From Erysipelotrichaceae bacterium (GTDB lineage: Bacteria; Bacillota_I; Bacilli_A; Erysipelotrichales; Erysipelotrichaceae), in NCBI GenBank assembly GCA_015058955.1, contig SVBJ01000014.1, positions 1-47,072 on the forward strand: a stretch of DNA of 47,072 nucleotides, given 5' to 3'. Shown piece by piece: positions 1 through 47,072 of this stretch. The notes below the pieces were generated by a model. That model searched no databases. It was not told the origin of the DNA and was given only the letters and a program-made list of their open reading frames with translations. Each line of letters opens with the position of its first letter. The first letter of the stretch is position 1. Made by a program: the position numbers and the translations under genes.

Positions 1-52
1 TGCGACCCCCTGGTCCCAAACCAGGTGCACTACCAAGCTGTGCAACATCCCG
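1..52 (-). tRNA. tRNA-Pro (anticodon TGG), 3' part cut off by the window edge
   Basis: Read on the minus strand from position 52, the sequence has an acceptor strand CGGGATG, a D arm with GGTAG in its loop, and an anticodon stem CCTGG/CCAGG closing a 7-base loop TTTGGGA, so the anticodon is TGG (proline). The variable loop and the start of the T arm follow before the window ends. The T-loop and acceptor 3' strand lie outside, so the clover-leaf cannot be fully checked. Confidence 0.88.
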
Positions 53-116
53 ACTTCTTCAGCGCTTTATGATTTTAACATACATCTCAAATTACTTCAA
101 CAATTTTTATTAAGTG

Positions 117-145
117 TTCATAAAAATTTTTCAATGAGGTAAAAT
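117..145 (+). promoter_or_regulatory. possible rimO promoter
   Basis: TTCATA (117-122) and TAAAAT (140-145) are separated by 17 bases, and the -10 ends 6 bases before the rimO ATG. A GAGG at 136-139 could also act as a ribosome binding site if transcription starts further upstream, so this promoter is uncertain. Confidence 0.35.
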
Positions 146-151
146 AAGGTT

Positions 152-1438
152 ATGAAAATAGGTTTAGTATCTTTAGGCTGCAGCAAGAATCTGATCGATA
201 CGCAGACAGCCATGAAATTCTTAAGCAAACAGGGACATATATTTACGGCCAATGTCAGAGATGCTGACGTCATTATAGTAAATACCTGTGCTTTTATCAA
301 TGATGCCAAGCAGGAATCAATTGATACCATTCTGGAAATGGCCGATTACAAATCCGGCAGATGCCAGAAGCTGCTGGTAATGGGCTGTCTGGCTCAGCGT
401 TACTGTAAGGATCTGCAGGCCGCCATGCCGGAAGTTGACCGCTTCATTACCATTGATGAATACCCGCACCTTGAAGAGATCCTGAAAAGCGAGATCGAAC
501 CGGCAGGGGACAGTGAGGAGAAAACGGTTCTGGCCACCAAGCCATGGACAGCTTATCTGCGCATTTCCGATGGCTGTAACAACCGCTGTGCCTTCTGTGC
601 GATTCCTTACATCAGAGGTCCATATCGCTCAGTTCCTTTTGAGGAACTGATAAATCAGGCCAGTGAACTGGAATCACTGGGAGTCAAGGAAATAAATCTC
701 ATTGCCCAGGATACCAGCCGTTATGGGTTTGATCTGTATCATGAAAACAGACTGCTTGATCTGCTGAAGGAATTAAACAGAATGAATTTCCACTGGATCA
801 GAGTGCTGTATCTCTATCCGGATCTTATCACTAAGGAATTCCTGGTTGAAATGAAGAAACTGGATAAGGTACTGCCTTACTTTGACATGCCGGTACAGCA
901 TGGTTCTGACCGACTGCTGAAAGCCATGAGAAGGATCACGGACAGTAATAAGATAGCTGAACTGACAGGTTGGATAAGAGAAGTGTTTGAAGATCCGACA
1001 TTGAGAACTACCGTGATCGTCGGTTTCCCATCTGAAACAAGATATGACTTCCGGGATCTGATCAAAATGGTTTCTGAAGTCCGCTGGGACCATCTGGGAG
1101 CCTTTAAATATTCCCGTGAGGAAAATACCGAAGCTTATTCAATGAAGCCTCAGGTGGCTAAAAAGACGATGCAGAACCGTCTGGATAAGATCATGATATT
1201 ACAGCAGGGCATTGACACGGAAGCCAAGGAAAAATATCTGGGCAAGACAATGGAAGTTCTCATTGAAGGTAAGGATGCCATCAAGAATCTGTATATCGGA
1301 AGAAACAGAACCCAGGCTCCTGATAACATTGATGGCATGACCATCTTTACCTCTGACAGACAGCTTGAACCAGGCGAATTTGTCAATGTCAGAATAACAC
1401 GCATTCAGGGATATGACATGTATGGAGAAACCGTATGA
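152..1438 (+). CDS. rimO: ribosomal protein S12 methylthiotransferase RimO
   Basis: This is a radical SAM enzyme of the methylthiotransferase family, predicted to methylthiolate the conserved aspartate of ribosomal protein S12. The N-terminal UPF0004 domain has its three cluster cysteines in GCSKN (near residue 10), NTCAF (near 46) and MGCLAQ (near 80). The radical SAM motif CNNRCAFC lies near residues 147-154, and a TRAM-like domain ends the protein. At 428 residues it has family length. The cytosolic RimO start MKIGLVSLGCSKN, without an extension, favours RimO over MiaB. Its last bases overlap the ATG of the transketolase gene (ATGA), so the two are translationally coupled. Confidence 0.95.
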   Translation: MKIGLVSLGCSKNLIDTQTAMKFLSKQGHIFTANVRDADVIIVNTCAFINDAKQESIDTILEMADYKSGRCQKLLVMGCLAQRYCKDLQAAMPEVDRFITIDEYPHLEEILKSEIEPAGDSEEKTVLATKPWTAYLRISDGCNNRCAFCAIPYIRGPYRSVPFEELINQASELESLGVKEINLIAQDTSRYGFDLYHENRLLDLLKELNRMNFHWIRVLYLYPDLITKEFLVEMKKLDKVLPYFDMPVQHGSDRLLKAMRRITDSNKIAELTGWIREVFEDPTLRTTVIVGFPSETRYDFRDLIKMVSEVRWDHLGAFKYSREENTEAYSMKPQVAKKTMQNRLDKIMILQQGIDTEAKEKYLGKTMEVLIEGKDAIKNLYIGRNRTQAPDNIDGMTIFTSDRQLEPGEFVNVRITRIQGYDMYGETV

Positions 1439-2253
1439 GTGAACTTGAAACAATCGCTAACAGAATGCGCATTAACATCATCAGAATGATACATGCTGCC
1501 AACAGCGGTCATCCCGGCGGATCCTTAAGCTGTGCAGACATCATTGCCACTCTGTATTTCAGGATAATGAATGTTAATAAAGATAACATAAACAGTACCA
1601 ACAGAGACCGCTTCATTCTGTCAAAGGGACACCGGTGTGAAACTCTCTATGCTGCTCTGACAGAAATGGGAGTTATACCTCAGGAGGAACTGCTGACATT
1701 CCGTAAGTTCGGTTCTCGTCTGCAGGGACATCCAAGCATGAACAAGTGTCCGGGAGTAGACATGTCTTCCGGTTCATTGGGCCAGGGTCTATCAGTCGGT
1801 GTAGGGATGGCAATAGCCAATAAGATGGATGGAAATCCCAACCGTGTGTATGTATTATGCGGGGATGGAGAATGTCAGGAAGGAATGATCTGGGAACGGG
1901 CCATGTCCCGGTCTCATTATCAGCTTGATAATCTGTGTCTGATCGTTGACCATAACTACCTGCAGTCTGATGGACACATCCGTGAAATAATGAATAATTC
2001 TCCATTGGGAAAGAAATTCGACTCCTTTGGCTGGAATGTCTTCGGAGTAGACGGACATGATCCGGATGTACTTACCGCTGCCTTAATGCGGGCCAAGACC
2101 GTAAAGGACAAGCCAACTGTCATCATAGCCGAAACAGTAAAGGGGAAGGGTGTCAGCTTCATGGAAAATGAACCAGACTGGCATGGCAAGGGAATAAATG
2201 ATCAGCAGTATGATCAGGCCATCAGGGAACTGCGGGGTGAAGATCATGAGTAA
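1435..2253 (+). CDS. transketolase, N-terminal (thiamine diphosphate-binding) subunit
   Basis: This 272-residue protein is the first half of a split transketolase of the pentose phosphate pathway. Visible landmarks are SGHPGGSLSCADI near residues 23-35, the SKGHR segment that helps bind the substrate, and the thiamine diphosphate motif GDGECQEGMIWE, which continues to a conserved NHNYLQ-like segment (here DHNYLQ). It starts within the rimO stop codon and overlaps the next gene by 8 bases, so the two subunits should be made together. Separate N and C subunits are common in Bacillota and archaea. DXS is less likely, because DXS is a single chain of about 620 residues. Confidence 0.93.
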   Translation: MSELETIANRMRINIIRMIHAANSGHPGGSLSCADIIATLYFRIMNVNKDNINSTNRDRFILSKGHRCETLYAALTEMGVIPQEELLTFRKFGSRLQGHPSMNKCPGVDMSSGSLGQGLSVGVGMAIANKMDGNPNRVYVLCGDGECQEGMIWERAMSRSHYQLDNLCLIVDHNYLQSDGHIREIMNNSPLGKKFDSFGWNVFGVDGHDPDVLTAALMRAKTVKDKPTVIIAETVKGKGVSFMENEPDWHGKGINDQQYDQAIRELRGEDHE

Positions 2254-3178
2254 GACGGAAATCAGAGATGCCTATGGCAAGGCCCTTGTCAGACTGGCAT
2301 TAAGCAATCCTGATGTAGTTGTTGTGGATGTCGATGTTTCCAAGCCGATCAGATCAGCGGAATTTGAAAAGGTGGCACCGGAAAGACACTTCAATTTCGG
2401 TATTGCTGAAGGCAACATGATGGGCGTGGCAGCAGGACTGGCCTTAAGCGGCAAGATTCCTTTTGCCAACAGTTTTGCAATATTTGCAGCTGGGCGAGGC
2501 TATGAACAGATCAGAAATTCCATTGCTTCACCGCATCTCAATGTCAAGATCGTCGGTTCTCATGCCGGATTCTCACCGCGCATTGACGGGGCAAGTCACC
2601 AGTGTCTCGAAGACATTGCTTTGATGAGAGTATTGCCGGGTATGACGGTAATTCAGCCATGTGACGAAAGAGAAACCATTCAGGCGATTCAGGCTGCCGC
2701 TGAATTCAAAGGACCTGTATATATCAGATTAAGCCGCAGCCGGGTTGAAGATGTCTATGATGACGATTACAGATTTGAGCTGGGTAAGGCCGTAGTACTG
2801 CATGAAGGAGAATCGGCGGTTGTGATGTTTGCCAGCGGTACGATGGTACAGCGTTCATTGCAGGCGGTTGAACTGCTTAAGCGGAAAGGAATTGATCCTA
2901 CGGTGATCAATGTTCATACGATAAAGCCTCTGGATCAGGAAACTGTATTGAGATTCGCTGAAAAAGCTTCGCTGATAGTAACTCTTGAAGAACACAGCGT
3001 CATCGGAGGACTAGGCGGGGCCATTGCGGAATTACTGGCAGCACACTGTCCGAGAAAACAGCTGTTTATCGGAGTACATGACCAGTTCGGTGAAACAGGA
3101 ACAGTGGAACAACTGTTTGAAAAGCACGGTCTGACCGCTGAAAAGATCGCTGAAAGCATAGAAAAAGCAACCTTATAG
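2246..3178 (+). CDS. transketolase, C-terminal (pyrimidine-binding) subunit
   Basis: This is the second half of the split transketolase (310 residues). It has the pyrimidine-binding domain with the FNFGIAEGNMMGVAAGLA segment, whose Glu normally activates thiamine diphosphate, the central SHAGFSPRIDGASHQ segment, and a C-terminal transketolase domain (TLEEHSVIGGLGGA). The frame is open upstream to 2198, but ATG 2246 is chosen because MSKTEIRDAYGKAL is the usual family start and a GGGGTGA ribosome binding site precedes it. The gene is followed by a strong terminator. With rimO it forms a three-gene transcription unit. Confidence 0.93.
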   Translation: MSKTEIRDAYGKALVRLALSNPDVVVVDVDVSKPIRSAEFEKVAPERHFNFGIAEGNMMGVAAGLALSGKIPFANSFAIFAAGRGYEQIRNSIASPHLNVKIVGSHAGFSPRIDGASHQCLEDIALMRVLPGMTVIQPCDERETIQAIQAAAEFKGPVYIRLSRSRVEDVYDDDYRFELGKAVVLHEGESAVVMFASGTMVQRSLQAVELLKRKGIDPTVINVHTIKPLDQETVLRFAEKASLIVTLEEHSVIGGLGGAIAELLAAHCPRKQLFIGVHDQFGETGTVEQLFEKHGLTAEKIAESIEKATL

Positions 3179-3196
3179 TTGCTCTAAAGACATATG

Positions 3197-3224
3197 AAAA
3201 GTGCTGTATTTCAGCACTTTTTTG
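3197..3224. terminator. bidirectional intrinsic terminator
   Basis: AAAAGTGCTG (3197-3206) pairs perfectly with CAGCACTTTT (3212-3221) around a 5-base loop. There is a T run on the plus strand and an A run upstream that serves the minus strand. It separates the convergent transketolase and XRE/S24 genes. Confidence 0.9.
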
Positions 3225-3226
3225 AT

Positions 3227-3835
3227 TTAAGAGAACTTTATGCGGTTGTGGAGGACCTTGCCGACGATCCTGACCTGTTTTTCCTGCTGATCTTCTCTGG
3301 TGAGAACGATCGGTTCATAGTTTTCGTTGGCAGGTTCCAGGATCATGGCGTCATCGGTATACTTTACATATTTGACAGTTGCTTCATTATCAATCAGGAC
3401 AACTCCGATGTCACCGTTGTCAAGGTAATCCTGCTGTCTGACATAGATCAGATCCCCCGGAAGAATGCGGGCGTCCTTCATTGAATCCCCGGTTACTTCC
3501 AGATAGAAACAGTTACCGTGAGCGGCATCATCAGGAATGACATGTTCAAAGCCCAGATAGTTCTGATCAGCCAGGATAGGGGTACCGCCTCTGACCAGCC
3601 CAAGCACCGGGATCTCATTGGATGGTCTGACAGTAAGGTCAATGTTCATGATGTCATCGACTTCAACATTAAACAGCTGAGCTATCTTCTGAATGGTCTT
3701 ATATGGCGGGACAGCTGATCCGTCTTCCCATTTCTGAATGGTAGTAAAGGAAGTATATCCCAGATGTTCAGCCAGAAAAGGCTGAGAGTAATTGTTCTTT
3801 CTTCTCAGAAATCTGAGGTTCTTGCCAAAGTTCAT
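3227..3835 (-). CDS. LexA-like repressor: XRE helix-turn-helix plus S24 peptidase
   Basis: This 202-residue regulator has an XRE-type HTH at residues about 5-60 (LAEHLGYTSFTTIQKWEDG) and an S24 self-cleavage domain. The catalytic Ser lies in the GDSM motif near residue 114 and the Lys in EATVKY near residue 150. A linker and cleavage-site-like segment, GLVRGGTPILA, lies between them. The architecture is that of phage CI-like and LexA-like proteins that self-cleave on RecA filaments. The HTH is XRE rather than the winged LexA type, so it may be this lineage's SOS repressor or a dedicated stress repressor. The ATG at 3835 has a GGAGG site. It is divergent from a small gene, with palindromes over both promoters. 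Confidence 0.88.
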   Translation of the reverse strand: MNFGKNLRFLRRKNNYSQPFLAEHLGYTSFTTIQKWEDGSAVPPYKTIQKIAQLFNVEVDDIMNIDLTVRPSNEIPVLGLVRGGTPILADQNYLGFEHVIPDDAAHGNCFYLEVTGDSMKDARILPGDLIYVRQQDYLDNGDIGVVLIDNEATVKYVKYTDDAMILEPANENYEPIVLTREDQQEKQVRIVGKVLHNRIKFS

Positions 3836-3858
3836 AGTAAAGCCTCCGTTTAACTTTA

Positions 3859-3887
3859 TTATAATTCATATTGAAAACAAATCAAGT
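3859..3887 (-). promoter_or_regulatory. promoter of the XRE/S24 gene with a candidate operator in its spacer
   Basis: On the minus strand, TTGATT (3881-3886) and a perfect TATAAT (3859-3864) are 16 bases apart. The partial palindrome TTCATATTGAA (3866-3876; TTCA/TGAA arms) lies between them, the expected place for an autorepressor site. Confidence 0.65.
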
Positions 3888-3904
3888 ATTTTCAGGATAA
3901 CACA

Positions 3905-3933
3905 TTGAATCATATTCAAGTAATGGTTATAAT
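3905..3933 (+). promoter_or_regulatory. promoter of the 74-residue gene overlapped by a perfect palindrome
   Basis: TTGAAT (3905-3910) and TATAAT (3928-3933) are 17 bases apart. The palindrome TTGAATCATATTCAA (3905-3919, 6-3-6) covers the -35. The -10 ends 6 bases before the ATG at 3940, so the transcript is probably leaderless. Confidence 0.7.
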
Positions 3934-3939
3934 AAAGAT

Positions 3940-4164
3940 ATGAAAACAGCAGTAGATGTCATATGCCTTTATCCGCAGAACGGATTAATAAAACCGTTAT
4001 TCATCATCTGGAATAACGGTGCAAGATATCCTATTGATTCTGTTGACCAGATCGTTCCGGTCGCTGACGGGGAAGTATGCGGAGTGCGCTACAGCTGCCG
4101 CTTGGGCAAACATCAGCGTTACCTGTTTCTGGAGAACGGTAAATGGTTCATTGACAGATCATAG
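3940..4164 (+). CDS. small protein divergent from the S24 repressor, possibly damage-inducible
   Basis: This protein has 74 residues and no signal peptide or membrane segment. Its pattern (GLIKPLFIIWNNGARYPID near the N-terminus, VRYSCRL, then RYLFLENGKWFID at the end) resembles small proteins encoded beside dinB or lexA-like genes in several Bacillota. That resemblance is from memory and was not searched. The gene has its own promoter, apparently under the control of the divergent S24 repressor, and no Shine-Dalgarno. It overlaps the convergent TraB-like gene by 6 bases. The composition, strong promoter and well-formed beta-rich sequence argue that it is a real gene. The function is unknown; an SOS accessory role is inference only. 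Confidence 0.72.
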   Translation: MKTAVDVICLYPQNGLIKPLFIIWNNGARYPIDSVDQIVPVADGEVCGVRYSCRLGKHQRYLFLENGKWFIDRS

Positions 4165-4177
4165 TTTTTCTATGATC
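4157..4177. other. hairpin spanning two convergent stop codons
   Basis: GATCATAG (4157-4164) pairs perfectly with CTATGATC (4170-4177) around five T. The stop codons of the small gene (TAG 4162-4164) and the TraB-like gene (TGA, minus, 4159-4161) both lie in the left arm. There is no following T run, so it is not a classical terminator, but it could block read-through or stabilise 3' ends. Confidence 0.6.
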
Positions 4178-5322
4178 TTGGAGAAGATGTTCAGTCCGCT
4201 CAGTATCGTACCAAGCGTACTGCCTACATTGGCCAGAATGACGACCATCAGGACCTTCAGGACTCTGTTGGAGAAGAATGTCTTAACTGAACCAAGGTCA
4301 TCGGAAACCTTCTGAAAATCCTCGACTGTAGGTTTTCTGATGTAAGCCTCTGTCAGACCGGCAAACCAGCCGGCTGCCAGTAAGGGATTCAGAGATGTTA
4401 TCGGGGCAACCAGGAAAGCAACCAGAATGGAAATGATGTGACCGCCAGCCAGAAGTGTACCCAGGGCGCTGGCAGTTCCGTTGAACAGGATCCAGGTCTT
4501 GATCTGCTGTAATCCGATCTCCTTATCCTTGCTGAAGGAGAACAATATTAACAGGATGATGGCCACTGGTAATATCCAGGATGCGATCCTGCTGGCAGTG
4601 CTTTTAGGAGGGATCTCATCGAACTCCTTTATATCATAATCTTCATTAATATGCTTCTGAACGCCAATGGTATGCGCAGCACCCATGACTGCCACGATAT
4701 TGGTACCGGGTGCATTTTTGATTTTATAGGCAAGATACTTGTCTCTTTCCGTAATCAGCACTTCAGCAACATTAGGGAAGGCCTTGGATACTTCTTCCAG
4801 GGCAGCACTGAGTGCTTCGGACTGCTGCAGGTTATTGAGTTCCTGTTCAGATATTTCCTCGTCGTCAAAGATGGAAGAGACAATTACATTTAATAATCTG
4901 ATCTTATCCTTAGCAGTAAGCTTGCGCCAGGTTCTCTTGAAGGTGGTCTGGATATTGCGGTCAGCCAGGACCAGATTGGCTCCTGACTGTTCTGCCTTGT
5001 TCATGGCCGTGATCATTTCATTTCCGGTCTGTGATCCCAGATGCTTAGCCAGTCTTTTCTGATAACTGCCCAGGATCAGGTTAGCCAGAACATAGCCGAC
5101 TCTTTTTTCCTTAATGATCTTTACAATGTCGGTATTTTTGAATTTGTCCGGATTCTTCAGGGATTCATAACGGCTCTGATCCAGTTCAATGCAGATGGTA
5201 TCCGGCTGCAGTTCATCAATGGTAGCCGCAACCAGTTCGGCACTGTTCTTTGATACATGTGCTGTCGGTATCAGTGTTATGTTCTTTCCGTTGCATTCCA
5301 GTTTAATTACTTCAATATCCAT
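4159..5322 (-). CDS. TraB/PrgY (TIKI-like) family membrane protein
   Basis: This 387-residue protein has an N-terminal soluble TraB domain and four or so C-terminal membrane segments (from SRIASWILPVAIILLILFSF onward, residues about 245-385). The family motifs PTAHVSKNSAE (near residue 18) and GAAHTIGVQKHI (near 216) contain the conserved His residues shared with TIKI-type metalloproteases. PrgY of Enterococcus limits pheromone activity, but most members have no known job. The frame is open to 5454; ATG 5322 is chosen because it has an AGGTG site and a promoter directly upstream (TTGCCA, 16 bases, TATAAT). It is divergent from the c-di-AMP cyclase operon. Confidence 0.85.
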   Translation of the reverse strand: MDIEVIKLECNGKNITLIPTAHVSKNSAELVAATIDELQPDTICIELDQSRYESLKNPDKFKNTDIVKIIKEKRVGYVLANLILGSYQKRLAKHLGSQTGNEMITAMNKAEQSGANLVLADRNIQTTFKRTWRKLTAKDKIRLLNVIVSSIFDDEEISEQELNNLQQSEALSAALEEVSKAFPNVAEVLITERDKYLAYKIKNAPGTNIVAVMGAAHTIGVQKHINEDYDIKEFDEIPPKSTASRIASWILPVAIILLILFSFSKDKEIGLQQIKTWILFNGTASALGTLLAGGHIISILVAFLVAPITSLNPLLAAGWFAGLTEAYIRKPTVEDFQKVSDDLGSVKTFFSNRVLKVLMVVILANVGSTLGTILSGLNIFSKIIEKL

Positions 5323-5340
5323 TTTATTCACCTGTCTACT

Positions 5341-5368
5341 ATTATACTCTACAGTTTTTCCCTGGCAA
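5341..5368 (-). promoter_or_regulatory. promoter of the TraB-like gene
   Basis: On the minus strand, TTGCCA (5363-5368) and TATAAT (5341-5346) are separated by 16 bases. The -10 lies 18 bases upstream of ATG 5322, leaving room for the AGGTG ribosome binding site. Confidence 0.65.
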
Positions 5369-5421
5369 TTTCCATTAAGAATCACATACTTTTCGGGTTT
5401 AACTGTCTGTTGCAGATATGT

Positions 5422-5427
5422 TATAAT
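5422..5427 (+). promoter_or_regulatory. -10 box of the dacA/envelope operon
   Basis: A perfect TATAAT lies 25 bases upstream of the cyclase ATG, with an AGAGGA ribosome binding site in between. The best-spaced -35 (TTAACT, 5399-5404) is weak, so the promoter may need an activator or rely on the -10. Confidence 0.5.
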
Positions 5428-5452
5428 ACTTAAATGAAAAGAGGAATTCAAC

Positions 5453-6688
5453 ATGAATGTTCAGTTTACATATGAGTCAGTAATAAGGTATCTGCAGATC
5501 GGTGCAGATATCGCTGTTGTCTGGCTGTTGTTAAATTATATCATTAAGGTTGCCAAGGCTTCGCAGAAGACTGTTCAGCTTTTCCAGGGCATTCTTCTGA
5601 TCCTGATCGTTCAGGCAATTGCCAAATACCGGGGTCTTAACACTGTTGCCGTCATTACCGACAACATCGTATCCTGGGGCTTTCTGGCAATAATTGTCGT
5701 CTTCCAGCCGGAAGTAAGAGCTATTCTGGAAAGACTGGGCAAGAGCAACGCCCTGGCCCGTATTTCCGTATTAAGCCACAATGAAAAGGAAAGACTGGTC
5801 GATGAACTGGTAGCTGCCACAGCTAATCTGTCAAGTTCTCAGACCGGTGCTCTGATCACTCTTGAACAGAGCCAGTTCCTCAATGAATATGTCAATACCG
5901 GAGTAAAGCTTAACTCTGTTGTTTCTGCTGAATTATTATGTTCGATCTTCCAGACAACCACACCGTTGCATGACGGTGCTGTCATCATTCAGGGTGACCG
6001 CATTGCCTGTGCTTCCGCATACTTCCCGCCGACTACCATGGATCTGCCTTCCAGATACGGAGCCAGACACAGAGCGGCAATCGGTATTTCAGAAGTATCA
6101 GATGCCATCACAATCGTTGTTTCCGAGGAAACCGGACGTGTTGCCATCACCAGAGACGGCAAGATCCTGCAGATGAATGAGCACAAACTGCGCAATTATC
6201 TGGAAAAGATCCTGCTGGACAAGGAAGTTGTCAAGGGCAAGAGCACTAACGTGGCTTCCGCTGATTCCGTATCAGTGGAAAAACTGGTATCACGGAGTGA
6301 AGCATCCAGTGATGAGGAAATTGATTTCAAAGTTGATGATCACAGTGAAAACGAAAAGATGATGAAGACTTTCCAGTTCACTGATTTCAAGGCTGATGTT
6401 GACAAGGAAGAAAAGGATGTCTTCCGCAGAAAGAGCCAGAGCAATCCGGTCGTCAAGCAGATCGTTACTGAAATTGCCAACGAAAGAAAACGGGAACTGG
6501 CTGAACTGAACAACACCAGTGATGTCAAGGCTGACATCAAGATCAAGACCGTCGCCGTTCCTAAGGATACGATCACTGAACCTCAGCAGATCGAACATTT
6601 CGATGTTGAGGAAGTTTTTGAAACGATCAAGACTCAGAAAATCGTTGAAGGAAACAAATCAACTGATAAGGAAGGGGGTAAGGACTAA
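5453..6688 (+). CDS. dacA: membrane diadenylate cyclase CdaA (DacA) with a C-terminal extension
   Basis: CdaA condenses two ATP into cyclic di-AMP, a regulator of osmolyte transport and cell wall balance. Three hydrophobic segments occupy residues about 12-90, followed by the DAC domain with the DGA motif at residues 174-176 and RHR at 205-207, both intact. Most CdaA proteins have about 270 residues. This one has 411, with a hydrophilic, Lys/Glu/Asp-rich tail from about residue 265 that has no recognisable fold. It is the first gene of the dacA-cdaR-glmM operon, and its stop overlaps the cdaR start (TAATG). Confidence 0.95.
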   Translation: MNVQFTYESVIRYLQIGADIAVVWLLLNYIIKVAKASQKTVQLFQGILLILIVQAIAKYRGLNTVAVITDNIVSWGFLAIIVVFQPEVRAILERLGKSNALARISVLSHNEKERLVDELVAATANLSSSQTGALITLEQSQFLNEYVNTGVKLNSVVSAELLCSIFQTTTPLHDGAVIIQGDRIACASAYFPPTTMDLPSRYGARHRAAIGISEVSDAITIVVSEETGRVAITRDGKILQMNEHKLRNYLEKILLDKEVVKGKSTNVASADSVSVEKLVSRSEASSDEEIDFKVDDHSENEKMMKTFQFTDFKADVDKEEKDVFRRKSQSNPVVKQIVTEIANERKRELAELNNTSDVKADIKIKTVAVPKDTITEPQQIEHFDVEEVFETIKTQKIVEGNKSTDKEGGKD

Positions 6689-8058
6689 TGGCTAAGAAAG
6701 ATAAGGCTCAGGAACAGAATTCCCGTCAGAAAACCGAACTGGCCCAGAGAATTGCTGAAAACTCCCAGAGAATGGTCAATACCTATGCTTCATTTGAAAA
6801 TACCATCATTTTGATGTTCCGCCGCATTACCGGCTTGCTGAACAAGCTGATCTTTGACTCCAAATTCTCCAAGATCTCCTCACTGATCATTGCGGTAATC
6901 ATTTACATCGCCGTAAACGGCAATAACTCCAATAACGTTCCTGTATCTCAGGCATCCCAGATCACCGGGATTCCGGTACAGGTAATCTATAACAGTGAAA
7001 TCTATGAAATAACCGGTGTTCCGGAAAAGGCTGATGTCATTGTCATGGGTGACATGACTGACATTACCCTGCAGAAAAGCCAGGTAAACTCCAAACTTAC
7101 CGCTGACCTTTCTGGCTTAACAGAGGGAACATACACGGTAAAGCTGACTCCGACGAACTTCATTTCCCGTCTGTCAGTCAACGTCATTGATGCTCCAAGC
7201 ATTACCGTAACCATAAAGAAAAAGACATCTACCAGATTCAACATTTCGTATGAATTCATCAATACAAATGCCATGGACAAGATCTATACACTATCCCGGC
7301 CGACATTTGATACCACGGAAGTTCTGATCAGAGCTTCCCAGGATACCATTGATTCCATCGCCTATGTAAAGGCCCTGATCGATGTATCCGGTGTCACTGA
7401 TACCTTCACCAGAGATGCCCGCATCGTAGCATACAACCAGAGCGGTGAAATGGTTGAATGTGACTGCTTCCCTGAATATGTTTCTTCCACTGTAGTGGTA
7501 ACAAGCCCGAACAAGAGTGTTCCGATTATTGTCAGACCGGTCGGCAATCTGCCGGATGGACTGGCCATCGACAAGATCACGCTTGACTACTCTACGGTAA
7601 CTCTATACGGTACTGAAGCTGTTCTTGATGAAATAGACGGTATTTTCATTGATCTGGATATTTCATCAATTTCCAAGAATACGATATTCTCAACAGCTTT
7701 AACGGCTCCTAGCGGCATCAGCAAGATGAGCGTTACCCGCGTCAACATGGAAATCGTAGTCGGACCTGCTGTTTCCAAGGTCATTGAGAAGGTTGAAACC
7801 CAGTTTGTCAATAACACTTCAGCATATGTCTTTGCCCCGGTTAACAGCTCAGATGTCTACATGAACATCCTGGTTACCGGTACACAGGCCAACATTGACT
7901 CAGTCAATGCCACCAACGTTGTTCCGGAACTTGACCTTTCAGGCATTACGCCAGGCACCATCAGCGTACCTATCAGAGTAACTGGCAGCAACAAGTATGT
8001 TACATACCAGCTGGAAGACGGACGTACGGAAATTGATATAGTAGTAAAGGAGCAATAG
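6688..8058 (+). CDS. cdaR: YbbR-domain protein CdaR, regulator of the diadenylate cyclase
   Basis: This 456-residue protein has a cytosolic N-terminus of about 55 residues, one membrane segment near residues 62-82 (KISSLIIAVIIYIAVNG), and a long extracellular part made of repeated YbbR domains. Recurrent PVQV and VPV(R) strand motifs of the kind SVPIIVRPVGNLPDG and TISVPIRVTG are visible. In Bacillus and Listeria, CdaR binds CdaA and tunes c-di-AMP synthesis. The position between dacA and glmM is the classical one. The start is coupled to dacA by a TAATG overlap. Confidence 0.93.
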   Translation: MAKKDKAQEQNSRQKTELAQRIAENSQRMVNTYASFENTIILMFRRITGLLNKLIFDSKFSKISSLIIAVIIYIAVNGNNSNNVPVSQASQITGIPVQVIYNSEIYEITGVPEKADVIVMGDMTDITLQKSQVNSKLTADLSGLTEGTYTVKLTPTNFISRLSVNVIDAPSITVTIKKKTSTRFNISYEFINTNAMDKIYTLSRPTFDTTEVLIRASQDTIDSIAYVKALIDVSGVTDTFTRDARIVAYNQSGEMVECDCFPEYVSSTVVVTSPNKSVPIIVRPVGNLPDGLAIDKITLDYSTVTLYGTEAVLDEIDGIFIDLDISSISKNTIFSTALTAPSGISKMSVTRVNMEIVVGPAVSKVIEKVETQFVNNTSAYVFAPVNSSDVYMNILVTGTQANIDSVNATNVVPELDLSGITPGTISVPIRVTGSNKYVTYQLEDGRTEIDIVVKEQ

Positions 8059-8064
8059 TTTATT

Positions 8065-9402
8065 ATGGTAAAAATTCATTTTGGAACTGACGGTATCAGA
8101 GGCAGAGCCAATGAGAACCTTACAATAACCATGGCCTACAGGATCGGCCAGTATCTGGGCAGACATTTCTCTAAAGAGAGAAAAGCCAGGATCCTGATTG
8201 GCAGAGACACCAGATTATCCGGAACAATGTTTGAAGCTGCACTTTCCGGTGGCATAACCGCTACCGGCGGAAATGCCTATGTATTGGGTGTATGTTCAAC
8301 TCCATCGCTGGTCTATCTGGTAAGAGAGAGGCAGTTTGACTGTGGTTTAATGATATCCGCATCACACAACCCGTTCCATGACAACGGCATCAAGATCATT
8401 GCCGGCGGCGGTACCAAGATGGAAGCTGCCTTTGAAGCAGCCATCGAAGAATACATGTATGGCGATGGGCAGATGGAACTGGTATTCGGTGATAAAATCG
8501 GTGAGGTCTTTGACTATAAGACCGGACTGGAAAAGTACTTTGACTTCCTGGCTGAAAAGTTCCCATATGATTTTACCGGATATAAGGTACTGCTGGACTG
8601 TGCCAACGGTTCCGCAACGGTAACAGCTGAACACATGATGAAGAGACTGGGCGCTGATGTTACGGTCATGAACAATACTCCTGATGGCATGAACATCAAC
8701 AGAGGCTGCGGTTCCACTCATCCTGAAGGCATTTCCGAAGCAATGAAGAACGGTAACTACGATGCCGGCTTTGCCTATGACGGTGATGCTGACAGAGTTA
8801 TCGCCATTGCCTCTGACGGTACAATCGTTGACGGTGACAAGATCATCTACAGCTGCGGTAAATACCTCAAGAAGCATGGTCATCTTGACGGCAACAAGGT
8901 CGTATGTACCGTCATGGCCAACCTGGGATTATTCAAGAAACTCGATGAATTCGGCATTGGTTATGAAAAGACCAAGGTCGGAGACAAATACGTATATGAA
9001 AACATGTGTGAAAATGACTATAAGCTGGGCGGCGAACAGTCTGGTCACATCATTTTCAAGGATTACGCCACAACCGGTGACGGCTTGCTGACAAGCCTGT
9101 TCCTGTTACAGGTCATGAAGGATGAAGGCAAGAGCCTCAATGAACTGACTGATGACCTGTTCATCTATCCTCAGCTTCTCGTCAATGTTGAAGTAAAGGA
9201 TAAGAACAACGTTCTTAACGACCCTGAGATCAAGGCAGCCTGTGATAAGGTTGATGAAGAACTCAAGGGTGACGGACGCGTACTGGTAAGACCTAGCGGT
9301 ACTGAACCACTGATCAGAGTAATGGTTGAAGCAAGTACCGATGAACTGTGTGCTTATCACGTTAACAGAATTGTTGATCTGATCAAGTCAAAGGGACTGT
9401 AA
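8065..9402 (+). CDS. glmM: phosphoglucosamine mutase GlmM
   Basis: GlmM converts glucosamine-6-phosphate to glucosamine-1-phosphate for UDP-GlcNAc and peptidoglycan synthesis. The catalytic phosphoserine is Ser100 in the SASHNPFHDNGIK motif. The metal-binding loop is DGDADR (near residue 240), the sugar-binding loop is GGEQSGH (near 325), and the phosphate-binding loop is RPSGTEPLIRVM near the end. At 445 residues it is complete. A GGAG site precedes ATG 8065, overlapping the end of cdaR. In Bacillota GlmM can also bind and restrain CdaA, consistent with this operon. Confidence 0.97.
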   Translation: MVKIHFGTDGIRGRANENLTITMAYRIGQYLGRHFSKERKARILIGRDTRLSGTMFEAALSGGITATGGNAYVLGVCSTPSLVYLVRERQFDCGLMISASHNPFHDNGIKIIAGGGTKMEAAFEAAIEEYMYGDGQMELVFGDKIGEVFDYKTGLEKYFDFLAEKFPYDFTGYKVLLDCANGSATVTAEHMMKRLGADVTVMNNTPDGMNINRGCGSTHPEGISEAMKNGNYDAGFAYDGDADRVIAIASDGTIVDGDKIIYSCGKYLKKHGHLDGNKVVCTVMANLGLFKKLDEFGIGYEKTKVGDKYVYENMCENDYKLGGEQSGHIIFKDYATTGDGLLTSLFLLQVMKDEGKSLNELTDDLFIYPQLLVNVEVKDKNNVLNDPEIKAACDKVDEELKGDGRVLVRPSGTEPLIRVMVEASTDELCAYHVNRIVDLIKSKGL

Positions 9403-9403
9403 T

Positions 9404-10774
9404 ATGAAGTATACCCTTGGTCAGATTGCTGAAACAGTAAACGGAAAACTATACGGCGATCCTGACATTACGGTAACAGGGGTTGCCATTGATTCAAGGC
9501 TCATTAAGGACAATGAGCTTTTTGTACCTGTAATAGGGGAAAGAGTTGACGGACACACCTTTGTCCGCGGCTTATTTGAAAAGGGCATCGAAGCCAGTTT
9601 CTGGCAGAAAGGCATTGAGGGAATGCCGGATAGCGGCAACATCATCATCGTTGACAATACCATTGCTGCCTTGCAGAAACTTGCCGCCAGATACCGTAAG
9701 GATCTGGGCATAACCATCGTAGGTATTACCGGTTCGTCCGGAAAGACCAGTACCAAGGATCTGGTTGCCTCTGTCCTGTCTCAGAAATACAGAGTGCACA
9801 AGACCGACGGCAACAAGAACAATGACATCGGTGTTCCGCTGACCTTACTGTCAATTCAGCCTGAAACAGAACTGGCCGTCATTGAAATGGGAATTCTTGA
9901 TTTTGGCATCATGGACAATCTGGTGGAAATGGTAAGACCTGATTATACGGTCATTACCAGCATTGCACCGGCTCATATCATGGCCTTCAAGACCATGGAT
10001 AACATAGTTCAGCAGAAATGTCTGATCAATAAGTATCTGGATGAAGGCATCTGTTTCTATAACCATGACACATATGGTCTGGCAGACTATGTTCCAAAGA
10101 TGGGGCTGAAGAAGGAAGCAGTAAGTTACGGCTTTGAAAAGGATAGCAGTGTTGTCATTCATCCGGGTGTGTTTACTGACAGGGGCATGACTTTCACTCT
10201 TTCTAAATATCCTGATGAAGTATATGCTGTTCCATTATTGGGAATGCATCAGCTTCTTAACTCAACTGCAGCAGTTTTAGTTGGAAAACAGCTGGGATTA
10301 AGTTATGAACAGATAAAAGATGGCCTGGCAGCAGTAAAACTGACACCGCATCGCCGGCAGATCGTTCCAATTAACGGAAATATCGTCATAGATGACACAT
10401 ATAACAGTAATCCAGGCAGTTTAAAGGCATCCTTAGAGATGCTCCAAGGTTTGGAAACAGCCAATAAAAAGGCTGTCTGTCTGGGCGATATGCTGGAACT
10501 GGGAGAAAATGAGGCAGCATTCCATGCCTCAATCGCCGACAGCATAGATTTCAGTACATTTGATCATGTACTGCTGTTTGGCCCATTAATGAAGAATTTA
10601 CATGAAAACATCATTTCTCAGCAGAAAAACTCTGAATGGTATGCTGACAGAGAGGCTCTGCTGGAGAGATTGAAACAGATCATGAAGGAAAATACCGTGG
10701 TACTGTTTAAGGCATCCAATGGTTTGAAATTCATGGATCTGATAAAACAACTGGAGGAATTTTATGAACACTAG
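9404..10774 (+). CDS. murF: UDP-N-acetylmuramoyl-tripeptide--D-alanyl-D-alanine ligase MurF
   Basis: MurF adds D-Ala-D-Ala to the UDP-MurNAc tripeptide in the cytosol. The N-terminal Mur ligase domain (residues 1-100) is followed by the ATP-binding P-loop GITGSSGKTSTKD (from residue 107), the central segment with NNDIGVPLT and MGILDFG, and a C-terminal ligase domain with DDTYNSNPGS. At 456 residues it is complete. It starts 1 base after the glmM stop and overlaps ddl by 11 bases, so the enzyme that makes D-Ala-D-Ala is coupled to the one that uses it. Confidence 0.95.
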   Translation: MKYTLGQIAETVNGKLYGDPDITVTGVAIDSRLIKDNELFVPVIGERVDGHTFVRGLFEKGIEASFWQKGIEGMPDSGNIIIVDNTIAALQKLAARYRKDLGITIVGITGSSGKTSTKDLVASVLSQKYRVHKTDGNKNNDIGVPLTLLSIQPETELAVIEMGILDFGIMDNLVEMVRPDYTVITSIAPAHIMAFKTMDNIVQQKCLINKYLDEGICFYNHDTYGLADYVPKMGLKKEAVSYGFEKDSSVVIHPGVFTDRGMTFTLSKYPDEVYAVPLLGMHQLLNSTAAVLVGKQLGLSYEQIKDGLAAVKLTPHRRQIVPINGNIVIDDTYNSNPGSLKASLEMLQGLETANKKAVCLGDMLELGENEAAFHASIADSIDFSTFDHVLLFGPLMKNLHENIISQQKNSEWYADREALLERLKQIMKENTVVLFKASNGLKFMDLIKQLEEFYEH

Positions 10775-11810
10775 AATCGCAGTTTTATTCGGCGGGCAGA
10801 GCCATGAGCATCCCGTCAGCTGCATGTCAGTGACATCAGTACTTAATAACCTTGATGACAAGTATGACGTATACATGGTAGGCATCACTTTTGACGGTGT
10901 CTGGTACCATTACTATGACAGTGTGGATCTGATTGAAAATGACAGATGGCTGGAAAGTGAAAAGAAAGAAGAAATCGTTCTTTCTCCTTCACCGGCTCAT
11001 CATGGATTCATCAATCTGAAAACCGGACATAATGACAAGGTAGATATCATTTTCCCAATGCTGCATGGACGCAATGGAGAAGACGGAACAGTACAGGGCT
11101 TATGTCAGCTGGCCGGCATCCCTTGTGTCTCCTGTGACATGACAGCCAGTGCCATAGCAATGGATAAGGAATTTACGCACATCATTGCCGAAAGCTATGG
11201 CGTGCCGATGGCCAAGTACCGTGTTGCCCGCAGAAGCAGTCATCTTCTTTATCCTGAACTCTATGCTGAAATTGTCAGAGATCTGGGATTGCCTTGTTAT
11301 GTCAAGCCAAGCAAGGAAGGTTCAAGCTTCGGTGCTCATAAGATCAATAACTATGAAGACTTCGTCAGATATACCGATGATGCCTTCAGCTATGATGAGA
11401 AGATCCTGTTTGAGGAATTCATTTCCGGTACGGAAGTAGGATGCGGAGTCATGGGTGACGGTGAATGCGGACTGGTATACGAAGTGGTTGTTCAGACCGA
11501 AATGTATGGCTATGCCGAAAAATACGACGGCTATAAGACAAACATCTATGTTCCGGCACTTAATCTTACCCAGGAGCAGATGGATGAAGTAACCAGACTG
11601 GCCAAGATCGTCTATAAGGCCTTAGGATGTACCGTTCTGGGCAGAGCAGACTTCTTCGCTTCTGACCGCATTATCTTCAATGAGATTAACCTGATTCCGG
11701 GATTTACCTCACACAGCCTGTTCCCGGCAACCTTCAAGGCCAAGGGCATGGATTATAAGACAATGCTCAACAAACTGATTGAGCTGACTCTTAAGGAAGC
11801 ACAGAATTAA
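10764..11810 (+). CDS. ddl: D-alanine--D-alanine ligase
   Basis: This 348-residue ATP-grasp ligase joins two D-alanines. It has the N-terminal GGQSHEHPVS segment, the ATP-grasp core (CYVKPSKEGSSFGA), and the C-terminal metal and phosphate site (FNEINLIPGFTSHS). The omega-loop reads YAEKYDGY, with the Tyr that marks D-Ala-D-Ala rather than D-Ala-D-lactate ligases, so normal vancomycin-sensitive precursors are predicted. The start lies inside the 3' end of murF with a GGAGG site. The stop overlaps the alr ATG (TAATG). Confidence 0.95.
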   Translation: MNTRIAVLFGGQSHEHPVSCMSVTSVLNNLDDKYDVYMVGITFDGVWYHYYDSVDLIENDRWLESEKKEEIVLSPSPAHHGFINLKTGHNDKVDIIFPMLHGRNGEDGTVQGLCQLAGIPCVSCDMTASAIAMDKEFTHIIAESYGVPMAKYRVARRSSHLLYPELYAEIVRDLGLPCYVKPSKEGSSFGAHKINNYEDFVRYTDDAFSYDEKILFEEFISGTEVGCGVMGDGECGLVYEVVVQTEMYGYAEKYDGYKTNIYVPALNLTQEQMDEVTRLAKIVYKALGCTVLGRADFFASDRIIFNEINLIPGFTSHSLFPATFKAKGMDYKTMLNKLIELTLKEAQN

Positions 11811-12937
11811 TGGAGCCAAAAAGATGCTGGGTTGAAATATCCCGCAGTGCTGCCATTCATAACATAGAAGCCATCAGAGATTATCTGGGCGAGGGCATCG
11901 GAATGCTGGCCATTGTCAAGGCTAACTGCTATGGCCATGATGCCACTATTCTTCCCAAGGTAATGGAAGAAGCTGGAATTTCTGATTTCGGTGTTGCCTG
12001 CTGTGACGAGGGAGTCGTCTTAAGAGAATCAGGAATAAAGGGCAGTATTCTGGTACTGGAATACATTGACAGAGAGGACTGGAAAAGAGCTTATGACAAT
12101 GATCTTATCTTCTCCATTTCTTCAGTAGACCATGCCAGAAAGCTTAACGAATGGGCCAAGGAAAACAACCTGAAGGTCAAGGCTGAAGTTAAGGTTGATA
12201 CCGGAATGAGAAGAATAGGAGTAAATGCCGAGTGCCCTGACCGGGACATTGCCGCAATATATGGATGCAGCAATCTGCTTATCAACGGTACATTCTCCCA
12301 TTTCTGCTGTGCCGACTCCTTTGCGGAAAACGACAGGGAATTCACGATGGTGCAGAACAGAAGATTCTCTGATTTTATTCAGCGTGTCAGAGAGCTTGGT
12401 TATCAGACGGGCAGATGTCATCTGTCAGCTTCTTCAGGTTTCCTGAATTATCCGGAAATCAGATATGACTTTGTCAGACCGGGATTTGCCTTATACGGAT
12501 ATTATGTCGGTGAAGTTGAACATCGCTTTGAAATTGAACCAGTGCTCAGTCTTAAGGCCAAGGTTGAATATGTCAAGGATGTGGAAGCAGGAGAGGGTAT
12601 CTCTTACGGACGACTGTACTATACGGACAGAAAAAGAAGAGTTGCAACTGTTGCCGCCGGTTATGCTGACGGTTACCGCCGTTCTCTTACCGGCAAGTCC
12701 TATGTACTGATCCACGGGCAGAAAGCTCCGGTAATCGGCAGGATCTGCATGGACCAGATGATGATCGATGTAAGTGACATCGAAGATGTAAATGTTGAAG
12801 ACATTGTTACCCTGATCGGCAGGGATGGCAATGAAGAAATAACTGTTGAACAGGTCAGCCGGTGGGCCGATACCATCGGAAGTGACTACGTAACGACTAT
12901 TCCGGAAGCGCGTATTAAGCGCTATCTGGTTGACTAG
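11810..12937 (+). CDS. alr: alanine racemase
   Basis: This pyridoxal phosphate enzyme makes D-alanine for Ddl. The cofactor Lys is Lys37 in the VKANCYGHD motif and the second catalytic base is Tyr266 in ISYGRLYY. The fold-type III barrel and the C-terminal beta domain (GRICMDQMMIDVSDIEDV) are complete at 375 residues. There is no membrane domain as in VanT serine racemases. It is the last enzyme of the dacA-to-alr block; GlmM, MurF, Ddl and Alr all feed UDP-MurNAc-pentapeptide synthesis. Confidence 0.95.
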   Translation: MEPKRCWVEISRSAAIHNIEAIRDYLGEGIGMLAIVKANCYGHDATILPKVMEEAGISDFGVACCDEGVVLRESGIKGSILVLEYIDREDWKRAYDNDLIFSISSVDHARKLNEWAKENNLKVKAEVKVDTGMRRIGVNAECPDRDIAAIYGCSNLLINGTFSHFCCADSFAENDREFTMVQNRRFSDFIQRVRELGYQTGRCHLSASSGFLNYPEIRYDFVRPGFALYGYYVGEVEHRFEIEPVLSLKAKVEYVKDVEAGEGISYGRLYYTDRKRRVATVAAGYADGYRRSLTGKSYVLIHGQKAPVIGRICMDQMMIDVSDIEDVNVEDIVTLIGRDGNEEITVEQVSRWADTIGSDYVTTIPEARIKRYLVD

Positions 12938-12948
12938 GTGGTGAATAT

Positions 12949-13515
12949 ATGAAAGAAAAGAATTTAGGAGAACTGACAAATGCCGGTATCAACAGATATG
13001 TTGACCGTCACGGCAGGACGCTGCTGGTAAACCGCAAGAAGAAAATTGCCTACATAATTGACAAGAACGCACAGAAAAAAGAGGTAGTTTTCTCCAACCG
13101 TTATATCCTGGCTGTTGTTGTGGCAGTCCTGGTTGGTACCAAGAATGTCTATCTGGGAATCGGACTTGGTGTTGTCATTGCCGTTGTGCTGGAGGCAGCT
13201 TATCGTCTGTATTATCTGAAAAGTCTTAATACTATTGAACTGGAAGACCTCCCAGAAAAATTCTCATTTGTCACTAACGCACTGAAACAGACACCTGGCC
13301 GCAACCTTTCAGTTGGCCTTGTCGGATTGGCAATTCCGGTTTTGCTGGTAATCAATGCGTTTCAGACCGTTAAGGACTGGGAAGCAATTTTCAAGTTCAA
13401 CGATGTCAACAATCTGTTTTTGGTAGTTGCCAGCATCGTCATGGGCGGATTTGCCGGGTTTGTCGGATGTGTCTGTCTGAATGCCTATTTCACTCAGAGA
13501 AAGGAAGGACATTAA
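12949..13515 (+). CDS. four-segment membrane protein of unknown function
   Basis: This 188-residue protein was not assigned to a family. It has a hydrophilic N-terminus of about 45 residues with many Lys/Arg, two close membrane segments (about 47-85), a loop of about 30 residues, and two more segments (about 120-142 and 155-182). Both ends should be cytosolic. A GGTGG site lies 8 bases upstream of the ATG, and the gene is 11 bases after alr, so it is probably the tail of the envelope operon. The next gene begins 1 base after its stop codon. A link to cell-envelope work is only suggested by context. Confidence 0.8.
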   Translation: MKEKNLGELTNAGINRYVDRHGRTLLVNRKKKIAYIIDKNAQKKEVVFSNRYILAVVVAVLVGTKNVYLGIGLGVVIAVVLEAAYRLYYLKSLNTIELEDLPEKFSFVTNALKQTPGRNLSVGLVGLAIPVLLVINAFQTVKDWEAIFKFNDVNNLFLVVASIVMGGFAGFVGCVCLNAYFTQRKEGH

Positions 13516-13516
13516 C

Positions 13517-13768
13517 ATGTTGGAATTCAAGTTTGATACACAGCTGCTTATCGCAGGTGAAGATCTCGATGAAGATGAGATCCATGATTACATTACCGAA
13601 CATTTCAATGGTGACTGCCTGCTGGCTGTCGGTGATGAGGATCTGATCAAGATCCATTTCCATACCAACGAACCTTGGCTGGTTCTGGAATATGCTGCAA
13701 CCAAGGGTGAAATCTACGACATCGTTGTCGAAAACATGGAAAGACAGGCTGAAGGCCTGCAGGGATGA
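13517..13768 (+). CDS. stand-alone FakA-type middle domain (DAK2-associated) protein
   Basis: This protein has 83 residues. The pattern GDCLLAVGDEDLIKIHFHTNEPW, then VLEYAATKGEIYDIVVENMERQ matches the region that follows the DAK2 domain in FakA/YloV fatty acid kinases (usual form GDSLVVVGDD..IKVHVHTN.P..VLEYA...GEL..IKIENM..Q). No DAK2 kinase or FakB/DegV gene is next to it. The frame is open to 13481, but ATG 13517 gives a start just after the previous stop codon with an AAGGA site. It is probably a helper or regulator by homology, and its function is unknown. Confidence 0.82.
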   Translation: MLEFKFDTQLLIAGEDLDEDEIHDYITEHFNGDCLLAVGDEDLIKIHFHTNEPWLVLEYAATKGEIYDIVVENMERQAEGLQG

Positions 13769-13798
13769 TTCAGATACTGTTCAGCCAGTATTCACAAT

Positions 13799-13812
13799 CA
13801 TGATATATCATG
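13799..13812. promoter_or_regulatory. perfect 14-base palindrome upstream of the response regulator gene
   Basis: CATGATATATCATG is fully self-complementary and lies 9 bases upstream of the AGGAGGT ribosome binding site (13821-13827). It could be a regulator site, but I see no clearly spaced promoter with it. Confidence 0.35.
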
Positions 13813-13834
13813 GATCCGTAAGGAGGTATTTTTC

Positions 13835-14503
13835 ATGGCTAAACTGCTAATTGTTGATGATGAACAGAAGATCAGGGAAATGATCAGAAAATATGCCGTA
13901 TTTGAAGGGCATCAGGTGTTTGAGGCATCTGATGGTTTTACGGCAGTTCAGATGGCTGAAGAAAATAACTACGATCTGATAATCATGGATGTCATGATGC
14001 CGGAACTGGACGGTTTCAGTGCCGTCAAGGCTATCCGCAAGTTCAAGCAGACACCGGTGATCATGCTGTCAGCCCGTGGTGAGGAATACGACAGAATTCA
14101 CGGCTTTGAAGTAGGCATTGATGATTACGTAGTAAAGCCGTTTTCCGTTAAGGAATTAATGATGAGAGTACAGGCCATTCTGGCTCGTGGCGGTAATTAC
14201 AGCAATGAATCAAATACGGTTTCGTTTGAAGGACTTACCCTGGACTATTCTGCCAGGATCGTTACCATTGACGGCAAGAGAGTTGACCTTTCACCAAAGG
14301 AATATGAACTGTTATTCTATCTGGCCAAAAACAAGAACATTGCCTTAAGCCGTGAGAGACTTATTACGGAGATATGGGGCTATGATTATTATGGGGACGA
14401 CCGTACACTTGATACTCATATAAAGCTTTTAAGGAAGTCTCTTGGTGAATACCAGAAATTCATTGTCACCGTAAGAGGGGTAGGTTACCGCTTTGATGCC
14501 TGA
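13835..14503 (+). CDS. OmpR-family response regulator
   Basis: This 222-residue regulator has an N-terminal receiver domain (acidic pocket LLIVDDEQ, phospho-acceptor Asp52 in IIMDVMMPELDG, conserved Lys in DDYVVKPFS) and a C-terminal winged-helix DNA-binding domain (LSPKEYELLFYLAKNKN to VRGVGYRFD). A strong AGGAGGT site precedes the ATG. Its 3' end overlaps the histidine kinase gene by 8 bases, so the two form a cognate pair. The stimulus cannot be told from sequence; location next to cell-envelope genes is compatible with envelope sensing. Confidence 0.94.
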   Translation: MAKLLIVDDEQKIREMIRKYAVFEGHQVFEASDGFTAVQMAEENNYDLIIMDVMMPELDGFSAVKAIRKFKQTPVIMLSARGEEYDRIHGFEVGIDDYVVKPFSVKELMMRVQAILARGGNYSNESNTVSFEGLTLDYSARIVTIDGKRVDLSPKEYELLFYLAKNKNIALSRERLITEIWGYDYYGDDRTLDTHIKLLRKSLGEYQKFIVTVRGVGYRFDA

Positions 14504-15941
14504 GAATAAGAAAATTAGGGGATCACTGTTCACCAGGATCCTGATTGCCATGATCTTCTTTGTTACCTTTATGGTAACGGTACTATGGATCGCCCAGATT
14601 GGCTTTCTGGACAGCATGTATAAAGGCATAAGGACTGCTCAGGTCAAAAGCATAACCAAGATAATTACGGAAAATCTTGACTATGACGACATTGAGGATT
14701 CAGAGATACCGGGAATATACGAGAACAATACGGCCATAATCGTCAGAAACAATCTGACCAGAATCCAGTATGTAGCCAATAACCAGCTGCTTGACCGGAT
14801 CATCGGCCGTGATGTCAACATCAAGGTAACTCAGCTTTTCCGCATGATCGATAACAGTGATCTGGATATCTTCTATATCACTACAGCAAAGGGCAGAAGT
14901 CTGTTTGATGACATTGAAACACAGATAACGACCAATTCGGAAGAACCTAACATCAATGCCGTCGCCTATGTAACTCATGCCGAAGATGATGAATTCACCA
15001 TTATCGGCATCGGTATCGTTACTCCGGTCGATGCAACAAGAGACACCCTGAAAAGGCAGCTCGTGTTCATCAGCATTCTGTTTGTCCTGATCGCTCTTGT
15101 GATTGCCTACTTTATCGCCAAGGCAATATCCAAACCTCTGGAAAATCTTACGGCCAACGCTGAGGAAATGTCCAGAGGAAACTACGACATACAGTTCCAT
15201 GGTTCCGGCTTCAACGAAATTGAAGTGCTGAGCGATACATTGAACTTCACTGCCGAACAGCTTAAGAAATCAGATCAGCTGACCAAGGATCTTATTGCCA
15301 ATGTGTCACATGACTTAAGAACACCGCTTACCATGATTTCAGGGTATGGTGAGGTAATGAGGGATATACCTGGTGAAGCAACACCGGAGAATATTCAGGT
15401 GATCATTGATGAAGCCAACAGACTTACCGGACTGGTAAACGGCATGATGGATATTTCCAAACTGCAGTCAGGTACGGCTGAAATATCGAAAGCCGCCGTC
15501 AATGCCAGTGAACTTATCAATAAGATCTACAATACCTACAATACCCTTATGGAAAACAGTGAATATCATTTCATTGTCGATACCGATGATGACATATATG
15601 TATCCGGTGACTCCGGCAGACTTGAACAGGTTCTCTATAACCTAGTCAATAACGCTGTCAGTCATGCCGGTGATGATAAGACAGTTATCATCAAGTGTCA
15701 CAGGGAAGGCAAAAAAGCAAGATTTGACGTCATAGATCATGGCGCCGGAATCAAGAAAGAAGATCAGCCGCTGATCTGGAACAGATATTACCGTGTAAAC
15801 AAGAATAAAGAAACAGGTTCCGGACTTGGGCTGTCAATAGTCAAGACAATTCTGGAACTGCATGATGCAGAATATGGCGTCGAAAGCGAAGTCGGAAAAG
15901 GTTCTGACTTCTGGTTCAGACTGCCGTTACTGGAGGAATAG
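14496..15941 (+). CDS. membrane sensor histidine kinase
   Basis: This protein of 481 residues has a membrane segment near residues 10-35, an extracytoplasmic sensor of about 145 residues, a second membrane segment near 190-210, a HAMP domain, and a HisKA domain with phospho-acceptor His272 in VSHDLRTPL. The HATPase domain has N (NLVNNAVSH), G1 (DHGAGI) and G2 (GSGLGLSIV) boxes. ATG 14496 is preceded directly by a TTG, giving an alternative start one codon earlier. It overlaps the response regulator gene by 8 bases. The sensor domain is not recognised. Confidence 0.93.
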   Translation: MPENKKIRGSLFTRILIAMIFFVTFMVTVLWIAQIGFLDSMYKGIRTAQVKSITKIITENLDYDDIEDSEIPGIYENNTAIIVRNNLTRIQYVANNQLLDRIIGRDVNIKVTQLFRMIDNSDLDIFYITTAKGRSLFDDIETQITTNSEEPNINAVAYVTHAEDDEFTIIGIGIVTPVDATRDTLKRQLVFISILFVLIALVIAYFIAKAISKPLENLTANAEEMSRGNYDIQFHGSGFNEIEVLSDTLNFTAEQLKKSDQLTKDLIANVSHDLRTPLTMISGYGEVMRDIPGEATPENIQVIIDEANRLTGLVNGMMDISKLQSGTAEISKAAVNASELINKIYNTYNTLMENSEYHFIVDTDDDIYVSGDSGRLEQVLYNLVNNAVSHAGDDKTVIIKCHREGKKARFDVIDHGAGIKKEDQPLIWNRYYRVNKNKETGSGLGLSIVKTILELHDAEYGVESEVGKGSDFWFRLPLLEE

Positions 15942-15945
15942 AATT

Positions 15946-16719
15946 ATGAGTGCAAAAGAAGAGTTCAAAGCCAATTTTCTGGCTAAGCCAAACATCCACA
16001 GCAATATCAAGAAGATATTTGCCATCGTGTCAGGTAAGGGAGGAGTAGGCAAGTCACTTGTTACTTCCCTGACAGCCGTTGAATTAAGAAGGAGAGGCTA
16101 CAATGTCGGTATCCTGGATGCAGACATTACCGGTCCAAGCATTCCACAGATCTTCCAGCTGGAAGGACCGTTATACAGCAGTGATGAAGGTATTATTCCG
16201 GCTGTAACCAGAACAGGGATTCAGGTCGTTTCCAGCAATCTGATCGTTGAAGACAAGAGTGCTCCGATCATCTGGAGAAGTCCGATCCTGACGCAGCTGA
16301 TCAAGCAGTTCTACAGCGATGTATTCTGGGGTGAACTTGACTATCTTCTGGTTGACCTTCCTCCGGGAACAGGGGATGTACCGCTGACGGTATTCCAGTC
16401 ACTTCCGTTGAATGGTATCGTAGTTGTTACCACACCACAGGATCTTGTTTCCCTGATCGTTGAAAAAGCCATTAACATGGCTGATCAGATGGAAATTCCA
16501 ATGCTGGGCATCGTGGAAAACATGAGTTATGTTGTATGTCCTAACTGCGGTGAGCAGATTCAGCTGTTCTCCAGCAAGAAGAGCTACATCAACGATTATC
16601 AGCCTATTGCCAAGCTTCCTTTAAACGGAGAACTGGCAGAACTCTGTGATGAAGGAAGACTGGAAGAAAACAATGTCAATTACCTTGATGAACTCATCAG
16701 AAAAATAGAGGAAAACTGA
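15946..16719 (+). CDS. Mrp/NBP35-family iron-sulfur carrier ATPase
   Basis: This 257-residue P-loop ATPase has the deviant Walker A motif SGKGGVGKS (Lys31 and Lys36), DADITGPSIPQ, and the DLPPGTGD motif. A CPNC pair (Cys198 and Cys201) is used by the family to hold a bridging Fe-S cluster. Members help insert Fe-S clusters into target proteins. It has no N-terminal DUF59 domain, as in shorter Mrp forms. The frame is open upstream to 15862, but ATG 15946 has a GGAGGA site and starts 4 bases after the kinase stop. A terminator follows at once. Confidence 0.92.
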   Translation: MSAKEEFKANFLAKPNIHSNIKKIFAIVSGKGGVGKSLVTSLTAVELRRRGYNVGILDADITGPSIPQIFQLEGPLYSSDEGIIPAVTRTGIQVVSSNLIVEDKSAPIIWRSPILTQLIKQFYSDVFWGELDYLLVDLPPGTGDVPLTVFQSLPLNGIVVVTTPQDLVSLIVEKAINMADQMEIPMLGIVENMSYVVCPNCGEQIQLFSSKKSYINDYQPIAKLPLNGELAELCDEGRLEENNVNYLDELIRKIEEN

Positions 16720-16738
16720 GCTGAAAAGCTCTTTTTTT
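16718..16738 (+). terminator. intrinsic terminator after the mrp gene
   Basis: GAGCT (16718-16722) and AGCTC (16727-16731) form a short stem with a GAAA loop followed by seven T. It overlaps the mrp stop codon. Confidence 0.75.
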
Positions 16739-16740
16739 CG

Positions 16741-16770
16741 TTTACAGAAGACGTGCCTCTTGTTTATAAT
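16741..16770 (+). promoter_or_regulatory. promoter of the TetR/ABC operon
   Basis: TTTACA (16741-16746) and TATAAT (16765-16770) are 18 bases apart, directly after the terminator. The predicted start site lies near 16777, before the AGAGG ribosome binding site of the TetR gene. Confidence 0.7.
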
Positions 16771-16795
16771 GAATAATGAACAGAGGTTCATTTTT

Positions 16796-17431
16796 ATGCC
16801 GCAGATATTAAAAGATGAAGTAAGAAACAGAATCGTAGAAGCAGCGAAGCGGGAATTCATGGAGAATACCTATGAAAGAACTTCGATGCGTAACATTGCC
16901 AACAGAAGCAACATAACCGTTGGCAATCTTTACCGTTATTTCACCAGCAAGGAAGAACTGAATCAGTTCATTGTCAGACCTGCTCTGGAGAAACTGCAGG
17001 AACTGGTATTGAAGATCTCCAATAACCAGGTAGACATTCTTAACATGGAAAACATCTCGCTGACAAGCTCCCAGATGCGTGACATGCTGGATTCACTGGC
17101 TGATGGTGTCGTTGACATCTATTCCAGACACCGCATAGAAATGAACATCCTGATGATGAGAACAAATATCAATAAATATCTGGTTGACTGGTTTACGGAA
17201 GCCATCGCTTCGATAATTGCGAATAACTTCGCGATAAATAAAGATCTGCCATCAGTAAAGCTGCTGGGCAGGGTATATGCAGAATCCGTATTCTCCGGGT
17301 TTATAACCATGTTAAAAAACAGTACAGTTTCAAATGATCAGCTCAAGAAGCTGGCTAAACTGTACATGGAGTCATATGTTGACATGATGGATCTTGACCT
17401 GATCGACAAACTGAAAGGTGAATTAGTATGA
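16796..17431 (+). CDS. TetR/AcrR-family transcriptional regulator
   Basis: This 211-residue protein has an N-terminal TetR HTH (RTSMRNIANRSNITVGNLYRYF) and a helical ligand-binding domain without recognised specificity. ATG 16796 is chosen over ATGs at 16769 and 16776: the earlier ones fall on the -10 and the predicted transcription start, while 16796 has AGAGG 9 bases upstream. It overlaps the ABC ATPase gene by 4 bases (ATGA), so it is probably the local repressor of the exporter and of itself. Confidence 0.9.
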   Translation: MPQILKDEVRNRIVEAAKREFMENTYERTSMRNIANRSNITVGNLYRYFTSKEELNQFIVRPALEKLQELVLKISNNQVDILNMENISLTSSQMRDMLDSLADGVVDIYSRHRIEMNILMMRTNINKYLVDWFTEAIASIIANNFAINKDLPSVKLLGRVYAESVFSGFITMLKNSTVSNDQLKKLAKLYMESYVDMMDLDLIDKLKGELV

Positions 17432-18129
17432 GTTTCATAGAATTTAAGAATGTATCAAAAATATACCAGATGGGCGAAGTAGAAATCAGAGCCCTGGATA
17501 ACATATCCTTTGACATTGACAAGGGACAGTTTGTCGTGGTCCTTGGTGCTTCCGGAGCTGGAAAGACTACCATTCTGAACATTCTGGGCGGAATGGATAA
17601 GGCTACCAGCGGTGATGTCATTGTTGATGGCAATAACATTTCTCAGGCCAACGAAAAGGCATTAACCGATTACCGCCGTTATGACATCGGCTTTGTCTTC
17701 CAATTCTATAATCTGGTTCAGAATCTTACAGCCAGGGAAAACGTTGATCTGGCCTTGCAGATATGCAAGGATCCTTTAGACAGCCGCTTTGTTCTCAAGA
17801 TGGTTGGCCTGGAAGACAGAATGGATAACTTCCCAAGCCAATTGTCCGGTGGGGAACAGCAAAGAGTAGCCATTGCCCGCGCCGTAGCCAAGAATCCGAA
17901 ATTATTACTGTGTGATGAACCTACCGGAGCTTTGGACTATAAGACCGGCAAACAGGTGTTAAAAGTACTGCAGGACATGTGCTACAAACACGAAATGACA
18001 ATTGTAATGATTACCCATAACAGCGCTCTGGCTGAAATGGGTCAGAAGATAATCCGCGTTAAAAGCGGACAAATTGAATCCATAACCATGAATGAAAATC
18101 CAAAGAGCATTGAGGATATTGAATATTAA
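17428..18129 (+). CDS. ABC transporter ATP-binding protein, MacB/LolD type
   Basis: This 233-residue ATPase has Walker A GASGAGKT (residues about 39-46), a Q-loop in FVFQFYNL, the signature LSGGEQQR, Walker [13 protein letters not shown] and the H-loop ITHNSAL. The MacB/LolD class works with FtsX-like permeases in peptide, lipoprotein or mechanotransmission exporters. It is coupled to the TetR gene (ATGA) and to the permease gene (TAATG). The last 20 residues form a polar tail. Confidence 0.95.
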
Positions 18130-21100
18130 TGTTTCATCTTGACACTTTAAGGCTTATCAAGCGCACCTTTAACCGTTTCTTCTCACTTCTGATGATCGTG
18201 CTTATCGGGGTTGCTTTCATGATGGGCTTATTGAGTTCCAGACCGATAATGGAAAAGAGCGTTGATGCCTACTATGACCAGTATCATCTGCAGGATTTCC
18301 AGATCTATTCTTCCTATGGCTTTGATGAAAATGACGTAAAGGCCATAGCTGATTTGGATTATGTCGACAGATGCTTTGCTTCCCGCATGGTGGATGTCTA
18401 CAGCCGTGATGACAATGACAATGTCAATGTGACCAGAGTGGAAGAGCTGACCCGTAACATGAATCAGTTTGAACTGATCGAAGGTAGACTGCCGCAGAAA
18501 GATGATGAGCTTGTCATTGTTGCCAATAACATGAGCATGGACGTTTATCACATTGGTTCTCATCTGGAACTGTTTCTGGATGACGGAGACATCTATGACA
18601 GCCTGACAACTGCCAACTACACCATTGTCGGCATTGCCAAGACTCCTGTCTACATGGCCAAGGCCTTAGGTACCAGCAATCTCAAGAACCTGGAACTGGA
18701 TATCATAGTATACGTAAAATCCGATAATTTCCTGAGTGATTATTACACTACGGTATACGTTACTGTTGATGATGCTGACCGGCTGGATAACTTCTCGCGG
18801 GATTATGCCGCCTTAAGAGATATCCGCAAGGATGATCTGCAGACCTTCGCCAACCGTCAGCAGGACATGCTGAAGGACAGGCTTTTAGGCGAATACCGTG
18901 AAAAAATCGAAGAGGGTGAAAAGGAACTCAACGAAAAGAAGGAAGAAGGGCAGAAACAGCTGGATGAAGCCAGAAAACAGCTTGATGATGCCAGGATCCA
19001 GATAATTGCTGCTCAGACTCAGATGGAAACCCTGCAGGCGGCCCTTTCAACAGCCAATACCCGTGTCAGAACTCTGCAGAAACAGTATGACAGTGAAAAC
19101 ACCCGCATCAGCAGGGAAATTGAAAAGATTGAAAAAGCTGACAAGCAGGGCCGTAACTTTGAAGCCATCCGGACTGAAACCACTGCGGATTATGCCACAT
19201 ATAATGCTCTGTTAAGACTTAAGGAGTCCAGCAGCGTATCTCCTTATCGGGATTCCATTGCCCGCATTGAACGGGAGAACGCTGAAAGAAGGACAGCTCT
19301 TAACGATCTGTACCGGCAGCAGTCTGCTCTTAATGCCAGGATCGCTGACTCATCCATTTCCGTTGATGAAAGGGAACGGGCAGTAAATGAACTGGCCAGT
19401 GTCAATTCACAGATAACTTCCCTGGAGAATGAAATCCAGGTAAATCAGCTGCTGATCGATAATCTCAGGGAAATGGAAAACCAGAGTCAGACGGGTAACA
19501 TAGATCAGCTGATGGATGATCTGCAGAAGAAATATGACGGACATCTGGAAGCCCAGTACATCAACTGCATTTCGCTGGCTCAGGACCGTTTAAGACTTGA
19601 GACCACTAAGGAAGAAATCAGAATTGCCAATGAAGCAATCAGCAGGGTAAACAGTGAAATAGCATCCAGTTCCGCTGAAATAGAAAAAGGCAAGCAGGAA
19701 TATGAACGGGGAGAAAAGGAATACCTGGACGGTGTAGTAAAGTTCAATGATGAGATAGAGAAAGCTGAAACCGAAATCAGAAAAGCCTATCAGGAACTTG
19801 ATGAACTGCCTGACGCCAGATGGATCATTCTGGACCGTGATTCTCATTATTCAACCTACATGTTTACCAACAATGCCATGCAGATGGGAAACATCGGAAC
19901 ATATCTTCCGATACTGTTCTATCTTGTTGCCGCTCTGGTATGCATGACAACCATGACCAGACTTATCGATGAACAGAGGGGACAGATCGGCATATTCCGT
20001 GCTCTGGGTTTTTCTAAAGGACAGGTAATATCCAAGTATGTTATCTATGCTCTGGCTGCTTCGCTGATAGGAAGTGTTTTGGGCATTGTTTTCGGCATGA
20101 TGATATTCCCAACCGTCATATATCAGACCTGGAGACTGATGTATGATCTGCCGCCTCAGTTAAACATTGTTCCTTTGGAAAATGTTATAATCTGTGTTCT
20201 GGCTTTTACCGTTTTAATGATGACTGTTACTTTCTTTGTAGTCAGAAAGACCCTGAATGAAGTGCCTAGCCAGTTATTAAGACCTAAGGCGCCGAAGAAT
20301 GCGAGAAAGGTCTTCCTGGAAAACATTGAATTCATCTGGCGCAGACTATCCTTCACTTCCAAGATCACGGCCCGTAACCTGATCAGGTACAAGTCAAGAT
20401 TCTTCATGACAGTGATCGGTGTTGCCGGATGTACCGGTCTGCTGGTAGTAGGCTGGGGCATAAAGGATTCAATTGCCGATGTCGTAGCCATTCAGTTCGG
20501 TGACATCTACAATTACAACTACATAGTCAATCTGGAAAATGACCATAACATTGAAGAAATGCAGCAGGTACTGGAAAACAATCTGGCCAACGAATATGTC
20601 GTGCCTCAGATGTCATATTCCACCAAGGTCTATCTCGACAAGGGAGACAAGGTTGCCACTGTCAATGTCCTGGATGCCCGCAAAAGCAATGACGTTTATA
20701 ATCTGCGTGACAGGGATCATAAGACACCGATCAAGCTGAACAACAGCGGAGTAATAGTTTCGGAGAAGTTTGCTGACCTGCATAAGATAAAGGAAGGGGA
20801 TTTCATCACCATCGAATCTTCAACAGGTCTGAAAGGCTCCGTAAAAGTTATAGAAATCTGTGAAATGTATTTCCAGCATTACATCTTCATTTCTCAGGAA
20901 TACTATGACGCCATCTTTGATGAAAACGTTCATTACAACACCATTCTGGTCAAGACCAGTGACGGTAACGAACTGCAAAGATGTGCGGAAAACATTGAAG
21001 GATACTCAAGCATACTTGACTTTACAGGGGTAATAGATTCCTTTAACACCATGATCAAGGCGTTGGACTACATCATTCTGGTAATCATCATTACTTCCGG

Positions 21101-21464
21101 TGCATTAGCCTTTGTGGTGCTCATAAACCTCACTCAGGTCAATATTTCGGAGAGAATAAGGGAAATAGCCACCCTGAAGGTTCTGGGCTTCAGAGACAGG
21201 GAAATCAACTCCTACATCTTCAAGGAAATTTTGCTGCTGACACTTATCGGCGCCTTGATTGGATTGCCGTTAGGGGTACTGGAACATCACTTCATAATGG
21301 GTGTTATTGACATGGAAATGATCCGTTTCTCCAACAACCTCAAGCCGCTTACATTCATTTATGCCTATCTTATAACAGTCATCTTTACCTTCATTGTTCT
21401 CAACTTTACCAAGAAGCCATTGAAGAAGATTGAAATGATCGAATCGCTGAAATCAGTAGAATAA
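18129..21464 (+). CDS. large FtsX-like ABC permease with an extracytoplasmic coiled coil
   Basis: This 1111-residue permease has a membrane segment at residues about 15-35, a MacB-like extracytoplasmic part, then a very long Glu/Lys/Gln-rich coiled coil at residues about 255-565 (runs such as EEGEKELNEKKEEGQKQLDE). The first FtsX domain lies at about 590-730, a second extracytoplasmic domain at 790-960, and a final FtsX domain at about 980-1105. Proteins of this kind are common in gut Bacillota. Candidate roles are antimicrobial-peptide resistance, peptide export or control of wall hydrolases; the substrate cannot be read from sequence. A terminator follows. Confidence 0.92.
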   Translation: MFHLDTLRLIKRTFNRFFSLLMIVLIGVAFMMGLLSSRPIMEKSVDAYYDQYHLQDFQIYSSYGFDENDVKAIADLDYVDRCFASRMVDVYSRDDNDNVNVTRVEELTRNMNQFELIEGRLPQKDDELVIVANNMSMDVYHIGSHLELFLDDGDIYDSLTTANYTIVGIAKTPVYMAKALGTSNLKNLELDIIVYVKSDNFLSDYYTTVYVTVDDADRLDNFSRDYAALRDIRKDDLQTFANRQQDMLKDRLLGEYREKIEEGEKELNEKKEEGQKQLDEARKQLDDARIQIIAAQTQMETLQAALSTANTRVRTLQKQYDSENTRISREIEKIEKADKQGRNFEAIRTETTADYATYNALLRLKESSSVSPYRDSIARIERENAERRTALNDLYRQQSALNARIADSSISVDERERAVNELASVNSQITSLENEIQVNQLLIDNLREMENQSQTGNIDQLMDDLQKKYDGHLEAQYINCISLAQDRLRLETTKEEIRIANEAISRVNSEIASSSAEIEKGKQEYERGEKEYLDGVVKFNDEIEKAETEIRKAYQELDELPDARWIILDRDSHYSTYMFTNNAMQMGNIGTYLPILFYLVAALVCMTTMTRLIDEQRGQIGIFRALGFSKGQVISKYVIYALAASLIGSVLGIVFGMMIFPTVIYQTWRLMYDLPPQLNIVPLENVIICVLAFTVLMMTVTFFVVRKTLNEVPSQLLRPKAPKNARKVFLENIEFIWRRLSFTSKITARNLIRYKSRFFMTVIGVAGCTGLLVVGWGIKDSIADVVAIQFGDIYNYNYIVNLENDHNIEEMQQVLENNLANEYVVPQMSYSTKVYLDKGDKVATVNVLDARKSNDVYNLRDRDHKTPIKLNNSGVIVSEKFADLHKIKEGDFITIESSTGLKGSVKVIEICEMYFQHYIFISQEYYDAIFDENVHYNTILVKTSDGNELQRCAENIEGYSSILDFTGVIDSFNTMIKALDYIILVIIITSGALAFVVLINLTQVNISERIREIATLKVLGFRDREINSYIFKEILLLTLIGALIGLPLGVLEHHFIMGVIDMEMIRFSNNLKPLTFIYAYLITVIFTFIVLNFTKKPLKKIEMIESLKSVE

Positions 21465-21465
21465 A

Positions 21466-21508
21466 AAAAGCTCACTTCCGTGAACCTGTGTTCTGCGAGT
21501 GAGCTTTT
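21466..21508. terminator. bidirectional intrinsic terminator
   Basis: AAAAGCTCACT (21466-21476) pairs perfectly with AGTGAGCTTTT (21498-21508) around a 21-base loop. It serves the ABC operon on the plus strand and the secreted-protein gene on the minus strand. Confidence 0.8.
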
Positions 21509-21510
21509 CT

Positions 21511-22515
21511 TTATGGTTCTCTGGCACCTATGTAGATGTAATAGCTGCCGATGATTATGAATCCCAGTGATACCAGTCCCAGGGCTGCCATCAGCAGATA
21601 TGTTGAGGTATTGAGTGCCAGAACATTGGTGTCATGAGTTATGTTTCCCCGATTGTGACTGGCGGGATCGAAGTTGATCGTTCTGATTATCGTAAATACA
21701 TAGGAGTTGACATCACCATTTTTACCGGTAAGAGTCACGATGATCTGATTGTTTATCTCATCTGACACTTCCATTTCTACGTCAGGATTTTCCGGAACGA
21801 AGTCATAACTGAGTCTGGCCCTGCTGTCAACTTCTACCTTGTAGGCAGATGTGAGCTTGTTGAAGACCGGTGTGCACTTGGCATCTGGGAAATCAGCTTT
21901 CTTCAGATACAGGCTGTGCAAAGGCTTCTGATGAACCTGCATGGCCAGAGTATCATTTACAAATGACTGATCAGTATTAACTGTTCTGTCTTCATATATC
22001 GGGTCAGGTATTACGATCTCATCAATGCAGCCGCCCATCGCCTGACAGGCTTTTTCCTTTTCCTTTGCTTCATCGATCTGTTTCTGGTTGATGACGGTTT
22101 TCTCCGTTATCAATACATCAGCATATACGTCAGAAGTGGTAATGCTTATGTCACCGGTTTTCTCATGTACGACAAAGGTGACGGTAAACAGGGAAGTATC
22201 AGCTGTAATGTTTGACGAAGACTGAGCAGCGAAATAGATGCTGCCGCTGGTCTTGGTATCAAAAGTGACATTGACTTCACTGAGTGAGTCGTTTTTTTCA
22301 ATGGAGAATACTGAAAGCCTGTCAGCAGGGTAGTTGATGTATCCGCGTACATTGTTGACGGCATCGCCTCTGATGGAGAAGTCTACCATTGTAAGCGAAT
22401 CGCTGGTAACACTGGAACTGCCGGAAAGTGACACATAAAAATCTCCTGCCTTGACAGGAGCAAGTGTCAGCAGCAATGCACTCACGATAATAAAGGCATT
22501 TACAAGCTTTCTCAT
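21511..22515 (-). CDS. secreted, C-terminally anchored cohesin-like/cadherin-like protein
   Basis: This 334-residue protein has a signal peptide (residues 1-23, ending PVKAGD), then a beta-rich cohesin-like domain at about 25-140 (DSLTMVDFSIRG, VRGYINYPADRL, TFVVHEKTGD). A linker with a Cys pair (CQAMGGC) and a cadherin-like beta-sandwich (about 205-275; TSAYKVEVDSRARLSYDF to YVFTIIR) follow. One membrane segment near the C-terminus (about 305-328) is followed by a short positive tail. It is therefore displayed outside and anchored by its C-terminus. There is no dockerin or sortase motif. The job is unknown; ligand binding or adhesion is inference from folds. Confidence 0.82.
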   Translation of the reverse strand: MRKLVNAFIIVSALLLTLAPVKAGDFYVSLSGSSSVTSDSLTMVDFSIRGDAVNNVRGYINYPADRLSVFSIEKNDSLSEVNVTFDTKTSGSIYFAAQSSSNITADTSLFTVTFVVHEKTGDISITTSDVYADVLITEKTVINQKQIDEAKEKEKACQAMGGCIDEIVIPDPIYEDRTVNTDQSFVNDTLAMQVHQKPLHSLYLKKADFPDAKCTPVFNKLTSAYKVEVDSRARLSYDFVPENPDVEMEVSDEINNQIIVTLTGKNGDVNSYVFTIIRTINFDPASHNRGNITHDTNVLALNTSTYLLMAALGLVSLGFIIIGSYYIYIGAREP

Positions 22516-22521
22516 ATTGTT

Positions 22522-22550
22522 ATCTTAACATTATTAAATCTTTTACTCAA
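22522..22550 (-). promoter_or_regulatory. promoter of the secreted-protein gene, predicted leaderless start
   Basis: On the minus strand, TTGAGT (22545-22550) and TAAGAT (22522-22527) are 17 bases apart. The -10 ends 6 bases before ATG 22515 and the gap AACAAT offers no ribosome binding site. Confidence 0.5.
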
Positions 22551-22565
22551 GTTGCGGGAAAAGTA

Positions 22566-22571
22566 TATAAT
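22566..22571 (+). promoter_or_regulatory. -10 box of glpK
   Basis: A perfect TATAAT lies 26 bases upstream of the glpK ATG, followed by a GGAGGG ribosome binding site (22588-22593). The -35 at the right distance (TTACTC) is poor. Confidence 0.5.
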
Positions 22572-22597
22572 GGTAATAGAGTAATTCGGAGGGTAAT

Positions 22598-24076
22598 ATG
22601 TCATCATATATTTTATCAATTGACCAGGGCACTACCAGTTCACGTGCAATTGTTTTTGATGAGAAACTGCAGATCGTCGGAGTAGCCCAGAAGGAAATTC
22701 CCAACTTTTTCCCTAAACCGGGATGGGTTGAAATGGATGCCAATGATATCTATGAATCAGTAATTGAAGTAGTAAAGGAAGTACTGATCAAGACCCGTGT
22801 CATGCCTGTTGAGATAAAGGGCATTGGCATTACCAACCAGAGAGAAACAACCATTGTCTGGGACAGAAAGACCGGCAAGCCGGTATACAATGCCCTGGTA
22901 TGGCAGTCACGTCAGTCCAATGATCTGTGCGAACAGGTCATCAGAGCCGGACATTCCAACTACATAAAGGAAAAGACCGGTCTGACCGTTGACCCGTATT
23001 TCTCCGCCAGCAAGATCAGATGGATCCTTGATCACATTGATGACGGTCAGCAGAGAGCCATTGCCGGTGAATTAATGTTCGGTACGGTCGACAGCTGGCT
23101 GGTATACAAACTTTCCAACGGAAGAACTCATATCACTGATGTCTCCAACGCCAGCAGAACGATGCTGATGGACATTGATAACTTATGCTGGGATAAAAAG
23201 CTGCTGGATATCTGGAACATTCCGGAAGTAATGCTGCCGCAGATCAAGGAAAGCAGTACGATTTATGATTATACTGATTTCCTGGAAACCGAGATTCCTA
23301 TTGCATCTGTAATAGGTGACCAGCAGTCTGCACTGTTTGGCCAGATGTGCTTTGAAGAAGGTCAGTGCAAGAATACCTATGGTACCGGCTGCTTCTTGCT
23401 GTTCAATACCGGTAAGAAGAGAGTCAATTCCAAAAACGGTCTGGTTTCCACCATTGCCTGGAAGATCGGGGATGAAGTCTATTACGCTCTGGAAGGCTCT
23501 GTATTCGTTGCAGGAAGCGCAATTCAGTGGCTTAGAGATGGTCTCAAGCTTATTGAAACAGCCCCTGAAAGCGAAGAAAGAGCAGCAAGAGTGCCTGATT
23601 CAGGCGGAGTATACGTTGTTCCGGCCTTTACCGGCTTAGGAGCTCCATATTGGGATCAGAATGCCCGCGGTGCCATCTTCGGACTGACCAGAGGAACTAC
23701 CAGATCACATCTGATCAGAGCAACTCTCGAATCACTCGCTTACCAGACCTTTGACGTCATTGAAGCTCTGGAAAATGATACCAACATTACCGTTAAGGGA
23801 TTACAGGTTGACGGCGGTGCCTGCCGCAACAATCTGCTGATGCAGTTCCAAGCTGACATTCTTCATGCTGAAATTATCAGACCGGTAAACTTTGAAACCA
23901 CTGCCTTAGGTGCCTGCATGCTGGCAGGACTGGCTGTCGGAGCATTTAAGTCGCAGGATGAATTGCGCATGATGTATAATGTTGATCGTAGATTCGAGCC
24001 AATGATCTCCATTACTCACCAGTCCAGACTGATTCAGGGCTGGAAGAAGGCGGTCAGGGCCACAATGGAATTCTAG
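22598..24076 (+). CDS. glpK: glycerol kinase
   Basis: GlpK phosphorylates glycerol to glycerol-3-phosphate. The FGGY-family fold is complete at 492 residues: the N-terminal phosphate loop DQGTTSSRAI, GITNQRETT and W-x-SRQS-like substrate contacts near 80-105, VDSWLVYKLS, and the C-terminal domain (GGVYVVPAFTGLGAPYWD, VDGGACRNN). No glpF or glpD is adjacent, so uptake and oxidation genes must be elsewhere. A TSCPD gene follows after 8 bases and probably shares the transcript. Confidence 0.96.
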   Translation: MSSYILSIDQGTTSSRAIVFDEKLQIVGVAQKEIPNFFPKPGWVEMDANDIYESVIEVVKEVLIKTRVMPVEIKGIGITNQRETTIVWDRKTGKPVYNALVWQSRQSNDLCEQVIRAGHSNYIKEKTGLTVDPYFSASKIRWILDHIDDGQQRAIAGELMFGTVDSWLVYKLSNGRTHITDVSNASRTMLMDIDNLCWDKKLLDIWNIPEVMLPQIKESSTIYDYTDFLETEIPIASVIGDQQSALFGQMCFEEGQCKNTYGTGCFLLFNTGKKRVNSKNGLVSTIAWKIGDEVYYALEGSVFVAGSAIQWLRDGLKLIETAPESEERAARVPDSGGVYVVPAFTGLGAPYWDQNARGAIFGLTRGTTRSHLIRATLESLAYQTFDVIEALENDTNITVKGLQVDGGACRNNLLMQFQADILHAEIIRPVNFETTALGACMLAGLAVGAFKSQDELRMMYNVDRRFEPMISITHQSRLIQGWKKAVRATMEF

Positions 24077-24084
24077 GAGGTAAC

Positions 24085-24345
24085 ATGGTATTTGAATATT
24101 ATCCGACTGGCGTCTGCAGCCGTCATTACACCTTTGACATTGAGGATGACATCATCAAGAGCGTGGTTATCGAAGGCGGATGCAAGGGAAATCTTTCCGG
24201 CATCTCCAAACTGATCAAGGGAATGAACATCAACGATGTCATCGAGAAACTGGAAGGTACAACCTGCGGAGCAAATCCGACCAGCTGTCCTGATCAGATC
24301 TCACGTGCTCTCAAGCAGTACAGAGAAAAATATTCTGCAATGTAA
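24085..24345 (+). CDS. TSCPD domain protein (TIGR03905 type)
   Basis: This 86-residue protein has a conserved Cys-rich pattern: GVCSRHYTF near the N-terminus, GGCKGNL in the middle and TTCGANPTSCPDQ near the C-terminus. The TSCPD motif also ends some B12-dependent ribonucleotide reductases, where it contributes to metal or Fe-S binding. Stand-alone versions are widespread in anaerobic Bacillota and have no firm function. A GGAGG site precedes the ATG. It follows glpK closely, but I know of no functional link. Confidence 0.88.
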   Translation: MVFEYYPTGVCSRHYTFDIEDDIIKSVVIEGGCKGNLSGISKLIKGMNINDVIEKLEGTTCGANPTSCPDQISRALKQYREKYSAM

Positions 24346-24351
24346 TAGAAG

Positions 24352-24388
24352 TACCCTTGGATCCCTCACAGGTGAAAAGGGTATTTTC
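24352..24388 (+). terminator. probable intrinsic terminator after the TSCPD gene
   Basis: TACCCTT (24352-24358) pairs with AAGGGTA (24377-24383) across an 18-base loop, followed by TTTT. The long loop makes it weaker than the others in this window. Confidence 0.5.
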
Positions 24389-24410
24389 ATAAGAAATCTG
24401 GAGTATGGTT

Positions 24411-25340
24411 ATGCTAAATGAAAGAATGGAAACGATGGAATACTGCTTCGGCAGACTAAACTCGCGTATTATCAGTGTTATAAAGGACACAGATCTTAAC
24501 GAAGTGTTTGAAAAGCTTAGGGGGCTTGACAAACCGACGATAGTTACCGGAGTAGGCGGATCAAGCGTGGTCAGTGCCTTTTTCAGCAAGGTCATTGAAA
24601 ACAAAAATCATGTCATCTGTACTGACATGATGCCAAGAGATCTATTATACCGTGATCTTAAAGGGTACCGAAACGTGGTTGCCTGCAGCTATTCCGGCAA
24701 TAACATTGGAGTCAGAGCATCTTTTGAAAATGATCTGAATCATTATCTGTTCTCAGCAAATAAGAAAGATGGCATCAATTCCATTCAGTATGTGGTAAAT
24801 GATCCGGAAGTAAGCTTCATTTCCGTTGCCGGCACCATGATGCCGCTGGCGGTTCTGTTTCTTTACTATACCGACAACAATGTTGAACTGCTGAAGCAAA
24901 TACTTGCCAGTGATGCGGGATTCAATATTGATCCGGATAACATGGTTTATGAGATCATGTTCGGATATGAGAACCGGGTTTCAGCCCGTCTGTTGGAATC
25001 AACCATTACCGAAGGAGCCCTGGGAGTACCGTTACTGCATGACAAGTATAATTACTGCCATGGCCGTTACCAGCTTAATGTCAGGGAAAAGAATGATCTG
25101 ATCTATTTCGTCAGAGATACAGAACTTGATGAATTGTATCTTAAGGAGTTGAAAGAATGTTATGACAGGATCATCTGCATTCCACAGAAATACCAGGATC
25201 CCATCATTGCGGATTTCCATACCGCAATACTTTGCTTTAAGCTGTTGAAGAAGATGGCGGAAGCGAAGGGAACAGACTTCTGCCGCAAGGATGTACCTGA
25301 CCACGGTCAGATGTTCTATACTTTCAAGGGAAAAATGTAA
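24411..25340 (+). CDS. SIS (sugar isomerase-like) domain protein
   Basis: This 309-residue protein has a first SIS half with TIVTGVGGSSVVSAFFSKVIE (near residues 45-65) and CSYSGNN (near 97), the usual sugar-phosphate-binding glycine and serine loops. The second half, with HDKYNYCHGRYQLN, is SIS-like but less typical. The protein has no HTH, so it is not an RpiR regulator. ATG 24411 is preferred to 24405 because TGGAG lies 7 bases upstream of it and only 1 base upstream of the earlier ATG. The substrate is unknown; an aldose/ketose phosphate isomerase or deglycase is possible. A strong terminator follows. Confidence 0.75.
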   Translation: MLNERMETMEYCFGRLNSRIISVIKDTDLNEVFEKLRGLDKPTIVTGVGGSSVVSAFFSKVIENKNHVICTDMMPRDLLYRDLKGYRNVVACSYSGNNIGVRASFENDLNHYLFSANKKDGINSIQYVVNDPEVSFISVAGTMMPLAVLFLYYTDNNVELLKQILASDAGFNIDPDNMVYEIMFGYENRVSARLLESTITEGALGVPLLHDKYNYCHGRYQLNVREKNDLIYFVRDTELDELYLKELKECYDRIICIPQKYQDPIIADFHTAILCFKLLKKMAEAKGTDFCRKDVPDHGQMFYTFKGKM

Positions 25341-25370
25341 AAAAGCTGTCAGTATCAACTGACGGCTTTT
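25341..25370. terminator. bidirectional intrinsic terminator
   Basis: AAAAGCTGTCAGT (25341-25353) pairs with ACTGACGGCTTTT (25358-25370), with one T-G wobble and a 4-base loop. It lies between the convergent SIS and DUF5662-like genes. Confidence 0.88.
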
Positions 25371-25906
25371 CAGTAATTGTTCCTTATGATTTCCATGGCC
25401 TTGTCCAGGTCATTTTCAGCTACGATGGTAAGCATTTCTCGGACATAAGCCACTGTTTTTTCCGGCATCAGATACTGTTCCCGGGATCTATCGAGGAACT
25501 CCAGGGCACTGGAAGGGTGATATTTGTCTTTCTGATAGACCATGCAGGCAGCAATGCGGTCACAGATCATTTCCTTGATGTATTTCATTGGCATTTCCAG
25601 CTGAACAATCTTTCCTTTATGAAAATCGGTCCAGTACTGCCAGTGATGCTTGTTGCGGCCTTTGTGATGAAGCCAGGCAGTGGAATAACCTCTGTCTTTT
25701 CTTTCAGCATCAATAGGTGAGCGGTTTCCCTGAAAATACCTGACTCCCAGCCAGAATTCCTCAATGGAATACTTGGAAAGATCGTGGGTAAGTCCCTGCC
25801 AGTACAAACCCATTTTAAAGCACAGTTTACAAACCAGAAAGCGGTGCTGATTTATGGTATGAAGATGCTGGAAAAACGATATAAAGAGGTTGTGATTTTC
25901 TTTCAT
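25370..25906 (-). CDS. DUF5662-like protein
   Basis: This 178-residue protein matches, from memory, the DUF5662 family: HRFLVCKLCFKMG, then THDLSKYSIEEF, then HHKGRNKHHWQYW. The repeated His and Asp residues suggest a metal site of HD-phosphohydrolase kind, but no activity is known to me. There is no signal peptide. ATG 25906 lies exactly 6 bases after a good -10 with no ribosome binding site, so it is probably translated from a leaderless mRNA. Confidence 0.78.
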   Translation of the reverse strand: MKENHNLFISFFQHLHTINQHRFLVCKLCFKMGLYWQGLTHDLSKYSIEEFWLGVRYFQGNRSPIDAERKDRGYSTAWLHHKGRNKHHWQYWTDFHKGKIVQLEMPMKYIKEMICDRIAACMVYQKDKYHPSSALEFLDRSREQYLMPEKTVAYVREMLTIVAENDLDKAMEIIRNNY

Positions 25907-25912
25907 AAATCC

Positions 25913-25941
25913 ATATTAGACAGTTATTCTTTAATAAGCAA
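25913..25941 (-). promoter_or_regulatory. promoter of the DUF5662-like gene, predicted leaderless start
   Basis: On the minus strand, TTGCTT (25936-25941) and TAATAT (25913-25918) are 17 bases apart. Only GGATTT lies between the -10 and ATG 25906. Confidence 0.6.
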
Positions 25942-25949
25942 GAGGGATT

Positions 25950-25958
25950 TGCTATAAT
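25950..25958 (+). promoter_or_regulatory. extended -10 promoter of lspA
   Basis: TGCTATAAT is an extended -10 (TGn plus TATAAT at 25953-25958). The -35 is weak. Transcription should begin near 25965, leaving a leader of about 10 bases with no Shine-Dalgarno. Confidence 0.6.
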
Positions 25959-25974
25959 AAACGCGGTACATTTT

Positions 25975-26427
25975 ATGAAATTACGTGACTGGATTATCGT
26001 TATAGTACTTATTGCAGCTGATCAGATCAGCAAGCTTTGGATCTCTTCCGCAATGCAGCTTAACCAGAGCATTGAAGTGATCAAAGACTTTTTCTATATC
26101 ACGTATACCACCAATACCGGAGCTGCCTGGAGCGTTGGCGAAGGGTTAGGCAGTCTGTTTGTAGTCGTAGCGTTTGCATTGTGCGGTGGTATCGTTTACT
26201 ATCTTTATAAGCATGAAGATACCGGCTGGTTCTTAAAGCTGGTACTGCTGCTGATCGTAGCAGGCGGACTGGGAAATGCCATTGACAGAGTCAGACTGGG
26301 CTATGTCATAGACTTCCTTAATTTCTATATCTTCGGATATGATTTCCCGGTATTCAACATTGCTGACTGCTTCATTACGCTGGCGATGTTCGGCCTGATC
26401 ATTTCAGTAATGACTGAAAAGGAGTAA
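25975..26427 (+). CDS. lspA: lipoprotein signal peptidase (signal peptidase II)
   Basis: LspA is an aspartic protease of the membrane that removes signal peptides from prolipoproteins, such as the one encoded at 43250-45061. Its 150 residues form four membrane segments. The catalytic aspartates are Asp104 (GNAIDRV) and Asp131 (FNIADCF). The N-terminal AADQISK motif and the TNTGAAWS motif are also present. No ribosome binding site precedes ATG 25975. It starts an operon with rluD and the rhomboid gene, a common lspA-rluD arrangement. Confidence 0.95.
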   Translation: MKLRDWIIVIVLIAADQISKLWISSAMQLNQSIEVIKDFFYITYTTNTGAAWSVGEGLGSLFVVVAFALCGGIVYYLYKHEDTGWFLKLVLLLIVAGGLGNAIDRVRLGYVIDFLNFYIFGYDFPVFNIADCFITLAMFGLIISVMTEKE

Positions 26428-26429
26428 GA

Positions 26430-27347
26430 ATGGACACAATTGAAATATTAGTTGATGAGACACTGGCAAAACAGAGAATAGATAAGCGGCTGTTGGAGAC
26501 AACAGGTTTTTCCCGTACCCGTTTCCAGCAACTCGTTGATGAAGGTCTGGTCCTGGTGAATGATGAACCTGTCAAGTCAAACTACAAGCTGAGACTCAAT
26601 GACCTGGTTACCATTGAAGTACCGGAAGCGGAAGAATACAATCTTGAACCGGTGGAAATGGATCTGGACATTGTCTACGAAGATGCTGACATCATTGTCA
26701 TCAACAAGCCACGCGGTCTGATCGTACATCCTACACCGACTACCAAAGAAGCAACTCTGGTAAACGGCGTTCTGTATCACTGCAGGGATCTTTCCGGTAT
26801 TAACGGTGTGTTAAGACCGGGAGTCGTTCACCGCATTGACAAGGATACTACCGGGCTGATCATCATGGCCAAGAATGATGAAGCCCATCAGTTTCTGGCA
26901 GCCCAGCTGGCAGACAAGACCATGAACCGCAAATACTATGCCTTAGTCAACGGTGTCATTCAGCATGATAACGGAACGATCGATGCCCCAATAGGCAGAG
27001 ATCCTAACGACCGTCAGAAGATGGCTGTCACTGATAAGAATTCCAAGGAAGCCATTACTCGTTTCAAGGTAATCAAGAGATACAGAAAGCATACGCTGAT
27101 CGAGTGCTCACTGTTAACAGGCAGAACTCACCAGATCAGGGTTCACATGGAATACATCGGTTATCCGGTAGTAAATGATCCAAAATATGCACCTAAGAGA
27201 AGCAGGGGAAACGGGCAGTTGCTGCATGCTCACCAGCTGAACTTCATTCATCCGCGCACCAGACAGCAGATGGTACTGGAATGTCCGTTACCGGCTGATT
27301 TCCAGGAATATCTTGATCAGCTGGATAAGCAGGAGGCACGGCTATGA
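26430..27347 (+). CDS. 23S rRNA pseudouridine synthase, RluD family
   Basis: This 305-residue protein has an N-terminal S4 RNA-binding domain (residues about 10-70, with QRIDKRLLE, TRFQQLVDEGLVLVN) and a pseudouridine synthase domain. The catalytic Asp lies in HRIDKDTTGL near residue 139, with the TGRTHQIRVHM motif near 225. It is of the RluD/YlyB type; the exact rRNA positions cannot be assigned. It starts 2 bases after lspA and overlaps the rhomboid gene by 4 bases. Confidence 0.94.
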   Translation: MDTIEILVDETLAKQRIDKRLLETTGFSRTRFQQLVDEGLVLVNDEPVKSNYKLRLNDLVTIEVPEAEEYNLEPVEMDLDIVYEDADIIVINKPRGLIVHPTPTTKEATLVNGVLYHCRDLSGINGVLRPGVVHRIDKDTTGLIIMAKNDEAHQFLAAQLADKTMNRKYYALVNGVIQHDNGTIDAPIGRDPNDRQKMAVTDKNSKEAITRFKVIKRYRKHTLIECSLLTGRTHQIRVHMEYIGYPVVNDPKYAPKRSRGNGQLLHAHQLNFIHPRTRQQMVLECPLPADFQEYLDQLDKQEARL

Positions 27348-28603
27348 GAAATACCCGTCTCTGGATGAATCAGCTGATCAGATACTTCATCATGTCACAT
27401 GACTATGCCCAGATCAGCTTTGTCAATCCGACAACATCACAGCCATTGGAAAGCATCTGGCTGGTAAATCCAGCCAAGGAATACATGGCCATTCACATTT
27501 CAACCGATACCCAGGCATCAACGATTGCCCGCACTACCCAGATGAAGAATGAAGCCTATTCCATCTTCAATGCCTTCGGCAAGCAGGGCAGGATACTTGA
27601 CATCAGCTTTGATGAAGCTGCCAGAAACTTCATTGATGAGGAAACCACATTCATCGCCATATATCCGCAATGTGAAGTCACTGATGCCGTCAAAAGACAG
27701 TTTCCGGAGATAGGAACAGTCATCTATGATGTTGACGATCCTGAGGCTGAAATAAAGAAAAACAATGACGAGATCAAGACCTTCCTCATTAACAAGATGA
27801 AAAAGAGCAGATCACCGTCATTCCATACGCCTGCTGAATTTCTTGAATCAATGTCCAAGACATACATTGTTGCCGGCATTATCTGCGTCATCGTCTGGGC
27901 TGCATTATACATTCTCAGCGTCATCACCAAGATAAATACTACTTATCTGGGACTGACCTTCGGAGCTTACTTCAAACCTTACATAACCGCTCTTAACCAG
28001 TGGTACAGACTGATTACCTGCGGATTCATGCATGTTTCACTGTTCCATCTGCTGGCCAACATGATCGCCTTAAGGCCGCTGTCCAAAGCCGTGGAAAACC
28101 AGTTTGGATTTGCCAAAACGATTGCCACATTGTTAATATCCATTGTCATTGGTTCGCTGTTTGTCTATTTCAGCAATTCCAATGAGATATCAGTAGGATT
28201 ATCAGGCGGTATCTATGGACTTATCGGTGCTCTGATGGTGATACTGTTTCAGGAAGGACTGTTTAAGGTACCGGCCGTCAGACAGAGATTAATGAGTACG
28301 CTGTATCTCAACATCATTCTCAATTTCCTGCCTAATGTCTCATTCATGGCTCATCTGGGCGGATTTATTTCCGGAGTATTCCTGGGATTCATCTTCTCAC
28401 AGAAATCAGACAAAGCATTACGAACTAACTTTACGATAGCGGGACTTATCATCGTTGGATTTATGATCGGTTACTGCATCATGAACCACTCGGTAAGCAC
28501 CGTTTATCCTGATCTGGATGCCCGAATGATACAGGTATTACGCAGATTAAACCTCAACAGCTATGCTGACAGATTACTGGCCATGCTGAAGAAATACTAT
28601 TAA
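27344..28603 (+). CDS. rhomboid-family intramembrane serine protease
   Basis: This 419-residue protein has a soluble N-terminal domain of about 170 residues that I do not recognise and a rhomboid domain with six or so membrane segments. The catalytic Ser lies in GLSGGIYG (near residue 286) and the catalytic His in MAHLGGFISG (near 335). The HLLANM segment of the family is also present (near 235). The substrate is unknown. It overlaps rluD by 4 bases (ATGA) and is followed after 12 bases by the dCMP deaminase gene. Confidence 0.92.
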   Translation: MRNTRLWMNQLIRYFIMSHDYAQISFVNPTTSQPLESIWLVNPAKEYMAIHISTDTQASTIARTTQMKNEAYSIFNAFGKQGRILDISFDEAARNFIDEETTFIAIYPQCEVTDAVKRQFPEIGTVIYDVDDPEAEIKKNNDEIKTFLINKMKKSRSPSFHTPAEFLESMSKTYIVAGIICVIVWAALYILSVITKINTTYLGLTFGAYFKPYITALNQWYRLITCGFMHVSLFHLLANMIALRPLSKAVENQFGFAKTIATLLISIVIGSLFVYFSNSNEISVGLSGGIYGLIGALMVILFQEGLFKVPAVRQRLMSTLYLNIILNFLPNVSFMAHLGGFISGVFLGFIFSQKSDKALRTNFTIAGLIIVGFMIGYCIMNHSVSTVYPDLDARMIQVLRRLNLNSYADRLLAMLKKYY

Positions 28604-28615
28604 GGAGAACTGAAT

Positions 28616-29098
28616 ATGGAAAAAAAGAAAATTCTGAGCTGGGATGAATACTTTCTCTCACTGGCACATTTAAGCGGAATGCGTTCCAAAGACCCTAACA
28701 CACAGGTAGGGGCTGTCATCGTCGATGACAAAAACCGCATTGTTTCAATCGGTTACAACGGCATGCCCAGAGGCTGCTATGATGACCAGTTCCCTTGGGG
28801 AAGAGAGGGAAGCTTCCTGGAGACCAAATATGCCTTTGTGGTTCATGCTGAACTCAATGCCATTCTCAACTCCAGCCGTCCGGTAGAAGGATGCACGATT
28901 TATGTTTCTCTGTTCCCATGCAATGAATGCGCCAAGGCCATCATTCAGTCAGGAATAAAGGCTGTCTTCTATGAATCAGACAAATACGCCGATTCCGATA
29001 ACGTCATAGCCTCGAAAAAAATGCTGCTCAATGCCGGTGTGGCATTAAAGCAGCTTGATTTCGGTGTTGATGTTGACGTTGAGATCACAAAAAACTGA
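28616..29098 (+). CDS. dCMP deaminase (ComEB type)
   Basis: This zinc deaminase of 160 residues is predicted to convert dCMP to dUMP for thymidylate synthesis. Zinc ligands are His77 in HAELNAIL (with catalytic Glu79), Cys102 and Cys105 in PCNEC. The N-terminal SKDPNTQVGAVIVD segment is typical. In Bacillus the homologue ComEB sits in a competence operon, but no comEA or comEC is here. Its 3' end overlaps the convergent ispH gene by 14 bases. Confidence 0.93.
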   Translation: MEKKKILSWDEYFLSLAHLSGMRSKDPNTQVGAVIVDDKNRIVSIGYNGMPRGCYDDQFPWGREGSFLETKYAFVVHAELNAILNSSRPVEGCTIYVSLFPCNECAKAIIQSGIKAVFYESDKYADSDNVIASKKMLLNAGVALKQLDFGVDVDVEITKN

Positions 29099-29993
29099 CA
29101 ATGGTTTCCAGATCCGTCTGCAGATATGAGGCATCATGAGTCTGCAGATAGGCTATGACATTATCCAGCAGTACTTTCGGTGTTGAGGCACCGGAAGCAA
29201 CCGCTATTCTGTCATTTTCACTGAATTTTACATTTACAAGGTCCCGGGCAGTTTCAATGCGCAGGACTTTTCTTATGCCGGCACTGGATCCCATGCGGGC
29301 CAGCTGCAGGGTATTATTGCTTTTGGGATCACCGACAACGATCAGTACATCGGTATCCTTTAGATTACGGACAGCGTTCTGTCTTCTTCTGGTGGCATCA
29401 CAGATTTCCTCGGCGATTTCAGCATGAGGGAATCTTTTTCTTATCTTTCTGATTATATCTGCCGTATCGTTTATTGACATGGTAGTCTGAGTCGTTACCA
29501 GGATATTTTTATCCGTATTATTAATTTTATCTACATCATCGGCATCGGTGATCAGGATAATGCTTTCGTTGATCGAAAGGGCAGCTTCTGATTCCGGATG
29601 TTTCTTCTTGCCAATGTAGAAAATGGAATAACCGCGGTTTAGATAGTCACGGATGATCTGGTGGGTCTTACGGACAAACTCGCAGGTGGCATCAACCACG
29701 GTCAGACCTTTTTCAATGGCTCTGTTTTTGACACTGTCTGCGATCCCGTGCGCAGTAAAGACGACAACGCCGCTCTCTATTGATTCCACAAGCTCCATTT
29801 TCGACTTGCTGGAATCATCAAGAGTAATGACGTTTCTGGTTTTTAAGGCATCAACGATATAGCGGTTATGGACCAGCATGCCCACGATGTAAACAGGCTG
29901 ATCAGGATAATCCCAGACAGCTTTCTTGACCATGGCCAGGGCATAGCCGACACCCTTGCAGTAACCTGACGGCTTTACTTCACATATTTCCAT
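29085..29993 (-). CDS. ispH: 4-hydroxy-3-methylbut-2-enyl diphosphate reductase IspH
   Basis: IspH is the last enzyme of the MEP isoprenoid pathway and a 4Fe-4S protein. The three cluster cysteines are visible in SGYCKGV (residue 12), DATCEFV and EEICDAT. The His residues in VGMLVHNRYIV and VVFTAHGI and the acid TTQTTMS region are also present. The protein has 302 residues. The frame opens earlier with GTG codons to 30005, but ATG 29993 is preferred because MEICEVKPSGYC is the family-like start and the GTGGTGG stretch can act as a ribosome binding site. It supplies precursors for the IspA homologue in this window. Confidence 0.93.
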   Translation of the reverse strand: MEICEVKPSGYCKGVGYALAMVKKAVWDYPDQPVYIVGMLVHNRYIVDALKTRNVITLDDSSKSKMELVESIESGVVVFTAHGIADSVKNRAIEKGLTVVDATCEFVRKTHQIIRDYLNRGYSIFYIGKKKHPESEAALSINESIILITDADDVDKINNTDKNILVTTQTTMSINDTADIIRKIRKRFPHAEIAEEICDATRRRQNAVRNLKDTDVLIVVGDPKSNNTLQLARMGSSAGIRKVLRIETARDLVNVKFSENDRIAVASGASTPKVLLDNVIAYLQTHDASYLQTDLETIVSFL

Positions 29994-30010
29994 TTCCACC
30001 ACCACTTATA

Positions 30011-30050
30011 TTTATAGCACGTTTTTATTTCTTTTAAAAACTGTTATAAT
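30011..30050. promoter_or_regulatory. divergent promoters of ispH and the DEAD-box helicase
   Basis: On the plus strand, TGTTATAAT (30042-30050) is an extended -10 ending 6 bases before the helicase ATG. On the minus strand, TGCTATAAA lies with its hexamer at 30011-30016, upstream of ispH. Both -35 regions are poor, and the two promoters are close enough to interfere. Confidence 0.55.
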
Positions 30051-30056
30051 TTCTGT

Positions 30057-31418
30057 ATGATTAACCGTAAAGAACTTAAGCCTGAGATCCAGGCACTTAT
30101 TGAAAAGAAGAAATTCAGGGATTTCACTCCAATACAGCAGAAAGCTTATCCGCTGATCGTGAAGGGAAAGGACGTAGTGGGCATTTCAGCTACCGGTACG
30201 GGAAAGTCTCATGCTTTCATCATACCGATCCTGCAGCTGATTGATACTTCCAAGGATCAGATACAGGCTGTAATTACCGCTCCAACCAGAGAACTGGCCC
30301 GCCAGCTTTTCCGTCAGTTCAGCGAAATAAATGAGTTTGATGATTCCTACAGGATCAAGCTGATCAGTTCAGGAATGGATAAATCCCGCATGATAGAAGG
30401 TCTTAACAGCCAGCCTCACATTGTCATCGGCACAGTGGGAAGACTGAAGGACCTGTTTGTTGATGAAGCGGTCTTAAGACTGGACAAGGCCAGAATACTG
30501 GTCGTAGATGAAGCAGACATGACCCTGGAATTAGGCTTCATTGATGAAGTTGACCAGATCTGCGGCCGTCTTAACCGCAAACTGCAGATGCTGGTATTCA
30601 GTGCAACGGTACCAGGTCAGCTGCAGCCTTTCCTAAGAAAATACATGAACAAGCCGACAGTTATTGAAGCAGATGAGGATCATCCTAACAATCCTCAGAT
30701 CGAGCATGTCCGGATCAACTGCCGTCATCTGAGCTATCAGGAAAAACTGTTAAGGATTTTGCCGGGCATCAATCCGTATGTCTGCATGATCTTTGCACGT
30801 ACCAAGGATGAAGTAAAGACCACTTCCGATCTGCTTAAGGAAAACGGCTACAGCATCATTGAACTCCACGGTGACCTTACCACCAGAGAAAGAAAGCAGG
30901 CCCTTAAAGCCATTGATTCCGATCAGATCAGCTACATTGTCTGCTCTGACATCATGGCCAGAGGTCTGGATATTCCAAGCGTCAGCCATGTAATATCCCT
31001 TGGCCTGCCGTCATCACTGGAGTACTATACTCACAGATCAGGCAGAACGGGACGTGCCGGCAGAAGCGGAATTTCCTATCTGCTGTTTAATGAAAAGGAC
31101 ATTCAGGGAATCAAGACTCTGAGAACTCAGGGTTTTGAATTTGAATACAGAGATTACCGCAAAAGCGGCTGGGTAACCGTCAAGCCGTTTGACTATAAGC
31201 CTGCCAAGCCAAAGAACGAATTTGACGAGGAAATTGAAAAGATCAGGAAACGTCCTGTCAAAAAGGTAAAACCAGGCTATAAGAAGAAGATAGCAGCTGA
31301 AATCGAATCAGTCAGAAGAAGACAGCGCCGTCTGATGATCAAGGCTTCCATCAAGCAGCAGCAGAAGGAAAGAGCCAAGGCCAATCAGCGTGCTGCCAGG
31401 AGTAAGAACAATGCTTAA
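30057..31418 (+). CDS. DEAD-box RNA helicase
   Basis: This 453-residue helicase has a Q motif (FRDFTPIQQKAYP), motif I ATGTGKS, Ia PTRELAR, motif II DEAD in VVDEADM, motif III SAT, motif V ARGLDIP and motif VI HRSGRTGRAG. After the core, residues about 385-453 form a very basic tail likely to bind RNA. It belongs to the CshA/CshB-like group that remodels ribosomal and messenger RNA. It has no ribosome binding site, and the extended -10 predicts a leaderless message. It overlaps the nfo gene by 8 bases. Confidence 0.93.
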   Translation: MINRKELKPEIQALIEKKKFRDFTPIQQKAYPLIVKGKDVVGISATGTGKSHAFIIPILQLIDTSKDQIQAVITAPTRELARQLFRQFSEINEFDDSYRIKLISSGMDKSRMIEGLNSQPHIVIGTVGRLKDLFVDEAVLRLDKARILVVDEADMTLELGFIDEVDQICGRLNRKLQMLVFSATVPGQLQPFLRKYMNKPTVIEADEDHPNNPQIEHVRINCRHLSYQEKLLRILPGINPYVCMIFARTKDEVKTTSDLLKENGYSIIELHGDLTTRERKQALKAIDSDQISYIVCSDIMARGLDIPSVSHVISLGLPSSLEYYTHRSGRTGRAGRSGISYLLFNEKDIQGIKTLRTQGFEFEYRDYRKSGWVTVKPFDYKPAKPKNEFDEEIEKIRKRPVKKVKPGYKKKIAAEIESVRRRQRRLMIKASIKQQQKERAKANQRAARSKNNA

Positions 31419-32274
31419 GATCGGTTCTCATGTATCCATGAGCTCACCCGAATACATTCTGGGATCAGTAAAGGAAGCGTTAGCCTACAGGGCTAATGCT
31501 TTAATGTTGTATACAGGTGCCCCGCAGAATTCCTTCCGTGTCCCGATAAGCCAGTTAAGGATCGAAGAGGGTATCAGCCTGTGGAAGGAAAACGGAAATG
31601 ACGTGAAGGACATCATCATTCACTGTCCCTACATCATCAATCTGGCCAATACGCTGAAACCTGAAACCTATCTCAGCGGCAAGGAGGTACTGCGCAGAGA
31701 AATAGACCGTACCCAGGCCATCGGAGCAACCATCATGGTATTGCATCCGGGTTCTTCATTAACCGGTGATGTGCATGAATCACTGTTACAGTGTGCCAGA
31801 GGAATAAATGAAGTGCTTAAAGAAGAGGACAATGTGATCATTGCTTTGGAAACAATGGCAGGGAAGGGTTCGGAAATAGGAAGAGACTTTTCTCAGTTAA
31901 GAACGATTATTGACAATATTGAACTTAAGGATAAGATCGGGGTCTGTCTGGATACCTGTCACATTCATGATGGGGGTTATGATCTGATGGACTTTGACGG
32001 TGTCCTAAAAGAATTTGATGAGATAATCGGACTGGACAGACTTTCTGTCATGCACATAAATGACTCTAAGAATATCAGAGGTGCCCATAAGGACAGACAT
32101 GCCAACATCGGTTATGGTGAAATCGGCTTTGAAACGCTCAACAGGATCGTGCATCATCCGTTAACCGACAACATTGCCAAGATTCTGGAAACGCCATACA
32201 TTGATTCAAAGTCACCGTACGGTTACGAAATAGAGAACTTCATCAACGGAGAATTCAGGGAGATACCTTTATAA
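31411..32274 (+). CDS. nfo: endonuclease IV (AP endonuclease)
   Basis: Nfo cuts DNA 5' to abasic sites in base excision repair. The 287-residue TIM-barrel shows the zinc-ligand segments IGSHVS, VLHPGS, LETMAGKG, CLDTCHIHDGGYD and HINDSKN...HKDRHANIGYGEIG. The frame opens upstream to 31390, but ATG 31411 has a CAGGAG site and gives the usual MLKIGSHVS start. It overlaps the helicase end by 8 bases and is followed after 1 base by truB. Confidence 0.96.
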   Translation: MLKIGSHVSMSSPEYILGSVKEALAYRANALMLYTGAPQNSFRVPISQLRIEEGISLWKENGNDVKDIIIHCPYIINLANTLKPETYLSGKEVLRREIDRTQAIGATIMVLHPGSSLTGDVHESLLQCARGINEVLKEEDNVIIALETMAGKGSEIGRDFSQLRTIIDNIELKDKIGVCLDTCHIHDGGYDLMDFDGVLKEFDEIIGLDRLSVMHINDSKNIRGAHKDRHANIGYGEIGFETLNRIVHHPLTDNIAKILETPYIDSKSPYGYEIENFINGEFREIPL

Positions 32275-32275
32275 G

Positions 32276-33115
32276 ATGGATGGAATACTGCTGGTAAACA
32301 AGCCTTCGGGAATAACAAGTCACAAGCTTGTGGAGAAGGTCAGAAGGATCATCAACAATCCGAAAGTCGGCCACACCGGAACACTGGATCCGCTGGCTGA
32401 CGGTCTGATGCTTTTAACCGTGGGCAAGGCCACCAAGATCCTTCCGTACATCGTTTCCCATAACAAGGAATACATTGCGGTACTGAAACTGGGGTATTCA
32501 ACTGATACGCTGGATGTCAGCGGTGAAATCATCAGGGAAAAGGAAATCGTTCCGTTCGACAGGGAACAGGTACTGTCTGTTCTTGACAGTTTTCTGGGAC
32601 GGCAGAAACAGCTTCCGCCAATGTACAGTGCCAAGAAAATTGACGGCAAAAAGCTGTATGAATATGCCAGGGCAAATAAGGAAGTTGAAAGAAAGCCTGC
32701 TGACATTGAAATAAGGGAAATGGAATTACTCGATCTGAAGGATGATGAGATCACTTTCAGAGTGAAGTGTTCCTCGGGAACATATGTCAGAGTTTTATGT
32801 GAAGACATAGCCAGAGCGTTGAACAATGAAGGCTGCATGAAACAATTGACCAGAACAGCCATAGACCGCTACAGACTTACAGACAGCTGTACCCTGGAAG
32901 ACATTCAGAACGGCAGTTATTTGCCTGTCAGCATTTATGACATTCTTTCCGATTATACCTACATTGAAATGGAAGATACTTCGGACGTAAGAAACGGCAA
33001 GCCAATATGCATTAACTGTCAGGATGAAATCGTCTTCATCACTCATCAGCGAGAAGTACTGGCAGCATATGAAAAAGACGGCGATGTCTATCGCTGTAAA
33101 AGGGGATTGTGGTAA
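32276..33115 (+). CDS. truB: tRNA pseudouridine-55 synthase TruB
   Basis: TruB makes pseudouridine 55 in the T loop of tRNAs. The 279-residue protein has the catalytic Asp in HTGTLDPLADGLM near residue 39, KEYIAVLKLGYSTDT, and the RNA-binding SSGTYVRVLCEDIA. A short C-terminal PUA-like part follows. In many Bacillota it follows rbfA; here it follows nfo. Its stop overlaps the start of the RibF-like gene (TAATG), the usual truB-ribF pairing. Confidence 0.96.
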   Translation: MDGILLVNKPSGITSHKLVEKVRRIINNPKVGHTGTLDPLADGLMLLTVGKATKILPYIVSHNKEYIAVLKLGYSTDTLDVSGEIIREKEIVPFDREQVLSVLDSFLGRQKQLPPMYSAKKIDGKKLYEYARANKEVERKPADIEIREMELLDLKDDEITFRVKCSSGTYVRVLCEDIARALNNEGCMKQLTRTAIDRYRLTDSCTLEDIQNGSYLPVSIYDILSDYTYIEMEDTSDVRNGKPICINCQDEIVFITHQREVLAAYEKDGDVYRCKRGLW

Positions 33116-33837
33116 TGAGAATTTACAGAATATCACAGAAACTCAAAGGCAATTACAGACCGTCTGCCGCAGCAATCGGCCTTTTTGATGGAGTACACCT
33201 GGGGCATCAGAAACTGCTTCAGAAAGCCTTAAAACTGGCCCGGGAAAGAAATATTGACAGTGCTGTCATAACCTTTGACCCTGATCCGGTAGAAGTATAC
33301 CGTACTAATGGCAGACTGCCGCATCTTAATACTGCCCGGCAGAAATACGAGCATTTTCGCAGGATTGGAATATCACGTGTATATGTAATTGAGTTTGATT
33401 ACGTAATAGCTTCGCTGTCACCGGAAGCGTTCATTGATTACCTCAACAGACTGAATGTCAGGGAACTTGTCTGCGGATTCGATTTCTCCTTTGGCTTTAA
33501 GGGAAGGGGAAACAGCAAAATACTGGTTACATCAGATAAGCGCCGATTCAATGTTACCATCATCGATTCCGTTGACCATGATGGCAGAAAGGTAAGTTCC
33601 ACCAGGATCATCAATGAGTTAAGAACAGGATCAGTTGAAACAGCCAATACACTTCTGGGATACCGTTATGAGGTAAGTGATCCTGAAAGACAGGTCATTC
33701 CGAAAGACGGGGTCTATCAGGGAATCGTAAATGAAAAACCAGGCAGAATTACCGTAAAAGACGGCATGATCATATCTGACAAAACAGCGGAAAACAAACA
33801 GGATAATTTAAGCATCGTGTTTGAAAAGCGTATATAA
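33115..33837 (+). CDS. RibF-like FAD synthetase without a recognisable riboflavin kinase domain
   Basis: This protein has 240 residues, against about 310 for bifunctional RibF. The N-terminal FMN adenylyltransferase domain is intact: GLFDGVHLGHQKLL (residues 22-35), TFDPDPVEV, the CGFDFSFGFKGRGN region and SSTRI (from residue 161). After LGYRYEVS only about 59 residues remain, and the flavokinase signature (GxxxGFPTANL with its Thr-Asn pair) is missing. It may therefore make FAD from FMN but not FMN from riboflavin. The start at ATG 33115 has an AAGGGG site and overlaps the truB stop. Confidence 0.85.
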   Translation: MRIYRISQKLKGNYRPSAAAIGLFDGVHLGHQKLLQKALKLARERNIDSAVITFDPDPVEVYRTNGRLPHLNTARQKYEHFRRIGISRVYVIEFDYVIASLSPEAFIDYLNRLNVRELVCGFDFSFGFKGRGNSKILVTSDKRRFNVTIIDSVDHDGRKVSSTRIINELRTGSVETANTLLGYRYEVSDPERQVIPKDGVYQGIVNEKPGRITVKDGMIISDKTAENKQDNLSIVFEKRI

Positions 33838-33879
33838 TTACATGCTAAAATATGATATAGTTATAAAGAGGTAAATACT

Positions 33880-34212
33880 ATGGCTACTGAATATATCGTT
33901 TCAAAGAACAGAGAAAACAAATTGGGAATCATCGGACTGTCTACAGCCGTTTTTGAACTGATTGCGGAAAGTGCCGTTGAAGAGATCGGTGATGTCAAGG
34001 TCGCAGCCCGTTCCGGGTTAAAGAAGAGCATTACCTGCAAGGTCGTCAACAGTTACATCGTCATTACCATGAATGTTCTGGTAAACCGCAACAATAACAT
34101 CAATGACGTATCCAGTCTGATTCAGCAGAGAGTTCACGATTCAATCGTTCAGATGACCGAATTCAAGGACGTCATAGTCAATGTCAACGTAGTGGGATTT
34201 TATTATAAATAG
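33880..34212 (+). CDS. Asp23/Gls24-family envelope stress protein
   Basis: This 110-residue protein has the Asp23 pattern: GIIGLSTAVFELIAESAVEEIGDV, then VKVAARSG, VVNSYIVITMNVLVNRNNNI and VVNVNVVGFYY. Members form membrane-associated meshes tied to cell-wall stress or act near fatty acid genes. The gene directly precedes nusB, a common Bacillota arrangement (asp23-nusB). A GAGGT site precedes the ATG, with a TATAGT -10 candidate at 33856-33861. Confidence 0.92.
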   Translation: MATEYIVSKNRENKLGIIGLSTAVFELIAESAVEEIGDVKVAARSGLKKSITCKVVNSYIVITMNVLVNRNNNINDVSSLIQQRVHDSIVQMTEFKDVIVNVNVVGFYYK

Positions 34213-34214
34213 TT

Positions 34215-34595
34215 ATGAAAAGAAGAGATCAGAGAATTAAGATCATGAACTGTCTTTATCAGTATTTACTGACTGAAAAGACAATTGAGGATATATTTGA
34301 TGATAACCTTGATGTCGATGATAAAAAATCGATATCTTTTATCGTTGAAACTACCGTCAACACAATTGAACACATCGAAGAACTGGAAGATCTGATAAAG
34401 GAAAATCTGACCAAGGACTGGGATTATGAACGTCTGGGCTTTGTGGAAAGAGCTCTGCTTTTAATGGGAGCCTATGAGATCAGATATACCGATACGGATA
34501 AGCCGGTAATCATAAACGAAATTATTGAAATAGCTAAAGTATACTGTGATGAAGAGGCAAGCGGACTGTTAAACGGAGTTCTGGATAAACTGTGA
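34215..34595 (+). CDS. nusB: transcription antitermination factor NusB
   Basis: This all-helical protein of 126 residues binds boxA RNA together with NusE (S10) during rRNA transcription. The sequence starts RRDQRIKIMNCLYQYLLTE and ends with the typical YEIRYTDTDKPVIINEIIEIAKVYCDEEASGLLNGVLDKL pattern. It starts 2 bases after asp23 and overlaps the GTG start of xseA by 4 bases. Confidence 0.95.
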   Translation: MKRRDQRIKIMNCLYQYLLTEKTIEDIFDDNLDVDDKKSISFIVETTVNTIEHIEELEDLIKENLTKDWDYERLGFVERALLLMGAYEIRYTDTDKPVIINEIIEIAKVYCDEEASGLLNGVLDKL

Positions 34596-35980
34596 TCAAT
34601 AACAGAGTTTATTCAATCAAGGAATTAAGCAACGCAGTCAATAATGTCCTCTCCACCATAAACATTGTAACGATCGAGGGAGAAGTGGTTCTCCCGATGA
34701 TAAGAGATAACAGAACGAATCAGGTAAGATATAAAGAGTTAGATCCAGCGAGTCACTGGTATTTTCCTTTGAAGGATTTGAATGAACCGGATGACTATCA
34801 GTTTGATGTAACTGTTTTTACGTATAACAGAGTAGCTGACATCATACCAAAAAACGGAGATGTCGTCAGAGTTACCGGTTATGTAAGCCGACCGAACGTC
34901 TCTGTTTACTCCAAAAGCAACAAGCTGTCCTTCCGCGGATACAAGGTGGAGATAGGCGGAACAGGACAGTTCTATGCTTCATTTAAAAAGACTTATGCAA
35001 AACTGGAACCATTAGGTTACTTTGATCCAGCTCGAAAAAAACCGTTACCGAAATATCCAATGAAGATTGCCATTATCTCCGGCAAGCAGACTGCAGCCTT
35101 AAGAGATGCGGTTTATCAGATTGAAACCAGATGGCCATGTGCTGAAACGCTGGTGTTTACTGCCCTGATGCAGGGAGATGGATCTCCGGCCAGCGTCATT
35201 AAGGCCTTAAGACGGGCTGATGCCTGCAACCCTGATGTCATAATCCTGACCAGGGGAGGAGGTTCTGTCAGTGAGTTATGGTGCTTCAATGATGAAAACC
35301 TGGCTCATGAGATCTTCAGAACCAGGGCACCGATTATCGCCGGAATCGGTCATAAGCAGGATGATACCATTGCCGGACTGGTGGCTGATGTCAATGCAGC
35401 AACACCGACGGAATGCGGCATTCTGGCTACACCGGTTCTCAAGGATGTCAGAAAGGAAATTGAAAATTCAATTGAGACCATTGATCAGCAGATCTCTCAT
35501 AAACTGATTACTGCTTCACAGTCACTCAGGATCAGTGAGATGGAACTGGACAGGATACGTGTCAGAGGTGAAAATGAGCTTATAAACATTGACCTGATGA
35601 TGAATTCCTTAAAGGAAAGCCTGTTAAGGATGCCTCAGGTTCAGCAGAATCGGCTTAACAGTCTCAACAGTCAGCTGCTGTTGACAGGGCAGAATCTCTA
35701 TCAGAAGAATTCACTGTTAATAAACCGGCTGAAGGAAAGGCTGTATCCTGACATTCAGAGATACTACCTCCATCAGAAGGAAAGCGTTGAGCGCTGCACT
35801 GAGATGATCGATTCATTAGGACCGCTCAGTGTAATGAGAAGGGGATATTCGGTATCTCTGCAGAATAACAGAGTCATCAGAAACATTGATGACATTAATG
35901 AAAACAGCGAAATGGAAACCAGACTTAAGGACGGTTATGTAATAAGCAGACCGTTAAGGAAGGAGAAATATCATGGATAA
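34592..35980 (+). CDS. xseA: exodeoxyribonuclease VII large subunit
   Basis: This 462-residue subunit of the single-strand-specific exonuclease has an N-terminal OB-fold domain (residues about 1-105), the catalytic domain with ILTRGGGSVSELWCFNDE and GIGHKQDDTIAGLVADVNAATPTE, and a helical C-terminal region. The start is GTG at 34592, overlapping the nusB stop. It overlaps xseB by 8 bases, which favours balanced synthesis of both subunits. A folD gene, often between nusB and xseA, is not present. Confidence 0.95.
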   Translation: MINNRVYSIKELSNAVNNVLSTINIVTIEGEVVLPMIRDNRTNQVRYKELDPASHWYFPLKDLNEPDDYQFDVTVFTYNRVADIIPKNGDVVRVTGYVSRPNVSVYSKSNKLSFRGYKVEIGGTGQFYASFKKTYAKLEPLGYFDPARKKPLPKYPMKIAIISGKQTAALRDAVYQIETRWPCAETLVFTALMQGDGSPASVIKALRRADACNPDVIILTRGGGSVSELWCFNDENLAHEIFRTRAPIIAGIGHKQDDTIAGLVADVNAATPTECGILATPVLKDVRKEIENSIETIDQQISHKLITASQSLRISEMELDRIRVRGENELINIDLMMNSLKESLLRMPQVQQNRLNSLNSQLLLTGQNLYQKNSLLINRLKERLYPDIQRYYLHQKESVERCTEMIDSLGPLSVMRRGYSVSLQNNRVIRNIDDINENSEMETRLKDGYVISRPLRKEKYHG

Positions 35981-36182
35981 TATGACATTTGAAGAAGCCA
36001 AGAAGAAGCTTGAAGAGATTGTAAACAAAATCAAGAATGAAAACTGCACTTTGGACGAAGCACTGAATCTCTATGAAGAAGGTGTCAGGCTTTCAAAGTT
36101 CTGTGATGAAAAGCTCAGCGTCTTCAAGACCAGACTCAGTGAAATAGTTGATCAGACAGGAGCACTTGACGATGAGCGGTAG
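35973..36182 (+). CDS. xseB: exodeoxyribonuclease VII small subunit
   Basis: This 69-residue helical protein has the family pattern MTFEEAKKKLEEIVNKIKNENCTLDEALNLYEEG, followed by CDEKL. It packs onto XseA as several copies. A GGAG site lies in the end of xseA. Its 3' end overlaps the ispA start by 11 bases. Confidence 0.95.
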   Translation: MDNMTFEEAKKKLEEIVNKIKNENCTLDEALNLYEEGVRLSKFCDEKLSVFKTRLSEIVDQTGALDDER

Positions 36183-37008
36183 TTTTGAAGAGTATCTGGC
36201 CTCAATCGTAAAGGAGGACATTCTGGTCGACAAAGCCATGAATTACGCTCTGACGGCCCCTGGGAAGCGTTTACGCCCGTTATTGCTGCTGTCATTCATT
36301 CAGGACTGCGGTTTTTCGGCTGAACACGGTTACCAGTGTGCGGCTGCCATTGAAATGATCCATACATATTCTCTGATCCACGATGATCTGCCGGCCATGG
36401 ACAATGATGACATCAGACGCGGCAGACCGACTGTCCATAAGCGGTTTGATGAGGCCACTGCCGTATTGGCTGGGGATGCTCTGTTAACCAAGGCCTTTGA
36501 AGTAGTCGCTGACAGCAAGTACACTGACTATGAAAAAGTCCGGATCGTTTCCATCCTGGCCAAGTGTGCCGGTCATCAGGGCATGATCAAGGGACAGGAC
36601 CTGGATATGGCTTTGCTTACCAGGGAAAACATAGAGATCGATGATCTGTCCATGATGGAATACTACAAGACCGGAATGCTGCTGACAGCCCCATTGTTAT
36701 GTGCTGCCGTACTGACCAAGCATACTGAACTGGAAACTCAGATCATTGAAATAGGCAAGAAGATCGGACTGGCTTTCCAGATCCAGGATGATGTACTTGA
36801 TTACACCGCCGGTGAACAGATCATGGGAAAGAGCACTTCCGATGCCAAGAACAACAAGGTCACATTCTACAATCTTCTCGGATTGAAAGGATGTACGGAC
36901 GTATATACCAAGCTTTACAATTCAGCAATCAGAGACATTGATCTGATGCCGATCGGACTTAACAGTGTCAAGAAGATAATTCTGGACATGAGAAACAGGA
37001 GAAGATAG
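36172..37008 (+). CDS. ispA: polyprenyl (farnesyl/geranyl) diphosphate synthase
   Basis: This 278-residue prenyl transferase makes farnesyl or geranylgeranyl diphosphate from IPP and DMAPP. The two Asp-rich motifs are present: DDLPAMD (near residue 74) and QDDVLD (near 204), with GKRLRP and GQDLDM. The frame opens to 36148, but ATG 36172 has an AGGAGC site 8 bases upstream. It overlaps xseB. The dxs gene that often follows ispA in Bacillota is missing. Confidence 0.94.
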   Translation: MSGSFEEYLASIVKEDILVDKAMNYALTAPGKRLRPLLLLSFIQDCGFSAEHGYQCAAAIEMIHTYSLIHDDLPAMDNDDIRRGRPTVHKRFDEATAVLAGDALLTKAFEVVADSKYTDYEKVRIVSILAKCAGHQGMIKGQDLDMALLTRENIEIDDLSMMEYYKTGMLLTAPLLCAAVLTKHTELETQIIEIGKKIGLAFQIQDDVLDYTAGEQIMGKSTSDAKNNKVTFYNLLGLKGCTDVYTKLYNSAIRDIDLMPIGLNSVKKIILDMRNRRR

Positions 37009-37028
37009 ACTTTCCGTCTATACAGTAT

Positions 37029-37760
37029 ATGAAGCTATCCATATATCTGGTAGAACAGGGTTACTATACAACCCGTTCGCAAGCCCATAATGCCATTAAG
37101 GAAAGAAAAGTCACTGTTAATAACAGAATCGTTACCAAGGATGGCTACGAAGTAAATGATGGCGATGTAATAACGGTTGCCAGGGAAGATGATACATATG
37201 TCTCCCGCGGCGGATACAAGCTCAGAGAGGCTCTTACTGCGTTTAAAATCGATCTGACTGATCTGGTTGTACTGGATATCGGTGCCTCTACAGGAGGATT
37301 TACCGACTGTGTCCTTCAGCATGGAGCCGGAAAGGTCTATGCCTATGATGTCGGCCATGACCAGCTGGCTGAAAAGCTCAGAAATGATCCCCGCATTGTC
37401 TCCAAAGAAGGAGTCAACGGCAGAGATCTGCACAGGGATGACTTCCCGGAAAAGATCGACTTCATCTGCATGGATGTTTCATTTATATCCTGCAGCAAGC
37501 TTTTGGCCAACATTGCTGACATTCTGCATGAAGGTGGACAGGCTGTAATACTGTTTAAACCGCAGTTTGAAGTAGGACCTAACAATCTTAATAACAAAGG
37601 AGTAGTAAAGAATAACGCTTTAGCTGCTGCCAAAATGAAGGAAACCCGGGAAATGGCCCGGATACTTAAACTGAAACTGAAGGGAACTGTCAGATCTCCG
37701 ATTACCGGACAGAACGGCAATCAGGAGTATCTGATGTACTTTGTCAAAGAAGGAGAATAA
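37029..37760 (+). CDS. TlyA-family rRNA 2'-O-methyltransferase
   Basis: This 243-residue protein has an N-terminal S4 RNA-binding domain (residues about 1-60) and an FtsJ-like SAM methyltransferase domain (VVLDIGASTGGFTDCVLQHGAGKVYAYDVG near 80, then FICMDVSFISCSKLL). TlyA methylates 16S and 23S rRNA and is often misnamed hemolysin. I see no Shine-Dalgarno before ATG 37029; instead a small hairpin (TAGAC/GTCTA) lies just upstream. It is followed directly by recN, without the argR gene usual at this place. Confidence 0.93.
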   Translation: MKLSIYLVEQGYYTTRSQAHNAIKERKVTVNNRIVTKDGYEVNDGDVITVAREDDTYVSRGGYKLREALTAFKIDLTDLVVLDIGASTGGFTDCVLQHGAGKVYAYDVGHDQLAEKLRNDPRIVSKEGVNGRDLHRDDFPEKIDFICMDVSFISCSKLLANIADILHEGGQAVILFKPQFEVGPNNLNNKGVVKNNALAAAKMKETREMARILKLKLKGTVRSPITGQNGNQEYLMYFVKEGE

Positions 37761-39404
37761 ATGTTAAGAAATCTCTACATCAGAAACTTTGTTCTGATTG
37801 AAGAACTGAATCTTGATTTCAATGACGGCTTTTCGGTATTTACCGGTGAAACCGGTGCCGGAAAGAGCATTTTCATCGATGCCATCAACATCCTGATCGG
37901 CGGACGTTTTAATACGTCCATGATCAGAAAGGATTCAGACCGCACGATAATTGAAGGAACATTCGATGCTGATGAAGAGATTTCAGTCCGCTTAAAAGAA
38001 CTGGGTCTTGATGATGATGTGCTGATCATAACCCGTGAATTCTATTCCAATGGGAGAACTGTCAACAGGATCAACCGCCGCAGCGTTACGGCTGCCGTGA
38101 TCAGAGACATGCTGGCTGACAAAATAGACATTCACTGTCAGCGTGACAGTCAGTATCTGCTAAACAGCCGCTATCACATGGCACTTCTTGACAACTACTG
38201 TCATGACAATGACCTCCTTAATGAAACAGGGGAAAAGTACAGGGAATATAACAGACTTCAGAAGGAATATGAAGATCTGCTTAATAACGAATTCAACGGT
38301 GCTCAGCTGGAAGTAATTGAATATCAGCTCAATGAACTAAACAAGCTGAAGCTCAAAGCAGGTGAAGACGAAGAAATCGAACAGCAGTTAAAGCTGTATC
38401 AGGCCAAGGAGAAAATCAGATCACTTGTAGAGAACACAAGAGACATGTTTACAGCTGATGATGGCATTCTTACAAAACTGTACGATTTTACCAGACAGCA
38501 GGACAATTTTTCTGATTTTGAACGGATCAGTGAAAACGTCAGCAACATTGTAAATGCCTACTATGCCATAAATGATGACTATGACAGCATAATCAGTTAT
38601 TTTGACAACGATGACATCAGTGTAGAAGACATTGATGCACTGAATTCACGTCTTTATGACCTTCAAAGAGCGAAAAGAAAGTACAGTCTGGACTTAAACG
38701 GGCTCATTTCCCTTAAAAAAGAACTTGAGAATAAACTTGATAGTTACTCTAACCGCGAGGCAATTCTCAAGGATTTGCTTAAGAAATGCGAAATTGCTCA
38801 CGATGATTATCTGAAGTCAGCTAATAAACTGAGTCAGATGCGTAAATCAGCATCTGCAACACTGGAAAAACAGGTTGTTGACCAGCTGAAAGACCTTAAT
38901 CTGGAAAATGCTGTATTCAAAGTTGGTTTTTCTGAAGGTAAGGAAACCGCTAAAGGCAATGATGACATTGAATTCATGATCTCCATGAACAAGGGTCAGC
39001 CGTTACGGCCATTGGCTCAGGTAGCCAGTGGCGGTGAAATGAGCAGACTGATGCTGGGACTTAAGACTGTGTTCTCATCATTACAGGGAACCAGATTAAT
39101 CATCTTTGATGAGATCGATACCGGCGTTTCCGGATACGTGGCATTCAACATGGGTGTCAAGATGAAGGAAATATCACACCGTGCCCAGGTATTTGCGGTA
39201 ACCCATCTGGCTGCGGTTGCTTCACTGGCTGATTATCATTTCCGCATCGAAAAGACTCAGAATGATACTACAACAACTGATGTCGTGGAACTTGACAATG
39301 AAGGCAGAATCAGAGAACTTGCCGTATTATCGAGTGCTTCCGTCAGTGATGCCTCACTGGCTGCTGCCAGAGAGCTCTTACAGAAAGCGTCAATGGTAAA
39401 ATGA
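37761..39404 (+). CDS. recN: DNA repair protein RecN
   Basis: This SMC-like ATPase acts early in double-strand break repair. Its 547 residues comprise an N-terminal head with Walker A GETGAGKS, a central coiled coil (about 150-370), and a C-terminal head with the ASGGEMSRLMLGLK signature and Walker B LIIFDEIDTGVSG. It is slightly shorter than Bacillus RecN. The start follows the tlyA stop directly with a GGAG site. The end overlaps the recombinase gene by 4 bases (ATGA). Confidence 0.96.
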   Translation: MLRNLYIRNFVLIEELNLDFNDGFSVFTGETGAGKSIFIDAINILIGGRFNTSMIRKDSDRTIIEGTFDADEEISVRLKELGLDDDVLIITREFYSNGRTVNRINRRSVTAAVIRDMLADKIDIHCQRDSQYLLNSRYHMALLDNYCHDNDLLNETGEKYREYNRLQKEYEDLLNNEFNGAQLEVIEYQLNELNKLKLKAGEDEEIEQQLKLYQAKEKIRSLVENTRDMFTADDGILTKLYDFTRQQDNFSDFERISENVSNIVNAYYAINDDYDSIISYFDNDDISVEDIDALNSRLYDLQRAKRKYSLDLNGLISLKKELENKLDSYSNREAILKDLLKKCEIAHDDYLKSANKLSQMRKSASATLEKQVVDQLKDLNLENAVFKVGFSEGKETAKGNDDIEFMISMNKGQPLRPLAQVASGGEMSRLMLGLKTVFSSLQGTRLIIFDEIDTGVSGYVAFNMGVKMKEISHRAQVFAVTHLAAVASLADYHFRIEKTQNDTTTTDVVELDNEGRIRELAVLSSASVSDASLAAARELLQKASMVK

Positions 39405-40327
39405 AGGTAAAGGAAGCCATTGAAAACTATCTGTATCACATTACAGCCATAGAAACTAAGTCCGACAGGACTGTTTCTTCTTATGCGAATGATCTTTCCA
39501 GATATGAAGCATTTCTTAATGAAAAAGGGATAGAGAACATTGAAGATGTTACCAACAGTGACCTTCAGCAATTTCTCGGCGAACAGCTTGATCAGTTATC
39601 CAAAAGATCAGTTGCCCATTGCCTGACGGTATTGAGAAATCTGCATTCATATCTTTTTGTTACCTTCAATTTCAGAAATCCTACTGATAATCTGACGGTC
39701 AAGGTCAATGCCGATCATCTGCCGTCTTTTCTTAATGAAGAAGAGGTAACCAGACTTCTGGACAGCTTTGATGACGAAGATCCCAAGCAGTATTACCAGA
39801 GAACGATCCTGGAACTCATTTACAAGACCGGGATGCGTGTTTCCGAAGTCTGCAATCTGACTGTCGGACAGATCAATACCGTTCACAAGCAGTTAAGAAT
39901 AACCGGGAAGGGCAATAAGGAAAGAATCGTTCTGATGGATAATGATGTAACGGAAAGGGTGATATATTATTACCGCAATATCCGTTCCCTGTGGCTGAAA
40001 AGAAAGGATGAAGCAGTATTCTTCATCAATCAGAAAGGTAATGTCCTCAACAGAGAATATGTATTTGCTCTGATAAAGAAAAAGCAGGATGAATTGGGAT
40101 TGCGCAGCATTTCACCGCATTCATTAAGACACTCATTTGCTACTCATCTGCTCGAAGAAGACACTGATCTAAGAACAGTACAGGTACTGTTGGGACATTC
40201 AGATATATCAACAACTCAGATATATACCCATGTACAGACCGGCAAGCTTCATGAAGCGGCTTCCAGACTGCACCGTGCCGGATTAAAGAACAATCAGACA
40301 GAAAATAAGAAAATCAATGATAATTAG
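39401..40327 (+). CDS. XerD-like tyrosine recombinase
   Basis: This 308-residue site-specific recombinase has an N-terminal SAM-like DNA-binding domain and a catalytic domain with Arg146 (KTGMRVSE), His240 and Arg243 (HSLRHS), His266 (LLGHSDISTT) and nucleophile Tyr275 (QIYTHV). All are intact. Length and lack of mobile-element context suggest a housekeeping XerD, involved in chromosome dimer resolution, rather than a phage integrase. In several Bacillota xerD lies near recN or in a similar cluster. It overlaps the recN stop. Confidence 0.9.
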   Translation: MKVKEAIENYLYHITAIETKSDRTVSSYANDLSRYEAFLNEKGIENIEDVTNSDLQQFLGEQLDQLSKRSVAHCLTVLRNLHSYLFVTFNFRNPTDNLTVKVNADHLPSFLNEEEVTRLLDSFDDEDPKQYYQRTILELIYKTGMRVSEVCNLTVGQINTVHKQLRITGKGNKERIVLMDNDVTERVIYYYRNIRSLWLKRKDEAVFFINQKGNVLNREYVFALIKKKQDELGLRSISPHSLRHSFATHLLEEDTDLRTVQVLLGHSDISTTQIYTHVQTGKLHEAASRLHRAGLKNNQTENKKINDN

Positions 40328-40335
40328 GATACAGT

Positions 40336-41886
40336 ATGCTTAAAATCGAAAACCTGAAGGTTTATGAAGATCTTGATAAGGAAGCGGTAATTGACAAAGC
40401 CTTACGCAAGGCCAGGATCAATCCAAGAGATGTCATCAGATGTTCTATAACCAGAAAATCAATAGATGCCAGAGATAAGAAGGATGTTCATTATTCTTAT
40501 TCTTTTGATGTTGAGGTTAACGATGAAAGAAAGTATCCGAAGCTGAAGAAAGCCATTTACAAGCCATTACCTGAAATAAAAAAGAACAGAACATCACAGT
40601 ATTCTCCGGTAATTGTGGGCAGTGGTCCGGCCGGACTGTTCTGTGCTCTCACGCTTGCAGAAAACGGCTATAAGCCGATAATCATCGAACAGGGAGACTG
40701 TGTCGAACAACGCCAGAAGTACGTCCAGACGTACCGAGAAACCGGCAGAATCAATTCCCTGTGCAATGTACAGTTCGGGGAAGGGGGAGCAGGTACTTTT
40801 TCCGACGGCAAGCTTACTACTGGAATCAATTCGCCTTATATTAAAAAAGTACTCGATACCTTTTATAGGTTCGGAGCACCTGAAGACATTACCTATCTGA
40901 GTCATCCTCACATCGGTACTGATAATCTTGTCAATATACTTGTCAACATCAGGAAGTACATTACCGAAAGAGGGGGACAGTATCATTTCAATACAAAAAT
41001 GACTGACATTGAAAGTGACAACGGGATCATTCGAGTCATCTGCAATGACAAGTGTTTTACCACGGATGCGCTTGTTCTGGCCATTGGTCACAGTGCCAGA
41101 AGCACTTTTGAGATGCTTTACCACAAGAATGTTGAAATGAGAAGAAAGAATTTCTCCGTAGGAGTCAGAATTGAACATCTGCAGGAAATGATCAATGAAT
41201 CCCAGTACGGTACAGAAACAAAACTGAAACTGCCGGCTGCTGAATACAAGCTCGTCTATCATGATGATGAAAGAACATGCTACAGTTTCTGCATGTGCCC
41301 GGGAGGGGAAGTAATGGCCTCTGGAAGCGATGAAGACGGTATCGTGACAAATGGCATGAGCTATTATAAAAGAGACGGCAGAAATGCCAATTCAGGCCTT
41401 CTGGTGAATGTCAACACTGATGATCTGCCTGGAGATAACGTTCTGGAAGGACTGTATTTCCAGAAAGAGCTGGAACACAAAGCCTTTGTTGCCGGCGGCA
41501 GCAATCATCATGCACCGGTCCAGAGATTCGAAGATTTCGAAAAAGGTTGCGTTTCCAACCATATTGGAAGGGTAATACCGACCTATAAACCCGGATACAC
41601 ATTTGCGGATCTTAATGAGATACTGCCAAATTTTGTCAGTACCACACTGAAGAAAGGAATCCGTTATTTTGACACAAAAATTGCTGGGTTTGCCGATCCT
41701 GATGCCATATTGACTGGCGTGGAAACCAGAACATCATCACCGGTAACCATATTGCGTAACGATGATCTGGTATGCAGCATGGATGGTGTTTATCCATGCG
41801 GTGAAGGAGCCGGTTATGCCGGCGGAATTACCTCTGCTGCAGTAGATGGTATAAAAGTAGCTTTAAAAATCATGGAAAAAGTGTAG
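40336..41886 (+). CDS. FAD-dependent dehydrogenase, COG2509 type
   Basis: This 516-residue flavoprotein has an N-terminal domain of about 90 residues, then a dinucleotide-binding loop PVIVGSGPAGLFCALTLAENG with the acidic end IIIEQG. A GGAGTFSDGKL segment, and a C-terminal FAD motif with VYPCGEGAGYAGGITSAAVDG follow. The pattern matches the uncharacterised COG2509 oxidoreductases found across Bacillota. The substrate is unknown. It starts 8 bases after the recombinase gene. Confidence 0.9.
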   Translation: MLKIENLKVYEDLDKEAVIDKALRKARINPRDVIRCSITRKSIDARDKKDVHYSYSFDVEVNDERKYPKLKKAIYKPLPEIKKNRTSQYSPVIVGSGPAGLFCALTLAENGYKPIIIEQGDCVEQRQKYVQTYRETGRINSLCNVQFGEGGAGTFSDGKLTTGINSPYIKKVLDTFYRFGAPEDITYLSHPHIGTDNLVNILVNIRKYITERGGQYHFNTKMTDIESDNGIIRVICNDKCFTTDALVLAIGHSARSTFEMLYHKNVEMRRKNFSVGVRIEHLQEMINESQYGTETKLKLPAAEYKLVYHDDERTCYSFCMCPGGEVMASGSDEDGIVTNGMSYYKRDGRNANSGLLVNVNTDDLPGDNVLEGLYFQKELEHKAFVAGGSNHHAPVQRFEDFEKGCVSNHIGRVIPTYKPGYTFADLNEILPNFVSTTLKKGIRYFDTKIAGFADPDAILTGVETRTSSPVTILRNDDLVCSMDGVYPCGEGAGYAGGITSAAVDGIKVALKIMEKV

Positions 41887-41888
41887 AA

Positions 41889-41894
41889 TATAAT
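41889..41894 (+). promoter_or_regulatory. -10 box upstream of the 58-residue gene
   Basis: A perfect TATAAT lies just after the flavoprotein stop codon and 22 bases before ATG 41917. No convincing -35 is seen at the proper distance. Confidence 0.45.
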
Positions 41895-41916
41895 TACGAG
41901 AGGGGGACTTTCAGCG

Positions 41917-42093
41917 ATGACAGACATTATGAACTTCTTCTTTGACTTAGTCTGGAAGATAAATCCGATATTATATTTCATCCAGATTCCTCTGGCTATT
42001 GCTGGAGTCTGCCGGATCCTCTGGCTGATTATTGCGATAGTTAAGCTGATCCAGCATTTCGTGAATAAGTCAAAGGCAAAGAAACCAGCATAA
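41917..42093 (+). CDS. 58-residue single-pass membrane protein
   Basis: The reading frame MTDIMNFFFDLVWK to KSKAKKPA encodes one or two closely spaced hydrophobic segments (residues about 18-45) and a basic C-terminus that should face the cytosol. An AGAGGGGG site (41899-41906) lies 10 bases upstream of the ATG, a -10 box precedes it, and a terminator-like hairpin follows. This supports a real small gene. I do not recognise the protein; it has no antitoxin-like partner or obvious toxin features beyond its size and charge. Confidence 0.65.
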   Translation: MTDIMNFFFDLVWKINPILYFIQIPLAIAGVCRILWLIIAIVKLIQHFVNKSKAKKPA

Positions 42094-42101
42094 TGAACAG
42101 G

Positions 42102-42121
42102 AGCCAAAAAGGCTTTTTTTT
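42102..42121 (+). terminator. short intrinsic terminator after the 58-residue gene
   Basis: AGCC (42102-42105) and GGCT (42111-42114) enclose five A, extended by a G-T pair, and run into eight or more T. The stem is short but the T run is strong. Confidence 0.55.
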
Positions 42122-42137
42122 AAATTAGAATAATATA

Positions 42138-42166
42138 TTGATAAATAAATCACAATATGCTACAAT
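42138..42166 (+). promoter_or_regulatory. promoter of the ribbon-helix-helix gene
   Basis: TTGATA (42138-42143) and TACAAT (42161-42166) are 17 bases apart. An AAAGGAG ribosome binding site follows at 42176-42182. Confidence 0.7.
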
Positions 42167-42189
42167 CAGAGCATAAAAGGAGCATATTT

Positions 42190-42594
42190 ATGAACAGTGA
42201 AAAAGTTTCAGTAAATATCAATGATGACAAGCTGGCTAAAATTGACATGCTGGTATCTGAAGGATTCTACAGCAACAGAAGCGCATTTATCAATGATGCA
42301 GTATCGGATTTGCTGGCAAAGAATGAAAATCTGATTGATAAGATCATTACAGAAAGTAAAAGATCTTACAGCTCAGATACATGGTTTGTTGGTATACAGA
42401 ATTTATCCAGAAAAGAACTACAGGACTATCTGGAACATAATGCACAGTTCAGCATAAAAGGTTTTGGAATATTGTATATCGATAATGATGTAGATACAGA
42501 ATTATTAAGTAAGACAGTAACATACATATCAAATAAGATAATCGTACGCTGCAGTGATGATTTACAGGAATACATCAAAACCATCAGAAAATAA
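42190..42594 (+). CDS. ribbon-helix-helix (CopG/NikR-like) protein
   Basis: This 134-residue protein has an N-terminal RHH motif at residues about 5-45 (KVSVNINDDKLAKIDMLVSEGFYSNRSAFINDAVSDLL) and a C-terminal alpha/beta part with ITFS-like strands (GFGILYIDNDVD, IIVRCSDDLQEYIK). It lacks the His/Cys metal set of NikR. ATG 42190 is chosen over upstream codons because AAAGGAG lies 7 bases before it. No toxin gene is adjacent. The targets are unknown; autoregulation or control of a distant gene is possible. Confidence 0.8.
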   Translation: MNSEKVSVNINDDKLAKIDMLVSEGFYSNRSAFINDAVSDLLAKNENLIDKIITESKRSYSSDTWFVGIQNLSRKELQDYLEHNAQFSIKGFGILYIDNDVDTELLSKTVTYISNKIIVRCSDDLQEYIKTIRK

Positions 42595-42661
42595 CTTATT
42601 TTTACACTATTTATCTTACATAATCTTTATTATGCGAAGTAAATGACTTAAAAATAGAGCT

Positions 42662-42739
42662 TTAAGCTGCTGCTATTGCTCTCTCCTTTTGATCATCATA
42701 ATACTGGTTTTTCTTTACATAAACATAATCATTGTCCAT
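42662..42739 (-). other. possible 25-residue ORF or gene remnant downstream of the MerR gene
   Basis: The minus-strand frame from ATG 42739 reads MDNDYVYVKKNQYYDDQKERAIAAA and then stops. It is 15 bases after the MerR stop codon and has no clear ribosome binding site. It may be a decayed gene end, a tiny peptide or chance. The rest of the 42595-42754 gap is AT-rich, and I see nothing else in it. Confidence 0.25.
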
Positions 42740-42754
42740 CAGAATTTATTTTGG

Positions 42755-43081
42755 TTAGGCTACTTTTTCCAAATATTCTTTTGACATATATATGCTTTGT
42801 ACTTGTTCTATGTAATACTTATCTTCTGATAATTCTTGATCAAGTTTTGAATATATTTCATGCTCTTCCTTTAGGATCTTACTGATGGCCTCAATCGGCT
42901 TGTCCAGTTCCCTTAAAAAGCAGATGATTTTCATGCGTTTCAGATCATCTTCCGAATATAGCCACCTGCCTCCTTCAGAAAGCTCACTTGGTATCATGAT
43001 GTTTCTTGCATTATAATACTGCACCGTCCGGACTGTTACACCGCAAAGCTTGGCAACCTCTCCCGTCGAATACATTGACAT
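42755..43081 (-). CDS. short MerR-family transcriptional regulator
   Basis: This 108-residue protein has an N-terminal MerR winged HTH (YSTGEVAKLCGVTVRTVQYYNARNIMIPSE to LKRMKIICFLRELDKPIEAI) followed by a short dimerisation helix and no effector-binding domain. ATG 43081 has a strong AAGGAGG site. The promoter has the 19-base spacer that MerR regulators twist into shape, suggesting self-control. The ligand is unknown, and no obvious target gene is next to it on the same strand. Confidence 0.87.
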   Translation of the reverse strand: MSMYSTGEVAKLCGVTVRTVQYYNARNIMIPSELSEGGRWLYSEDDLKRMKIICFLRELDKPIEAISKILKEEHEIYSKLDQELSEDKYYIEQVQSIYMSKEYLEKVA

Positions 43082-43105
43082 GACCCTTACCTCCTTACAC
43101 CACGA

Positions 43106-43136
43106 ATTCTACTTCATGACGTTACCTAACAAGCAA
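43106..43136 (-). promoter_or_regulatory. MerR-type promoter with a 19-base spacer
   Basis: On the minus strand, TTGCTT (43131-43136) and TAGAAT (43106-43111) are separated by 19 bases. Such an over-long spacer is the hallmark of promoters activated by MerR proteins. The spacer contains the small palindrome GTTAGGTAAC. Confidence 0.5.
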
Positions 43137-43202
43137 TACCTTACGCAGGATTATTTTTCATTTTTTTACAGGAAAATTTTATCATCAAGCGCAAAGTAAA
43201 GA

Positions 43203-43221
43203 GAGAAACCTGAAGTTTCTC
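43203..43221 (-). terminator. terminator of the lipoprotein gene
   Basis: GAGAAAC (43203-43209) pairs perfectly with GTTTCTC (43215-43221) around a 5-base loop. On the minus strand it is followed by a T-rich stretch (TCTTTACTTT). It lies 29 bases past the lipoprotein stop codon. Confidence 0.6.
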
Positions 43222-43249
43222 CCTTTTTCACATTCTTTGATTTACTTTA

Positions 43250-45061
43250 TTATTTACCTATTCTGCTTAAAAGAGCATCACTGTCATTTTCACCAGAAAA
43301 GAATTCCAATGTGACTGTAGCATGACCTCTCTGTTCAAATACGTCGAAGCCAACATACTTATGCAGTTCTTCATTCAGGTATGCGTATGTTCTGTATGAA
43401 CCTACAGTCTGTGGATTGATGTAATCATATCCCTGCTCTTCCATTCTGGCAACATATTCATCCAGGTATGCATATGCTTCATCCAGAGTATCAAATGGCT
43501 GGTAAACCAACATCTTCAGTCCTGTAAAGCCACTCTGATTATGGGTGTAAGTGGTCTGATCTCTTGCTCCAATGTCACCATGAACGTTAGCTTCTGGTAA
43601 GCCGTGTTCCTTAAGCATGTTATTAACTTCATCAGGAGTTAATGATCTTTCATTCTTGAAGGTGATCTGTACTAAGCCATCTTCCTCTTCATTAAACAGG
43701 TAAGTGTATGACTTGAAGCTGTTAGAGTTTTCATAGGAAGCACCGTTTGGAGCATAGCTTTCCTTGTAGCCAATTTCCTTCATGCGGCTGCCATATTCTT
43801 CTAAATATGCCAATGCAGCATCATGATCTTCAAAGGTCAGCTGTAGGGTAATGTACATGTCATAGTTGAAATAGTATAACCAGCCTTCACTTCTTGGTAC
43901 GGCTGTATCGCGGGCTGTCCAGCCTTCAAATATGTCTGTATCCTTTAATTCAACAAAGCCGTTGGCAACCAATGCTTCATTCAGAGCATGTATGCCTTCA
44001 TATACAGGAATTTCATAATGCATTCTGCCTACCATTAAGAAGCCATTGTCATAGTTGACTTCCAGTTCTGCAGAAGCTTTCTTTTCTTCCCTTAACAATA
44101 AGCGGTAAGCAGTATTGCCATTGTCCAGTGTTACCTTTTCATAGCCTCTGTTTAACAGAACGTTAATGTAATCCTCAACATCCTTCTCTGTAGCGTGAGC
44201 ATCATAAACTTCAAATTCGCCACGGTCCATGTAGGCGTTCTTGTCAAAGATCAGCGCATAGCTGGCAAATTCAGGGAACGGTACGGCAAGTTCGCCATAG
44301 TCTCTCATGAAGACGGCGTCAAAGTTAGACAGGTCATATACATTCCAGCCGGTTCTCTTTGCCGGATATTCCGGGTTCTTCAACCACTTGTCAATGCGTT
44401 CATCTGATGTAGCCTTGCCAAAGCTGATGGTTAAGTCAAGGTCATCATAGTGGTACATGCCCATGTCACCAATGGCAGCTGTAAAGTGAGCTGTATTTGG
44501 ATCGCCCTCGTCTAATTTCATGTGTACTTCTTCCATTACTTCCAGGGCATTGGTAGTTGTACCTGACAATGTCAGTAAGCTTGTTTTAACCTGTTCATCA
44601 TGAGTGGTGAATTCCAATGGATCATTAGGATTGTTATAGAAGATGTTCCAGATATTGCCTTCAGCGATGTTGACCCAGTTATTAGGCAGGATGTTCATTA
44701 CTGAATCTGCGGCATTACCAGGAGCGTAGAAATCAATGTCATTCATTTCACCTTCATCAAGATATCCATGGAAGGTTTCATCCTTTAATGTAACAAAGGC
44801 AATGTTTAACTGTGAACCAGGATAATGAGAGAAGTAAACCAGGTCCTTAGAATAAACATTCAGCTTTGCATAATCTCTGGATTCAACAACGTAGTTATAC
44901 TTATCCAGCTTAGCCAGGAAATTATCCATAGCTGTTTCAGAATCAACTACTTCCGGTTGATCCGGTTCTGCCGGTTTATCATCAGGTGTTTTCTGCCCTT
45001 CACAGCCAAAGCATGTTAGAACAAGAAAGAGCGCCAATAAAATGGTAAATATTTTTTTCAT
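43250..45061 (-). CDS. large predicted lipoprotein with repeated modules
   Basis: This 603-residue protein starts MKKIFTILLALFLVLTCFGCEG, a lipoprotein signal with a somewhat atypical lipobox (CFGC), followed by a Pro/Asp/Glu-rich linker. The rest is acidic and extracellular. At least two, probably three, modules of about 75-100 residues recur near the C-terminus: A-x-AYL-[ED]-EY-x-xRM-[EK]-E-x-GY, then SYxTYxYL...E, then a beta strand ending in TF/LEF. ATG 45061 has a GGAGGT site; the frame opens to 45079. I do not recognise the family. Surface binding is possible but unproven. Confidence 0.82.
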   Translation of the reverse strand: MKKIFTILLALFLVLTCFGCEGQKTPDDKPAEPDQPEVVDSETAMDNFLAKLDKYNYVVESRDYAKLNVYSKDLVYFSHYPGSQLNIAFVTLKDETFHGYLDEGEMNDIDFYAPGNAADSVMNILPNNWVNIAEGNIWNIFYNNPNDPLEFTTHDEQVKTSLLTLSGTTTNALEVMEEVHMKLDEGDPNTAHFTAAIGDMGMYHYDDLDLTISFGKATSDERIDKWLKNPEYPAKRTGWNVYDLSNFDAVFMRDYGELAVPFPEFASYALIFDKNAYMDRGEFEVYDAHATEKDVEDYINVLLNRGYEKVTLDNGNTAYRLLLREEKKASAELEVNYDNGFLMVGRMHYEIPVYEGIHALNEALVANGFVELKDTDIFEGWTARDTAVPRSEGWLYYFNYDMYITLQLTFEDHDAALAYLEEYGSRMKEIGYKESYAPNGASYENSNSFKSYTYLFNEEEDGLVQITFKNERSLTPDEVNNMLKEHGLPEANVHGDIGARDQTTYTHNQSGFTGLKMLVYQPFDTLDEAYAYLDEYVARMEEQGYDYINPQTVGSYRTYAYLNEELHKYVGFDVFEQRGHATVTLEFFSGENDSDALLSRIGK

Positions 45062-45104
45062 ATGACCTCCATTATTCATTATTAATCATATTCATATCAT
45101 ATAT

Positions 45105-45134
45105 ATTTTATTCTATTTAATTACTTTTTTACAA
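45105..45134 (-). promoter_or_regulatory. possible promoter of the lipoprotein gene
   Basis: On the minus strand, TTGTAA (45129-45134) and TAAAAT (45105-45110) are 18 bases apart. The whole region 45062-45185 is very AT-rich, so other starts are possible. Confidence 0.4.
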
Positions 45135-45189
45135 TTCGCTAAGGCATATTTTTGATACTGACACACTTTTTAAACTTTGCATACAAAAA

Positions 45190-45212
45190 AACATGACCTT
45201 TTCAGTCATGTT
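45190..45212 (-). terminator. terminator of the glutaredoxin-like gene
   Basis: On the minus strand, AACATGAC and GTCATGTT form a perfect 8-base stem with a 7-base loop, followed by a run of T (forward positions 45184-45190). Confidence 0.85.
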
Positions 45213-45219
45213 CGTCTTA

Positions 45220-45531
45220 TTAACAACCTTTTCTGCCGCTCTTATGGTCTTCAATTGAACAGGCAATTCCAGAGCCGTATTCAACTAAGCCAACATCAGC
45301 CGGATCAATTGTGACGGTGCCGTCTTCAAGTACAAAGGCTGGGATACCGACATCACCGATCTTCTTACAGCGGTCAAAGACCGGATTAGTGTCACGCAGT
45401 CTGGTAAAGGCACTCATGTTACGGATGTTTTCGCCAATGTTGATGTATTCAAATTCGTCTTCGCGTCCCTTGACCTGTTCATGAACAAAGTCACAATAAG
45501 GACAGGTAGGCATGCCATAAATCTTTATCAT
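45220..45531 (-). CDS. glutaredoxin-like thioredoxin-fold protein
   Basis: This 103-residue protein has an N-terminal CPYC redox motif at Cys10 and Cys13 (YGMPTCPYCDFV), a thioredoxin-like core with IPAFVLEDG (cis-Pro segment) and an unusual C-terminus. A Cys in GSGIACSIEDHK and a final Gly-Cys add two more thiols. It is a likely dithiol oxidoreductase of the cytosol; its partner is unknown. An AGAGGT site precedes the ATG, after an extended -10. Confidence 0.85.
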   Translation of the reverse strand: MIKIYGMPTCPYCDFVHEQVKGREDEFEYINIGENIRNMSAFTRLRDTNPVFDRCKKIGDVGIPAFVLEDGTVTIDPADVGLVEYGSGIACSIEDHKSGRKGC

Positions 45532-45559
45532 TTTCTTTTTACCTCTTTTTTACACCTAG

Positions 45560-45568
45560 ATTATAACA
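45560..45568 (-). promoter_or_regulatory. extended -10 promoter of the glutaredoxin-like gene
   Basis: On the minus strand TGTTATAAT gives an extended -10 (hexamer at 45560-45565). It lies 28 bases before ATG 45531. The -35 is weak. Confidence 0.55.
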
Positions 45569-45654
45569 AATCTAACCTTACATACTATATTTTTTGCTCT
45601 TTTAAAATTTACTTAACTTTTACCTGATTAACTTTCATTATTTTCAGATAGGTG

Positions 45655-45660
45655 TATAAT
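45655..45660 (+). promoter_or_regulatory. -10 box of the YwaF-like gene
   Basis: A perfect TATAAT lies 35 bases upstream of the ATG, with an AGAGG ribosome binding site near 45683-45688 and a weak CTTTCA-like -35. Confidence 0.5.
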
Positions 45661-45695
45661 ATCTAACTGTTGGCCGTCATATAAGAGGTTTAAAA

Positions 45696-46517
45696 ATGGA
45701 TTACGATTTTTTTGATTATAAATACAACATATTTGGATATAGCGGGCAGGATTTTGAATCTGTCATCCGCATTCTCTATCTTATTATTTCAATCTTCTTA
45801 TGCCCTGTTCTTGCGGAAATTACAAGAAAAAAGGGTGTTAAGACAGCGGAAAGAATATTCAGGTTTCTTTCCGTTTATCTGATCATTGAAGAGATCTTCA
45901 AGATTTCCTGGGAATCTTATTGGGACATTACAACCGGACAGGGCTTCAATGCCGGTGGAATATTACCGCTTGATACCTGTTCAATATTTCTGTATGTACT
46001 GCCAATAGCAGCCTTTGGCAAGGGCAAAGCCAAGCGATGTGCCTTAAGCTGGATGAGTACGATTGGCGTACTGGGAGGAATCTGTTATCTTATCTTCCCG
46101 ATGGTATTGAAATGGTATCCGTTATTTACCTTTGGAGCGTGGCATTCATTAATGTATCACTTCGTAATGGTATATGCCGGTTTCACCGTCATTTCTACCA
46201 ACATGCTGGAAGTAAAACGTACTGACTATTTATTGGGTTTCATACCGCATATGTTAATGGCTCTAATCGTCATACCGCTTGATTATCACTTCGGCTGGGA
46301 TTATATGTTATTAAGAAACGCTTCCGGCGTACCTTTTGTTGAAAATATAGCTTCTATATTATCAGCCATGAATCTTAATTACCTTACAACCGTAATAATG
46401 CTGGGTTTCTATCTTGTAATTGCCATGCTGTTTAACTTCATTAACATCAACATTCAGAAGAAACTGAATGACCATGATTATGTTCACCATAAGCATGAAC
46501 TTAAATACACCAACTGA
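45696..46517 (+). CDS. YwaF/TMEM164-like integral membrane protein (TIGR02206 type)
   Basis: This 273-residue protein has about seven membrane segments and no signal peptide. Landmarks of the family, from memory, are LPLDTCSIFLYVLP (segment 3), GILG-like loop and FGAWHSLMYHFVMVYAGF with a His in the membrane, and the late IPLDYHFGWDYMLL. The family is common in Bacillota; TMEM164, its eukaryotic relative, is a lipid acyltransferase, so lipid work is conceivable. The last 25 residues are His/Lys rich. A terminator overlaps the stop. Confidence 0.82.
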   Translation: MDYDFFDYKYNIFGYSGQDFESVIRILYLIISIFLCPVLAEITRKKGVKTAERIFRFLSVYLIIEEIFKISWESYWDITTGQGFNAGGILPLDTCSIFLYVLPIAAFGKGKAKRCALSWMSTIGVLGGICYLIFPMVLKWYPLFTFGAWHSLMYHFVMVYAGFTVISTNMLEVKRTDYLLGFIPHMLMALIVIPLDYHFGWDYMLLRNASGVPFVENIASILSAMNLNYLTTVIMLGFYLVIAMLFNFININIQKKLNDHDYVHHKHELKYTN

Positions 46518-46542
46518 ACCGTCACTTATCTGACGGTTTTTT
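46517..46542 (+). terminator. intrinsic terminator after the YwaF-like gene
   Basis: AACCGTCA (46517-46524) pairs perfectly with TGACGGTT (46531-46538) around 6 bases, followed by TTTT. It overlaps the stop codon. Confidence 0.85.
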
Positions 46543-46556
46543 CATTAAAAAAGGTC

Positions 46557-46850
46557 TCACTTGGAAAGTGAAGCCTTCTTGTTATCTGTTTCGTTGAAAT
46601 GGTATTTTTTTCTGAACAGTATTTCAAACCAGATCTGACCGATTATGCATATTACAACGTTGCTAAGAATCATGGCGATCCAGATACCTGTTGGTCCAAA
46701 GTCAGTATACTTACCAAAGGCATATAGCATCGGTATTCTCAAAGCTCAGAGTCTTGTAACGTTGATCACAAATGAACTGCCTGTTTCTCCTGCCCTTTTT
46801 AACAGGTCGTTTGACTTGTATGTGGCCATGATCATACACTCCTGTTTTTG
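46557..46850 (-). pseudogene. remnant of a MATE-family efflux transporter (C-terminal end)
   Basis: The minus strand reads LLKRAGETGSSFVINVTRL, stop, ALRIPMLYAFGKYTDFGPTG and on to IWIAMILSN. This is the last part of a MATE transporter. The stop (TGA at 46746-46748, minus) stands where MATE proteins usually have Trp in RLWxLRIP. The N-terminal four fifths of the gene are missing: upstream, only about 30 codons of related frame remain, ahead of non-coding DNA. It is a decayed gene; a terminator-like hairpin (46552-46582) overlaps its end. Confidence 0.7.
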
Positions 46851-46905
46851 ACAAGAGTACAATTATAGTCATGTCCTTACTTAAGCGCAATTAAAGAGAT
46901 ACAAA

Positions 46906-46932
46906 AAATCCAGAACTTCATGTTCCGGATTT
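46906..46932 (-). terminator. terminator of the gene at the right edge
   Basis: On the minus strand AAATCCGGAAC and GTTCTGGATTT form an 11-base stem with one mismatch and a 5-base loop, followed by TTTT. Confidence 0.75.
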
Positions 46933-46948
46933 AATAATTCAAAAATAA

Positions 46949-47072
46949 TTAGATTATCTGTACTCTGGTTACGGCGAAGGCAATCAATGCGCAGGCATCA
47001 ACATCGCTTTCACGGCAATAGATCCTGTATAAGCCTTCCATCATTGCGATGTCTCTTAAGCCACCCTTACCT
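46949..47072 (-). CDS. C-terminal end of a possible Gfo/Idh/MocA-type oxidoreductase (partial)
   Basis: Only the last 41 codons are inside the window. The frame reads GKGGLRDIAMMEGLYRIYCRE, later DACALIAFAVTRVQII, then TAA (46949-46951). The GGLRDIAMMEGLYRI stretch resembles the end of Gfo/Idh/MocA dehydrogenases, where a helix with EAIYRS-like residues is common, but the match is weak. The reading frame, the following terminator and codon use support a real gene. Confidence 0.5.
   Translation of the reverse strand, partial: GKGGLRDIAMMEGLYRIYCRESDVDACALIAFAVTRVQII

What the first reader, a model, noticed from the sequence alone, without database searches (positions are those of the whole stretch)
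152..30057. A set of genes with the -10 box exactly 6 bases before the ATG: predicted leaderless mRNAs
At four starts a well-spaced or extended -10 ends 6 bases before the start codon and no Shine-Dalgarno is available: the small gene at 3940 (TATAAT 3928-3933), the secreted protein at 22515 (TAAGAT, with TTGAGT 17 bases upstream), the DUF5662-like gene at 25906 (TAATAT, with TTGCTT 17 bases upstream) and the helicase at 30057 (TGTTATAAT). rimO at 152 (TAAAAT 140-145) may be a fifth, but has a possible GAGG site. Since transcription usually starts about 7 bases after the -10, the transcripts should begin at the ATG. Leaderless genes are rare in model Bacillota, so a repeated, exact spacing in one window is notable.
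Basis: partly seen in the sequence, partly recalled or inferred. Interest (0 to 1): 0.72.

Follow-up and report, generated by a model that had tools for sequence, protein, structure and literature searches.

The report
Genes whose mRNA lacks a leader
Several genes here have a promoter placed so that the messenger RNA should begin exactly at the start codon, with no ribosome-binding leader; this arrangement is known in other bacteria, and here it is conserved in a related species, seems to have replaced ordinary leaders recently, and falls unusually often on genes that process or modify RNA.

Summary
All five starts (152, 3940, 22515, 25906, 30057) have a -10 hexamer ending exactly 6 bases before ATG. 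In a 46% sample of the source genome (an Erysipelotrichaceae relative), genes without Shine-Dalgarno that head transcription units peak at gap 6: 19 of 151, against 4.5 at other gaps. The peak survives every start rule tried, is near background in operon-internal genes, recurs in two congeners, is weak in another genus (G033) and missing in one genome of another family (G037). All five window genes keep the gap in congener G008. For rimO, 3940 and the helicase, relatives outside that clade are mostly SD-led. So these are very probably leaderless mRNAs, about 3% of genes. RNA ends were not measured. The kind is known: TA-led genes in 56 of 209 Firmicutes genomes, 8-9% of streptococcal transcripts. 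'Rare in model Bacillota' holds for clostridia, not streptococci. Unexpected extra: 10 of 22 predicted leaderless genes act in RNA or ribosome maturation, against 0 of 50 SD-led controls; 3 of 10 further genes in congeners do. That theme was noticed after the fact.

The parts
140..145 (+). -10 (TAAAAT), gap 6 to rimO ATG 152; possible GAGG at 136-139
   Evidence: same TAAAAT-6-ATG without GAGG in the G008 orthologue
152..1438 (+). rimO, ribosomal protein S12 methylthiotransferase, predicted leaderless
   Evidence: NCBIfam TIGR01125, 446.8 bits over cut-off 356.95
3905..3910 (+). -35 (TTGAAT), spacer 17; first arm of palindrome TTGAATCATATTCAA 3905-3919
   Evidence: related sequence upstream of several orthologues
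3928..3933 (+). -10 (TATAAT), gap 6 to ATG 3940
   Evidence: TATCAT at gap 6 in G008
3940..4164 (+). 74-aa protein of no named family, conserved; predicted leaderless
   Evidence: matches in 27 of 46 genomes; no Pfam or NCBIfam match
22522..22527 (-). -10 (TAAGAT), gap 6 to ATG 22515
   Evidence: identical in G008
22545..22550 (-). -35 (TTGAGT), spacer 17
   Evidence: also in G008
21511..22515 (-). secreted protein (signal-peptide-like N-terminus by eye), weak Cohesin similarity below Pfam's cut-off, found only in this genus; predicted leaderless
25913..25918 (-). -10 (TAATAT), gap 6 to ATG 25906
   Evidence: identical in G008
25936..25941 (-). -35 (TTGCTT), spacer 17
   Evidence: also in G008
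25370..25906 (-). DUF5662 protein, predicted leaderless
   Evidence: PF18907 E 4.3e-38
30042..30050 (+). extended -10 (TGT TATAAT), gap 6 to ATG 30057; no good -35
   Evidence: conserved in G003 and G008
30057..31418 (+). DEAD-box RNA helicase, predicted leaderless
   Evidence: PF00270 E 4.5e-42; the three leaderless orthologues form one clade

Best explanation
The five genes are transcribed from sigma-A-type promoters whose -10 box is set so that RNA polymerase starts at, or within a base of, the A of ATG. The mRNA therefore has no 5' leader and no Shine-Dalgarno site, and is read by the 5'-terminal-AUG (leaderless) pathway. They belong to a small genome-wide class, about 2-3% of genes in this genus. 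Inferred: the RNA 5' ends, the initiation pathway, and that a roughly 13-nt shortening of a short SD leader made the switch.
For: Exact gap 6 at all five starts. Genome sample: 19 of 151 against 4.5; 25 of 113 against 4.8 with TANNNT and ATG; gap 6 is the highest gap under all 15 combinations of start rule and SD definition in G000, and likewise in G008 and G005. Operon-internal no-SD genes of G000: 2 of 97 against 1.1; SD-led non-operonic genes: 1 of 212. G008 12 of 138 against 3.8, G005 7 of 82 against 1.9. All 38 gap-6 genes of G000, G008 and G005 start with ATG, against 226 of 333 other non-operonic no-SD genes. G008 orthologues: 8 of 9 keep a gap-6 TANNNT without SD, including 5 of 5 window genes, at 65-84% protein identity; among 140 co-terminal G000-G008 pairs, both-TANNNT-at-the-same-gap is 8 at gap 6 and at most 3 at the other 30 gaps. 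Helicase: of 30 loci, three leaderless ones form one supported clade (100/99), 24 are SD-led, 2 neither, 1 without upstream DNA.
Against: Two window -10 boxes (TAAGAT, TAATAT) differ from TATAAT at two positions. Raw counts over all ATGs show no peak. About 4-5 of the 19 (or of the 25) sample genes are expected by chance. One of nine G008 orthologues (RNase P protein) lacks the gap-6 box, and for 22515 and 25906 the whole upstream region is nearly identical in G008, so those two say little about the box itself. G000-G005 pairs share gap 6 only twice, no more than gap 19. In G008 gaps 7 and 8 are raised too (7 and 9). G033 is weak (5 of 53 against 1.75), is not the single highest gap under most rules, and there 3 of 31 operonic genes also have the box. 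A good -35 is enriched with the gap-6 box only in G000 (10 of 19 against 12 of 74), not in G008 or G005; a TG extension clearly only in G008 (8 of 12 against 7 of 65). Gene starts come from my own simple caller.
Confidence: 0.86

Rival explanations
1. The transcripts start further upstream from another promoter, and ribosomes initiate without SD on an AT-rich, unstructured leader; the -10-like box at gap 6 is incidental or a secondary promoter.
For: 132 of 151 non-operonic no-SD genes carry no gap-6 box, so other SD-independent starts, or mis-called starts, must be common; in C. phytofermentans potentially leaderless genes generally had another TSS upstream and an RBS (PMC5171806, passage).
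Against: The peak is at one exact gap; the -10 letters are kept while flanking letters drift in the helicase and rimO; three of the five have a -35 at spacer 17 to this -10 and the helicase an extended -10.
Confidence: 0.08
2. The starts are mis-assigned: the true start is an SD-led codon downstream.
For: Start calling from sequence is fallible; GTG codons with an SD word follow at codon 28 of 22515 and codon 41 of 30057.
Against: G008 orthologues align from residue 1 for all five; 22515 opens with a signal-peptide-like stretch that the GTG start would remove.
Confidence: 0.03
3. Chance: AT-rich upstream DNA supplies TATAAT-like words at gap 6.
Against: Simulated sets reached at most 11 against 19; AT-richer G037 (28% GC) has no peak: 1 of 90 against 3.0; the gap is kept in 5 of 5 G008 orthologues.
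Confidence: 0.03

Closest known systems
TA-led (leaderless) genes of Zheng et al. 2011 (PMC3160421; passages read)
   Same: -10-like TANNNT around 12 bp upstream of the start; low-GC genomes use TAtAAT, several with TG before it; 56 of 209 Firmicutes genomes, 4.2% of genes on average (2.4-16.6); COG category A (RNA processing and modification) enriched
   Different: Firmicutes cases concentrated in Lactobacillales and Mycoplasma; the word Erysipelo does not occur in the text; that survey found COG J (translation) less likely to be leaderless, whereas most RNA-modification enzymes listed here would be filed in J (recalled)
Leaderless transcripts of streptococci (PMC4448216, PMC6431027, PMC6212727; passages read)
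   Same: 8-9% of transcripts; in S. agalactiae all with AUG and 90% starting at its A; 70 S. pneumoniae operons start exactly at the first coding base; 81% of the S. pyogenes set shared with S. agalactiae; a pbp2A-promoter reporter gave the same output with or without an added RBS
   Different: 5' ends measured there, predicted here; the estimated fraction here is lower, about 3% of genes or 6% of non-operonic genes
Leaderless transcripts of clostridia (PMC9045289, PMC5171806, PMC7438776; passages read)
   Same: A small minority of transcripts (2-3% in three solventogenic clostridia, 4% of a TSS class in C. phytofermentans, 15 genes in C. difficile)
   Different: In C. phytofermentans such genes generally keep an RBS and another start upstream; here the gap-6 genes lack SD (21 of 22)

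Membership tests
leaderless (TA-led) genes | -10 box about 10-12 bp upstream of the start codon | tested here: met
   first T at -12 in all five
leaderless (TA-led) genes | no Shine-Dalgarno site upstream | tested here: met
   4 of 5 have no 4-letter SD word; rimO has GAGG 12 nt from ATG, absent in G008
leaderless (TA-led) genes | signal confined to first genes of transcription units | tested here: met
   G000: non-operonic 19 of 151 against 4.5, operonic 2 of 97 against 1.1; G008 operonic 0 of 75, G005 1 of 53; but G033 operonic 3 of 31 against 0.55
leaderless (TA-led) genes | AUG start codon | tested here: met
   38 of 38 in G000, G008 and G005
leaderless (TA-led) genes | transcription starts at the A of AUG | not testable with these tools
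   needs 5'-end mapping
leaderless (TA-led) genes | translated without upstream sequence | not testable with these tools
   needs reporter or ribosome profiling

The most novel reading that the evidence does not exclude
The leaderless set is a translational regulon of RNA- and ribosome-maturation enzymes (RimO, an RNA helicase, RNase P protein, RsmG, MnmE, MnmA, MnmL, RNase III, RsuA- and RluA-type synthases, RlmD-type methylases). Being leaderless, they would be made preferentially when 30S assembly or SD recognition is impaired and 70S initiation is favoured, so that defective ribosomes boost their own maturation enzymes. The clade acquired this by shortening short SD leaders gene by gene.
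Probability: 0.13. Interest if true: 0.75.

Novelty: new member of a known kind. Interest (0 to 1): 0.42.

Why it matters
It adds a lineage (Erysipelotrichaceae-type bacteria) to those predicted to use leaderless genes, and shows the step between SD-led and leaderless starts inside one genus: the same helicase promoter sits 19 nt from ATG with an SD in three congeners (two of them near-identical) and 6 nt from ATG without one in three others. If the bias towards RNA-maturation genes holds, it makes a concrete question testable: do bacteria use leaderless mRNAs to couple ribosome maturation to ribosome state?

Tried and rejected
Raw pattern counts: TATAAT-N6-ATG gave 46 hits in the whole genome against 7 for the pattern read backwards, which looked decisive, but other gaps in the sample are as frequent; I dropped this as evidence. 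Extended -10 patterns gave a small peak at gap 6 in G000 and G008 only and were too noisy to survey more genomes.

First start-calling rule (best coding score only) put the starts of 22515 and 25906 too far in; replaced by the most upstream acceptable start, then five rules were compared.

Terminator-like hairpins abutting leaderless promoters: 9 of 38 against 23 of 334 SD-led promoters pooled over three genomes, one-sided p 0.002; each genome alone was not significant (p 0.06, 0.06, 0.14), and it was noticed after the fact, so it is only listed as noticed.

Literature: a search for 'leaderless' with 'Erysipelotrich' listed 5 papers; passages of two were read, and there the group is named only in an anti-SD table and in a reference; the other three were seen as listing only. 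The searches listed no paper whose title or start of abstract reports a leaderless RNA-maturation set; the nearest is the COG A note in PMC3160421 (passage).
Full report
What was checked. The five starts were read on both strands. Each has a -10 hexamer ending exactly 6 bases before ATG. The -35 boxes quoted for 22515 and 25906 are there at spacer 17; 3940 also has one (TTGAAT, spacer 17), and the helicase has an extended -10 but no good -35. None has another in-frame start upstream before a stop, and no in-frame ATG with an SD word follows in the 59 codons checked, though a GTG does in 22515 (codon 28) and 30057 (codon 41). Since a sigma-A-type polymerase starts about 7 bases after the -10 (established knowledge), gap 6 puts +1 on the A of ATG.

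The source. Of the 8 rimO relatives above 50% identity, 7 are titled Erysipelotrichaceae or Erysipelotrichia and 1 uncultured Firmicutes; the best is 79%. The genome held has 1.78 Mb in 37 contigs, and the window is contig 7. I took 40 stretches, with the window 826 kb or 46%, at 45% GC, and called genes with my own script (685 used). Genes with a same-strand neighbour less than 30 nt upstream were called operonic; genes at the end of a stretch, with no neighbour seen, counted as non-operonic.

Is gap 6 special? Among 151 non-operonic genes without a 4-letter SD word, TATAAT with at most one mismatch stands at gap 6 in 19, against a mean of 4.5 and a maximum of 9 at the other gaps 0-20; among 212 SD-led non-operonic genes, 1; among 97 operonic no-SD genes, 2 against 1.1. 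In G000, G008 and G005 gap 6 stays the highest under five start rules and three SD definitions. With first-order Markov sequences the mean was 2.9 and the maximum 11 in 1000 sets. Requiring ATG and counting TANNNT gives 25 of 113 against 4.8, an excess of about 20 genes or 2.9% of all 685. In contrast, counting every ATG in the DNA shows no peak: most ATGs are not starts. Other promoter marks are mixed: a good -35 goes with the gap-6 box in G000 (10 of 19 against 12 of 74 at other gaps) but not in G008 (3 of 12 against 14 of 65) or G005 (1 of 7 against 6 of 32); a TG extension is clearly enriched only in G008 (8 of 12 against 7 of 65).

Other genomes. G008 (same genus): 12 of 138 against 3.8, with gaps 7 and 8 also raised (7 and 9). 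G005 (same genus): 7 of 82 against 1.9. G033 (another genus of the family, though it falls inside this genus in the helicase tree): 5 of 53 against 1.75, not the single highest gap under most rules, and 3 of 31 operonic genes also have the box. G037 (another family of the order): 1 of 90 against 3.0, no peak. With TANNNT and ATG: G008 16 of 105 against 4.1, G005 7 of 46 against 1.1, G033 5 of 25 against 1.1, G037 2 of 64 against 2.7. All 38 gap-6 genes of G000, G008 and G005 start with ATG, against 226 of 333 other no-SD genes, matching S. agalactiae, where all leaderless transcripts have AUG (PMC4448216, passage).

Conservation. I compared 25 gap-6 genes of G000 (22 with at most one mismatch, plus 22515, 25906 and 3940) with the sampled DNA of four genomes, taking the best tblastn hit of at least 35% identity over half the protein. 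Nine have one in the G008 sample; 8 of 9 keep a TANNNT at gap 6 without SD, including all five window genes; the RNase P protein gene does not. For 22515 and 25906 the upstream DNA as a whole is nearly identical, so those two are weak tests. In G005, 2 of 4 keep the box (MnmE, MnmL) and 2 have SD (helicase, RNase III). In G033 0 of 8 keep it (7 have an SD word) and in G037 0 of 3 (1 has). Without choosing genes beforehand, 140 co-terminal G000-G008 pairs have TANNNT in both at the same gap 8 times at gap 6 and at most 3 times at any of 30 other gaps; with TATAAT at one mismatch 5 times against at most 3. G000-G005 pairs (56) share gap 6 twice, equal to gap 19; G000-G033 pairs never.

The switch. 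Helicase: 30 loci of 60 genomes searched were read. In the tree of the 30 proteins the three leaderless rows are one clade (100/99) nested among SD-led rows. 3940: of 28 loci, leaderless in G000 and G008; SD words in 6 of 6 other congeners found. rimO: leaderless in G000 and G008 (= L003); SD-like words, by eye, in the 7 other Erysipelotrich-type loci read (L004-L010); L011 was printed too and 71 of 80 loci were not examined upstream. So for these three genes the leaderless state looks derived, by loss of roughly 13 nt of an already short leader (inference). For 22515 and DUF5662 the wider picture could not be read, because loci could not be cut.

What the leaderless genes do. Pfam and NCBIfam scans of the 22 genes: RimO, DEAD-box helicase, RNase P protein, RsmG, MnmE, RsuA-type synthase, MnmL/YtqA, MnmA, RNase III, RluA-family synthase, that is 10 of 22 in RNA or ribosome maturation (10 of 25 with 3940, 22515 and DUF5662). 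Leaving out rimO (GAGG) and the two genes close behind a same-strand neighbour (RsuA type, RNase III) gives 7 of 19. The others are metabolic, transport, sensor or unknown. Of 50 SD-led non-operonic control genes (110-570 aa) drawn at random from a pool of 176, 0 are of this kind, or 1 if the ribosome-binding ATPase YchF is counted; 9 of the 50 matched no family. One-sided Fisher p is 1e-6 (10 of 22) and 5e-5 (7 of 19), or 1e-5 and 3e-4 with YchF counted. Since I saw the theme first and tested it after, the fairer test is on genes not seen before: of 10 further gap-6 genes of G008 and G005 scanned, 3 are RNA-modification enzymes (two RlmD-type methylases only 30% alike, one RluA-like synthase below the NCBIfam cut-off but over Pfam's), p 0.0035; 3 short proteins of G008, 1 operonic gene of G005 and the 8 listed genes of G033 were not scanned. 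No-SD genes without the gap-6 box were not scanned as a second control. A further PF05958 (RNA m5U methylase) gene of G000 would begin, in frame and within one codon of what its G005 counterpart predicts, at a TATAAT-N6-ATG listed (C28:77283-77297); its G008 counterpart has no gap-6 box under my start call, which made an over-long gene. Looking the other way, of the sampled non-operonic members of PF00849, PF00588 and PF05958 in the three congeneric genomes, 4 of 8 have the gap-6 box; of 10 operonic ones 5 have SD, 4 neither, 1 the box. Two of those three families were already known from the first list, so this is not independent. Zheng et al. reported COG category A enriched among leaderless genes but category J less likely (PMC3160421, passage). 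A dull explanation, that RNA-modification enzymes are weakly and steadily expressed single genes and so tolerate loss of SD, is at least as likely as a regulon (inference).

Verdict. Real, correctly read, and of a known kind. It is ordinary in mechanism; what is new, as far as my searches went, is the lineage, the within-genus switch, and the functional bias, which deserves a test.

Noticed in passing
3227-3835 (-) and 3905-3919: An HTH plus Peptidase_S24 (LexA/CI-like) regulator gene with an SD is divergent from the leaderless gene 3940; the promoter of 3940 carries a palindrome TTGAATCATATTCAA across -35 and spacer, and similar sequences precede several orthologues of 3940, including SD-led ones.
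   Followed up: partly
L085:1196, L090:15746, L100:3892, L109:13644; G008 L160, L168, L188; G005 L197, L205: Hairpins with a T-run (terminator-like) end 0-20 nt before the -10 of leaderless genes in 9 of 38, against 23 of 334 for SD-led promoters; terminator, promoter and start codon can fit in about 45 nt. Post hoc.
   Followed up: partly
22516-22598 and 25907-25975: Two leaderless promoters share short divergent intergenic regions with an FGGY kinase gene and a lipoprotein signal peptidase gene; the 22515 upstream region is nearly identical in G008 although the protein is only 65% identical, as if two promoters overlap.
   Followed up: no
L102:12950 (+) and its divergent neighbour, 42 nt apart: A leaderless NUDIX gene and an RluA-type gene without SD face away from each other across only 42 nt; the RluA-type gene has no gap-6 box, while its G008 orthologue (68%) has TAATGT at gap 6.
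   Followed up: no
21511-22515 (-): Secreted-type protein with weak Cohesin-domain similarity, below Pfam's cut-off: found in 9 of 46 genomes, all of this genus.
   Followed up: no

Follow-up and report, generated by a model that had tools for sequence, protein, structure and literature searches.

Does a phage-like repressor found beside a small divergent gene govern its own locus only, or does it instead serve an entire bacterial lineage as that lineage's SOS repressor? The question is raised by a 47,072-nucleotide stretch of DNA from an Erysipelotrichaceae bacterium, here described as the window. Within it, profile matches identify a gene for a 202-aa repressor, consisting of an XRE helix-turn-helix (HTH) plus an S24 domain, at 3227-3835 on the minus strand. 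Divergent from this gene is one for a 74-aa, predicted all-beta protein of an unnamed family, at 3940-4164 on the plus strand. An earlier note had viewed the pair as a self-cleaving repressor that controls both itself and the 74-residue protein, that is, as an SOS-like switch, and both open reading frames are indeed as that note described them. The answer argued for here, as judged from sequence, is that the 202-aa protein very probably is the SOS repressor of its lineage, one which has replaced a lost LexA and which acts via ACTTGAA-N5-TTCAAGT boxes.

The place that such a repressor would fill appears to be vacant. No LexA scored above cut-off in 60 relatives, and the LexA winged HTH (PF01726) has no match in the window's own genome. 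Among 196 genomes of the order, the LexA DNA-binding domain was seen in two, both times as a short fragment, with controls (E. coli, B. subtilis, others) positive, and LexA is present in other families of the same class. These two fragments (G138, C49:20243-20497, with TGA and TAG stops inside a longer match; G450, C216:11334-11525) are short open frames of 80-96 aa, are the only LexA DNA-binding-domain matches in the order, and, going by their sequences, look like decayed lexA remnants.

Between the two divergent genes of the window are two sigma-70-like promoters. That of the small gene, TTGAAT-17-TATAAT, spans 3905-3933 on the plus strand (-35 from 3905, TATAAT ending at 3933) and matches 10 of 12 consensus positions. 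That of the repressor, TTGATT-16-TATAAT, spans 3858-3885 on the minus strand (-35 from 3885, TATAAT ending at 3858). Palindromes had been noted over both. The first, TTGAATCATATTCAA at 3905-3919, does cover the -35 of the small gene, with its TTGAAT starting at 3905. The second, TTCATATTGAA at 3866-3876, does sit in the spacer of the repressor promoter, but an operator role for it does not hold: it is off register, overlaps the in-register site at 3869-3887, and is not the conserved unit. Shuffling of the window's intergenic stretch, moreover, yields a perfect 6-N3-6 palindrome 7.4% of the time, so that a single palindrome is weak evidence and conservation must decide.

Conservation here means that seen over 33 repressor promoters, i.e., those of the window and of orthologues from family genomes. 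From these comes a 19-bp operator consensus, ACTTGAA-N5-TTCAAGT. Every one of the 33 promoters possesses a 19-mer with at most two mismatches to this consensus, as compared with 0.17% of shuffles, and 10 of them possess a perfect box. The window's own sites are two to three mismatches off. Operator O1, CATTGAATCATATTCAAGT (minus strand ACTTGAATATGATTCAATG), lies at 3903-3921 over the small-gene -35 and has two mismatches, while operator O2, TATTGAAAACAAATCAAGT (minus strand ACTTGATTTGTTTTCAATA), lies at 3869-3887 over the repressor -35, in register with relatives. The window's own box has, against shuffles, a P of 0.0015. The centres of O1 and O2 are 34 bp apart, and in many relatives a second box is found 22-34 bp from the first. 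What the sites share is TTGAA-N5-TTCAA with ACTTG/CAAGT arms. The TTGAA/TTCAA arms of the palindrome as first described therefore stand, but its CATATT centre does not, the centre being variable and AT-rich.

Failure of the palindromes to be conserved in relatives had been named in advance as grounds for abandoning the idea, and the main operator is instead kept throughout. With boxes over both -35s and retention across the 33 promoters, it would appear that the repressor controls the small gene as well as itself, the latter via the palindrome that its promoter carries. The DNA-contacting segment of the repressor, SFTT(I/V)QKWE, is nearly invariant among orthologues, as is expected if the operator is conserved. 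A search of the window for a Bacillus-type SOS box found none, in agreement with the earlier note's view that the operator is a different one. The literal motif which that note would have had searched, TTGAAT-N3-ATTCAA, nevertheless is too strict in its centre and lacks the outer arms. Allowing two mismatches, it occurs 7 times in the window versus 6.2 expected, which is chance level; with one mismatch, its other matches in the genome are nearly all intracoding and the recA box is missed.

That recA box is seen upon use of the genus form of the operator, ACTWGAW-N5-WTCWAGT, in pattern searches of the window's own genome (1.78 Mb). There are exactly two perfect matches, one upstream of pgsA-cinA-recA (C24:4141) and the other upstream of a YolD-like gene (C8:62150; PF08863 by profile match), though the choice of W for position 4 was made in part after these recA and yolD sites had been seen; the independent test is that with the family consensus, which was learned from repressor promoters only. 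In the pgsA-cinA-recA box, TTGAAT doubles as a -35, with TAAAAT following 17 bp on. A box with one mismatch precedes a gene for an impB/mucB/samB (IMS-family, i.e., Y-family) polymerase, as identified by profile match (C30:12047). At up to two mismatches there is no bulk enrichment in this genome (37 versus 85 for the control), and the signal resides only in perfect and one-mismatch intergenic sites. One-mismatch boxes are seen as well upstream of rarA (G000:C1:31674-31692; L194 675-693) and of mraZ (G000:C22:27490-27508; L120), and these two genes are possible extra targets of the repressor.

With the family consensus, perfect boxes number 40 over 115 genomes, versus 3 for a control pattern. 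The repressor locus itself accounts for 28 of these. Seven of the remaining 12 are upstream of dinB (followed by the small protein; G008, G019, G068), of uvrA (G077, G034, G044), or of pgsA-cinA-recA (G098). Another is at the end of mutS, just 5' of mutL, and four are without clear link. Boxes with one mismatch are found in relatives upstream of uvrB, of an HhH-GPD glycosylase gene, of dinB, and of further recA operons. Within the genus, perfect boxes number 20 versus 2 for the control: six at the recA operon, two at the uvrA operon, three at yolD, one at dinB/repressor, seven at an IS element, and one, at a contig end, unassigned. Outside of the IS element, that is, 12 of 13 are upstream of recA, uvrA, yolD or dinB. 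Candidate operators are found, in short, before recA, uvr and Y-family polymerase genes, as would be looked for with an SOS repressor. The expectation that the motif would be found near recA, uvr and dinB is thereby borne out, at the recA operon and a polymerase gene in the window's own genome and at uvrA, uvrB, dinB and recA in relatives, even if not with the exact motif that had been suggested for the search.

The IS element just mentioned is multicopy and carries an IS605 OrfB/TnpB-like gene, and at its edge is the perfect box ACTTGATTTATATTCTAGT. It is found at loci L211, L212 and L215-L219, in same-genus genomes G115, G071 and G116; at L217 the ACTTGATTTATATTCTAGT box is directly upstream of the IS605 OrfB/TnpB-like gene. 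This may be an SOS-responsive transposon, or instead the box may be a chance match that has been copied along with the element.

What, then, is the small protein? It has no family match in Pfam, NCBIfam or PHROGs, and the YolD profile (PF08863) matches none of 12 members of its family. Core residues V, G, P, W, I, C, L and W are the same in all 12 when these are aligned. Compared with the SH3-like beta-barrel core of the UmuD'/YolD fold, the AlphaFold model likewise is made up of strands: it is all-beta, with seven strands and a pLDDT of 89.5; a Foldseek comparison of this model with the PDB gave no match at E <= 0.001, and the best structural VIA Z is 4.6, to unrelated proteins. As to the company that the gene keeps, in several genera it is found directly after dinB, which is where members of the family usually are. 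The divergent neighbour of the repressor is, in relatives, variously dinB, an SRAP/YedK-like gene, or the small protein again, with these partner identities based on sequence signatures (HCDLNxFYASVE, MCGRY) and with profile scans having been applied to regulon genes only. In some genera the divergent unit continues, past the small protein, with the SRAP/YedK-like gene (MCGRY start; L026, L029, L036, L037). In a genome of the same genus, G118, it is dinB which is the divergent gene at the repressor locus, and the window's species appears therefore to have lost dinB from that locus while keeping the small gene. At L189 (G043; 2483-4719) and at L184 (G125; 2385-4568), the gene that diverges from dinB and the small protein is also an XRE/S24 gene, but one that differs in its recognition helix and lacks an ACTTGAA box, so that the gene pair may predate the ACTTGAA operator.

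This neighbourhood suggests that the small protein acts with a Y-family polymerase. From a different perspective, it could be viewed as an antirepressor, or as a Cro-like second transcription factor, rather than as a repair protein. Phage CI/Cro switches have a divergent gene layout, and placement of the small gene beside but divergent from the repressor does resemble such layouts. The protein, however, is without an HTH and is predicted to be all-beta. In G019 and G068, furthermore, its gene follows dinB at sites other than the repressor locus, and on plasmids of Clostridia relatives of it come after DNA polymerase IV (L190 3492-3731 and L191 3483-3734; Oscillospiraceae, Monoglobus). The antirepressor or Cro-like role is for these reasons unlikely. 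A more ambitious proposal can be put forward, and that tentatively, as something possible rather than probable. This is that a widespread family of small beta-fold DinB subunits exists, of which the 74-aa protein is the first to be recognised, making for an SOS-induced, two-part DinB mutasome in UmuD-less Bacillota. Its control would lie with a phage-derived repressor that has rebuilt a complete SOS regulon around a new operator, with the subunit kept at the present locus and dinB gone from it.

For the repressor to serve as an SOS switch it should be inactivated upon DNA damage, and this is where the protein itself is informative. It has an XRE HTH (PF12844/PF01381) along with Peptidase_S24 (PF00717, E 1e-25). 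Only over the S24 half does it match the curated LexA model, at 91.9 bits versus a cut-off of 110.95. Canonical LexA proteins carry PF01726, in place of which this repressor has HTH_19/HTH_3; as with canonical LexA, it possesses S24 along with a Ser-Lys dyad. Ser118 (codon 3482-3484) aligns with E. coli LexA Ser119, and Lys155 (codon 3371-3373) with Lys156. The equivalent of the scissile bond, Ala84-Gly85 in E. coli LexA, is Gly83-Gly84 (3584-3589), which is not the Ala-Gly or Cys-Gly of canonical LexA. The dyad and the second of these glycines (P1') are invariant over 33 repressor sequences, and RecA-triggered self-cleavage is, from this invariance, likely. The P1 residue varies among the orthologues, being G in 22, A in 6, T in 4 and C in 1.

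We infer from the above the following sequence of events, in terms of DNA binding, RecA-dependent cleavage, induction and small-protein role. Repressor dimers would bind the boxes over the -35s of their own promoter and of that of the divergent small gene, and would bind as well the boxes at pgsA-cinA-recA, at the YolD gene and at the Y-family polymerase gene. DNA damage would give rise to RecA filaments, and these would prompt self-cleavage, by Ser118 and Lys155, between Gly83 and Gly84. All of the boxed promoters would then be freed, and the small protein would be made alongside, and would probably act on, error-prone Y-family polymerases.

The repressor might instead be an S24 stress regulator of these same repair genes, one whose trigger involves no RecA or no cleavage, as is reported of IrvR of Streptococcus mutans. 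The Gly-Gly at the scissile position, as a departure from Ala/Cys-Gly, would fit with this, and a LexA-like protein that is independent of RecA has been reported (PMC7101444). Set against it are the already noted invariance of the dyad and P1' Gly, the occurrence of Ala-Gly or Cys-Gly at this position in some orthologues, and a regulon which is of SOS type and which includes recA itself. Such a trigger consequently seems quite improbable. Least credible is that the locus is an immunity-type switch of a prophage remnant, with an operator that controls the repressor locus only. In its favour, the architecture is phage-like, the best matches outside of the host group are CI-like repressors of phages (37% identity), and a quick tree with phage repressors and LexA places phage repressors nearer than LexA, with moderate support only. 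Against it, the locus is flanked within the window by housekeeping genes, 90 of 115 family genomes have an orthologue, nearly always as a single copy, there are distant boxes at recA, uvrA, yolD and polymerase genes, and the partner genes of the repressor are SOS rather than phage genes. The repressor, on its genomic distribution and setting, is a host gene and not that of a passing phage.

An SOS repressor of phage type, taking the place of LexA, is how the locus consequently is best described, and as such it has company. HdiR, regulators of Bacteroidetes, and FddR all are phage-type S24 repressors that have taken over SOS control (PMC8565304, PMC13148647). A search of our literature library for an SOS regulator of Erysipelotrichaceae found no paper. 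If the present interpretation is correct, then a family of gut bacteria is added that has recA and excision repair, and not mutagenic polymerases alone, under a phage-type repressor. In addition, there would be a concrete operator from which to predict the DNA-damage and mutagenesis response of Erysipelotrichaceae, and a conserved small protein is marked as a candidate polymerase subunit.

In comparison with canonical LexA/DinR (Bacillus, E. coli), the S24 half aligns, including with Ser119 and Lys156, and target genes are shared, but the repressor here is without PF01726, goes with another operator, and has Gly-Gly replacing Ala-Gly. HdiR of Lactococcus and Streptococcus likewise is an XRE HTH plus S24 protein of LexA-less Bacillota, and controls itself along with Y-family polymerase genes; in S. 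thermophilus, it is reported to control cinA-recA as well (PMC8565304). The L. lactis HdiR operator consensus, however, is tttATCAGtTtttCTGATaaa (ATCAG...CTGAT; PMC1592510), which is unrelated to ACTTGAA-N5-TTCAAGT. HdiR regulons, in addition, are described as minimal, whereas here uvrA and uvrB too are boxed in relatives, and the HdiR hosts are of a lineage other than Erysipelotrichaceae. The non-canonical LexA-like S24 regulators of Bacteroidetes similarly combine a phage-type HTH with S24, palindromes of fixed N5 spacing, and a classical SOS regulon with dinB, but their motifs are GGA-N5-TCC or CTAA-N5-TTAG (PMC8565304). As they are reported to be exclusive to Bacteroidetes, the Erysipelotrichaceae repressor would be an independent case. 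FddR of Francisella is a co-opted phage S24 repressor, regulates itself together with a gene of unknown function that diverges from it, and controls dinB in some Francisella species, but it has a GTG-N11-CAC operator, a small network, and a lambdoid origin (PMC13148647).

For the small protein, YolD and UmuD' are precedents as small partners of Y-family polymerases (PMC6511836, PMC12926913). Like YolD/YqjX and UmuD', the 74-aa protein is small, adjoins dinB in relatives, and is, as predicted from its boxes, SOS controlled. Unlike YolD/YqjX, it lacks PF08863, and the same genome has a separate YolD under a box of its own. Control of SOS by phage-type S24 repressors thus is known in itself, and what is new here is the lineage, the operator, and a classical regulon that includes recA and uvrA.
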